Source: Opitutia bacterium
GTDB taxonomy: Bacteria > Verrucomicrobiota > Verrucomicrobiia > Opitutales > Opitutaceae
Reading direction: 5' to 3'
Length of the DNA: 42,675 bases
Assembly (NCBI GenBank): GCA_947472765.1
Contig: CANJCM010000037.1
Span: 1-42,675 of the forward strand
Every line of letters starts with the position of its first letter. Within the stretch, counting starts at the first letter, position 1. Shown here piece after piece: positions 1-42,675 of this stretch. The translations under genes and the position numbers were made by a program. The notes under the pieces are model-generated. The model searched no databases. It was not told the origin of the DNA and saw only the letters and a list, made by a program, of their open reading frames with translations.

Positions 1-58
1 CAGGCGTTGGAACGGCACCTCGCAGAAAACACCTCATCCCTTCCGTCGCGGATCCAAT

Positions 59-204
59 CGATTGAGACTCGCCCAATGGACTGATGCAGATTGGCCCGCC
101 AATCCTCCCGCTGCTCACGCAGCGGGCCACGACTGAAACGTGGCCCTGCCCCTGAGGGCAGGGATTCGAACCGTGATGTCAGGCTGATAGACGAGTCTCA
201 ATCG
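59..204. repeat. MITE-like 146-bp element with 13-bp terminal inverted repeats and two inner REP hairpins
   Basis: The ends CGATTGAGACTCG (59-71) and CGAGTCTCAATCG (192-204) are perfect inverted repeats. Inside are two hairpins whose tetranucleotides face each other. The first is 107-130: stem CCCGCTGC/GCAGCGGG, loop TCAC, then CCAC, which reads GTGG on the other strand. The second is 140-163: GTGG, stem CCCTGCCC/GGGCAGGG, loop CTGA. A diverged relative of the whole unit, including the flanks, sits at about 37423-37563. There is no gene inside. It is probably a non-autonomous mobile unit, but no target-site duplication was established. Confidence 0.6.
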
Positions 205-258
205 GGAGCCGGCTGCGGTCGCCGGTGCAGTTCTACCGGACGAAGCGCGTGGTCTGAA

Positions 259-335
259 GTGGCACGGGTCTCCCGACCCGTGAAAACGGAAACGTCAGCC
301 GTAACGATTCCCACGGGTCAGGAGACCCGTGCCAC
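259..335. repeat. REP family 1 inverted pair
   Basis: Two hairpins face each other across a spacer of about 29 nt. Each is GTGG (outermost) plus an 8-bp stem CACGGGTC/GACCCGTG, with loop TCCC in the first and AGGA in the second. The same stem recurs at 14267, 19558, 20777 and 21528. The last two copies flank the RAYT transposase gene, which links this family to that enzyme. Confidence 0.85.
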
Positions 336-357
336 GTGGGCCGCCCACGCGCGTGCA

Positions 358-394
358 CAATCGAAAATCGAGCATCAAAACTCGAAAATCAAAA
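358..394. repeat. A/T-rich repeat family 6 (AATCGAAAATC type) directly behind the tmRNA 3' end
   Basis: Short AATCGAAAATC-like units begin immediately after the CCA end of the tmRNA gene. Related strings lie directly behind the stop codons at 30205 (minus) and 38393 (plus), and next to family 4 REPs at 1018-1050 and 9964-9995. No T-run terminator hairpin was found for the tmRNA, so this repeat may serve as its 3' boundary. That role is inferred. Confidence 0.5.
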
Positions 395-750
395 TGGTGG
401 AGGTGGTGGGAGTTGAACCCACGTGCCCCTGACCTTCGCGCACCGCGTCTACCTAATATAGTGTGACTTTGATCTCGCCGATGTTACGCGATCACGCGCG
501 CTTAAGCATCAGCCAGTCCCCGGATGAAGATACAGCGCGCCGTCCGCGGACGGCTCCGCGCGCTATGCCTGCTGTCGACGTCAGTTCCCGCTAGCAGGTG
601 TCGCGGGACCGACGTGGCTGACCATTTAGGCAGCCAAGGGCATTTCTTCAGTGTTGCCGTTTGTTTTTTCGCAGGGGGATTTACGAGAGGCCCACGACTC
701 TCGACAGGCAGCGGCGCACTCCAACCAAGGGTAGAATCCAGAACACCCCC
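395..750 (-). ncRNA. ssrA: transfer-messenger RNA (tmRNA)
   Basis: tmRNA rescues stalled ribosomes: it acts as alanyl-tRNA, then templates a degradation tag. The 3' end (395-420) has the T-arm with GTTCAA, an acceptor strand CACCTCC, a discriminator A and encoded CCA. The 5' end at 750 gives GGGGGTG, which pairs with CACCTCC over 7 bp with one G-U. The following TTCTGGATTC matches the conserved tmRNA start. The tag frame runs from GAA at 670 to TAA at 626 and encodes EKTNGNTEEMPLAA, ending in the typical LAA. With the charged Ala the tag is A-EKTNGNTEEMPLAA. The resume codon is inferred from frame and position. Length is 356 nt, normal for one-piece tmRNA. A TPR gene ends upstream at 1074, so the RNA has its own transcription unit. 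No clear promoter was recognised. Confidence 0.93.
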
Positions 751-1073
751 GAAACTTCGGAGGGCGGATGACGGAGGCCGGTAAACCGGAACCCGAGTCC
801 GCCCGACGATTGGCGTGCAAACCAATCAAAGAACGAGGCGGAGACCATGCGGGGGTCGACGGGGATTGCAAGCGGGGCGGTGGGACAACCAATCCTTTGA
901 GCCTGAAGCCAGGAAGCCACGAACCGATCCTCGCGGAGAGGGAACTCGGTTCAGGAGTTCGTGGTTTCAGGCTCAACCGGATTGGTCTTGTCGGGCTGCC
1001 GCTGGTCGCAGACTGCGAGCATTTCGATTCCGAATTCTCGCTTTTCGATTGGGCCCGGCGGCGAGCGCCGGCC
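751..1073. other. intergenic region upstream of tmRNA with a long imperfect inverted repeat
   Basis: No gene is supported here. The arms at about 884-926 and 947-991 are imperfect inverted repeats; both carry GAGCCTGAA, CCACGAA and ACCAATCC-like blocks. A related GAGCCTGAAGCCAGGAA string occurs at 9777-9793. The part nearest 750 must contain the tmRNA promoter, but no convincing -10/-35 pair was identified. Confidence 0.5.
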
Positions 1074-1077
1074 CTAC
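1051..1077. repeat. REP family 4 hairpin containing the stop codon of the TPR gene
   Basis: On the minus strand this reads GTAG followed by GGCCGGCG, CTC and a GCCGCCGG-like return strand; the stem has a bulge. The TAG of GTAG (1076-1074) is the stop codon of the TPR/glycosyltransferase gene. Other members are at 9997-10020, 38460-38485 and 39684-39707. Confidence 0.75.
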
Positions 1078-3113
1078 GTTTCACGACGTTCCAGCTCCGC
1101 CGCCAGTCGCGCGAGCTCCGAACCGATCCGCGCGAGCGGTGCGGTCCAGTCGCCGGGAGTCGCCTGCCGGTAGAGCTTCATCGTCGGGTACCACGGCGTG
1201 TCGTCCCGCCCGAGCAGCCAGCGCCAGTCGGGATTCGACGGCAGCAGCGTCCAGGTGCGCTGGCCGAGGGCCCCGCTCAAATGCGCCACGCTTGTGTCGA
1301 CGCTGATGACAACGTCGAGCAGCTCAATCACCGCCGCGGTGTCGGTGAAGTCGTCGAACTCCGCCCCAAGCGGACGAATCTCCGGATGCGCCGCCAGCAC
1401 CGCGGCATCGGTCGGGCGGACTTCCTTTTGCAGACTGACGAACTCCCATCCGCCGGGAAGGTGGGGCAGGAGTTGCGCGAGCCCGATGCTTCGGTAGCGG
1501 TCGCCCTGATGGTGCGTGCTCCCGCTCCACACGATTCCGGCACGGCGGCGCTTCCCTGACCCGAGCAGCCGCTCCCACTCCGCGCGCTTCGCCGGCGGCG
1601 CCGCGAGATACCGTCGCGGCGCCGGGATCGAGCCGGCGTCGGTGCGAAACGCGAGCGGCAGGCTCAGGAGCGGCGAATGAAAATCGACCGACGGCACCGG
1701 CTCGCCGCGAACCATCAACCGCGTCACGCCGGCGAGCCCCTGCAGGATCGCGTGCAGCGGCCGGGGCACTTCCAGGATCACCTCGGCGCCCCGCGCGGAA
1801 ACGAGCTCGGCATAGCGGCAGAATTGCAGCGTGTCGCCGAGGCCCTGTTCCGCGTGCAGCAGGACGACGCGCCCGGCGAGTGGCTGGGACCCATCCCAAC
1901 GCGGCGCGGCCAAATCGCGCGGCTTCAGGCCAAGCTTCTCATTTCGCCAGCGCCACTCGTAGAGCGGCCAGCCGGCGGCAAAGTCTCCGGTCAGTAACAG
2001 TAGCACCGCCTTGTTCCAGTGCGCCGGCGCATAGTCCGCCTCCAGCGCCAGGGCGCGGTCGAAACCTGCGAGCGCCTCCCGCAGCTTCATCTGCTCCATC
2101 AGCGCAATGCCCCGGTTGTACTGCGCTTCATGGTACAAGGGCTGCAATCGCAGCGCCTCGTCGAATCGCGCCTGCGCTTCCCCTGCTCGCCCGAGTTCGA
2201 GCAGAGCGATGCCGGCATTGTAATGCGCGTCGGCGAAATCCGGCCGCAGCGCGAGGGCGCGCTCGAGGCTGGCGAGCGACTCCGCCTGACGCTTGAGCTC
2301 GCGCAGGGCGACGCCGCGATTGGACCAAGCCTCCGCATAGTCCGGCTGCAACGCAATCGCCCGGTCGAACGACGCGACCGCGCCGGCCAGATCCTGCAAC
2401 GCCCGCAGGGCGGCGCCGCGATTCGACCAGACCGACGCGTCCGCCGGCCGCCGCGCCAGCGCCAGATCGTAGGCGGCGACCGCTTCGGCATTCCGGTCCA
2501 GTTTGAGCAACACATCACCGCGGCCGATCTGGGCCGCGACATCGTCCGCGTGTGCCGCGAGCAGCCGGTCGTAAATCGCGAGTGCCGCGTCAGCTTGTCC
2601 GAGGCGCAAGTGCGCCTGCGCCTGAATCCGCAGCGCGTCGGAAAACCCGGGGCGCATCTGCAACGCCCGGGTGCAGCTATCAAGCGCCGCCCCGGCGTCG
2701 CCGAGGTGCAGCAGGGCGGACGCGCGGTTGGAGTGCGCCTCCGGAAAATCCGGTTGATGCCGCAAGGCTGCGTCGCAGTCCGCCAGCGCCTCCTGCCAGC
2801 GTCCGAGCGCGAGCCACGCGGTCGCCCGGTTGGAGAGCGTCTGTGGCTGCCGCGGATCGACCGCGAGGGATCGTGTCAGCCACTCGGTGGCCCCGGCCGG
2901 ATCGCCCGTCTGAATCCCAATCACACCCCGCAGCGCCAGCGCCTGCGCATTCCGCGGCTCGGCCCGAATCACCGCCTCGTAACCGGCCTTCGCGCCCGCC
3001 AAGTCACCGCGTTGGTGCAACGCAAATCCCTCCGCCAGCCGGCGCGACTCCGCCGAAGGACCCGGCGGCGTTCGCGGCCGCTGGGGCGGAAAATTACCAA
3101 AACGAGGAGGCAT
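1074..3113 (-). CDS. TPR-repeat protein with C-terminal glycosyltransferase-like domain
   Basis: A protein of about 679 aa. Residues 20-390 are a long run of tetratricopeptide repeats, with recurring patterns such as ALxxxPDxAEAxxNRGxAL, forming a protein-binding solenoid. The C-terminal 280 residues carry HAEQGLGDTLQFCRY, GIVWSGSxxHxxDRYRSI and a VISVDTSVAHLSGALGQ segment. This is the layout of the TPR plus GT9/GT41-like (O-GlcNAc transferase or heptosyltransferase fold) proteins common in environmental bacteria. A nucleotide-sugar donor site is probable; the acceptor is unknown. The ATG at 3113 (MPPRF) was chosen. A TTG start at 3167 would lie inside the palindrome 3159-3209 and adds an unconserved-looking 18 residues. 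There is no signal peptide. The TAG stop lies within a REP. Confidence 0.8.
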   Translation of the reverse strand: MPPRFGNFPPQRPRTPPGPSAESRRLAEGFALHQRGDLAGAKAGYEAVIRAEPRNAQALALRGVIGIQTGDPAGATEWLTRSLAVDPRQPQTLSNRATAWLALGRWQEALADCDAALRHQPDFPEAHSNRASALLHLGDAGAALDSCTRALQMRPGFSDALRIQAQAHLRLGQADAALAIYDRLLAAHADDVAAQIGRGDVLLKLDRNAEAVAAYDLALARRPADASVWSNRGAALRALQDLAGAVASFDRAIALQPDYAEAWSNRGVALRELKRQAESLASLERALALRPDFADAHYNAGIALLELGRAGEAQARFDEALRLQPLYHEAQYNRGIALMEQMKLREALAGFDRALALEADYAPAHWNKAVLLLLTGDFAAGWPLYEWRWRNEKLGLKPRDLAAPRWDGSQPLAGRVVLLHAEQGLGDTLQFCRYAELVSARGAEVILEVPRPLHAILQGLAGVTRLMVRGEPVPSVDFHSPLLSLPLAFRTDAGSIPAPRRYLAAPPAKRAEWERLLGSGKRRRAGIVWSGSTHHQGDRYRSIGLAQLLPHLPGGWEFVSLQKEVRPTDAAVLAAHPEIRPLGAEFDDFTDTAAVIELLDVVISVDTSVAHLSGALGQRTWTLLPSNPDWRWLLGRDDTPWYPTMKLYRQATPGDWTAPLARIGSELARLAAELERRET

Positions 3114-3158
3114 GCAGAAACGACGATGAGCCGTCGCAGACCGGATGCCAACGCCGGT

Positions 3159-3209
3159 CGCACCCAAGCCCCGTTGTCATCTGTTAGATGACAACGGGGC
3201 TTGGGTGCG
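3159..3209. promoter_or_regulatory. perfect 24-bp palindrome with 3-nt loop between divergent genes
   Basis: Positions 3159-3182 are exactly complementary to 3186-3209 around the loop GTT; the inner arms read CCGTTGTCATCT and AGATGACAACGG. It lies 45 nt from the TPR gene start and about 87 nt from the oxidoreductase start, inside a divergent promoter region. There is no T-run on either side, so it is not a typical terminator. It does not fit the tetranucleotide-plus-8-bp REP plan. It could be an operator, an RNA hairpin in one leader, or a recent recombination product. Confidence 0.6.
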
Positions 3210-3296
3210 GAGGAAAATTACAGGAAAGTGGAGTGCGGTGGCGGCGGGGTGCGGCGCGACGTTGCCATGCGAGTCTCTGCCACGCCAATCTGCGAC

Positions 3297-4778
3297 ATGC
3301 CTCCTGTTGCCCGTCGCACGTTTCTCAAGTGGTCCGCGCTCGGCCTCGGGGCCAGTGTCGCTTCCCGGCACGTCGGCTCGGTGTGGGCCCAGCCCGCGGG
3401 CGCGAATGACGCGATCCGCGTCGCCGTCATCGGGTTCAACTGGCGCGGCGACGAACTCATCCAGGAACTCGTCAAGGCACCGGGCGTGCGAATCGCGGCC
3501 CTGTGCGATCTCGACCCGGCCGTCCTCGCCCGCGAGGTCGAGATGCTGCGCAAACTCAACCTCACGGTCCTCGCCACCACCGATGTGCGCGAGCTCCTGC
3601 CGCGTCCCGACATCGATGCGTTCATCATCGCCACCGGCACACGCTGGCACGCGCTGCTCACGATCTGGGCGTGCCAGGCCGGCAAGGACGTCTACGTCGA
3701 AAAGCCGGTGAGCCGCACCATCTGGGAAGGGCGCCAGATGATCGCCGCCGCCGCGAAGTACGATCGGATCGTACAATCGGGCACGCAGCTCCGCTCCGAC
3801 ACCGGGCTCGCCGAGGCAGTCCGCACCATCAACGCCGGCGAACTCGGGAAGATTCAGTCGATTCGCGCGATCGTTTATCGCCCCCGCGACGGCATCGGCC
3901 GCCGGGCGCCTTGGTATCCGGACAACCTGAACTACGATCTCTTCTGCGGGCCGACGCCGGTGGTGCCGCTCGAACGCGAGAAACTGCACTACGACTGGCA
4001 CTGGAGCTGGCTCACGGGCAACGGCGACATCGGCAACCTCGGCGTCCATGTGCTCGATATCGCGCGGCGATTCGGTCCGCCGTCGGGTCTGCCGCGCCGC
4101 GTCATTTCCGTCGGAGCCCGGCTCGGCGTCGACGATGCCGGCGAGACGCCCAACACCGCCGTCGTCGTGCTCGATTACCCCGGCGTTCCCGTGGTTTTCG
4201 AGTTGCGCGGCATGCCGGCCGCCACCAAAGCCACGCCCGAAACTTACCGCGGCATCCGCAACGGGGTCGTCGTGCAGTGCGAGGGCGGCTCGTATGCGGG
4301 CTACGTCGGCGGCACGTTCTTCGATGCGAAAGGCCGCGAGATCCGGAAGGTGCCCGGCGACGGCGGCGCCACGCATTTCGAGAATTTCTTCGCCGCGATG
4401 CGTAGCCGTCGGAAAGCCGATCTCCGGGCGCCGATCGAGACCGGCCACGGCTCCACGTCGCTCTGCCACTACGGAAATATTTCCTACCGCACCGGCCGGC
4501 CCGCCGCCTGGAGGGACGTGCAGGCCGCGTTCGAGCCGGTCGCGGATGCTCGTTCCGCCGTCGAAGGCCTGGGCAAGCACCTCGCGGCGCACGCCATCGA
4601 TCCCGACCGCCAGCGCCTCACCCTCGGCCCGTGGATCGAACTCGAGGCGGACCGCGACGGCATCGCGGGCGTGGCGGGTGGCGACCCCGCGTTACTGGCA
4701 AAGGCGCGCGGCTTCCTGCAGGAGCCGCAGCGTCGGCCGTATGTGATTCCGGACTTGGCGGCGGAGGCTCGGATTTAA
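3297..4778 (+). CDS. Tat-exported Gfo/Idh/MocA family oxidoreductase
   Basis: A protein of about 493 aa. The N-terminus has a twin-arginine signal (RRTFLK, R6-R7), a hydrophobic stretch and an AxA-like cleavage region, so export folded with its cofactor is likely. A Rossmann segment VAVIGFNWRGDE lies at 42-53 and the family lysine motif EKPVS at 135-139; together they indicate NAD(P) binding and the catalytic Lys of the GFOR/inositol dehydrogenase superfamily. The C-terminal half is the usual alpha/beta substrate domain. Proteins of this type act on sugars or sugar derivatives in PVC bacteria; the substrate here is unknown. The start at 3297 gives a compact Tat signal; an ATG at 3267 is possible. 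The gene is transcribed divergently from the TPR gene. Confidence 0.88.
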   Translation: MPPVARRTFLKWSALGLGASVASRHVGSVWAQPAGANDAIRVAVIGFNWRGDELIQELVKAPGVRIAALCDLDPAVLAREVEMLRKLNLTVLATTDVRELLPRPDIDAFIIATGTRWHALLTIWACQAGKDVYVEKPVSRTIWEGRQMIAAAAKYDRIVQSGTQLRSDTGLAEAVRTINAGELGKIQSIRAIVYRPRDGIGRRAPWYPDNLNYDLFCGPTPVVPLEREKLHYDWHWSWLTGNGDIGNLGVHVLDIARRFGPPSGLPRRVISVGARLGVDDAGETPNTAVVVLDYPGVPVVFELRGMPAATKATPETYRGIRNGVVVQCEGGSYAGYVGGTFFDAKGREIRKVPGDGGATHFENFFAAMRSRRKADLRAPIETGHGSTSLCHYGNISYRTGRPAAWRDVQAAFEPVADARSAVEGLGKHLAAHAIDPDRQRLTLGPWIELEADRDGIAGVAGGDPALLAKARGFLQEPQRRPYVIPDLAAEARI

Positions 4779-5202
4779 CCACCGAGGCACAGAGGGCGGA
4801 GGGCGGACGGCGGCCAGGATTTTGCACTGCTGTACTGGCTACTCACTCAGTTCCGCGAGGATTTTGAACCGGGGGATCCGGGAGTTCGGGAAGCAATGGT
4901 TTCGACATTTCCCCGATCTCCCCGGCCTTCCTGTTTAATCTGGGTTGGCATCCTTTGGTTGCGGCTTCGCCGCGCTTTGATCCTTCGGAGCGGATTGAAG
5001 AATCTCCAGTCGTGGATTCTTCGCTGCGCTCAGAATGACAAGGGGTGGAGGTAGCCCGCGGCGTGAGCCGCGGGACGACGGCCGGTGCCGCCAGGCTTCC
5101 CTGCCCTCACGGGCAGGGCCACACCCAGCCGCAGACCGAAGACACGGTCTTCTCCGTGTCTCGGTGTCTCGGTGGTTAAACGGCTGGGGGCTGGGGCCCG
5201 GC
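4779..5202. other. repeat-filled intergenic region
   Basis: No gene is supported. An ACCACCGAGGCACAGAG-like unit (about 4777-4800, repeat family 8) is matched in inverted orientation by CTCGGTGGTTAAAC at 5169-5182. A second imperfect pair around 4871-4940 contains GGCCTTCCTGTTTAATC, related to the repeat at 12114-12192. A REP pair lies at 5051-5122. Confidence 0.5.
5051..5122. repeat. REP family 2 inverted pair
   Basis: First hairpin: GTAG, stem CCCGCGGC/GCCGCGGG, loop GTGA. Second hairpin, inverted: stem CCCTGCCC/GGGCAGGG, loop TCAC, then CCAC, so it reads GTGG-first on the minus strand. The two stems differ while the loop GTGA and the overall plan are the same. Confidence 0.8.
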
Positions 5203-6501
<1,299 letters not shown>

Positions 6502-6836
6502 GATGATGATGGGGGTTGAGGCGTCGAAGAACGGACAGCCGCTACCGGGCGTCAACTGAGTTTGGTGTTCTGGGTTCTGGGTTCCGGGTTCCGGGTTCCG
6601 GGTTCCGGGTTCCGGGTTTTGAGTTCTGTGTTCTGGGTTGTGCGGGAGGTTGCGAAGCACGGGGGCGGATCTAAGCGGTGCGCGGAACCCAAAACTCAGA
6701 ACCCAAAACGCTCCTCGTCCTCCAAACCCCGAACTCCAAACTCTTCGTCTTGCCCGGGCCCAGCCCCACGATAAGAGTTTCTCCCTCGCTCCCCGACCCC
6801 CGCCGGTAGCCCGCCGGTGACTTAATCCTTCCCCGC
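6502..6836. other. divergent intergenic region with heptamer tandem repeats
   Basis: This region separates metY (minus) from the DUF1592 gene (plus), so it should hold both promoters. Positions about 6562-6618 are a tandem array of 7-bp units GTTCCGG or GTTCTGG. A looser complementary set (CGGAACC, CCCAAAAC, CAGAACCC) follows at about 6682-6711, so the two could fold back on each other. No riboswitch matching a known sulfur-metabolism class was recognised. Confidence 0.6.
6562..6618 (+). repeat. heptanucleotide tandem repeat (GTTCCGG/GTTCTGG)
   Basis: Consecutive 7-bp units starting with GTTCTGG and then about five GTTCCGG copies. A short-period array such as this is prone to slippage. It sits within the upstream region of metY, so copy number could in principle affect expression; this is inference. 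Confidence 0.75.
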
Positions 6837-9617
6837 ATGAACTCGATCGCCGTCTCCTCCCGCCTGCCTCAGTCGCTCCGGTGGTTCGCCGGACTCGCCG
6901 CCCTGGCCAGCCTCGGTCCCGTCCTTCGCGCGGCGGCCGCGGCCCCCGCCCCCGCCGCGCTCGACAGCACCCTCGCTGACTTCACGGATCGCCACTGCTC
7001 TTCGTGTCACAACGACGTCGACAAGGAGGGCGGCCTCGACCTCACGAGCCTGACCTACGCGCCGCAGGACACGGGCAATTTCCTCACTTGGGTGAAGGTC
7101 CACGACCGGGTGCAGTCGGGCGAGATGCCGCCGAAGCAGAAGAAGCGTCCGGCGACCGCTGACCTCGGCAAGTTCGTCAACACCCTCGCCTCCTCCCTCA
7201 CAACCGCCGACCGCCAGGCCGCGACCCGCGAGGGCCGCGCCACGCAGCGCCGGCTCAACCGCTACGAGTTCGAGAACGCCGTCCGCGACCTGCTCCACGC
7301 GCCGTATCTCCAGTTGAAGAACGATCTGCCCGAGGACGGCGAGTCCGAGCTCTTCAACAAGATCGGCGACGCCCTCGATGTTTCGCACGTGCAGATGACA
7401 CGCTACATGAAGGCCGCGCAGCTCGCGATGCGGCACACGATGGGCGTGGAACTCAACCGGCTCGAACTTCCGCCGGCGAAGCTGGTGCGCTACCGGGCCC
7501 GCGATGAAGGCGTGCTCACGAAAACCTTCCACGGCGACAAGGCCCGCTTCATCCGTCAGAGCCCGGAGCGCAGCACGTTCCCGGTCCTTGGCTTCGAGGG
7601 CCAGCCCGACGTCCGCTCGCGGCGCGCGCCGCTGACGGTTGGGCCCAGCGATCCCGCCAAGTACGAACTCGAGGCCGTCGGCTGGAACCGCGGCAACTAC
7701 CATCCGTTTCACACCATCTGGGACGGCTTTCGCGCGCCGGTCGCGGGCAAGTATCGCGTGCGCTGGCTGGGCTACACCCTCTGGAGCGGCCCCTACGGCG
7801 TGAGCGCCGGCGACATCGGCGATGATCGCCGCAACAAGGACGCCCCGCCGGCGACAGGCCGCTGGAACTCCCCGGACGCCGACAATCTCTCCCGCGGTCG
7901 CCGCAACGAGCCGATCACCGTCTATGCGCAGGGACCGATCGATGTCCGCCGCGTCGGACAATTCGATCTCACACCCGACCCCGCCGTCTACGATCTCGGA
8001 GTGATCACGATGCTCGAGAACGAGGCGCTTGTGACCGATGCGTCCCGCTTCTTCCGCGACCGTCCCGGCTCGGCCGGCAATCCGCTCGCCCAACGCGACG
8101 GCCAGCCCGCCGTGGCATTCCGCTGGATGGAAGTCGAGGGGCCGCTCCTCGACGAATCCACGAGTGCGGGCTACAAGGTTCTGTTCGGTGATCTCGCGCT
8201 GAAGCGCGCCGAGAAGGGCGAACTCACTATTCCTGGTCTGGTGACGAAAGGTGAGCGCGGGCCCGACGGCGCCGGCGGCTACGGTCGCGTGCTGCGGACC
8301 CAGGACGTTCCGGTCGAAGTCGTTTCGACGGCGCCCGATGCCGACGCGGACCGTCTGCTCCGGGCGTTCATCAAGCGGGCCTATCGCCGCCCCGCGCAGG
8401 AAGCCGATGTCCAACGCTACCTCGCCGTGATTCGGAATGAGCTGAAGAACGGCCACGATTTCGGTTCGTCGATGCTGGCGGGCTACACCGCCGTGATTTG
8501 CTCGCCGCCGTTCCTTTACCTCGAGCAGGAACCCGGTCGCCTCGACAACTACGCCCTCGCCTCACGGCTCTCGTTCTTCCTCTGGAATTCGACGCCCGAC
8601 GAAGCCCTGCTCGCGCGGGCGGAACGCGGCGAGCTAACCAAGCCCGACGTCCTTCGCACCGAAACCGAGCGGATGCTACAGGACCCGAAGTCGCGCCGGT
8701 TCGTCGAGGCCTTCCTCGATTTCTGGCTCGAGCTGCGCAAGCAGGATTCCACCACCCCCTCGAACACGCTCTATCCCGATTACTATCTCGACGAGGGCCT
8801 CGTGGAGGCGGCGCTCGACGAATCGCGGATGTTCTTCACCGAACTTCTGACCCGGGACCTCCCGGCGAAGAACGTGATCAACTCCGACTTCACCTATCTC
8901 AACGAGCGCCTCGCCGTCCACTACGGCATCCCCGGCGTCGAGGGCGGCTCGATGCGGCGGGTCTCGCTCCCGGCCGACAGCGTGCGCGGCGGCGTCATGA
9001 CCCAGGCGATCGTGCTGAAGGTCACCGCCAACGGCACCGCGACCTCCCCCGTGATCCGCGGCAAGTGGATCAGCGAACGCATCCTCGGCCGCCCGATTCC
9101 CGCGCCGCCGGCGTCGGTCCCCGCCGTCGATCCCGACACGCGCGGCGCCGTCACGATTCGCCAGCAACTGGAGAAGCACCGCGCCGACGAAAGTTGCGGT
9201 GCGTGCCACCGGAAGATCGACCCGCAGGGCTTCGCGCTCGAGGGCTTCGACGTGATGGGTGCCTGGCGCGATCGCTACCGCGGCGATGCCAAGGACAAGG
9301 TCCCCGCCGCCGGCCAGGGCAAGAACGGCTGGCCGTTCGATTTCCACTTCGCGCTGCCGGTGGAATCGCAGGGCGAACTGCCCGATGGCCGGAAGTTCAA
9401 GGACGTCCGCGAATTCAAGCAGCTCATCCTCAAGGACGAGACGCAGATCGCGCGCAACCTCGCCCGCCACCTCGCCGTTTACGCAACGTCGGCGCCGGTC
9501 CGCTTCGCTGACCGCGAACAAATCGAGAAGATCCTGAATCAGACGAAGACGCACCAGTACGGCGTGCGCAGCCTGATTCATTCGATCGTCCAGAGTGATC
9601 TCTTCCTGAACAAGTAA
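6837..9617 (+). CDS. secreted diheme DUF1587/DUF1592/DUF1588/DUF1585-family protein (paralog 1)
   Basis: A protein of 926 aa with an N-terminal signal peptide (about 1-35). The first c-type heme site, CSSCH at 54-58, lies in a Planctomycete-type cytochrome domain followed by [15 protein letters not shown]. The middle contains the DUF1587/DUF1595/DUF1592 blocks ([44 protein letters not shown]) and DUF1588 (LAVHYGIPG through [11 protein letters not shown]). A second heme site, CGACH at about 787-791, begins the DUF1585 end region ([18 protein letters not shown]). Such proteins are periplasmic or surface-bound in PVC bacteria and often pair with DUF1552 proteins; no such partner is adjacent here. 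Function is unproven; a redox role is likely. A terminator follows at 9637. It is strongly similar to the gene at 16653. Confidence 0.87.
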
Positions 9618-9636
9618 GCAGGGATTTCAGACTTCG

Positions 9637-9672
9637 AGCCCGGGTGTCCGCGATGCGGAGCCCGGGCTTTTT
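9637..9672 (+). terminator. rho-independent terminator of the DUF1592 gene
   Basis: Stem AGCCCGGG (9637-9644) pairs with CCCGGGCT (9661-9668), with additional partial pairing inside (GTCCGC/GCGGA), followed by TTTT to 9672. It begins 19 nt after the stop codon. Confidence 0.85.
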
Positions 9673-9807
9673 CGTGTCGGCGTTGGACTACCCCCGGATG
9701 TTTAACCACGAAGGCACGAAGACACAGAGCCCTGAGTATTCCCGATGCCTCGGTCGCTAAATCAGGGGACGGACCTGAGCCTGAAGCCAGGAATCCAGAA
9801 GTCGGAT

Positions 9808-9831
9808 GGAGGGCCGGTGCCCTCACCGGCC
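9808..9831 (+). repeat. GGAG-type REP hairpin
   Basis: GGAG followed by stem GGCCGGTG/CACCGGCC with loop CCCT. The same stem occurs inverted at 19676-19699; related stems are at 16255-16278 and 16334-16356. Confidence 0.75.
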
Positions 9832-9846
9832 TGGAATGCCGTCAGT

Positions 9847-9922
9847 GGGCGCGCACGAGGCGCGCCCCTACGAGGATGTTCGTTCGGCAACTCAGCCGTA
9901 GGGGCGTGGCTCGTCCACGCCC
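9847..9922. repeat. REP family 3 inverted pair
   Basis: First hairpin inverted: stem GGGCGCGC/GCGCGCCC, loop ACGAG, then CTAC (GTAG on the minus strand). Second: GTAG, stem GGGCGTGG/CCACGCCC, loop CTCGT. The tetranucleotides face inward. Confidence 0.85.
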
Positions 9923-9996
9923 GACACGCATCGTAGGGCTACCGCTCGTCGCCCAGCCTCGGGACTATCGATTTCGATTCCCGACTTTCGAACATT

Positions 9997-10020
9997 CCCG
10001 GCGGCGAGCGCCGGCCCTAC
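9997..10020. repeat. REP family 4 hairpin abutting the tgt stop codon
   Basis: On the minus strand GTAG (10020-10017) follows the TAG stop of the Tgt fusion gene (10023-10021) with no base between, then GGCCGGCG, CTC and the return strand GCCGCCGG. Confidence 0.75.
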
Positions 10021-12048
10021 CTATCCAAACTGCGGATGTCCTTCGATCTGCTCCGCAAACTCCGCGTGCTTCTCCGCCGGCACCGACGCGGGAATCTTCG
10101 AACTGCTCCGCCGCCAGCGCGCGAGCCATTCTGCCCCAAGCAGGCGCGGACGTTGGGGATGCTGGCTGGCGCCATCCGGGTGCGTGAACGCGATCGTAGT
10201 CGTTGCCTTCGGGCCGGTGCCGGCACCTTCCGCGACAAAGAATCCCGTCCGCAGCAGCGCCACGCGCACCGCCGTCGCGGCGGAGTAGGTGTAGAGTTCG
10301 ACTGGCTTCGACCCGCAGAATTCCCGCAGCCGCGCGAACGTCTCGATCGTCCAGAGCGCCGTGTCCGTCTTGGCCGAAAAGGGATCGTAGAAGATCACGT
10401 CCGGCCGCGGCGCGCTCGCGAAGCGTTCGAGAAAATCGCCGTGGAGCAGCTCCCACTGCATGCGGCCCGACGGATCCGTCCACTTACCATCGGCGAGGAT
10501 CGCATGCGGCGCGCCATGGCGCAGGTGGGGGAAATATCCACCTTTGCCCGCCGCCAGCCGCAGCGGATCGAGATCGCATTCGAAACTCACGAGCCGGAGG
10601 GGCCGGACGTTGTCCGGCCCCAACTCTTCGCGCTGGCGCTCGAAGCACCGCAGTGCCGCCATGGCGTTGGTCGCGGCCCCGAGACCCACGTCCCAGATCA
10701 CGAGTTCGTCGCCCGCTTCGGCTGGCGTCGCGAACCGGCCGGCGAGGTCCGATTGCCCGACGTACAATCGCTCCGCTTCGTCGTCCGGCCGGTTCGTCGA
10801 GTGCATGACTTCTCCCGAGCTGATCTGGCGCACGCTGTTGAAGCCACCCGGCCCGGGATGAATCTCGTAGTCGCCCCGACGTGGATAACGGAAGATCTGC
10901 GCCTTCTTCGGATGCACGCACGGGTTGTCCTCGTCGGAGCGAATCAGCTCCCGCTTCATGCGCTCGTAGAAATCCACGAAGTCGCCCCGCAGCACACTCG
11001 CCCGCATCGCGGCCATGAGCCGGTGATAAAACGAGAGATTGTGGATCGTCAGCAGATGCCAGCCGAGCACCTCATCGGACTTGATCAGATGATGGAGGTA
11101 CGCCCGCGAATGCTCGCGACAGGCCTGGCAGCAACAGTCGGGATCGAGTGGCGCGTCCGAGAATTTGTACACCGAACGCCGGAGGTGCAGTTTGCCCTCG
11201 GAGGTGAACACTGTGCCGCGCTTCGCGAGCTGCGAGGGGATGATGCAGTCGAACATGTCCACGCCGCGATGTACCGCCTCCAACAGATCGATCGGCGTGC
11301 CCACGCCCATGAGGTACCGCGGCAATTCCGCCGGCAGCTCCGCCGTCACCAGCCCCGTGAAGTCGTACCGTTGCTGCGCCGTCTCGCCGACCGCGAGGCC
11401 ACCGATCGCCAGGCCGTCGAAGGGTTGGGCGCGGAGGAAGTCGGCGCTGCGTTTGCGCAACTCCGGGTGACACGCGCCCTGCACGATGCCGAAGAGTGCC
11501 TGCGGCGAATCGCCCCGGGCCGCCAGCGAACGGACGGCCCAGCGGTGCGTCAGCTCCATCGCCGCCTGCGCCTCGTCGTAGGGCGCGGTCGAGGGGATGC
11601 ACTGGTCGAGCACCATCATGATGTCGCTGCCGATGTCGCGCTGCATCGCGATGCTCGACTCCGGCGACAACAGGTGGACGTCGCCGTCGACGTAACTCTG
11701 AAACGTGGCGCCCGCCTCGCGCATCCGCCGCGATTCCGGGAGCGAAAAAATCTGAAACCCGCCGGAGTCTGTCAGCACCGGACCATCCCAGTTCATGAAC
11801 CGGTGGATTCCGCCGATCCGTTTGAAGACCTCCGGGCCGGGTCGCAACAGGAGGTGAAACGTATTGGCCAGCAGGACCTGCGAGCCGGCCGCCTTGAGCG
11901 AGTGCCGAGTCTGCGCCTTCACGGTCGCCTGCGTGCCGACGGGCATGAAGATCGGCGTCGCGACTTCGCCGTGCGCCGTCTGAAAACGCCCGGCCCGCGC
12001 CCGGGAACCGGGGGCGACCTTTTCGAGCGTGAAGTTAAGGCGGGACAT
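10021..12048 (-). CDS. tgt: tRNA-guanine(34) transglycosylase fused to a MnmC-like methyltransferase domain
   Basis: A protein of 675 aa, nearly twice the length of a normal Tgt. Residues 1-380 are a complete bacterial Tgt, the enzyme that exchanges guanine 34 for the queuosine precursor. D94 is in TDSGGFQI; the nucleophile D267 is in FDCIIPS; the zinc ligands are C305, C307, C310 and H336. Residues about 395-625 match the MnmC N-terminal methyltransferase family (Methyltransf_30): SSGEVMHSTNRPDDEAERLY, SAM loop DVGLGAATN (453-461), acidic E490 after beta-2, FYDPFSAK (553-560), LYTYSAATAVR (585-595) and GTGPKATTTIA. That family makes mnm5 at U34 of other tRNAs, so both halves may act on wobble position 34. 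The FAD-dependent MnmC C-terminal domain is absent. The ATG at 12048 is followed by normal Tgt sequence. Confidence 0.9.
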   Translation of the reverse strand: MSRLNFTLEKVAPGSRARAGRFQTAHGEVATPIFMPVGTQATVKAQTRHSLKAAGSQVLLANTFHLLLRPGPEVFKRIGGIHRFMNWDGPVLTDSGGFQIFSLPESRRMREAGATFQSYVDGDVHLLSPESSIAMQRDIGSDIMMVLDQCIPSTAPYDEAQAAMELTHRWAVRSLAARGDSPQALFGIVQGACHPELRKRSADFLRAQPFDGLAIGGLAVGETAQQRYDFTGLVTAELPAELPRYLMGVGTPIDLLEAVHRGVDMFDCIIPSQLAKRGTVFTSEGKLHLRRSVYKFSDAPLDPDCCCQACREHSRAYLHHLIKSDEVLGWHLLTIHNLSFYHRLMAAMRASVLRGDFVDFYERMKRELIRSDEDNPCVHPKKAQIFRYPRRGDYEIHPGPGGFNSVRQISSGEVMHSTNRPDDEAERLYVGQSDLAGRFATPAEAGDELVIWDVGLGAATNAMAALRCFERQREELGPDNVRPLRLVSFECDLDPLRLAAGKGGYFPHLRHGAPHAILADGKWTDPSGRMQWELLHGDFLERFASAPRPDVIFYDPFSAKTDTALWTIETFARLREFCGSKPVELYTYSAATAVRVALLRTGFFVAEGAGTGPKATTTIAFTHPDGASQHPQRPRLLGAEWLARWRRSSSKIPASVPAEKHAEFAEQIEGHPQFG

Positions 12049-12418
12049 GGAGGGACGATCAGGGCGAAGAGGAATTAGCGCGGCTAAGCCGCGAGGGAAG
12101 GGACCAAGCCGGATTGAACAGGAAGACCGGGGAGAGCGGGAAGGAAGACAACCAGTCGATCACTCCCCGAACTTCCCGACCTTCCTGTTCAAAATCCTCG
12201 TGGACATGTGCACTTCGCGAATACAGCAGCGCAAAGATTCCGGCTCGCCGCAAAACGACAATGGGAATCCGGCTCGCATGGAAAAGGCCATGACGGGGTT
12301 TGGAGAGGGAAAATCCAGCCGTTCCAGTGGTCCGCAACTAGCCGGATGACGCCGCCCGCAGCGCAACCTTGTCATTGCTCCGGCGCGGAATCAGATCTGC
12401 CGCGGCTTCGGCCGCGCC
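12049..12418. other. divergent intergenic region with inverted repeats
   Basis: No gene is supported. It must hold promoters for the tgt fusion (minus) and the DUF2721 gene (plus). A hairpin with stem CGCGGC/GCCGCG and loop TAA follows TTAG at 12075-12093. Arms TTGAACAGGAAG (12114-12125) and CTTCCTGTTCAA (12181-12192) are exact inverted repeats with further loose pairing (ACCGGGGAG versus CTCCCCG) between them. Confidence 0.6.
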
Positions 12419-12847
12419 ATGGTCCAAACCACTTCATTCCGGGAACTCCTTCCGATTCTCCAGCTTTCAATCGGTCCCGTGATTCTGATCTCTGGCGTCG
12501 GCCTGCTGCTGCTCACGCTCACCAACCGGTTCGGTCGGCTGCTCGATCGCTCGCGGGCGCTGCATCAAAGGGGTGACCGCGACCCCGCCCATCTCCGCCA
12601 GATTGAGATTCTCCAGCGGCGCGCGGGAATCCTGCGCCTCTCCATCACGTTCGCATCCGTCACCATCCTGCTCGTGGCGCTGCTGATCCTGCTGCTCTTC
12701 GTCGCCGCGGTCCTGCAGTGGGAGGCAGGCTGGCTGCTCATTGCGCTCTTCTGCGCGAGCCAGCTCGCACTGGTCGGCTCGATGGTCACGTTCATCCACG
12801 ATATGAACCTGTCGCTGCTCGCCATTCGACTCGAACTCACCTCCTGA
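12419..12847 (+). CDS. DUF2721 family inner-membrane protein
   Basis: A protein of 142 aa. A hydrophobic segment lies near residues 13-33, followed by a conserved charged stretch with NRFGRLLDRSRAL and an arginine-rich helix up to about 62 (EILQRRAGILRLSI). Two more hydrophobic segments lie at about 68-98 and 102-123. This pattern is the DUF2721 family of small bacterial membrane proteins, for which no function is established. The ATG at 12419 was used. The mutarotase-like gene begins 45 nt downstream, so the two may be cotranscribed, although their functions show no obvious link. Confidence 0.85.
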   Translation: MVQTTSFRELLPILQLSIGPVILISGVGLLLLTLTNRFGRLLDRSRALHQRGDRDPAHLRQIEILQRRAGILRLSITFASVTILLVALLILLLFVAAVLQWEAGWLLIALFCASQLALVGSMVTFIHDMNLSLLAIRLELTS

Positions 12848-12892
12848 GTCGGGTTCGCCGCGCTCACGGCACTTTCTCCTTCCCCCAACCCC

Positions 12893-14110
12893 ATGACCGT
12901 CTCCCCGCTCCTTCGTCCCACCCTCTGGGCCGCTGCCATGCTCACCAGCCAGCTCCACGCCGCGACGTTCGCCGACGACGTCGCCTTCCTCAAACAACAC
13001 ACGCCGGTCGTCGTCCTCCAGGATTCCGCCGGCCAGGCGCAGGTCGCAGTTGTACCCGCCTGGCAGGGACGCGTGATGACCAGCACGGGTGGCGGCGGCA
13101 GCGGCGCGAGCCATGGGTGGATCAACCGCGATCTGATCATCGCGGGCAAAGTTCAGCCGCACATCAACGTCTTCGGGGGCGAGGACCGCTTCTGGCTCGG
13201 GCCCGAAGGCGGCCAGTTCTCCATCTTCTTTGCGCCGGGCGCGAAGTTCGATCTCGAGCACTGGCAGACACCCGCCGCCATCGACACCGACCCCTATGCG
13301 ATCGTGAGCCAGACGGCCGACCGCGTCGTCTTCCGCCGTGATCTCGCGCTCACCAACTACTCCGGCACTCGCTTTCAGGTCGAAGCCACGCGCGAGGTTC
13401 GCCTCGTCACCCCCGCCGCCGCCCTCGCAAGTCGCCGGCTCACCGTGCCCGCGGGGCTCCGCACGGTCGCCTTCGAATCGGTCAACACCATCCGCAACAC
13501 CGGCCGCGATCCCTGGCGCAAGGATTCCGGACTGCTCTCGATTTGGATTCTCGGGATGTTCAACGCCTCGCCGGCCGCGACGGTCGTCGTGCCCTACCGC
13601 GCCGGCCCCGAAGCGACGCTCGGCCCGGTCGTCAACGACAGCTACTTCGGCAAGGTCCCGGCGGACCGGCTCGTGGTGAAGGACGGCGTCGTCTACTTCC
13701 GCGCCGACTCCAACTACCGCAGCAAAATCGGATTCTCACCCCGCCGCGCCGAGTCGTGGCTTGGCAGTTATGATGCCACCGGAAAGACGCTGACGCTGGT
13801 GCAGTTCACGCGGCCGGCCGACGCTCGCGACTACGTGAATTCGATGTGGGAACTCCAGAAAGAGCCGTTCGCGGGCGACGTGATCAACAGCTACAACGAC
13901 GGCCCGCCCCAGCCCGGCGCAGCGCAGATGGGAAAATTCTTCGAGCTCGAAAGCTCGTCGCCCGCCCTCGCGCTCGCCCCCGGCGCCTCCGCGACGCACA
14001 CCCACACGACGATTCACTTCCAGGGCAACGAGGCCGATCTCGACGCCCTCTCCCGCGCCGCGTTGGGCGTGAGTCTGAAGCAGATCACGTCTGCGTTTCG
14101 CACGAATTAG
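12893..14110 (+). CDS. secreted galactose-mutarotase-like protein (possible DUF6786)
   Basis: A protein of 405 aa with a signal peptide ending near LHAATFADD (about residue 25). The body is rich in beta-strand patterns, with a glycine-rich segment MTSTGGGGSGASHGWINR, then NVFGGEDRFWLGPEGGQFS and a late block TLTLVQFTRPADARDYVNSMW. The order resembles the aldose-epimerase/mutarotase beta-sandwich fold and the DUF6786 family; the assignment is by resemblance only. Substrate and reaction are unknown, and catalytic His/Glu residues could not be assigned. It may follow the DUF2721 gene in one transcript. REPs begin 33 nt after its stop. Confidence 0.6.
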   Translation: MTVSPLLRPTLWAAAMLTSQLHAATFADDVAFLKQHTPVVVLQDSAGQAQVAVVPAWQGRVMTSTGGGGSGASHGWINRDLIIAGKVQPHINVFGGEDRFWLGPEGGQFSIFFAPGAKFDLEHWQTPAAIDTDPYAIVSQTADRVVFRRDLALTNYSGTRFQVEATREVRLVTPAAALASRRLTVPAGLRTVAFESVNTIRNTGRDPWRKDSGLLSIWILGMFNASPAATVVVPYRAGPEATLGPVVNDSYFGKVPADRLVVKDGVVYFRADSNYRSKIGFSPRRAESWLGSYDATGKTLTLVQFTRPADARDYVNSMWELQKEPFAGDVINSYNDGPPQPGAAQMGKFFELESSSPALALAPGASATHTHTTIHFQGNEADLDALSRAALGVSLKQITSAFRTN

Positions 14111-14142
14111 TCGGCCTTCACGTGCAGAGCCGCTCTGCCGAC

Positions 14143-14217
14143 GTGGCCCTGTCCGTGAGGACAGGGACTTCTCATCGCTTCGCCTGAAGCCGTCCCGCTG
14201 CTCACGCAGCGGGCTAC
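14143..14217. repeat. REP family 2 inverted pair
   Basis: First: GTGG, stem CCCTGTCC/GGACAGGG, loop GTGA. Second, inverted: stem CCCGCTGC/GCAGCGGG, loop TCAC, then CTAC. Here the tetranucleotides are outermost, opposite to the arrangement in the copy at 107-163. The loop GTGA is conserved while stem bases change in compensating pairs. Confidence 0.85.
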
Positions 14218-14266
14218 CAAGGCACCTTCGGAGTCCAGAGCGCCAGCCGACGAGGTCGGGCACTTT

Positions 14267-14343
14267 GTGGCACGGGTCTCCTGACCCGTGAGTGACGTTA
14301 CGCCGCGCGTTATTGCTTTCACGGGTCGGGAGACCCGTGCCAC
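14267..14343. repeat. REP family 1 inverted pair
   Basis: GTGG plus stem CACGGGTC/GACCCGTG, loop TCCT, spacer of about 29 nt, then the inverted partner with loop GGGA and CCAC. It starts about five bases beyond the stop codon of the minus-strand sugar dehydrogenase gene. Confidence 0.85.
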
Positions 14344-14348
14344 TGGCA

Positions 14349-16124
14349 TCAGCGAGCCGGGGCGCTGGCCGCGGGAAAGGCCCCGGTGCTGAAATCGATT
14401 TCGTAGACCATGCCTTCGTAGCCGACGACGAAGATGCGTCCGGACTCATCCGTCGCGAAGGACACGATGCTCTCGGGAGACACCGCGATCTGTACCACGC
14501 GTTCCAGCCGGCGATCCTTTTGGGTCAGGCCCCAGATCAGATGGGAGGTGTAATCGCCGAACACATAGACCCCACGAAACGACGGCGCCTGATCGCCGCG
14601 GTACACGTAGCCACCCGTCACCGAGTTTCCGTAGTGTCGCTTATACGCCATCACGGGCGGCACGTAGTCCTGTCCTTCCCGCCGCCGGACGTTCGAGAAG
14701 GGCTCGAAGCCTTCATAGACGTTCCAGCCGTGGTTCTCCCCGCGACGGACCAGCGTGACTTCCTCGACGCGATTCTGGCCCACATCGCCGACCCAGAGGT
14801 CGCCATTCGCCGGATCGAAGGTGAAGCGCCACGGCTCGCGAAAGCCCCACGCGTAAATCTCGGGCCGCGCCCCGGCTTTTCCGCGCAGCGGATTGTCCGC
14901 GGGAATCGCATACGCCAGCCCGGGATCCTGATGGTCGACATCGATGCGCAGCATCTTGCCGAGCCAGAGACCGAGGTTCTGTCCATGACCGTTGGGATCC
15001 TGCTGCGGGCCGGTGTCGCCCATCCCGAGGTAGAGATAACCGTCCGGACCGAACTCGATGCAGCCGCCCGTGTGGTTCTGCGTCACGGTCGGGATTTTCA
15101 TCAACACTCGGGACGGCTCGCCGGAGTCGCTGCGAAGATCCGCCGACGCCTTCTTCTCGACGAGATAGGTCACAATTTCGCCGGCCTCGAGCACATGATG
15201 CTTGAGGAAGTAGCGGCGGTTCTCGCGAAACTTCGGGTGAAACGCCAGGCTCACGAGCCCGTTCGGGCCGCGCTCCGAGAAGACTTCCTTCGTGAAGTCG
15301 CCCCAGAGGGTCCTCGTGTCGCCCGCCGCCTGTTTCTCGATCCGCCAGATTTTTCCCCGCTGCTGGATGCCAAGATAAACGCCCGGGCTACGCGGCACCT
15401 GGCCAAACCAGACGAGGCCCGAGCGCACATCGCCCGGCTTCTGCACCACGGTCGCCTCGAAACGAAATTCCTCCTTCAGAAACGGCCGCAGGGTGACCGG
15501 CCGGGCCGCCACCGGAATCGAATCCGGCATGCCACGGTTCGCCGTCAGCGAGTTCGCCGGCTGCTTCAGGCTGACGAGGTACTCGATGAGATCCGTGAAC
15601 TCCTGCAGCTTCAGCGTCGTGTGCAGCCCTTGCGGCATGAGCGAAATCGGGCTGCCTTGCCGGCTCGTGATCTCGGCCGTCGGAATTCGCACCGTCTGGC
15701 CGTCGAGGCCGATCAGTTCGGTCGTCTCGGCGCCCGCCTGCTTGAGCACGCCGTAAACCGTGGCACCCGCCCGCGTCTGGACGATGGTCGCATCGTAACC
15801 GATCGCGATCGTCGCCGAGGGTTCGAGCACGGCGTCGATCAAATCGCGCCGCGGATGCGTGTCGCCGACGGCGAACAAATCCGGCCCGGCCTTGCCGCCG
15901 GTCCCATCCACGGAATGGCAGCGCACACAGGCGCCTTGCCCGAGGGTGAGGAAAATCCGGCGGCCACGCTCGATGTCGCCGTCGTGCGAGAAGGCGAAGT
16001 CCGCGTAGGCCTTGGGCGTGGGCGGATCACCGTCGGCGGCGTGGCTGGAGAGAGGCGCGGCGAGACCGCAAAACGCCGCGACCAACGAAGGCGCGGACCA
16101 CAAACGGAAGGGGGATAATTTCAT
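14349..16124 (-). CDS. secreted cytochrome c-PQQ-dependent sugar dehydrogenase fusion
   Basis: A protein of 591 aa with a signal peptide (about 1-30, ending SSHAADG). A c-type heme site CVRCH at 66-70 is followed by KAGPDLFAVGDTHPRRDLIDAVLEPS, the PVC putative heme-binding domain, extending to about residue 185. The rest is the six-bladed glucose/sorbosone dehydrogenase (GSDH) propeller: GLVSLAFHPKF, NHTGGCIEFGPDGYLYLGMGD, GKMLRIDVD, YAWGFREPWRFTFD, WVGDVGQNRVEE and YRGDQAPSFRGVYVFGDY. These proteins oxidise aldoses with PQQ; the fused cytochrome would accept the electrons. The ATG at 16124 gives the signal peptide directly; upstream in-frame sequence is translated repeat. The gene is separated from the DUF1592 gene upstream by a terminator. 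Confidence 0.88.
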   Translation of the reverse strand: MKLSPFRLWSAPSLVAAFCGLAAPLSSHAADGDPPTPKAYADFAFSHDGDIERGRRIFLTLGQGACVRCHSVDGTGGKAGPDLFAVGDTHPRRDLIDAVLEPSATIAIGYDATIVQTRAGATVYGVLKQAGAETTELIGLDGQTVRIPTAEITSRQGSPISLMPQGLHTTLKLQEFTDLIEYLVSLKQPANSLTANRGMPDSIPVAARPVTLRPFLKEEFRFEATVVQKPGDVRSGLVWFGQVPRSPGVYLGIQQRGKIWRIEKQAAGDTRTLWGDFTKEVFSERGPNGLVSLAFHPKFRENRRYFLKHHVLEAGEIVTYLVEKKASADLRSDSGEPSRVLMKIPTVTQNHTGGCIEFGPDGYLYLGMGDTGPQQDPNGHGQNLGLWLGKMLRIDVDHQDPGLAYAIPADNPLRGKAGARPEIYAWGFREPWRFTFDPANGDLWVGDVGQNRVEEVTLVRRGENHGWNVYEGFEPFSNVRRREGQDYVPPVMAYKRHYGNSVTGGYVYRGDQAPSFRGVYVFGDYTSHLIWGLTQKDRRLERVVQIAVSPESIVSFATDESGRIFVVGYEGMVYEIDFSTGAFPAASAPAR

Positions 16125-16254
16125 CGCAGGGGCAGGCAGACGCTCCGCGCAAGCGAGACGGAAGGATCGGGCTTGGCAAGCGGCGTTCTGGGAGAGAGGG
16201 ACTTGGAGCAAAGGGCACCCCTCTCGAGCCGGAACGAGGCAGTGGAACGAAATC

Positions 16255-16356
16255 GGCGGGTGTGGGCACCCGCCCTCCATGGGAGGCGGATCGTTCAGAC
16301 TTCAGTTCGCTCTCCTCTCCAAGAGCAATCCCTGGAGGGACGGTGCCCCACCGTCC
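16255..16356. repeat. two GGAG-type REP hairpins in inverted order
   Basis: First: stem GGCGGGTG/CACCCGCC, loop TGGG, then CTCC (16255-16278). Second: GGAG, stem GGACGGTG/CACCGTCC, loop CCC (16334-16356). Paired stem changes between copies argue that the fold is maintained. Confidence 0.7.
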
Positions 16357-16418
16357 AATCGGGCGACTATCACTCATCCGCAGCAGTCGACGATTAAGAA
16401 GCACCGTACGTCAGGCCA

Positions 16419-16493
16419 GGCGTGGACGAGCCTCGCCCCTACGACGGTTTTCGTTTCCGCCGCCCTTCGTAGGGGCGCGCCTCGTGCGCGCCC
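16419..16493. repeat. REP family 3 inverted pair (one arm degenerate)
   Basis: The intact arm at 16469-16493 has GTAG, stem GGGCGCGC/GCGCGCCC and loop CTCGT. The other arm at 16419-16442 (GGCGTGGACGAGCCTCGCCCC then TAC) has lost part of its pairing. Confidence 0.75.
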
Positions 16494-16598
16494 GCTCCGC
16501 ATCATCGGTGGCTCCTCAAACCTTTCGTACGGACTGCACCGATGACACGGAGTCCAACTGAGCCAGCGGCTGACGCCCTGCCCGCTCCTCTGCTGGCC

Positions 16599-16633
16599 AA
16601 AAAAAGGCCCGCCGGGTGAACCGGCGGGCCTTT
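16599..16633 (-). terminator. rho-independent terminator of the minus-strand DUF1592 gene
   Basis: Stem AAAGGCCCGCCGG (16603-16615) pairs with CCGGCGGGCCTTT (16621-16633), loop GTGAA. On the minus strand it is followed by seven T (16605-16599). It lies 20 nt beyond the stop codon. Confidence 0.92.
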
Positions 16634-16652
16634 CGTCAAAGTCGGGAGGAAG

Positions 16653-19469
16653 TTACTTGCTCAGGAACAGGTCACTCTGGACGAGCTCGTGCACGATGCT
16701 GCGCACGCCATATTGCTTTGCGCTCACCTTTTGGAGGATCGCCTCGATCTTCGGACGATCGCTGAACCGCACCGGCGCGCCGGTGGCGAAGATGGACAAC
16801 TGCCGCGCCACATTGCGCGCGAGCTGGGCCTCGTCCTTCAGCAGGAGCTGCTTGAAGTCGCGCACGTCCTTGAAGGTGCCGCGACCCGCGAGCTCGCCAC
16901 TGGCGTCGACCGGCATCGCGAAGTAGAACGCGAATGGCCAGCCGTTCTTGCCGAAGCCAGGATGCGGGCCCTGGGTCGTGGCGGTCGCACGGTAACGATC
17001 GCGCCAGGCGCCCATGACATCGAAGCTCTCGAGGGCGAAGCCGGGGGGATCGATTTTCCGGTGACACATCGCGCAGCTTTCGTCGGCGCGATGCTTGTCG
17101 AGCTGCTGGCGAATCGTCGTGGCACCACGGATGTCGGGCTCCACCGCCGGAACCGCCGCGGGCGGAAGCGGCATGTCGAAACCCACGACGCGCTCCATGA
17201 TCCACTTGCCGCGCAGCACGGGCGAGGTGGTGGTGCCGTTCGCCGTGACCTTGAGCACGCTCGCCTGCGTCATGAAGCCGCCGCGCACGCTGCCGGTGGG
17301 AAGCGTCACCCGCCGCATGGCGACTCCGTTGACGCCGGGGATCCCATAGTGCACCGCGAGCCGATCGTTCAGGTAGGTGAAGTTGGAATCGACCACGTTC
17401 CGCGCGGGCAGGTCGCGGTCGAGGAGTTCCTTGAAGAACATCCGCGTCTCCATCGTTGCGGCCTCGGTCAGCGAGTCGTCGAGATAGTAGTCGTTATAGA
17501 GCGTGGTCGACGGGGTGGTGTCGTCGATGCGCCGGATTTCGAGCCAGTAGTCGAGGAACGCGTCGACGAAACGCTGTGCCTTGGGATCGCTGAGCAGACG
17601 CTCGGTCTCGGCCCGCAGCACCTCGGGGCGATGGAGTTCGCCCTTCGCGGCCCGGGCACGGAGCGCGTCGTCCGGTTGCGAATTCCAGAGGAACAGCGCG
17701 AGCCGGGTGGCGAGAGCGTTGTCGTTGAGGCGGCCCGGCTGGTCGTCGATGAAAACGTACTCCGGCGATGACAGGACCGCGGTGTAGCCCGCGGCCATCG
17801 AACCGGCGAAACCGAGTCCGGCGTCGAGGCGTTGCTTCACCAGAGTGAGGAAGAGACTCACGTCCGCCTCGGCCACCGGGCGGCGATAGGCGCGGGTCAT
17901 GAAGGACCGGAGCAGCCGCTCGGCATCCTGCATCGGATTGGCCGACACCACGTCGACCGTGGCCTTGCCAATATTCGAGACGGCGCCCGAACCGCGGTTA
18001 GCCTGGGCGTAGTTCCCGCGACCGGCGCGCGGCATGTTCGCGGTCACCACGTCGACCTCGATCCCCGGCTGGTTGCCAGTGACCTTCTTCATCGGAAGAT
18101 CGCCAAAGAGCAGTTTGTAGCCGGCCGTTGTCGAATCGTCGTACAGCGGCCCCTCGATCTCCATCCAGCGGAAGGCAACCGCGGGCATGCCGTCGCGCTG
18201 GGCGAGCGGATTAGTAAAGTCACCCTGGAAGCCAGTCGGCCGCGAGCGGTAGAAACGCGACGCATCGGTCACGAGGTACTCATTCGCGAGCAGCCAGATA
18301 TTCTTGAGCTCGTTGGTCGCCGGATCGGGCGTGACATCGAAACCGCCGAGGCGGCGATTCGTGATGCCGCCCTGGGCGTAAACGGTGATCGGTTCGTAGC
18401 GGCGGCCGGGCTGGACGTCGTTGTAGTTCGGGCGGAACCAGGACGGCGGACGAATCACCTCGCGGCGCTCGGGTCCGGTGCTGAAAGAGCGGCTCGAACC
18501 GCCGGGGCCGACCCACAGGGTGTAGCCACTGAAACGCAGATTGTAGCGACCGGCGACAGGAGCGCGGAAGTTGTTCCACTTGGAGTCGAAGCCGGTGACG
18601 TAGTTGCTCGACGTCCAGCCGACGGCCTCGAGTTCACGGGTCGCGGGATCCTTGTCACCCACGGTGAGGTCCGGCGGGTTGATTTCCACCTCGCCGGCCT
18701 TCGGGAGAATGTAGTTCGGACGCACGCCCTCGGCGGCGGCTCTCAGCTCGGGCTGCGGCTCGGTGCCGAGGGCGAGAAACTTTTGGCGGTCGTAGCGCTG
18801 CCCGGTGATGTTCTGGGGCAGCGCGCGATCCTCGCGGTAGTAAAACCGCTGCGTCTTGGTCTCCGGCTGCACGAACTTCACGCTCATCGCCTGACGCACC
18901 GCGTAGTCGGCGGCCTGCATGTAACGCGACATGTGCACGAAGGAGACATCGAGCGCGTTGCTGACCTTGTTGAACTTGAAGGCCTCGCCGTCCTCGGGGA
19001 GCTGGTCCCTCACCTGCAGCCAGGGCAACTGGAGCAGATCGCGCAGGGAATTCTCGTACTCGGTCCGGTTGAGCCGGCGGCGAATGGCGCGGCCGTTGGC
19101 GGCCACCTGCTGCTGTTCAATGGTGGTGAGCGAGGTCGTCAGTCCGGAGATGAACCGCGTCGTCTCCGCGGCATCGGGCCGCTTCTTCTCCTTCGGCGGC
19201 ATCTCGCCGTTCTGGATGCGATCGTGAACCTTCACCCACGTGAGGAAATTCGCGGCGTCGGCCGGGTTGTAGCTCAGGCTGGTGAGGTCGAGTCCGCCCT
19301 CCTTGTCGACGTCGTTGTGACAGGTCGAGCAGTAGCGATCGGTGAACTCGGCGACCTCGGCTTCGGCGAGGGCCGCGGCGCGCAGTGCGGGCGTCGACAC
19401 GAGCGCCAGGGCGCCAAGGGAAAGGCTCAGACGGAGCCGCAGGGACAATACATTCCAGGGAGCATTCAT
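16653..19469 (-). CDS. secreted diheme DUF1587/DUF1592/DUF1588/DUF1585-family protein (paralog 2)
   Basis: A protein of 938 aa with a signal peptide to about residue 32. Heme sites are CSTCH (47-51) and CAMCH (about 799-803). Domain blocks follow the same order as in the gene at 6837, with near-identical stretches such as [37 protein letters not shown] and LTVTANG-type DUF1588 sequence. The two are clear paralogs in opposite orientation. The ATG at 19469 was chosen because everything upstream in frame is translated REP DNA (VSGPVK, TGRETRAT). Function is unproven, probably an extracytoplasmic redox or binding protein. No DUF1552 gene is adjacent; the neighbour upstream is an amidohydrolase. 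Confidence 0.87.
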   Translation of the reverse strand: MNAPWNVLSLRLRLSLSLGALALVSTPALRAAALAEAEVAEFTDRYCSTCHNDVDKEGGLDLTSLSYNPADAANFLTWVKVHDRIQNGEMPPKEKKRPDAAETTRFISGLTTSLTTIEQQQVAANGRAIRRRLNRTEYENSLRDLLQLPWLQVRDQLPEDGEAFKFNKVSNALDVSFVHMSRYMQAADYAVRQAMSVKFVQPETKTQRFYYREDRALPQNITGQRYDRQKFLALGTEPQPELRAAAEGVRPNYILPKAGEVEINPPDLTVGDKDPATRELEAVGWTSSNYVTGFDSKWNNFRAPVAGRYNLRFSGYTLWVGPGGSSRSFSTGPERREVIRPPSWFRPNYNDVQPGRRYEPITVYAQGGITNRRLGGFDVTPDPATNELKNIWLLANEYLVTDASRFYRSRPTGFQGDFTNPLAQRDGMPAVAFRWMEIEGPLYDDSTTAGYKLLFGDLPMKKVTGNQPGIEVDVVTANMPRAGRGNYAQANRGSGAVSNIGKATVDVVSANPMQDAERLLRSFMTRAYRRPVAEADVSLFLTLVKQRLDAGLGFAGSMAAGYTAVLSSPEYVFIDDQPGRLNDNALATRLALFLWNSQPDDALRARAAKGELHRPEVLRAETERLLSDPKAQRFVDAFLDYWLEIRRIDDTTPSTTLYNDYYLDDSLTEAATMETRMFFKELLDRDLPARNVVDSNFTYLNDRLAVHYGIPGVNGVAMRRVTLPTGSVRGGFMTQASVLKVTANGTTTSPVLRGKWIMERVVGFDMPLPPAAVPAVEPDIRGATTIRQQLDKHRADESCAMCHRKIDPPGFALESFDVMGAWRDRYRATATTQGPHPGFGKNGWPFAFYFAMPVDASGELAGRGTFKDVRDFKQLLLKDEAQLARNVARQLSIFATGAPVRFSDRPKIEAILQKVSAKQYGVRSIVHELVQSDLFLSK

Positions 19470-19557
19470 GACCAGGGGGTGGGTTGACTCCAAATTGGGC
19501 CTCCGAAAGCGAACGGCCGGATCGAACCAAGACCGAAATACGAGACGACGGCAAGCC

Positions 19558-19634
19558 GTGGCACGGGTCTCCCGACCCGTGATGACAGAAAAGTGCGGCG
19601 TTAGGTCCTTCACGGGTCCGGAGACCCGTGCCAC
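19558..19634. repeat. REP family 1 inverted pair
   Basis: GTGG plus stem CACGGGTC/GACCCGTG, loop TCCC, then the inverted partner with loop CGGA and CCAC. It sits between the amidohydrolase and DUF1592 genes, which are both on the minus strand. Confidence 0.85.
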
Positions 19635-19675
19635 TTGGAACTCAGCCGCGCCGAGACGGAAGTTGTTCTGAAACT

Positions 19676-19699
19676 GGCCGGTGGGGGCACCGGCCCTCC
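19676..19699 (-). repeat. GGAG-type REP hairpin behind the amidohydrolase stop
   Basis: Stem GGCCGGTG/CACCGGCC, loop GGGG, then CTCC (GGAG on the minus strand). It begins five bases after the amidohydrolase stop codon and matches the stem at 9808-9831. Confidence 0.75.
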
Positions 19700-19704
19700 A
19701 TTTC

Positions 19705-20667
19705 TCAGGCGAGCTTCAACAGCTTGCGTGCGTTGCTTTGCAGGATCTTCGTGCGCACCGTCTCGTCGAGGGCGAGCTTCTCGATCGCGGCGATCTTCGT
19801 GGCCGACACGCAGGTCGGACCGACGCCCGTTTTGCACGGGCAGTCGGAGCCGAACATCAGCTTGTCCTGGTGCCGGACGACGAAGGCCTTGGCAAATTCC
19901 ACATCGCGCATCAGCGCGTTGTTGCCGGAGCCAGCCGACATGTCAGCGTAGAGATTGGGATAAGTCTTGAGCCACACATCCGTGAGCCCACCGGGGGTGA
20001 CCGAGCCGGTGGGATACTGGCCAGCGTCCTTGGAGTACGCCTTGTTGACGTTCGCCCAGAACGTCTGGGCGTGGCCGATGAACTTCACGGTCGGAAATTT
20101 TTCGACCACCTTGTGGAAGCGGCTGTAGCCGTCGTTCCACGCGCCGTCCTCGAAGTGCATCATGATCGGCACGTCGTACTCCTTCGCGAGCTCGACCGCC
20201 TTGATCATCTCAGGCGAATCGCACGCCACCGCGTCCTTGCACTCGCCCAGGCCGATCGCGCCGGCCTTAAGCAGGCGCTCCATCCGCACGTGAGCGCCGG
20301 TGACGTTCACGGGTTCGCGGCAGAAGCAGACCCAGTGCTTCGAATCCTTCTTCGCCCACTCGATCGTGCGATCGTTCGATCCGAGCAGCACGGTCGTGAC
20401 GGCCCCGATGTTCTGCTGGTGCCGGAAAAAATCGTCGTTCACGCGCTGCGAGCTCGCACTGGACTTGGCGCCAGGACTCACCGCGACCTGTCCACCGCCG
20501 ACATTCTGGTGCATGTGGATGTCGATCAGCGGGGCTGGGCCGGCGGGAGCAGCCGCGGCGTTCGCGGCGCTGCGCGGCAACGCAAGGGCGGCGGCGGCCA
20601 GCGAGGTCGTAGTGATGAAGTCGCGACGCGAAAGGGCGCGCGGAGTGGAGGACATGGGGGAGTTCAT
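19705..20667 (-). CDS. Tat-exported amidohydrolase (amidohydrolase_2 family)
   Basis: A protein of about 320 aa with a twin-arginine signal (LSRRDFITTTSLAAAALAL). The mature protein starts with PLIDIHMHQN, the HxH metal motif of the amidohydrolase TIM barrel. It continues with MMHFEDGAW and KFIGHAQ (metal or substrate histidines) and ends with LMFGSDCPC, holding the catalytic Asp, and a final NARKLLKL helix typical of amidohydrolase_2 proteins. Metal-dependent hydrolysis or decarboxylation is expected; the substrate is unknown. The ATG at 20667 gives a Tat n-region; 20655 is an alternative. It is divergent from the RAYT gene with a REP in between. Confidence 0.85.
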   Translation of the reverse strand: MNSPMSSTPRALSRRDFITTTSLAAAALALPRSAANAAAAPAGPAPLIDIHMHQNVGGGQVAVSPGAKSSASSQRVNDDFFRHQQNIGAVTTVLLGSNDRTIEWAKKDSKHWVCFCREPVNVTGAHVRMERLLKAGAIGLGECKDAVACDSPEMIKAVELAKEYDVPIMMHFEDGAWNDGYSRFHKVVEKFPTVKFIGHAQTFWANVNKAYSKDAGQYPTGSVTPGGLTDVWLKTYPNLYADMSAGSGNNALMRDVEFAKAFVVRHQDKLMFGSDCPCKTGVGPTCVSATKIAAIEKLALDETVRTKILQSNARKLLKLA

Positions 20668-20776
20668 AGTCGGGACAGGGGCATGGAGGGGAACGAGGCG
20701 AAGCGACCTTGGCGCGTGCGCCACGGCCGGTCAACCGCGGCTCCGGCAGTAGCGGCGCCGCGCCCACGTTCGGAGA

Positions 20777-20888
20777 GTGGCACGGGTCTCCCGACCCGTG
20801 GAAACCGTTCCACAACCCTTACCGCCACCTTCGGAACCCCACTTATGTGGGTCTTCCCGCTCTTCACGGGTCAGGAGACCCGTGCCAC
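20777..20888. repeat. REP family 1 pair, left flank of the RAYT gene
   Basis: Hairpin one, 20777-20800 (GTGG, stem CACGGGTC/GACCCGTG, loop TCCC). Hairpin two, inverted, 20865-20888 (loop AGGA, then CCAC). The 64-nt spacer is longer than in other copies and matches the spacer of the right-flank copy with about 12 mismatches, so the RAYT gene lies between 112-bp direct repeats. Confidence 0.9.
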
Positions 20889-20897
20889 CACGGTCGG

Positions 20898-21566
20898 GTG
20901 AACATCCTGCACGCTCACCAAGTCACCGTCCGACAGGGCGCCTATCTTCCTCACTGGACCGCTCCGGGCGGCATCTACGCCGTTTGCTTCCGACTTGCGG
21001 ATTCCCTTCCCCAAGCGGTCATCCTGGGTTGGAGAGCCGAGCGCGAACAGGCGCTCGCGGAAGCCCAGCAAGAGTCGCTCCCGGGCCCAAGGCGGCAGCG
21101 GCTCGCTCTTGTGGAAGAACAAATGTCCAAACGTTTCGACGCACTGTTGGATGCGGGTCGTGGCGCTTGTTGGCTCCGAAAGCAGATCGTCGCGGAAATG
21201 GTTGCAGCCACCTTGCGCCATTTCGACGGCCGGCGGTATTTTCTCTCCGCGTGGTGCGTGATGCCGAATCACGTGCATGTCGTCGTCGAGCCCGCCCAAA
21301 GTTTCGAGCTTAGTGCGATCTTGAAGTCGTGGAAGGGCTACTCGGCCACACAGGCCCATCGACTGCTCGGACTGCAGGACGCATTCTGGCAGACCGAGTA
21401 CTACGATCACCTGATCCGCGATGAAACCGACTTCGTGCACAGCGTGAGCTACGTCCTGGACAATCCCCCTCGGGCCGGACTGACGTCCTGGCCATGGGTG
21501 TGGGCGAGCGAAACGGCGCTGGCCCGAGTGGCACGGGTCTCCCGACCCGTGGAAATCGTTCCGTAA
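20898..21566 (+). CDS. REP-associated tyrosine transposase (RAYT), Y1/HUH family
   Basis: A protein of 222 aa from the GTG at 20898. Single-strand DNA transposase of the IS200-like Y1 class: the HUH metal motif is H125-V-H127 within VMPNHVHVVVEP, and the candidate catalytic tyrosine is Y185 in SYVLDNPPRAGL. Both are hallmark RAYT positions. RAYTs recognise and cut REP hairpins in other bacteria. Identical REP pairs end 9 nt upstream of the start and begin inside the 3' end of the gene; the last residues (VARVSRPVEIVP) are translated REP DNA and the stop lies in its spacer. In-frame sequence before 20898 is also REP and was excluded. Both motifs are intact, so it is probably active. Confidence 0.9.
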   Translation: MNILHAHQVTVRQGAYLPHWTAPGGIYAVCFRLADSLPQAVILGWRAEREQALAEAQQESLPGPRRQRLALVEEQMSKRFDALLDAGRGACWLRKQIVAEMVAATLRHFDGRRYFLSAWCVMPNHVHVVVEPAQSFELSAILKSWKGYSATQAHRLLGLQDAFWQTEYYDHLIRDETDFVHSVSYVLDNPPRAGLTSWPWVWASETALARVARVSRPVEIVP

Positions 21567-21639
21567 TCCTTACCGCCACCTTCAGAAACGCACGTAGGTG
21601 GGTCGGCCTGCTCTTCACGGGTCAGGAGACCCGTGCCAC
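21528..21639. repeat. REP family 1 pair, right flank of the RAYT gene
   Basis: GTGG and stem CACGGGTC/GACCCGTG (21528-21551, loop TCCC), 64-nt spacer, then the inverted hairpin 21616-21639 (loop AGGA, CCAC). It overlaps the last 39 bases of the RAYT gene. It ends 21 nt from the stop of the minus-strand sialidase-like gene. Confidence 0.9.
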
Positions 21640-21660
21640 TGCCAATCAGTGGTTCCCCCT

Positions 21661-22866
21661 TCAGGGCCGGTTCGGCTTCGCCCAGAGGATCCGCGCCACG
21701 AGAGTCGCGCCCTCCGCACCACGGGCTTTGGAGTCCTTCATGAACATGCCTTCCGAGACCGTGACCCACGACTCCGACTCGCTCACGTAGTTCGCGCCGA
21801 AGTTGCCCAGCTCGGCCCCGCGTTCCGGCACGACGGCTTTCTCGGTGCGACGCATCACCTGCAAGGTTTCGGGATTCACCTGCGCCATGAACAGCGGCGC
21901 GCGGTGGCGGACGATGTGATCGTTGTTCGCGCCGCGCCGCGTGTAGATGAGGAAGAGACCGTCGCTGTGCGCCAGCCAGTGCTGCTGCGTGTTGTAGCTG
22001 CCGAGCTCGACGCCGTCGTCGAAAACCCAGGGCTTCGGCTCCGCGAAATTCAGGCCGTCGTTGCTCACCGCCACGTAGCCCTTGAGGTCGTTGCGCAGCG
22101 TGAGGAAATAACGGCCCTGAAACTTGATCAGCGACGGCTCGTTCAAGCCGCGCACCACATTGAGCCGCAGCACCGAGCCGTGACGGACGTAGGTGAGCTT
22201 CGTGCCATCGAACCGGCACTCGGCGACGGTGACGTTGAACGGCTCCTTCGCATTGCGGGCGATGTAGAGCGGGACGAGCAGCGTGCCGTCGGGCTGCACC
22301 AGCCACTGGGCGCAGGCGTTGCGCGCAAAGTCGAACTCCTCCCCCGGAGGCAGCTCCAGCACCTGCCACTTCGTCCAGCGCGTCGTCTTCGGATCGTAAA
22401 CCGCATACACGGTCTGGTGGGCGCGCTTCACGTCCTCGAGCTGTTCGCCCTTCGGGCTGTAGCGCACCTGGCAGCCAATCGCGATGAGCTTGCCCGAGGG
22501 CCCGTGCCAGCCGGGCGTGACATCCGCCACGCTGAGCGTCACGCCGTCCGGCTGTTTCTGCCAGTCGAGTTCGGGCGGTTGCACAGGGCCGGTCCATGCG
22601 CCGGTCGGCGACGGCCGGGTCATGAAACTCAGCCCGGAGAAATAGTCCGAAACAGTGAGATGCTTCTGGATCGTCATCACGATCGAAGGCGCGCCGCCGG
22701 CGGCCGAGGGGATCGCCGCGGCGCGCGGGTGAAACCACTGCACGTTGTCGGACTCCGGTTTGAGAGCCGTTTCGAGCTGCACTGTATAGTCCACGATCGC
22801 GGGTTCGGCGGCTAGGGACGAAAGCGGCAGCAGAAGGGCGAGTAATCCGGAGGCGCAGAATTTCAT
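21661..22866 (-). CDS. secreted sialidase/exo-glycosidase-like beta-propeller protein
   Basis: A protein of 401 aa with a signal peptide (MKFCASGLLALLLPLSSLAA). The mature part has repeated beta-strand blades with sialidase-superfamily phrases: HPRAAAIPSAAGGAPSIVMT near the N-terminus, VRGLNEPSLIKFQGRYFLTLR, an Asp-box-like VSNDGLNFAEPKPW and YNTQQHWLAHSDGLFLIYTRR. The pattern resembles the exo-alpha-sialidase (BNR) or five-bladed glycosidase families of PVC bacteria. True sialidase activity is not shown; the arginine triad could not be assigned. The ATG at 22866 was chosen for the signal peptide. It lies downstream of and in the same direction as the TolB-like gene, 126 nt away. Confidence 0.7.
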   Translation of the reverse strand: MKFCASGLLALLLPLSSLAAEPAIVDYTVQLETALKPESDNVQWFHPRAAAIPSAAGGAPSIVMTIQKHLTVSDYFSGLSFMTRPSPTGAWTGPVQPPELDWQKQPDGVTLSVADVTPGWHGPSGKLIAIGCQVRYSPKGEQLEDVKRAHQTVYAVYDPKTTRWTKWQVLELPPGEEFDFARNACAQWLVQPDGTLLVPLYIARNAKEPFNVTVAECRFDGTKLTYVRHGSVLRLNVVRGLNEPSLIKFQGRYFLTLRNDLKGYVAVSNDGLNFAEPKPWVFDDGVELGSYNTQQHWLAHSDGLFLIYTRRGANNDHIVRHRAPLFMAQVNPETLQVMRRTEKAVVPERGAELGNFGANYVSESESWVTVSEGMFMKDSKARGAEGATLVARILWAKPNRP

Positions 22867-22921
22867 GGTGTCACCCCAGCCCGGCCTGGCCACCGGCTCA
22901 ATCGCGGAAAGCCTGTCAGAT

Positions 22922-23021
22922 CCACGGCCAAGCCGTGGTATTTGAGATATGAGATCACAGCCATCCCATAGGGCTGGCTGTGATCTCAAATCTCAAATAC
23001 CGCCGGCCACGCCGGCGGTCA
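22922..23021. repeat. REP family 5 cluster with 25-bp inverted repeat
   Basis: Hairpin CCACGGC/GCCGTGG (loop CAA, 22922-22938). Then arms 22939-22963 and 22975-22999 are complementary over 25 bp with one mismatch; they contain TATTTGAGAT and GATCACAGCCA. A hairpin with stem CCGCCGGC/GCCGGCGG and loop CAC (23000-23018) follows and lies in the 3' end of the TolB-like gene. The element separates two genes transcribed in the same direction. Confidence 0.8.
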
Positions 23022-24510
23022 CCCGGATAAACTGGTCCGCCTCGCGGGCGATGTAGGTCAGCTGCGTGCCGGCGGCGTTGAAGCTCACCACGGCCGGGAA
23101 AATCGCATCGTACGGCTTCCCCTCGCCGCTGGGCGTGGCCACGAACTGCTTGTCGCCCCGGCGGGCCACCCATGCGACGTGCTTTCCATCCGGTGAGACG
23201 ATCGTCGCAAGCACTTCATCGACCGGTTTCCCCATCGGCTGGCCGCCGCGCGTCATCATCCAGGAACGCGTCTGCCGGATCGCATAAATCGCTCTTCCCT
23301 CCGCATCGATCGCGAGCCGCGAGATCGCCGGATGCGAGTTGCCCGGCTTGCCGTCGGCGATGACCACGGTGCGCGCGCCGTCCGGCCGCGCATAGGCCCA
23401 ATGCTCGCCGTTCGCCGACCACACGGGTCCGGTCACGCGCTCGATCCATACCGAGAGTCGGTCGAGCGGCGCGCCCTTCAATGCGTCCGGGCCGTCGGCG
23501 AATTTTCCGCCGATGAGAAACATGCCTGAGACCCGCGCGGGATCCGTGCCCGGGGGCAGCCAGTAATGGGGAATGTCCTGCGGCAGCGCGAAGTAGCCGA
23601 ACCGGCTGCCGTCGGGACTGAATGAAATCCCCAGGCCGAGCAGCTTGTACAACGCCGGCCCATCGACGCCGTCCACGTTGACGAAATACCGGCCTTCGCG
23701 AATCGCGAAGAAAGCCACGTGCTTGCTGTCGGCACTGAAGGTCGGCTCCGTCGCCGACTCGTAGGCCGGGCTCTCCTTGTCGTCGACCACCACGATGGTC
23801 TTCACGCCCTGCGTAACGCGATAAGCGAGCCGCCGGCCATCGGGACTAAACTGCGGCACGGGGTCCACGCGCTCGCCCCCGGTCCGCGACGCGTGCTGCG
23901 GTCGCAGCTTCCCGTCGACCACGATCCCGTCCTCCGTCCAATACGCCCAACGCGTGCCATCGTGATTCACCCGGAGCTCGGCGCGGCCCGGCCCGGCCGG
24001 CCCCGGCTCGAGCGGACGTCCATCCAGCATCGGCTGCCAGCCGCCATTGGTGCCGGCCAGATAAGCCACATGCCGGCCATCACCCGTGAACTGCAACGAA
24101 GTCACCTGCTCGAACGCCGCGCTTTCCCGGTCGTCCACGACCACCACGGTCCCGGCCCGGCCACGCGCGCTCGCGTCGGAGTCCTTCTCCGCCGCGTAGG
24201 CGATCCTCGTGCCGTCGGGACTGAAAATCGGCGTGCCGATCGTGTCGTAGGTTTTCCCGGCGCTGCCGTTGACGACCATCCGCCAGGATTGACGGCGCTG
24301 CTCACGCCAGACCACGCGTCGGCCGCCCGGCGGCGTCAAAACCCGGTTGTTGCCCTCATCGCTCGCCAGGACCTCCTCGGTGTAACCCGCGGGCAACCCG
24401 GCCGCCGACGCCCATGTCGCCAGCGGAAATGCGGCCGCGAGCAACAAAGCCGCGCCGCACCGGCGGATCAGCGCGGAGGACGCGGACGATAATGGGAGAG
24501 TGAATTCCAT
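22993..24510 (-). CDS. secreted TolB-like/PD40 beta-propeller protein
   Basis: A protein of 505 aa with a signal peptide (about 1-36, ending ATWASAAG). At least eight WD40-like PD40 motifs follow: FSPDGTRIAY, FTGDGRHVAYL, VNHDGTRWAYW, FSPDGRRLAYR, FSADSKHVAFF, FSPDGSRFGYF, WSANGEHWAYA and VSPDGKHVAWV. This is the TolB propeller fold, used for protein-protein or ligand binding in the periplasm; there is no TolB N-terminal domain, so it is not a Tol-system TolB. The last residues (VAGGI) and the TGA stop are encoded by a REP family 5 hairpin. The ATG at 24510 gives the signal peptide. Confidence 0.8.
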   Translation of the reverse strand: MEFTLPLSSASSALIRRCGAALLLAAAFPLATWASAAGLPAGYTEEVLASDEGNNRVLTPPGGRRVVWREQRRQSWRMVVNGSAGKTYDTIGTPIFSPDGTRIAYAAEKDSDASARGRAGTVVVVDDRESAAFEQVTSLQFTGDGRHVAYLAGTNGGWQPMLDGRPLEPGPAGPGRAELRVNHDGTRWAYWTEDGIVVDGKLRPQHASRTGGERVDPVPQFSPDGRRLAYRVTQGVKTIVVVDDKESPAYESATEPTFSADSKHVAFFAIREGRYFVNVDGVDGPALYKLLGLGISFSPDGSRFGYFALPQDIPHYWLPPGTDPARVSGMFLIGGKFADGPDALKGAPLDRLSVWIERVTGPVWSANGEHWAYARPDGARTVVIADGKPGNSHPAISRLAIDAEGRAIYAIRQTRSWMMTRGGQPMGKPVDEVLATIVSPDGKHVAWVARRGDKQFVATPSGEGKPYDAIFPAVVSFNAAGTQLTYIAREADQFIRVTAGVAGGI

Positions 24511-24953
24511 CGGAAAATTTGCGGCCGGGTCACCGCACCCCGGCGGGTGGCGGAGTCCCGGCGTCGCGCCAATCACGACAGCATTTTCCGGGCTCAGGCG
24601 CCGACAATGAGGTTGCAGAAGGAGACTGAGGCAAGAGCCGTATCCAGATTCGGCGGGCGGTTCAAAATTCAGGCGCGAATCCCCCTCGCGGGCGGCTCTT
24701 TGGACAGGATTTACAGGATAGGGCCGGAGAACGCAGCCAGACGGTTCGCAAAATTTCTCCCTAAACCGTCCACCCCTGCCCGCATCCTGCTCCATCCTGT
24801 TCATCCTGTCCAAAAAACTCCGGCCCCTGATTCCATTCGCCGGACGTTTCACCCATCGTACTCAGCCCCAATTCGCTCTGGCTAGCATTACGGCCGCAGC
24901 CCAGCCTTCCTCAAGGCGTGCCGCTGAATTTCTCCGCGACGCCGAGCCAGCCC
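24511..24953. other. divergent intergenic region with GGACAGGAT inverted repeat
   Basis: No gene is supported. Arms TGGACAGGATTTACAGGAT (24701-24719) and ATCCTGTTCATCCTGTCCA (24794-24812) are near-exact inverted repeats (family 7), extended loosely by GGGCCGGAG versus CTCCGGCCCC. Related strings are at 28390-28409 and 37292-37620. Promoters of the TolB-like and DUF885 genes must lie on either side. Confidence 0.6.
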
Positions 24954-26744
24954 ATGATCGCCCTCCCCACCCCGGTCCGCGTCGCGTTCAGCCTGCTCGT
25001 CCTTGCGTTCGCGCCCGTCCGCGCTGCGACCGCGACAGGCGACTTCGATCAATTCGTCGAAACCTTCGCCGCCGATTGGATGCGCGCCAATCCGGCTTCC
25101 GCGACGGCCTCGCAGTATTTCGACGGCGACGAACAGGACACGCTCGACCGCCAGCTCACCGCGGCGGACATCGATGCGGCCGCGCGACAACTGCGGGTCG
25201 AGCGGGCTCAAGCCGGTCTCGCCCGGCTCAAGACCTTCGCGCCGGCGGCCCTGACACCGTCGCAACGCGTTTCCCACGCCGTGCTCACGTGGAGGTTGCA
25301 GGACGCTCTTCAGGTGAACGAATTCACCGACCACCGGTTCGTCTTCGAACAGTTTGACGGACTTCAGGTCGGCCTCATCAACTTCCTCAGCCAGTCGCAC
25401 CCGATCCGCCATGCGCGCGACGTCGAGAACTACGTCGTTCGGCTCAGTCAGGTCGCACGGCTGATTGACGACGGCATCGCAGAGGCGAAGGCCCGTGCCG
25501 ACCGCGGCATCATTCCCCCGAAGTTCATTCTCAAGTCGACCATCGACGGCCTCGATCGCTTCCTCGCGCCGGAACCGGGCGAAAACGTGCTCGTCGCTTC
25601 CCTGATGGAGCGCGCGGCGGGCGTGACAACGCTGACGCCCGACGCCAGGTCCGCGGCTGTGGCAACGGCGACGAATTTGGTGCATGAGGAAATTCGTCCC
25701 GCCTTCGAGCGCATCCGTCGCCTGCTGGCGGCGCAGATGGAAACAGCCACGGACGACGCCGGCCTCTGGCGGCTACCGCGCGGAGGAGCTGCGTATGCCG
25801 CCGCCCTTCGTACCAACACGACCACCGATCTGACACCCGAACAAGTCCACGAGCTGGGCCGCCAGGAGGTCGCACGGATCGAGAATAAGATGGACGGGCT
25901 GCTGCGACAGCTCGGCTACACGGAAGGCACAGTCCTGGCCCGTTACCAGAAGCTCGACGCGGACGCCCAGCCTCCTGCCGAGCCCGATCCCCGGCCGGCG
26001 ATGATCGCGCGGTTCGACGAGATCCTGCGCGACGCGGAAAAGCGCGCCGCATCCGTCTTCGACCTCCGGCCAAAGGCGCCCGTAGTCGTGAAGCGCGAAC
26101 CCCTCTTCACTGAAAAGTCGGCGGCGGCTCACTACAGCTTTCCGGCCCCCGACGGGACGCGCCCGGGGGTTTTTTGGGTACCGCTGCCCGGGCCGGTCTT
26201 CCGGATGCTCTATATGCGCACCCTCACCTATCACGAGGGCGTGCCGGGTCATCACTTTCAGGTCGCACTCCAGCAGGAGCTGCCGGAGATCCCCCGCTTC
26301 CGCCAGCGACGTGTCTTCGGCCTTGAGTCTGCGTTTGCCGAGGGTTGGGGCCTCTACGCTGAGCAACTCGCGGTTGAGCTGGGCTGGTACGAAGGCGACC
26401 TGCGTGGCCAACTCGGGCAACTGGACGGGGAGCTTTTTCGCGCCCGCCGGCTGGTCGTCGACACCGGCCTGCATGCCATGAAGTGGACGCGGCAGCAGGC
26501 AATCGACTACGGCATCGCCGCATCCGAAGTGGAGCGCTACGTCGTGATGCCCGGGCAGGCGTGCTCGTACAAAATCGGCCAGCTCAAGCTTCTCGAAGTG
26601 CGCGCGAAAGCGCAGCGCGCACTCGGCGCGAAGTTTTCGCTGAAAGAATTTCACAACGTCGTCCTGCGCACCGGGGCCGTGCCGCTCGAGATCCTTGAGA
26701 CGGTGATCGATGCGTGGATCGCGAGTGAGAAGGCGCGGCTCTGA
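24954..26744 (+). CDS. DUF885 family secreted metallopeptidase-like protein
   Basis: A protein of about 596 aa with a signal peptide (MIALPTPVRVAFSLLVLAFA, ending near PVRAATA). The C-terminal half carries the DUF885 zinc-peptidase-like motif YHEGVPGHHFQ (H427-H434) and the downstream acidic FAEGWGLYAEQL block, which together resemble a gluzincin-type active site. The family also has the late MPGQACSYKIGQLKLLEVR segment, present here. Members are thought to be carboxypeptidase-like enzymes; the substrate is not known. The ATG at 24954 is preferred to the GTG at 24918 because it places the signal peptide at the N-terminus. The next gene starts 87 nt downstream. Confidence 0.85.
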   Translation: MIALPTPVRVAFSLLVLAFAPVRAATATGDFDQFVETFAADWMRANPASATASQYFDGDEQDTLDRQLTAADIDAAARQLRVERAQAGLARLKTFAPAALTPSQRVSHAVLTWRLQDALQVNEFTDHRFVFEQFDGLQVGLINFLSQSHPIRHARDVENYVVRLSQVARLIDDGIAEAKARADRGIIPPKFILKSTIDGLDRFLAPEPGENVLVASLMERAAGVTTLTPDARSAAVATATNLVHEEIRPAFERIRRLLAAQMETATDDAGLWRLPRGGAAYAAALRTNTTTDLTPEQVHELGRQEVARIENKMDGLLRQLGYTEGTVLARYQKLDADAQPPAEPDPRPAMIARFDEILRDAEKRAASVFDLRPKAPVVVKREPLFTEKSAAAHYSFPAPDGTRPGVFWVPLPGPVFRMLYMRTLTYHEGVPGHHFQVALQQELPEIPRFRQRRVFGLESAFAEGWGLYAEQLAVELGWYEGDLRGQLGQLDGELFRARRLVVDTGLHAMKWTRQQAIDYGIAASEVERYVVMPGQACSYKIGQLKLLEVRAKAQRALGAKFSLKEFHNVVLRTGAVPLEILETVIDAWIASEKARL

Positions 26745-26831
26745 GTCTTTTCACTGACAGGGACGTCGCATACCCCGGCGATATCCGTTTCCGAACGTGA
26801 CCCCTCCTCGGGCGCACGTTTCAATCGGCCC

Positions 26832-27743
26832 GTGAATTCTCCCTCGGCCAAACCCCGCGTCGGCTGCATCGGCGCCGGTGTCCTCGGAAGCGCGATCATG
26901 CAGCGTCTCGTCGCCCAAGGCTTCGCGCCCGTCGTCTGGAATCGGGACCGCGCCAAGCTCTCCCCGCTCGTCGCAGCCGGGGCCGTTGCCGCCGGGAGTC
27001 CGGCGGAGCTCACCGCCCAGGTCGCGTTCGTGATCACCTGCGTCAGCGACGGCCCTGCGCTCGAGAGCGTGGTATTTGGCGAGCGAGGTGTCGCGTCGGC
27101 TGGCTCCTCAAACAAGATCCTCATCGACATGTCCACCTGTGCGCCGGCCCAGGCACGGGATCTCGCGGCCCGGCTGCTGACGCGGTGTGACATGCCCTGG
27201 CTGGATGCGCCGATCTCCGGAGGCGCACCGGCCGCTCGCGAAGGGCGGATGGCGATCATGGTTGGCGGCGATGCCGCGGTGTTCGAGCGGGCCCGTCCGA
27301 TTTGGGACGTCCTTGCCAGCCGCGCGACGCGGATGGGCCCGAGCGGCTCCGGTCAGGCGACGAAGATGATCAATCAGGTGCTGGTCTCGACCGGCGTGGC
27401 CGTGCTGGCCGAGGCGTGCGCGCTGGCGGAACGGGCCGGAATTGATGCCGCCATGATACCCCACGCGCTGGCGGGTGGACGGGCTGATTCGCGCCAGTTG
27501 CAGGAGATGTTTCCGAAGATGGTCGCGTCGGATTTCTCAATTACCGGGCGGGCGGCGCTGCTGTTGAAAGATCTCGAGCTGATCCACGATCTCGCCCGGC
27601 AGGTCGGCTCGCCGATGCCGGTGACCGCCGGCGTGACCGAATCGTATCGCAAGATGGTCGCCGACGGCTGGGGCGACCGCGACAACTGCGAACTCGTCCG
27701 CTATTATCGCGGCGTGCCGGCGAAGCCGGCATTTGAGATTTGA
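26832..27743 (+). CDS. NAD(P)-dependent 3-hydroxyisobutyrate dehydrogenase-family oxidoreductase
   Basis: A protein of 303 aa, cytoplasmic. N-terminal Rossmann motif GAGVLG (14-19), substrate-binding DAPISGG (125-131) and the catalytic lysine K178 in GSGQATKMINQ are all present; these define the beta-hydroxyacid dehydrogenase family (3-hydroxyisobutyrate or tartronate semialdehyde reductase types). The exact acid is not predictable. The start must be the GTG at 26832 because the first ATG lies beyond the Rossmann glycines. The final residues KPAFEI and the TGA stop come from a REP family 5 hairpin and its ATTTGA tail, so the native C-terminus has probably been replaced. Confidence 0.88.
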   Translation: MNSPSAKPRVGCIGAGVLGSAIMQRLVAQGFAPVVWNRDRAKLSPLVAAGAVAAGSPAELTAQVAFVITCVSDGPALESVVFGERGVASAGSSNKILIDMSTCAPAQARDLAARLLTRCDMPWLDAPISGGAPAAREGRMAIMVGGDAAVFERARPIWDVLASRATRMGPSGSGQATKMINQVLVSTGVAVLAEACALAERAGIDAAMIPHALAGGRADSRQLQEMFPKMVASDFSITGRAALLLKDLELIHDLARQVGSPMPVTAGVTESYRKMVADGWGDRDNCELVRYYRGVPAKPAFEI

Positions 27744-27839
27744 AATTTGAGATCTGAGACGGGGAACGACGACCTGCCCTTCCCTCTCAAATTTCAGATC
27801 TCAAATCTCATATGGGCTGCCGCAGCCGCGGCAGCCTAC
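27716..27839. repeat. REP family 5 cluster forming both ends of two convergent genes
   Basis: Left hairpin GCCGGC/GCCGGC (loop GAA, 27716-27730), then ATTTGAGATTTGAAATTTGAG. This pairs with CTCAAATTTCAGATCTCAAAT on the right. Then a hairpin with stem GCTGCCGC/GCGGCAGC and loop AGCC, and CTAC (27836-27839). The plus-strand stop TGA and the minus-strand stop TAG (inside GTAG) are both part of the element. Confidence 0.85.
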
Positions 27840-28276
27840 TTCACCGTGATCGTAATCCGTTCCGACACCCAGGGCTGTCCGAGCGGCACATGCATGTGAT
27901 CGCCGAGGACGAGTTGCAGCGTGTGTGAGCCGGGCGCGAGTTTCACCGAGGTCTCGGTCTGGCCGCCGCCGAAGTGCACGTGGTGCTCGTCCGACGGCAC
28001 GGGCTTGTCCATCGGCGGCAGCGTGGTCGTGTCGATCAACAGATGATGGTGCCCGGTGTTCGGCAGGTTGGTGCCGGCCGGCGCGACACCCTTGCCCTTG
28101 AGTCCGAACCGCACGGCCACCGGACTCGTCACGGTGTCACCGTTCCGCGGCGTGATGAAGTAAACGCCATCCTGCTCGGGCAACGCGGCGACAGGCTCGG
28201 GGGAACGCGAGCACGCGGCGACAAAAAGGCCCAGGGAGAAAAGAGCGATTACAAGCAGACCGTGGAATATTTTCAT
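27836..28276 (-). CDS. DUF4399 family lipoprotein
   Basis: A protein of 146 aa with a lipoprotein signal (lipobox VAAC, C22 after LLVIALFSLGLF). The mature part is a single DUF4399 domain: VYFITPRNGDTVTSPVAVRFGLKGKGVAPAG split over two strands, then NTGHHHLLID and EHHVHFGGGQTE, and the end TLQLVLGDHMHVP. The many histidines suggest metal binding, but no function is established for the family. The ATG at 28276 gives the lipobox at the right place. The TAG stop is inside a REP tetranucleotide. It is convergent with the dehydrogenase gene. Confidence 0.88.
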   Translation of the reverse strand: MKIFHGLLVIALFSLGLFVAACSRSPEPVAALPEQDGVYFITPRNGDTVTSPVAVRFGLKGKGVAPAGTNLPNTGHHHLLIDTTTLPPMDKPVPSDEHHVHFGGGQTETSVKLAPGSHTLQLVLGDHMHVPLGQPWVSERITITVK

Positions 28277-28542
28277 CCCGGCAATTCTATCCAACCGGGG
28301 GTTGGAATACAACGGTGCGCTTTCGTCCATGAGGGAGATTCGACGGCGCAATCTGAGCGCTGGGCCAGGGACAGGAGCCGGAGGTTCGGACAGGACTAAC
28401 AGGATGGGCTGGTGGTTCGAGTCTGAACCCCAAAAACTTTGTGTCTTCGTGCCTTCGTGGTTAACTCCGGCACCGTCCATCGCCCGCCGCAAATCGAGAA
28501 CCGAGCGAAGCGGCATCGTTAACCAAAATCGAAAATCCCCTC
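28277..28542. other. divergent intergenic region
   Basis: No gene is supported. It contains a family 7 fragment (GGACAGGACTAACAGGATGG, 28390-28409), a family 8 unit in inverse orientation (CTTCGTGCCTTCGTGGTTAA, 28445-28464) and a family 6 string (AAAATCGAAAATCC) just before the start codon at 28543. Confidence 0.5.
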
Positions 28543-29832
28543 ATGCAACGTCGTGACTTCCTCAAAATCGCCGGGGCGGTTCCGGCGCTGAATGTGTTGG
28601 CGGCGCAGACTCCCGGTGCGGCACCGACTCCCGCTTCAAAGGCTCCCGGGCCCGCGCCGGCCAGCTCGCCGCGGACGTTTGTCAGCGGACGCGCCGACGG
28701 CCGTTTCATCGAGACCTCGGGTTTCGTTCACGCTCAGCTGCGCGCGCTGCGGCCGAAGCTCGAGTACCGGCCGGGCATGTCCCGCGCCGAGTTCACGGTG
28801 TGGCAGTCGAAGGTCCGCGCGAAGCTGCTCGAGTTGATGCGCTTTCCCGAGGTGCCGCCGCAGCCGGAGCCGAAGCGCATTTCGACGCAGCCGCGCCAGG
28901 GCTACCGACTCGAACGCTGGGAGGCGTATCCGGAACCGTACTCCGTCGTGCCGTTCCTCATGCTCGTGCCGGACGGCGTCAGCGCCCAATCGCCCGCCCC
29001 GGCCGTGATGTGTTTCCCCGGTTCCTTTGGCAGCAAGGAGTCCCTCGCCGCCGAGCCCGAGATTGGCAGCCCCACGACACCGACGGATGCCAAGTGGCTC
29101 GATAACCGGATGGCCTGGCACTTTGCCCAGCGCGGCAGCGTGGCGCTCGCGTTCGACAGCCCGGCGACCAACGAACTCGCCGACGATCTCGATGGGCCGC
29201 GACCGTTTTCACGCCCGGAGACGAGCCGCAAGCGGGAGATTTTTTCGCTCTATCCGATTTGGATGGGCCGCTCGCTCGAGGGCATCTCGGTCTTCCAGAA
29301 GGCCACCGTGCTGCGGTGGCTGGCGAAGCAGCCGTTCGTCGATGCGAAGCGGATCGCGACGAGCGGCCATTCGCTCGGTTCGAAACCGGCCGACATCCTC
29401 GCCGTGCTCTACCCCGAGCTCGTCGCGGCCGTCGTGCACAACGATTTCGTCTGCAACTGGCACGAGCGCTGTGTGGCGCTGAATCTTTACGCGCCAGGAT
29501 CGCATCAGGTGCTGCCGGGCGTGTTCGACTGGTTCGACTACACCGATCTCCAGGCCGCGCTCGCGCCGAAGCCGATGCTCATCACAGAGGGTGGCCGCGC
29601 GAACCAGATCGCGAAGATCCGGAGGGCCTACGAACTCACCGGCGCGCCGGACGCGATGCAGGTGTTCTTCTACGACAAGTTCGCCGACCCGAAGACACGG
29701 AAGCTCGACCAGGCCGAAATGCCGATCGGCATCACGATGGAGGAGTACTTCGAGTACGCCTACGTCGACGTCCCGGACCACCAGTTCCACCCGCAGCATG
29801 CCGTGCCGTGGTTGGCGAAGCAGTTCGGTTGA
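28543..29832 (+). CDS. Tat-exported alpha/beta hydrolase
   Basis: A protein of 429 aa. The N-terminus MQRRDFLKIAGAVPALNVLA is a compact twin-arginine signal followed by a Pro/Ala-rich linker (about 22-45). The core has an alpha/beta hydrolase fold: PAPAVMCFPGSFGSKE (oxyanion region), a nucleophile elbow TSGHSLGS with S277, a LITEGG strand, and C-terminal histidines in VPDHQFHPQHAVPW. The layout resembles acetyl-xylan-esterase or dienelactone-hydrolase-like proteins of PVC bacteria; the substrate is unknown. The acid member of the triad could not be fixed. Start and Tat signal coincide. It is divergent from the DUF4399 gene. Confidence 0.83.
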   Translation: MQRRDFLKIAGAVPALNVLAAQTPGAAPTPASKAPGPAPASSPRTFVSGRADGRFIETSGFVHAQLRALRPKLEYRPGMSRAEFTVWQSKVRAKLLELMRFPEVPPQPEPKRISTQPRQGYRLERWEAYPEPYSVVPFLMLVPDGVSAQSPAPAVMCFPGSFGSKESLAAEPEIGSPTTPTDAKWLDNRMAWHFAQRGSVALAFDSPATNELADDLDGPRPFSRPETSRKREIFSLYPIWMGRSLEGISVFQKATVLRWLAKQPFVDAKRIATSGHSLGSKPADILAVLYPELVAAVVHNDFVCNWHERCVALNLYAPGSHQVLPGVFDWFDYTDLQAALAPKPMLITEGGRANQIAKIRRAYELTGAPDAMQVFFYDKFADPKTRKLDQAEMPIGITMEEYFEYAYVDVPDHQFHPQHAVPWLAKQFG

Positions 29833-30204
29833 GAGGTGATGGCCGAAGGTTGAGAGGTGAGAGGTGAGAGCCCAGAGCCCAAGCCGGGCGCGGACGAGGC
29901 ACGCCCCTACGATTGGTGACGTTCGAACTGCATCGTAGGGGCGCGCCTCGTGCGCGCCCGGTCCGACGGATTTTTTAACGCAGAGGTCGCTGAGGTGAAC
30001 GGAGGACTCAGAGGACGGGTTTGGATTCGGAGATACGTTGTCCGAACCCAAAAATCCCTCCGCGCCCTCCGTTCACCTCTGCGCCCTCTGCGATCCAAAT
30101 CAGGCTCGAAAACGCACCTATCTGCCGAACACCGCGTGAATCACTTCGCTCACTCTCAGCCCGCCTGGAAATCCAAAATCGAGAATCCAAAATCGAAAAT
30201 CCCA
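29833..30204. other. repeat-filled region between convergent genes
   Basis: No gene is supported. A TTGAGAGGTGAGAGG tandem string (29850-29870; inverse relatives at 39729-39758), a family 3 REP pair (29886-29959), an inverted pair of GAGGTGAACGGAGG-type units (about 29990-30003 and 30068-30081), and family 6 AATCGAGAATCCAAAATCGA ending at the stop of the minus-strand dehydrogenase gene. Confidence 0.6.
29886..29959. repeat. REP family 3 inverted pair
   Basis: Intact arm 29935-29959: GTAG, stem GGGCGCGC/GCGCGCCC, loop CTCGT. The partner at 29886-29910 is inverted (loop ACGAG, then CTAC) with mismatches in the stem. Confidence 0.8.
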
Positions 30205-33200
30205 TCAGGGCTTCATGAGGTACGCGAAGAGGTCCCGCAGCCCGGCCTCGTCCAGTCCCGTCAGGAGCGACTCCGGCATCAGCGACTGCGGCAACGCTTC
30301 GAGTTTCTCCACCTCGGCCGCCCGCGCGGTGTGCTTCTGCCCGGCGAGGTCCTGGAGTACGACCGTCCCGGCGTCCTGTTGCGTGACGATCCCCATCAGC
30401 GTGCGGCCGTCCTTCAGCTTCACGACATACGCGCCGTAGCCCTCGCGGATTTCGGCACTCGGTTCGAGGATCGCACGCAGCCAGAAGTCGGGATTCCCGC
30501 GTTCGTAGCCGGTGAGGTTGGGTCCAATCGAGCCGCCAGAATCAAAGAGCGCGTGGCACGTCGCACAGCGCTGCGTGAAAATCTCCCGACCCTTGGTCGC
30601 GTCGCCGGGCGTTGAGAGCAGCCGGCGAATTCGCTCCGCCTCCGCCGCCTTCTCGGCGCTGCTCAGACGGAGACCGGAAACGGGCCAGAGTTTCTTCACC
30701 AGCCGATCGATGTCGGCGTCTTGATGGAGCCGGAGCTGGCCCACGACCTCCGTCGAAACCTCGCGCGGCTTGATCTCGGATTTCTCCACCTCGGCGAGGA
30801 AGAGTTTCGCCCAGTCACGGCGGCTCGCGAGCATCCGGTGCGCCGCGTCTTTCAGCGGCAGCGTCTGCGAGAACCTGGCTTCGTAGCCCTTCAGCACCGC
30901 CGTCGGCAGCGCCGGATCATCGAAGCGCGCCGCATGCGTGAGGACGCCCTGTCGCACCACCGGGCTCGCGCGGCCGTTAAAGAGTTGGAGGATCACCGGG
31001 ACAACGTCGCGATTACCCGCCTCGGCGAAGGCCTGCACCAGCGCGATGCGGTTCGCAGCGGGGGCGGTTTCATCGCGAATCACGCCGAGCGCGCGGGTCA
31101 CCGCCGCGGCGTTGCCGGTTTTCACCGCGAGGACGAGATCGGTGTCGAGCTGCGACGCCAGGTGCGCGTCGAGGGCGGAAGCGAGCGCCGGCGGCAGCAC
31201 GGGAATCCTACCACCCACGAACGCGTCCGAAAGTCCGGTCACAACCAGCGCCCGATCCTCGGCTCGCGGCGCGAGGGCGAGAAGCTGGGCGCAGGCCTCG
31301 AAGTTCTCCGCTCCGCCGGCCATCGCCCAGCGTTGCGCGAGATGGTGCGCGCCAAACGTCCGGGCGAGCGGCTGCCGCCACACCGCGGGATCCTGGAAGA
31401 AGCGGAGCAGCCCGGGTCGGTCGGAGTCCGCCTTGGACTCGAGCGTCCACCAGAACATCAGCGGCATCCGTTGATCCGCCGCGTCGGTTTCGTGGCCGAG
31501 CATGGCTCGCGCAATCGGCAGCGCCGTCGTCGCCGGCAGCCGCCGGGCGGTCGCGAGCAATTGCGTCCGCACCTCGGGCTGATCCTCACGTTTCGCCAGA
31601 TCGACGAGCGCCGCGGCCACAGCGACACCGACGTCGCGATCGTCGCCCGAGGAACGCACCACCCAGCGGCGCACGTACGGATCGGGATGCTGCAGGAGTT
31701 CGGTCGCGAGCGCATCGGACATACCGCCGAGAAGTTCCACCGCGCAGAGTGCGTCGAAGGCATGCGGGTTGGCGCGATCGCGGGCGAGGGCCTCGACGGC
31801 TGGAAGCGCTTCCCGCAGCCCGCGCCAGTGCAGCTCGAGCACCGCCTGGCGCCGGAACCACTTGTTCGGATGGCTCAGGTATTTCACGAGCACCGCCGGC
31901 GGCGCGGTGTGCAAATCGAACTTCTCCGTGCGCGGCGTGACCGCCGCGGAACGCACGCGGTAGATGCGGCCGTCCTCCTTGCTCCAGTCATCGACCGGAC
32001 TGACGTGGCTCAATCGCGTGTCGTACCAGTCGGCGATGTAGATCGCCCCGTCGGGTCCGACCTTGACGTCGACGGGACGGAACCATCGGTCGCTGCTTTT
32101 CAACAGCGGCGCCTCGTCGACGGCGCGGAAAGTCGAGGTATCCGGCACGCGCTGTGTAACGTGCACGAAGTTCAGCATGGCATTCGGCGCGATGAACTTT
32201 CCCGCGAGCGAGCTCGCGAGCTGGTCGCCATCGTACACGACTAGCACTTGCGTGAACCGGCGGTTGTCGCCCTGCGTGACCATGTGATCGAAGTAACCGA
32301 ACGCGTACGGATTCGCCGGCGTGCCGTGCTTCCCAAAATTCTTGCTGCCATGCATGCCCTGATCGAAGTGCATGCCGCGCTGCGATCCGTTGGTCCCGCT
32401 GAAGACGCGGCCCTGCGCATCAATCTCGCAACTGAAGGTGTTGCCGCCGCCCTCGGCGAAGATCTCGAAGACATCCGTCCGCGGATCGAAGCGCCAGATG
32501 TGCTGGCCCACGAATAAGACGTCCTTCGTCACGCGACTGCTCACGCGCCCCGTCGTCGTGCTGCCCGTCGCGCCGTAGATCCAGCCGTCGGGTCCGAACT
32601 GCAACGCGGCCGCGACCGAGTGCGTATCCTCGAGTCCGAAGCCGCTGAGTTTCACCACCGGATTGCCGTCGGGAACGTCGTCATCGTTCGCGTCGGGATA
32701 AAACAAGAGGTACGGCGGATTCAGCACCCAGATGCCGCCGGCGCCCTTGAGCGCGGCGGTCGCGATGTTGAGACCGGTGATGACATCGCGGTGCGTCTCG
32801 TAGGTGCCGTCGCCGTCGCGATCCTCGAAGACCGTCACCTTGTCGGCGCCGCGCGTCCCGCGGGGCGGCGGCTCCGGCACCTTGTCGAACACGGCGCGCA
32901 GATGGAAATCGTAGCTCATCACCTTCACGCCGGCGGGAAACGGATACTGCAGGTACTGCGTCACCCACATCCGCCCGCGCGAATCGAAGTTCAGGCTGAC
33001 CGGCTGACGCACGGCGGGCTCGGCCGCGATGAGGTCAATCGCAAGCCCGTCGCGGAGCGTGAACGACTGCAGCGCGGCGGTGGGTGCGAGCGGCTTCGAG
33101 TCATCGCGCATGACGCCGCGGCCCTCGAAGGTCTCGACGATCTTCTTCACCTCGACGGTGCCCGCGGGAGTTTCGGCGGCGCGAAGACCGGCACAGAGAG

Positions 33201-33237
33201 TCAGCAGGGTGGCGGCGAAATGGGGGAAGGATTTCAT
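30205..33237 (-). CDS. PVC-type membrane-bound dehydrogenase with HEAT repeats and C-terminal heme domain
   Basis: A protein of 1010 aa with a signal peptide (MKSFPHFAATLLTLCAGLRA). Residues about 55-440 are a beta-propeller of the PVC putative membrane-bound dehydrogenase type (NFDSRGRMWVTQYLQYP, VFEDRDGDGTYE, LQFGPDGWIYGATG, VKVGPDGAIYIADWYD). Residues about 460-850 are helical repeats of HEAT type. The C-terminal putative heme-binding domain has CATCH at 891-895, then GPNLTGYERGNPDFWLRAIL and LMPESLLTGLDEAGLRDLFAYL. Known only from PVC and related bacteria; a periplasmic or surface electron-transfer dehydrogenase is likely, substrate unknown. The ATG at 33237 was chosen; upstream in-frame sequence is REP. 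An esterase gene lies upstream in the same direction. Confidence 0.88.
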   Translation of the reverse strand: MKSFPHFAATLLTLCAGLRAAETPAGTVEVKKIVETFEGRGVMRDDSKPLAPTAALQSFTLRDGLAIDLIAAEPAVRQPVSLNFDSRGRMWVTQYLQYPFPAGVKVMSYDFHLRAVFDKVPEPPPRGTRGADKVTVFEDRDGDGTYETHRDVITGLNIATAALKGAGGIWVLNPPYLLFYPDANDDDVPDGNPVVKLSGFGLEDTHSVAAALQFGPDGWIYGATGSTTTGRVSSRVTKDVLFVGQHIWRFDPRTDVFEIFAEGGGNTFSCEIDAQGRVFSGTNGSQRGMHFDQGMHGSKNFGKHGTPANPYAFGYFDHMVTQGDNRRFTQVLVVYDGDQLASSLAGKFIAPNAMLNFVHVTQRVPDTSTFRAVDEAPLLKSSDRWFRPVDVKVGPDGAIYIADWYDTRLSHVSPVDDWSKEDGRIYRVRSAAVTPRTEKFDLHTAPPAVLVKYLSHPNKWFRRQAVLELHWRGLREALPAVEALARDRANPHAFDALCAVELLGGMSDALATELLQHPDPYVRRWVVRSSGDDRDVGVAVAAALVDLAKREDQPEVRTQLLATARRLPATTALPIARAMLGHETDAADQRMPLMFWWTLESKADSDRPGLLRFFQDPAVWRQPLARTFGAHHLAQRWAMAGGAENFEACAQLLALAPRAEDRALVVTGLSDAFVGGRIPVLPPALASALDAHLASQLDTDLVLAVKTGNAAAVTRALGVIRDETAPAANRIALVQAFAEAGNRDVVPVILQLFNGRASPVVRQGVLTHAARFDDPALPTAVLKGYEARFSQTLPLKDAAHRMLASRRDWAKLFLAEVEKSEIKPREVSTEVVGQLRLHQDADIDRLVKKLWPVSGLRLSSAEKAAEAERIRRLLSTPGDATKGREIFTQRCATCHALFDSGGSIGPNLTGYERGNPDFWLRAILEPSAEIREGYGAYVVKLKDGRTLMGIVTQQDAGTVVLQDLAGQKHTARAAEVEKLEALPQSLMPESLLTGLDEAGLRDLFAYLMKP

Positions 33238-33257
33238 TGGCGTGCGGACGTGGATTC

Positions 33258-33331
33258 GGGCGTGGACGAGCCACACCCCTCCGACGGGTTGCGTTCGAGA
33301 ATCATCGTAGGGGCGCGCCTCGTGCGCGCCC
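33258..33331. repeat. REP family 3 inverted pair
   Basis: Arm 33307-33331: GTAG, stem GGGCGCGC/GCGCGCCC, loop CTCGT. Partner 33258-33282: stem GGGCGTGG/CCACACCC with one mismatch, loop ACGAG. It lies between the esterase and dehydrogenase genes on the minus strand. Confidence 0.8.
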
Positions 33332-33359
33332 TGAACAGCAGGTCGAGGGTCGGATTGTC

Positions 33360-34190
33360 TCACTTCTTCAGCGCCGCGAACACAAAGGCCGTCGTCGTCT
33401 TCACGATCGCCTCCATGTGCATCGTCGGCGTGTGCGGCGCGCCGGGCAGCGCCAGGAGTTCGTGCTTCACGCCCGCCGCCTTGAGCCTGGCCGCAAGCTT
33501 CTCGCTCTGGGCGAAGGGCACGCTCTGGTCGGCGGTGCCATGGACGATCACCGTGGGCGGAAAATTCGCATCCACCTGGCCGATCAGGAAATCGTCGGAC
33601 GGACTGCCCCAGAGATCCACCAACGCGAGGAGCTTCGTCGTGCCGCGTTTGGCCGCGTCAGCGCTCTCCAGCGCCACCACGCTCACGGCGGCCATCCCGC
33701 CGGCGGATCCGCCGCCCACCGCGAGGCGATTCGGATCAATCCCGAGCTCGGCGGCATGCGCCCTTGTCCATGCCAGCGCCGCACGGGAATCCTCGACGGC
33801 ATCCTGCAACACGGGGAGGCGGCCCGCGCCCGTTCCCTGCTCGGCGCGGACGCGGTAGTCGGACGAAATGCAAACGTAGCCGCGCTTCGCGAACTCGGTC
33901 GCCATGGCCACAATGTACTTCTGCTGCTTGTCGTTGCCGGGACGGAAACCGCCGCCGTGCAGCCAGAGAATCGCGGGACGCTTCCGCTCGACGTCGCCCA
34001 CCGGCTGGTAGACGTCGAGCTTCAGCGTCTCCGTCTCGCCCTTCGCGTTCGTGGCCGTGCGAAAGACAACGTCACGCTGCACCGACGCACTCCCGAAGAC
34101 GATCGATTCGTAGCGAACCGGATCGGCCCGGACCGCGGCCACCGCGACAAGAACACCAAACAAGCCTAAGACACGGGACAGGAAGCTCAT
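33360..34190 (-). CDS. secreted alpha/beta hydrolase (BD-FAE/lipase-like esterase)
   Basis: A protein of 276 aa with a signal peptide (about 1-22, MSFLSRVLGLFGVLVAVAAV). The HGGG oxyanion motif lies at 78-81, the nucleophile S162 in GGGSAGG, the likely acid D221 in VIVHGTADQSVP and the histidine H253 in GAPHT, so the triad is complete. The fold and the DVYQP and SSDYR phrases match the bacterial feruloyl/acetyl esterase and HSL-like esterases. It probably removes acyl groups from plant polysaccharides; this is inference. The ATG at 34190 was chosen over in-frame repeat DNA upstream. The heme dehydrogenase starts 122 nt downstream of its stop. Confidence 0.88.
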   Translation of the reverse strand: MSFLSRVLGLFGVLVAVAAVRADPVRYESIVFGSASVQRDVVFRTATNAKGETETLKLDVYQPVGDVERKRPAILWLHGGGFRPGNDKQQKYIVAMATEFAKRGYVCISSDYRVRAEQGTGAGRLPVLQDAVEDSRAALAWTRAHAAELGIDPNRLAVGGGSAGGMAAVSVVALESADAAKRGTTKLLALVDLWGSPSDDFLIGQVDANFPPTVIVHGTADQSVPFAQSEKLAARLKAAGVKHELLALPGAPHTPTMHMEAIVKTTTAFVFAALKK

Positions 34191-34565
34191 GGGGTTGGGG
34201 AATTTGAGATTTGAGATCTGAAATCTGAGACCAGAGGGGCGGCACCGACGGGGTGGGTCCAAGAACATCCGCCGCGCCCTCCGGCGCAAGCCCGCCGCGG
34301 CGCCAGCCGCGAGGCGGCTGGCATTTGAGATTTGAAATTTGAGATTTGAGAGCCGGAACCCGAACCCAACGACCCCTACTCGAACCTGGCAGTCCAGCCC
34401 ACCTCCGATCTCAAATTTCAAATCTCAGATCTCAAATGCAGAACCTCGGGCCGGCCGGCCCGAGGTTCTGCTTGATGCGAGTCGCGGGCTTCGGTGTGAT
34501 TTTTCGGTACGCGGATCCGTCGCAGCGCCAATTCAGGCGCCAGGGCTGTTTCGCGTCTCCCCCCC
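34191..34565. other. divergent intergenic region occupied by REP family 5 DNA
   Basis: No gene is supported. Repeat units AATTTGAGATTTGAGATCTG (34201-34220), ATTTGAGATTTGAAATTTGA (34323-34342) and the inverse TCAAATTTCAAATCTCAGAT (34411-34430) can pair in alternative ways. Hairpin GCCAGCCGC/GCGGCTGGC (loop GAG) lies at 34302-34322, and a 34-nt perfect palindrome at 34438-34471. About 95 nt remain upstream of the DUF5916 gene for its promoter. Confidence 0.65.
34438..34471. repeat. perfect 34-nt palindrome
   Basis: Arm GCAGAACCTCGGGCCGG is exactly complementary to the following 17 bases, with no spacer. It terminates the family 5 cluster on the right, as GTAG hairpins do elsewhere. Confidence 0.85.
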
Positions 34566-37265
34566 ATGCCTCCGGCCCGTTCCCTCCTCCTCCTTTCGCT
34601 CCTGGCAGTTCCCGGTTTGTGGGCGGGCGAGGCGTCGCCGGCGGTTGCGCACGCCGTGCGCACCAACACGCCGCCGAAGATCGACGGCAAGCTCGATGAC
34701 GCCGAATGGCAGGCGGCCACCGCCATCACCTCCTTTCGGCAGCGCGATCCCCAGGAGGGCCAGCCCACCTCCCATCCGACCGCCGTGCGCGTGCTGTTTG
34801 ACGACGAGGCGATCTACATCGGAGCGCGGATCGAGAATTCCGAGCTGATTAATTTTCGCCTCGGCCGGCGCGACATGGATTTTTCGTCCTCGGACTGGTT
34901 CCAAGTGAGCCTCGACACCTTCACCGATCGGCGCAACGCGGTGCGCTTCTCGGTCAATCCCGGCGGCGTGAAGCGGGATGCCATCATCACGGGCGATTAC
35001 TTTGGGACAGGCGGTGCTTTCACCGGCGCCGATGGCGAACTGGCCTGGGACGCAGTGTGGGATGCCACGACCAGCATCGATGCGCACGGCTGGACGGCGG
35101 AGCTCCGAATTCCGTTCAGCCAGCTTCGTTTCGCCAAGGCCGCGGACGCTCCGGCTCCGACCGAGCCCGGCGAAGAGCTGGGACGCGGCACGCCGCAGAC
35201 GTGGGGAGTCCAATTTGAAACGATCAACGCGCAGCGGCAGGAACTCGCGATGTTTGCCTTCACGCCGAAGAAGGACCTCGGTGGCGTCTCGGCCTTCGGC
35301 AACCTCGAGGGCCTCAGGGTCACGCAGAGCACGAAGGCCTGGGAGCTGGTGCCCTACGTCCTCGGTCAGGGCAGCTTCGACTCCACCGGCCTGAGCCCGC
35401 TGACGCCGGAACGGGACTACGATTTCAAGGCCGGCATCGATGCGCGCTACCGGATCACTTCCAACCTCACGCTGACTGCCGCGATCAATCCGGACTTCGG
35501 CCAGGTCGAGGTCGATCCCGCGGTGATCAACCTCACCGCCTTTGAAACCCGGCTCGAGGAACGGCGCCCGTTCTTCATCGAAGGATCCAGTTATTTCCGG
35601 ATCGCCCCGGCCTTGCGCAGTTTTTACGCCGCCCGGGATCTTCTCTACACCCGCCGCATCGGACGCGCTCCCCACGTGAAGCTGCCGTCCAGCGACGCCC
35701 ACATTCCTGCGACGACGGATATCGTGGCGGCCGCCAAGCTCACCGGCCGGACTGAGGCCGGCTGGACGATTGGCGTGCTCGACGCCTACACGAAGGAGAT
35801 GCACGGCATTTACCTCGATGGGACGGGGACGCGCCGCGATGCGGTGGTGGAGCCCGCGACCAACTATCTCCTCGGCCGCATCAGCCGCGAGATGCGCAAC
35901 GGTGAGACCGCCATCGGCTTGATGGGCACGGCGGTGAACCGGGATCTCGGCGACCCGCTCGCCGCCGCCTCGCTGGGGAAGTCGGCCTACACCGGCGCGC
36001 TCGATCTCGGACACGACTTCTTCAATCGCGTCTGGAATATTTCCGCCTACCTCGCCGGCAGCCGCGTCACCGGCACGCCCGCGGCGATCACCTCGCTGCA
36101 GCGCGCCTCCGCGCGCTACTACCAGCGCCCCGATGCCGAGAGTTTCCGCCCCGACCCTGCGGCCACCACGCTCAGCGGTTCAGCCGGCCAGTTCCAATTC
36201 GGGAAACGGTCCGGGGTGCACTGGGACGGCAACCTGGCCTACCTGTTCATCACGCCGGGCTACGAGATCAACGACGTCGGATTTTACCAGCGCGTCGACC
36301 GCAAAGGCATCTCGGGGCGGCTGACTTACACCGAACGCAAACCCGGCCGTTTCATCCGCCGGTGGGCGTCGAACTACTATTACGCCTATTACCAGAACTA
36401 CGACGGTGACTGGCTGGACAAACAGGTGCGTTTCCTGACCACCGCGCAGAATCTGAAGTTCTGGGGGTTCGAGCTCGATGCGGAATACATGCCGAACCGG
36501 ATCGACGACCGCCTGACGCGCGGCGGGCCGGTCGCGCTGAAGTCGGAGCACTGGTCAGTGATCGGCAAGATCACCACCGATGCGCGCAAGCGGACGATCG
36601 GCGGACTGTCGTTCACCACGAAGCAGGAAACCGTCGGCAGCCACACAAGCGGAGTCGGCGCCAGTCTGGACCTCCAGGCGTCGAAGCGCTGGAGCCTCTA
36701 TCTATCACCGCGCGTCGACTGGACGCATCAGGAGGCCCAGTACGTGACCTCGCTGTCCGACGCGCGGGCGACGTCGACGTTCGGCCGCCGTTATATTTTC
36801 GCGCCGCTGAAACAAACCGAAGCCAGCCTGGAGACCCGCCTGAACTATGCGTTCACGGCGAATCTGACGCTTGAGTTCTACATGCAGGGCCTGGTGGCGG
36901 ATGGCGACTACGGCACGCCGAAGGAATTCGTCCGGCCCCGCGCGTTTCAGTTCGCAACGTACGGTCGCGAGCAGGGAACGATCGCGAAGACCGGGACGAA
37001 ATACACCATCGATCCCGACGGACCGGGCGGGGCGGCCGCGTTTACCGTGAACGATCTGAGTTTCACGAGTCGGTCGCTGCGGGCGAACGCGGTGCTCCGC
37101 TGGGAGTTCCGGCCGGGCAGCACCATCTACGCGGTCTGGCAGCAGGAGCGGCTGAACCCGCTGCTGATGGAAAATTTCACGCTCGGCCGCGCCACGGGCA
37201 GCGTCTTCGACGCGAAGTCGCGCAACGTCTTCGCGCTGAAGATGAGTTACTGGTTCAATCTCTAA
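34566..37265 (+). CDS. outer-membrane DUF5916 protein with N-terminal CBM9-like domain
   Basis: A protein of 899 aa with a signal peptide (about 1-21, LLLLSLLAVPGLWAGEA). Residues about 35-215 form a carbohydrate-binding family 9-like domain (PPKIDGKLDDAEWQAA, IYIGARIEN, DWFQVSLDTFTDRRNAVRF, WTAELRIPFSQLRF). The remaining 680 residues are DUF5916: VNPDFGQVEVDPA-like AINPDFGQVEVDPAVINLTA, FETRLEERRPFFIEGSSYF, followed by alternating aromatic beta-strands and a C-terminal MSYWFNL, ending in an aromatic residue near the terminus, as in outer-membrane beta-barrels. Likely a surface barrel binding sugars or glycans. The ATG at 34566 follows directly from a repeat-filled leader. Confidence 0.85.
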   Translation: MPPARSLLLLSLLAVPGLWAGEASPAVAHAVRTNTPPKIDGKLDDAEWQAATAITSFRQRDPQEGQPTSHPTAVRVLFDDEAIYIGARIENSELINFRLGRRDMDFSSSDWFQVSLDTFTDRRNAVRFSVNPGGVKRDAIITGDYFGTGGAFTGADGELAWDAVWDATTSIDAHGWTAELRIPFSQLRFAKAADAPAPTEPGEELGRGTPQTWGVQFETINAQRQELAMFAFTPKKDLGGVSAFGNLEGLRVTQSTKAWELVPYVLGQGSFDSTGLSPLTPERDYDFKAGIDARYRITSNLTLTAAINPDFGQVEVDPAVINLTAFETRLEERRPFFIEGSSYFRIAPALRSFYAARDLLYTRRIGRAPHVKLPSSDAHIPATTDIVAAAKLTGRTEAGWTIGVLDAYTKEMHGIYLDGTGTRRDAVVEPATNYLLGRISREMRNGETAIGLMGTAVNRDLGDPLAAASLGKSAYTGALDLGHDFFNRVWNISAYLAGSRVTGTPAAITSLQRASARYYQRPDAESFRPDPAATTLSGSAGQFQFGKRSGVHWDGNLAYLFITPGYEINDVGFYQRVDRKGISGRLTYTERKPGRFIRRWASNYYYAYYQNYDGDWLDKQVRFLTTAQNLKFWGFELDAEYMPNRIDDRLTRGGPVALKSEHWSVIGKITTDARKRTIGGLSFTTKQETVGSHTSGVGASLDLQASKRWSLYLSPRVDWTHQEAQYVTSLSDARATSTFGRRYIFAPLKQTEASLETRLNYAFTANLTLEFYMQGLVADGDYGTPKEFVRPRAFQFATYGREQGTIAKTGTKYTIDPDGPGGAAAFTVNDLSFTSRSLRANAVLRWEFRPGSTIYAVWQQERLNPLLMENFTLGRATGSVFDAKSRNVFALKMSYWFNL

Positions 37266-37685
37266 GTCTGACAGGACGGGTTTTCGGAGTTTGGACAGGA
37301 TGACAGGATGGGCAGGATGCCGGCGATTCCGAGCCACCAGACCCGGCCGTGGACAGGATTGCAGGATGAGGCAGGATTCAGGCGACTTTGGATCGGGTTG
37401 CGACCATCAGGAGTGAGCTATTGAGGCCCGCTCAATAGACTGACGTATTCGAAAGCCAGCCCTCCCGCTGCTCACGCAGCGGGCCACGACTGAAATGTAG
37501 CCCTGCCCGTGAGGGCAGGGAGTTCGAAACTCACGGTCAGCCTAATCGACGAAACGCAATAAAACGGAGCATGGCTCGGAACTACGGTCTCCATCCTGCC
37601 CATCCTGTCATCCTGTCCAAAAACGCCTGCGGCTCGAAATCCTGTCGATTGACGCCGCGCGGTCGCTGCGTGTGCTTGTGGCCCG
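37266..37685. other. intergenic region with nested repeats
   Basis: No gene is supported. Family 7 arms 37292-37318 and 37592-37619 are exact inverted repeats (GGACAGGATGACAGGATGGG on the left); a further family 7 fragment lies at 37349-37375. Between them lies a diverged copy (about 37423-37563) of the MITE-like element of 59-204, with REP hairpins at 37464-37520. No terminator with a T-run was found for the DUF5916 gene. Confidence 0.6.
37464..37520. repeat. REP family 2 inverted pair
   Basis: Stem CCCGCTGC/GCAGCGGG, loop TCAC, CCAC; then GTAG, stem CCCTGCCC/GGGCAGGG, loop GTGA. The tetranucleotides face inward, as in the copy at 107-163. Confidence 0.85.
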
Positions 37686-38393
37686 GTGAAACGCTTTTCC
37701 CCAATGCGCGTAATCGGCGTGGCGCTCGTGACCCTCGCCGGCATCGCGTCCGCTGCCACCGGCGATTACGGCGAGCGCGAAGAAACGCCGTTTCGCGCCG
37801 TGCGCGCCGAGGATCGGTTGATGCTGACGGTTGGCCCGGGCGCACTGACCTTCAACGAAACCATCGTGCTGTCGCCGATCGATCGGAAGCGGAAGCTCCA
37901 GCCCGGAAATCCCAATCTCCTGCACATCCTGATTCCGCCGCTCTGGGTGCGCGAGGGCCAGGAGGAGCGGCCGGCGTTCAACACGCTGCGGCCCTACTAT
38001 AGTTCCTCTCATGGACGCGTCCGGCGGTTCGCGTTGCTGCGGCCCGATGGCGAGAAGGTGCTGACGTCCGATCAGATCACGCCGGACTGCCGCTACGTGC
38101 TGACGCTGGAATTCGGCCACGTCATCCCGGATCGATTCACCGTGAACATTGGCTTCGCCTCGAACCGAGGCATCACGCCCGAGACCGAGTTCCTCTACAC
38201 GGCGAGCAACGACGGTTATCCGGTCGTCTCCGGCCCGAGTGAAACCGTGCTCACGGATCTGCACGTGAATGCCGACGCACAGCTCATGCCCTGGAAGGTG
38301 CTGCAGGGTGATCGCGAGCTTCCGCACGCCACGCCCTACATCGTTCGCCTCAATCGCGAGCTGAGCCACGTCATCCGCTTCGGCCAGGAGTGA
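37686..38393 (+). CDS. secreted protein of unknown function
   Basis: A protein of 235 aa from the GTG at 37686, or 229 aa from the ATG at 37704; a signal peptide (RVIGVALVTLAGIASAATG) follows either start. I do not recognise the family. The mature part has alternating beta-strand patterns (LMLTVGPGALTFNETIVL, RYVLTLEFGHVIPDRFTVNIGF), no cysteines in a heme motif and no obvious catalytic signature. It stands alone between repeat-rich gaps; a family 6 repeat starts two bases after its stop. Codon use looks like that of its neighbours. Confidence 0.75.
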   Translation: MKRFSPMRVIGVALVTLAGIASAATGDYGEREETPFRAVRAEDRLMLTVGPGALTFNETIVLSPIDRKRKLQPGNPNLLHILIPPLWVREGQEERPAFNTLRPYYSSSHGRVRRFALLRPDGEKVLTSDQITPDCRYVLTLEFGHVIPDRFTVNIGFASNRGITPETEFLYTASNDGYPVVSGPSETVLTDLHVNADAQLMPWKVLQGDRELPHATPYIVRLNRELSHVIRFGQE

Positions 38394-38625
38394 CGGGATT
38401 TTCGATTTTGGATTCTCGATTGGCGGACAGACACACCCGGGTGCTCCGCATGGATTGCCGTAGGGCCGGCGTTCATCGCCGGGCCCCGTCAAGACTGGTC
38501 GCATCGTAGGGGCGTGGCTCGTCCACGCCCGGCGCCACCCACTCGGGCGCGGTCGAGGCGCGCCCCTACAACGGTTGGCGTCACCTTCTTCGCCGGTCAG
38601 AGACCCCCGCTACTCGCCGCGTCAC
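38394..38625. repeat. repeat cluster: family 6, family 4 and family 3 REPs
   Basis: GGGATTTTCGATTTTGGATT at 38396-38415 (family 6). GTAG with stem GGCCGGCG/CGCCGGGCC, loop TTCAT (38460-38485, family 4). Family 3 hairpins at 38506-38530 (stem GGGCGTGG/CCACGCCC, loop CTCGT) and, inverted, 38545-38569 (stem GGGCGCGG/GCGCGCCC with one mismatch, loop TCGAG, CTAC). The cluster lies between convergent genes. Confidence 0.8.
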
Positions 38626-39429
38626 TCAGAGCATCGGATACGGATCCGCGAACGCCCCGAATGCGCCGAGGCCGCCATCGACCTCGAGATCCGTGGCCGT
38701 GATGAAGGAGGCATCCGCGCTGCTCAGCCAGAGCACGGCGTGGGCAACTTCCTCCGGGCGCCCGATTCGGCCGAGCGGGTGACGATTGGCGAGCGCGGCG
38801 CCGCCTCCCTGACGCTCGAGGCTCGCCCGGACGAGGGGCGTGTCGATCGCACCGGGAGACACGGACACGACCCGGATCCCATCGCGCGCATACTCCACGC
38901 CCCACTGGCGCGCCTGCATCACGTTGCCCGCCTTGATGGGACTGTACGCGCCCACCTGGCGGGCGGTCCGGTGCGCCTGGCCGCTGGCGATGTTCACGAT
39001 TACCCCGCTGCGCTGCGCCTTCATCCGCGTGAGCGCGTGCTTCGCGAGAAAGGTGTAGCCGGAAAAATTCACGTCCACGAGCCGCTGCCAGACCTCCGCC
39101 GGCATCTGGTCGATCGGCAGGTACGAGGCGGCCGGCTGGACCGCGGCATTGTTGACCAGCACGTCCACGGCGCCGAATTTGTTCACCGTCCACGCCACCG
39201 CCGCTTCGCAGTCGCCCTCGCGGGAGGTGTCACAACGGACGAAGTGTGCCCCCGCCGGCAATACCCCGGCCGCTGGCTCGTTCACATCGAGGCAGACGAC
39301 CGCCGCGGCGCGCGAACGCACGAAGGCCTGCACCATCGCGAGGCCAATGCCGCTCGCGCCGCCGGAGACGATGACGACCCGGCCGGTGTTATCGTAGCTG
39401 ACGCTGCCAGTGGGACGGGAGGTGGACAT
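38626..39429 (-). CDS. short-chain dehydrogenase/reductase (SDR)
   Basis: A protein of 267 aa, classical SDR length, cytoplasmic. Cofactor loop GGASGIG (23-29), CDTS block, NNAA (93-96), and the catalytic S149, Y162 and K166 (YSPIK) with normal spacing. The aspartate in VCLDVN at the end of beta-2 favours NAD(H). The PG motif (SVSPGAIDTP) and the C-terminal DLEVDGGL are also present. The substrate is unknown; sugar or sugar-acid oxidoreductases of this type are frequent. The ATG at 39429 was chosen. The gene stands alone between repeat clusters. Confidence 0.9.
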   Translation of the reverse strand: MSTSRPTGSVSYDNTGRVVIVSGGASGIGLAMVQAFVRSRAAAVVCLDVNEPAAGVLPAGAHFVRCDTSREGDCEAAVAWTVNKFGAVDVLVNNAAVQPAASYLPIDQMPAEVWQRLVDVNFSGYTFLAKHALTRMKAQRSGVIVNIASGQAHRTARQVGAYSPIKAGNVMQARQWGVEYARDGIRVVSVSPGAIDTPLVRASLERQGGGAALANRHPLGRIGRPEEVAHAVLWLSSADASFITATDLEVDGGLGAFGAFADPYPML

Positions 39430-39590
39430 GGATCGGAGAAAGCAGGCGAAGCCGGGGGTGACAAGGATGCGCGCGTGCCATCCGGACATCTCAGTGGCGA
39501 TCGCGGCCAGAACACAGTCGTCCCGGCCCTGACAAGAAATCGACGATCGAGTGACGGTATCCCCACCGTCCACGGCGCTCGTTCGGAGTC

Positions 39591-39657
39591 GGGCGTGCAC
39601 GAGGCACGCCCCTCCATCGATTGTCCTTACGTGTAGGGGCGTGCCTCATCCGCGCCC
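39591..39657. repeat. REP family 3 inverted pair
   Basis: Stem GGGCGTGC/GCACGCCC, loop ACGAG, CTCC; then GTAG, stem GGGCGTGC with a partly mismatched return strand CCGCGCCC, loop CTCAT. Confidence 0.75.
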
Positions 39658-39683
39658 GATCTGGGTTTCAAATCTCCACGTGG

Positions 39684-39707
39684 CCAGGCGGCGAGCGCCG
39701 GCCCTAC
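39684..39707. repeat. REP family 4 hairpin
   Basis: CCAGGCGGCGAGCGCCGGCC followed by CTAC; on the minus strand GTAG plus GGCCGGCG with a bulged return strand. Same sequence core as 1051-1077 and 9997-10020. Confidence 0.75.
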
Positions 39708-39768
39708 AGTCGGGCCACCCGTCCCCACTCTCAACTCTCAGCCCTCAACTCTCAACTCCGTCCCCCTC

Positions 39769-41145
39769 TCACAACCCCGCCAGCCGCGTCTCCGCATCGC
39801 CAAAACGATTCAGCCGCACGCCCATCCGGTCCATGATACCGAGGTAGAGGCTGCACAGCTTCCGGTTGTCGTCGCCGGCGTCGAGGTAGTCGAGGGACCG
39901 ACCCGTCGCCAGCGCGCCGTCGAGTCCGCCGACCGTGAGGACCGGGACCTTCCGGTTGTCGTGCTTGGTCCCGGACCACATGTTCGAGATGAACATCAGA
40001 CAACTGTGGTCGAGCACGTTGCCTTCGCCTTCGGGCATCGCGGCGAGTTTCTGCGCGAGATAGGAAAGCTGGCCGACGTGGAAGCGCGCGATCTTCTCGT
40101 AGTCCTCCGAGGTGTCGTAATGCGAGGCACCGTGATGGCCGTCCTTCACGCTGAGGAACGGATAATACAGCGACGACAAATCTCGCGCCAGCAGAAGCGA
40201 GGCCACGCGGGTTTTGTCCGTCTGGAAACCGAGGGCGATGATGTCGCACATCAGCCTGACATGATCGCGCAGATCCTCGGGCAGGCCGTTCTCCGGCCGC
40301 TTCATGGTGAGCGTGGGACGGCCCGCGGCCTTCGCCCGGGTGTCGGCCGAGTCCTTGTCGGCTCGCATCCGTTCGATGCTGCGTTCGACGTCACGGACGC
40401 TGCCGAGGTATTCGTCGAGCTTCGCCTTGTCCGTCGCGCTGATCTTCCGGCCAAGCTTGGCCGCGTGGTCCTTCACGCGATCGAGCACGCTGATGTTGCG
40501 CAGGCTGCCGCCGTTCTCGAACAGGCTGTCGAACGCGAGCGACGGATAGAGCTCGTTCGGCACCGGCGAGTCCGCGTTCTGCCACGAAATGTGCGAGCTG
40601 TAGGCGTTGGAAAAATTCGTCTCGTGGTAACCCGTCATCGGCGCCTCGCAGGCGAGCACCATGCTGGGTTGCAACGTGTCCTGACCGATGTGGTTCGCGA
40701 TCATCTGGTCCATGCTGATGCCGCCGTGGATGATCGCGCCCTGCTGAATCGGCACGCCCGAGAGCAGGTTGCCCGTCATGGCCGGGTGAATGCCATGACC
40801 CGTGGCCGGCTCGGTGAAGAGCCCGCGGATCACGTTCACCTTGCTCTTCAGTGGCTCGAGCGGCGTGAGGGACTTGCTCAGCTCGAAGTCCGCACCTGAA
40901 CCCTTGGCCCACCAGTGCTCCGGACTGATGCCGCAGCCCATGAACATCACGCCGAAGCGCTTCGGGTGACCGGACGCGGTCAGCATGCCGGGCAGTCCCG
41001 ACTCGGCCGCCCGCAGGCCGCCGCCCAGTCCGGAGGACAACGACTCGAGCCAAGGCAGCGCCATCGTGACGCCGACGCCGCGCAGGAAAGTCCGACGGGA
41101 AAGTCCGGCCGAGGCGGCACGGGAGGCGAAGGGCGAATGGCTCAT
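39769..41145 (-). CDS. Tat-exported DUF1552 family protein
   Basis: A protein of 458 aa with a twin-arginine signal (LSRRTFLRGVGVTMALPWLE, R17-R18). The rest is a full-length DUF1552 domain: FGVMFMGCGISPEHWW, KVNVIRGLFTEPATGHGIHPAM, LLSG, SMDQMIANHIGQ, DEYLGSVRDVERSIERM and GHHGASHY, ending near LYLGIMDRMGV. DUF1552 proteins belong to the alkaline-phosphatase-like DUF1501 group of PVC and acidobacterial exported proteins and are typically encoded beside a DUF1592 gene, as here. Function is unproven. The ATG at 41145 gives the signal. The partner gene ends 160 nt upstream, with a REP pair between them. Confidence 0.88.
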   Translation of the reverse strand: MSHSPFASRAASAGLSRRTFLRGVGVTMALPWLESLSSGLGGGLRAAESGLPGMLTASGHPKRFGVMFMGCGISPEHWWAKGSGADFELSKSLTPLEPLKSKVNVIRGLFTEPATGHGIHPAMTGNLLSGVPIQQGAIIHGGISMDQMIANHIGQDTLQPSMVLACEAPMTGYHETNFSNAYSSHISWQNADSPVPNELYPSLAFDSLFENGGSLRNISVLDRVKDHAAKLGRKISATDKAKLDEYLGSVRDVERSIERMRADKDSADTRAKAAGRPTLTMKRPENGLPEDLRDHVRLMCDIIALGFQTDKTRVASLLLARDLSSLYYPFLSVKDGHHGASHYDTSEDYEKIARFHVGQLSYLAQKLAAMPEGEGNVLDHSCLMFISNMWSGTKHDNRKVPVLTVGGLDGALATGRSLDYLDAGDDNRKLCSLYLGIMDRMGVRLNRFGDAETRLAGL

Positions 41146-41205
41146 GGGCGGCGGGGGTGAAATTGAACTATCGGCAGCGGAATGGACGAAGGTGCGCTGG
41201 CTGGT

Positions 41206-41282
41206 GTAGCCCTGCCCGTGAGGGCAGGGACCTTTTCGCGACACGACTCGCAATCTTTCCCGCTGCTCACGTAGCGGGCCAC
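41206..41282. repeat. REP family 2 inverted pair
   Basis: GTAG, stem CCCTGCCC/GGGCAGGG, loop GTGA (41206-41229). Inverted partner stem CCCGCTGC/GTAGCGGG (one G-T pair), loop TCAC, CCAC (41259-41282). Inserted between the DUF1592 and DUF1552 genes of one likely operon. Confidence 0.85.
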
Positions 41283-41305
41283 GAAGCCGGTTTGGGAAAC
41301 CAAAC

Positions 41306-42675
41306 TCATGGCGACTCCGAGGCCGAGACCGACTCGCGGCCGCGGCGATGCGTGAACTGCCGGCTCGTGACGATGCCCTCGACGAGCGTTTCGAAACGAT
41401 ACCCGCCCGCGGCGAGCTCGCGTTGCAACGACTCCGTCAGCGGCTCGTCGGTGATGAGGAGGCTGCGGCCGAGAGCATAGGCGAGCAGCTTGCTGTTGAG
41501 GTTGCGGACGAAGCCGTCCTGCCGGCGTTCGCGGATGTATTTCCTCACGCCGTCGAGGCCCTCGCCTTCCGAGCCGCCGGGGAAAGTCGCCCGCGCCTCA
41601 ATCGCCCGGCCCGCCAGATCCTTTTCGCGGCGTTCGCCAATGGGGCCATAGCCCTCGAACACGAGCCCGAGCGAGTCGAAGCGCTCGTGGCACGCCGCGC
41701 AGTTCGGATCGATGCGGTGCCGTGCGAGCACTTCACGCAGGGGCAGATCGAGATGCGCCTCGTCCTTCGGCAGCTCCGGCACATTCGGCGGCGGGGGCGG
41801 GATGCGTTCCCCGAGCACGTTTTTCACGAGCCAGTTGCCGCGCTTTACCGGACTTGTGCGCAGGCCCGGCGCGTTCTTGGTCAGAAACGCCGCCATCGGC
41901 AGCAACCCGCCGCGGCCGTATTGCCCCGCGTTATCGATCCGAACCCAGCCGGCGTCCGGTGCCGCCTTTGCCGCTGCGCCCCGCCCCGCCTTCGCCGGAG
42001 CCGCGTAGGGAACACCATAATGCTGCGCCAGCGGCGCGTTCACGAAGGTGTGATTGGCGTACAGAAAATCCAGCACCGGGCTGCGGCCCTGAAAGACTTC
42101 GAGCAGGAAGCGCACGGGCTCCTCGAACATCGCCTGCTTCAGCTCCGGCGTGAACGCGGGGAAGCGATCGCGGTCGACCGTCGCGATGTCCTCGAAGCGC
42201 CGGAAATCCAGCCAGTTCCCGCCGAACTCCACGGCCAGCGCCCGCGCCCGCGGGTCCCGCAGCATCCGGCGCGCCTGCGCCTTCAACACCGCGGGGTCAT
42301 GGAGTTTGCCCGCTTTGGCCTGCGCCAGCAGCTCGGCATCCGGCAGGCTCGACCACAGGAAATAGCTCAGCCGGCTCGCCAGATCAGTGTCCGAGAGCGG
42401 ATGCACGCCGGTGCCCGGCTCCGCCAAATCGATCCGGTAGGTGAACTCCGGCGACATCAGGATCAGCACGAGCGTCTCGCGCAACGCGGTCTCGTGATCG
42501 AGTCCATCGCGGGTCCGGCCCGTCCGGTAGAACTCGAGCAAATCGTCGCGTTCCTCCTTCGCCAGCGGCCGCCGAAACGCGCGCGCGGCCAGGTCGAGCA
42601 GCGCCTGGATGTGTCCCGGTTCCGCCGCGAGCCGCGCGCGCTCCACGGCGCGAATGCCTTCATCGGTGATCCGGA
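41306..42675 (-). CDS. DUF1595/DUF1592/DUF1588/DUF1585-family protein, 5' part outside the window
   Basis: The frame stays open to the window edge (codons for RITDEGIRAVERARL precede any start), so the N-terminal cytochrome part is missing from view. Visible in order: FRRPLAKEERDDLLEFY (DUF1595), LVLILMSPEFTYR and LASRLSYFLWSSLPDAEL (DUF1592), LAQHYGVPY and RTSPVKRGNWLVKNVLGE (DUF1588), then CAACH with ERFDSLGLVFEGYGPIGE (DUF1585). It is only distantly similar to the two paralogs at 6837 and 16653. It pairs with the DUF1552 gene downstream in the usual order. Probably exported and redox active; the true function is not established. Confidence 0.88.
   Translation of the reverse strand, partial: RITDEGIRAVERARLAAEPGHIQALLDLAARAFRRPLAKEERDDLLEFYRTGRTRDGLDHETALRETLVLILMSPEFTYRIDLAEPGTGVHPLSDTDLASRLSYFLWSSLPDAELLAQAKAGKLHDPAVLKAQARRMLRDPRARALAVEFGGNWLDFRRFEDIATVDRDRFPAFTPELKQAMFEEPVRFLLEVFQGRSPVLDFLYANHTFVNAPLAQHYGVPYAAPAKAGRGAAAKAAPDAGWVRIDNAGQYGRGGLLPMAAFLTKNAPGLRTSPVKRGNWLVKNVLGERIPPPPPNVPELPKDEAHLDLPLREVLARHRIDPNCAACHERFDSLGLVFEGYGPIGERREKDLAGRAIEARATFPGGSEGEGLDGVRKYIRERRQDGFVRNLNSKLLAYALGRSLLITDEPLTESLQRELAAGGYRFETLVEGIVTSRQFTHRRGRESVSASESP

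What the first reader, a model, noticed from the sequence alone, without database searches (positions are those of the whole stretch)
1..42675. At least four unrelated REP stems share one grammar across the window
Seen: hairpins made of GTGG, GTAG or GGAG, an approximately 8-bp GC-rich stem and a 3-5 nt loop recur in nearly every gap. The stems are unrelated: CACGGGTC (family 1, loop TCCN), CCCTGCCC/CCCGCTGC/CCCGCGGC (family 2, loop GTGA), GGGCGCGC/GGGCGTGG (family 3, loop CTCGT), and GGCCGGTG-type (GGAG). Within families, stem bases change in compensating pairs while loop and tetranucleotide stay fixed. Inference: either several RAYTs, each with its own REP, or one enzyme reading tetranucleotide and fold. 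Only one RAYT is in the window.
Basis: partly seen in the sequence, partly recalled or inferred. Interest (0 to 1): 0.72.

Follow-up and report, generated by a model that had tools for sequence, protein, structure and literature searches.

The report
Several coexisting REP–RAYT transposase pairs
This bacterium's genome carries several families of short hairpin repeats, most of which can be matched to their own small DNA-cutting enzyme gene, here or in a related species; this is a well-described type of bacterial mobile repeat, with one family showing an unusual recognition tag.

Summary
The hairpins are real, far above chance and genome-wide. Exact patterns found 119 to 368 copies per family in the 4.97-Mb genome, none with reversed control patterns. 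Stem changes are compensated (F2 123 of 128 variant positions, F4 79 of 83, F5 13 of 14; F3 only 17 of 25). The tag is not fixed within F2 (GTGG 38, GTAG 28 of 69).

The genome has eight RAYT-like genes. Three are each flanked by essentially one family: window RAYT by F1, C32 RAYT by F4, C9 RAYT by F2. RAYTs flanked by F3- and F5-type hairpins were found in another genome of the genus, not here, so F3 and F5 look orphaned (assembly loss not excluded). Stem and loop co-diverge with RAYT sequence over 39 genus loci.

This matches published REP/RAYT biology. Less usual: four related RAYTs whose REPs carry GGAG instead of GT[AG]G, and F2 dimers that sit at the tip of another palindrome with a repeated triplet.

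The parts
20901..21566 (+). RAYT (REP-associated tyrosine transposase), 221 aa if started at the GTG (my choice of start); keeps HxH and the Y..NP motif; its last codons and stop lie in the downstream F1 dimer
   Evidence: Pfam PF01797 E 4.3e-7 for the longer ORF; NCBIfam NF047646 E 6.1e-21, 74.8 bits, under the curated cut-off of 80; alignment
20777..20888 (.). F1 dimer (heads outward, 64-nt linker) upstream of the RAYT
   Evidence: 89% identical 114-nt repeat of the downstream one
21528..21639 (.). F1 dimer (heads outward, 64-nt linker) downstream of the RAYT
259..335 (.). F1 dimer, heads outward, 29-nt linker
14267..14343 (.). F1 dimer, heads outward, 29-nt linker
19558..19634 (.). F1 dimer, heads outward, 29-nt linker
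107..163 (.). F2 dimer, heads inward, 9-nt linker, CCCGCTGC with CCCTGCCC; inside a 146-bp unit at 59-204 with inverted ends
37464..37520 (.). F2 dimer, heads inward, 9-nt linker; one tag GTGG, the other GTAG
5051..5122 (.). F2 dimer, heads outward, CCCGCGGC with CCCTGCCC
14143..14217 (.). F2 dimer, heads outward, GTGG-CCCTGTCC with GTAG-CCCGCTGC
41206..41229 (+). F2 REP GTAG-CCCTGCCC; a degenerate F2 copy lies near 41258
9847..9922 (.). F3 dimer, heads inward, GGGCGCGC with GGGCGTGG
29886..29959 (.). F3 dimer, heads inward; one arm decayed (6 of 8 pairs)
16469..16493 (+). F3 REP; related copy near 16414
33307..33331 (+). F3 REP; related copy near 33254
38506..38530 (+). F3 REP GTAG-GGGCGTGG; related copy near 38541
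39591..39615 (-). F3-stem REP with a GGAG tag; related copy near 39628
9808..9831 (+). F4 REP, GGAG-GGCCGGTG
16255..16278 (-). F4 REP, GGAG-GGCGGGTG
19676..19699 (-). F4 REP, GGAG-GGCCGGTG
1053..1077 (-). F5 REP, GTAG-GGCCGGCG-ctcgc with one unpaired G
9996..10020 (-). F5 REP, degenerate (6 of 8 pairs)
38460..38484 (+). F5 REP, loop TTCAT
39683..39707 (-). F5 REP, degenerate (6 of 8 pairs)
3159..3209 (.). unfilled copy of the palindrome that carries F2 units elsewhere (24-bp stem, loop GTT)

Best explanation
The hairpins are REP sequences of at least five REP-RAYT pairs that share or have shared this genome. Each RAYT (an HuH, IS200/IS605-like single-strand nuclease) recognises its own REP: the tag at the hairpin foot sets cleavage, and the loop and stem give specificity. 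It then copies or moves REP dimers around the genome. Stems drift by compensated changes that keep the fold; each RAYT and its REP diverge together, so several enzymes coexist with separate REP sets. F1, F2 and F4 have their RAYT in this genome; F3 and F5 are leftovers of RAYTs lost from it or missing from the assembly. Shown here: copies, compensation, flank specificity, co-divergence, and F3- and F5-flanked RAYTs in another genome of the genus. Inferred: recognition, cleavage and movement, from published work on E. coli, Stenotrophomonas and Marinomonas RAYTs.
For: Flank specificity of three RAYTs. Seven F5-type hairpins (six tagged GTAG) flank the RAYT in L107, and five F3-type hairpins flank the one in L101, both of genome G021. 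The best own-genome match to those two RAYTs is the F4 RAYT at 35-36% identity. Copy numbers are patchy: F4 368 here and at most 5 in any of 26 other genomes of the genus. RAYT tree: tag labels need 13 changes against a shuffled mean of 28.6, as low in 0 of 200. Stem and loop co-divergence. HxH, Y and NP kept in all five RAYTs aligned. Dimer geometry: F1 heads outward in 12 of 12, F2 heads inward always 9 nt apart (9 of 9), F4 heads inward at 55 nt in 13 of 18 and 54 nt in one.
Against: No F3 or F5 cognate RAYT was found in this genome (157 contigs, 95.9% complete), although each family has over 130 copies. Around L101 only one of five F3-type hairpins carries GTAG (others GTCG, GTCA, GCAG; two have 6 of 8 pairs). 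The C9 RAYT's own F2 stems (mainly CCCGCTCC, CCCTGCGC) differ from the dispersed majority (CCCGCTGC). G021 has 128 F1 copies without an F1 RAYT at E 1e-20, though at least eight of its contigs begin within 40 nt of an F1 copy, so assembly loss is possible. Of 62 genus loci 21, and of 80 named ones 26, gave no tag with at least two hairpins. Tag identity alone does not correlate significantly with RAYT identity. Predicted cleavage dinucleotides (CT for GTAG, CC for GTGG) are not seen at a common fixed offset. No activity was measured.
Confidence: 0.9

Rival explanations
1. One RAYT reads only tag and fold and serves all the hairpin families, whatever their stem.
For: The families share a G[TG][AG]G tag and a stem of about 8 bp. 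Published tests found E. coli TnpAREP active on REPs of another species that share few features (PMC8266576, section 16).
Against: Eight RAYT-like genes in the genome; three of them each flanked by essentially a single family; stem and loop co-diverge with RAYT.
Confidence: 0.04
2. The hairpins are transcription terminators or RNA elements kept by selection in gene gaps, and the link to RAYTs is incidental.
For: REPs are reported to lie almost only between genes (PMC3686654, passage) and to have roles in cell physiology (PMC8266576 abstract). Location relative to genes was not measured here.
Against: Regular dimer geometry with similar linkers (mean identity 0.95 over nine F2 inward 9-nt linkers, 0.81 over 13 F2 outward ones) and flanks; patchy presence across one genus; RAYT flank specificity. 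F1 and F5 linkers are not conserved (0.47 and 0.38).
Confidence: 0.03
3. For F2, the mobile unit is a MITE with 14- to 17-bp inverted ends moved by a DDE-type transposase; the REPs are cargo.
For: 12 of 12 units with both ends found are 122 bp; an identical triplet lies 3 nt outside both ends in 5 of 12 and at none of 15 other offsets.
Against: The C9 RAYT is flanked by F2 REPs with no such ends near it. Other F2 dimers have other ends or none found: the heads-inward unit has CTATTGAGGCTCG ends (4 pairs). REP dimers inside palindromes are described for other REP families (PMC3733652, section 7). No transposase with such ends was sought.
Confidence: 0.2

Closest known systems
RAYT/REP systems of Stenotrophomonas and Pseudomonas (Nunvar 2010 PMC2817692 and Nunvar 2013 PMC3686654; passages only, including parts of the abstracts)
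   Same: Several RAYTs per genome, each flanked by its own REP; co-divergence of RAYT and REP; REPs left where the RAYT is absent; in stenotrophomonads eight or nine paired bases directly after the tag.
   Different: The tag is defined there as GT[AG]G; F4 here is GGAG. Two cognate-like RAYTs of this genome's families were found only in another species.
GTAG repeats and REPtrons, including O. terrae of the Verrucomicrobia (Di Nocera 2013 PMC3733652; passages and sections 5, 7, 14)
   Same: Multiple REP families with repeat-specific REPtrons, subfamilies with complementary stem changes, homo- and heterodimers in both orientations, GTGG in most O. terrae GTAG-20 copies, dimers inserted in other palindromes.
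   Different: Tag degeneracy listed there is GYAG, GYRG, GTRG, GTMG; GGAG is not among them. Consensus sequences are in a figure I could not see, so identity of F1-F5 with its families is untested.
TnpAREP subclasses (Quentin 2018 PMC6006769; passages and section 13)
   Same: HuH-Y1 protein with REPs in a REPtron arrangement; statement that each tnpAREP type has its own REP family.
   Different: Canonical tag given as GT[AG]G; class 3 has CnGA feet. No word beginning with GGAG in the main text.
TnpAREP recognition determinants (Corneloup 2021 PMC8266576; abstract, passages, sections 16, 17, 29)
   Same: 8-bp perfect-stem REPs read by tag plus loop, tag acting as a guide for the cleavage site.
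   Different: Substrates in the parts read were GTAG and point variants such as CTAG, GCAG, GTTG, GTAC, GTGG, and libraries; no GGAG substrate was named there.

Membership tests
REP sequence | GT[AG]G tag directly before a palindrome | tested here: met
   F1, F2, F3, F5, F6. For F4 taken alone it is not met: 85 of 90 GGAG, none GTAG or GTGG
REP sequence | High copy number, dispersed | tested here: met
   119 to 368 exact-pattern copies per family for F1-F5; F6 not counted genome-wide
REPIN/BIME | Inverted dimers at regular spacing | tested here: met
   In same-family clusters: F1 24 of 28, F2 57 of 67, F4 52 of 85; F3 only 12 of 38 and F5 14 of 32, with less regular gaps
RAYT (TnpAREP) | HuH-Y1 domain closer to RAYT than to IS200 | tested here: met
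   NF047646 is the best NCBIfam model for the ten proteins scanned; C32, L101 and L107 RAYTs pass its cut-off of 80 bits, the window RAYT (74.8), the C9 RAYT (40.9) and the five long proteins do not
RAYT (TnpAREP) | Flanked by inverted copies of its own REP | tested here: met
   Three RAYTs here; not met for the five long Y1 proteins
RAYT (TnpAREP) | Cleaves its REP as single strand | not testable with these tools
   needs purified protein
IS200/IS605 insertion sequence | Moves as one unit, several near-identical copies | tested here: not met
   the window RAYT has no second copy in the genome; next best match is 34% identical

The most novel reading that the evidence does not exclude
A clade of RAYTs has moved its REP tag from GTAG to GGAG (the C32 RAYT here and three in other genomes of the genus), and other RAYT relatives carry GGAT, GTGA or GTAT tags, so the guide is evolvable rather than fixed at GT[AG]G; this should shift the cleavage dinucleotide in a predictable way and help keep coexisting families apart.
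Probability: 0.45. Interest if true: 0.5.

Novelty: new member of a known kind. Interest (0 to 1): 0.33.

Why it matters
It gives a genus with many RAYT-REP pairs of diverse tags, stems and loops, enough to work out which part of the REP each enzyme reads. The GGAG group inside a mainly GTAG group is a natural experiment on the guide tetranucleotide. REP families that outnumber their visible RAYTs in two genomes may let the decay of REPs after RAYT loss be followed. The general phenomenon itself is established.

Tried and rejected
Cleavage-site prediction: if the tag acts as guide, GTAG REPs should keep CT and GTGG REPs CC nearby. Per-locus dinucleotide frequencies at 13 offsets on both sides showed no such common site: GTAG-CT at most 0.13 downstream (41 loci), GTGG-CC at most 0.12 (55 loci). 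The GGAG class (8 loci, some probably misframed GTGGAG) had CT at 0.31 just downstream. In this genome F2 had CT at +5 in 0.75 of GTAG and 0.42 of GTGG copies, within its conserved linker; F5 CT 0.34 at +3; the other families stayed at or below 0.25. Treated as negative.

Specificity residues: comparing four GGAG RAYTs with ten sisters gave seven columns with no shared residue, such as L for F just after the HxH. With four sequences of one group this separates descent, not function, so no claim is made.

The five long Y1 proteins (L001-L005, open frames 307-371 aa) were considered as cognates for F3 and F5. None has REPs on both sides; L002 has one F3 dimer about 400 nt away on one side and L001 one F3 copy at 1.5 kb, for a family with about one copy per 17 kb in the sample. 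Rejected, not excluded for L002.

A stricter caller of hairpin feet around 142 RAYT loci gave GTGG in 42 and GTAG in 21 loci with at least two copies, 62 of 142 with any of the three tags, but misplaced stem starts by one or two bases. The grammar-restricted caller was used for labels; it presupposes a G[TG][AG]G tag. Row dropped before the tree: L137, domain too short, so 61 of 62 genus loci were placed; the Mantel test used 39 of those 61 (at least two tagged hairpins). The 62 loci are 62 of the 201 matches in 27 genomes, chosen by score and mostly short open frames, not at random.

Literature searches for GGAG as a REP tag: 0 papers; one term was a word stem under whole-word matching, so weak; 'GGAG tetranucleotide' and 'GGAG motif' 0 in the ten papers listed of 13; words beginning GGAG occur 0 times in the main texts of PMC2817692, PMC3733652 and PMC6006769. 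Supplements and figures were not seen. The genus-wide spread of the L107 RAYT was not searched (one search failed, one search covered the own genome only).
Full report
What is there. The window (contig C37 of a 4.97-Mb, 157-contig genome, 95.9% complete) holds five families of tagged hairpins. F1 is GTGG-CACGGGTC-tccN. F2 is GTRG-CCC[TG]..-gtga, with main stems CCCGCTGC, CCCTGCCC, CCCTGTCC. F3 is GTAG-GGGCG..-ctcgt. F4 is (T)GGAG-GG[CA][CG]GGTG-yccN. A sixth family, GTAG-CGCCGGTC-tct, has five copies in the sampled stretches.

More than chance. I sampled 823,198 bases: the window plus 40 stretches, six of which were chosen because they hold RAYT-like genes and one for a weak hit. Before hairpins, GGAG, GTAG and GTGG rank first among tetranucleotides, at 126, 112 and 85 against 27, 33 and 21 in the 3'-side control. 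Exact-pattern counts over the whole genome were F1 119, F2 219, F3 157, F4 368 and F5 135, with 0 for the patterns read backwards. The F2 pattern did not cover CCCGCTGC stems, so 219 is a lower count. An earlier loose pattern gave 594 matches against 332 for its reversed control.

Compensation. In copies chosen by tag, 5' arm and loop, with the 3' arm free, the 3' base pairs with the variant base in 123 of 128 (F2), 79 of 83 (F4) and 13 of 14 (F5) variant positions. F3 is weaker, 17 of 25, with 8 still pairing with the majority base, as expected if F3 is decaying. The F1 pattern allowed no variants. The tag is mixed in F2 (GTGG 38, GTAG 28 of 69), and loops vary in F4 and F5.

Dimers. F1 dimers are heads outward in 12 of 12, 27-29 nt apart, except the two around the RAYT (64 nt). 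F2 has two geometries: heads inward, always 9 nt (9 of 9), pairing CCCGCTGC with CCCTGCCC; and heads outward, 28 nt in 13 of 19, pairing CCCGCTGC with CCCTGTCC (12 of 19) or CCCTGCCC (6 of 19). F4 heads inward pairs GGACGGTG with GGCGGGTG in 17 of 18. F3 dimers (6) are all heads inward, 8-26 nt; F5 dimers are heads outward in 6 of 7. Dimers of unlike stems are described for other species (PMC3733652, section 14).

RAYTs. The NF047646 model finds eight RAYT-like genes in this genome (the Pfam model found seven). The window RAYT (20901-21566) lies between two F1 dimers; 6 of 7 family hairpins within 1.5 kb are F1. The C32 RAYT (L006) has 8 of 8 F4. The C9 RAYT (L084) is a weak model match (40.9 bits, E 1.8e-10) that keeps HxH, Y and NP; its 5 of 5 tagged hairpins within 800 nt are F2-type (three CCCGCTCC, one CCCTGCCC, one CCCTGCGC, all loop gtga), so mostly not the stem most common in the genome. 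Five long Y1 proteins have no REPs on both sides.

Orphans. The RAYT on G021 contig C94 (L107) has seven F5-type hairpins around it, six tagged GTAG. The one on C111 (L101) has five F3-type hairpins, tagged GTAG, GTCG twice, GTCA and GCAG, two of them with only 6 of 8 pairs; the tag-restricted caller therefore labelled it 'none'. In this genome the best match to either is the F4 RAYT (35-36% identity). So F3 and F5 have no visible RAYT here. Conversely G021 has 128 F1 copies and no F1 RAYT at E 1e-20. REPs without their RAYT are reported in Nunvar 2013 (passages). Assembly loss is a real alternative: in the listing at least eight G021 contigs begin within 40 nt of an F1 copy.

Co-divergence. 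I fetched 62 of the 201 genus matches (three of them from this genome) and 80 named relatives of the window RAYT (the named scan kept the best 80 of 338). With at least two tagged hairpins as the rule, genus loci are GTAG 27, GTGG 9, GGAG 4, GGGG 1, none 21; named loci GTGG 42, GTAG 11, GGAG 1, none 26. On a tree of 61 genus domains the tag labels need 13 changes against 28.6 in shuffles (0 of 200 as low). The four GGAG loci form one group, support 88/79, below the tool's threshold of 95/80 but found in 90% of 200 bootstrap trees, inside a 17-row group with GTAG 9, none 3, GTGG 1. Over 39 loci with REP calls, RAYT identity correlates with stem similarity (r 0.36) and loop similarity (r 0.30), 0 of 2000 permutations each; with tag only r 0.09 (193 of 2000). 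Labels and similarities both rest on a caller that presupposes a G[TG][AG]G tag.

The GGAG tag. In this genome 85 of 90 F4 copies have GGAG and none GTAG or GTGG. Sister RAYTs mostly have TGTAG where F4 has TGGAG, so a change at tag position 2 is the simplest reading. In L091 and L099 some copies read GGGG, and L100 has CGGAG. Corneloup 2021 (passages) reports for one RAYT that the last two tag positions were the most strongly selected with one substrate and that the tag selects the cleavage dinucleotide; GGAG keeps positions 3 and 4. My search for cleavage dinucleotides by tag class was negative. Other loci carry repeated hairpins with GGAT (L124, L130), GTGA (L158, L212) or GTAT (L172, L177) feet; these were read from the printed hairpins and not tested further.

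F2 units. Twelve F2 units with both inverted ends TGGATTCCGAAGTT (up to 2 mismatches) are all exactly 122 bp; eleven further single matches to that end were found, six of them with F2 nearby. Three nucleotides further out, the triplets left and right are identical in 5 of 12 units, and at none of 15 other offsets. At least three sit at the tip of another palindrome, TTGTCATC-N5-GATGACAA (136-nt spacing in L032, L039, L051), of which 13 unfilled copies (5-nt spacing) were found in 843,198 bases; about 3 pairs at any spacing up to 260 nt are expected by chance. One unfilled copy is at 3159-3209 of the window. REP dimers within palindromes are known (PMC3733652, section 7). A triplet repeat is not expected from the IS200/IS605 mechanism (recalled), so a DDE-type mover is a rival for this unit.

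Host. The window's planctomycete-type cytochrome and DUF1592/1588 proteins and the named RAYT relatives (best: a Verrucomicrobia MAG at 60%; others labelled Opitutus, Planctomycetes, Acidobacteria and more) suggest Verrucomicrobiota. This is inference; RAYTs may be transferred.

Verdict. One REP family per RAYT is in print (PMC6006769 passage), and species with multiple families are said to have repeat-specific REPtrons, in a paper whose list of such species includes O. terrae.

Noticed in passing
3159-3209: 51-nt palindrome (24-bp stem, loop GTT), one of 13 unfilled copies of a palindrome family that elsewhere holds 122-bp F2 units at its tip, with a repeated triplet in 5 of 12 units.
   Followed up: partly
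L124, L130, L158, L212, L172, L177, L094, L137: RAYT-flanking hairpins with atypical feet: GGAT, GTGA, GTAT and GGGAGC.
   Followed up: partly
21528-21566: The window RAYT reads into the downstream F1 dimer, which supplies its last codons and stop codon.
   Followed up: no
20777-20888 and 21528-21639: The two F1 dimers beside the RAYT have 64-nt linkers; the ten other F1 dimers sampled have 27-29 nt.
   Followed up: no
L001-L005: Five Y1 transposase-like proteins with open frames of 307-371 aa and a long C-terminal part, without REPs on both sides.
   Followed up: partly
L045:1172-1328: An F2 unit flanked by a direct repeat of about 30 nt that includes half of the TGTCATC palindrome.
   Followed up: no
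6837-9617 and 16653-19634: Two related planctomycete-type cytochrome/DUF1592-1588 genes in opposite orientation, 70-89% alike in stretches.
   Followed up: no
6560-6643; 27725-27814; 34196-34444: Low-complexity repeats (GTTCCGG units; ATTTGAGATTTGA units), tandem or scattered.
   Followed up: no
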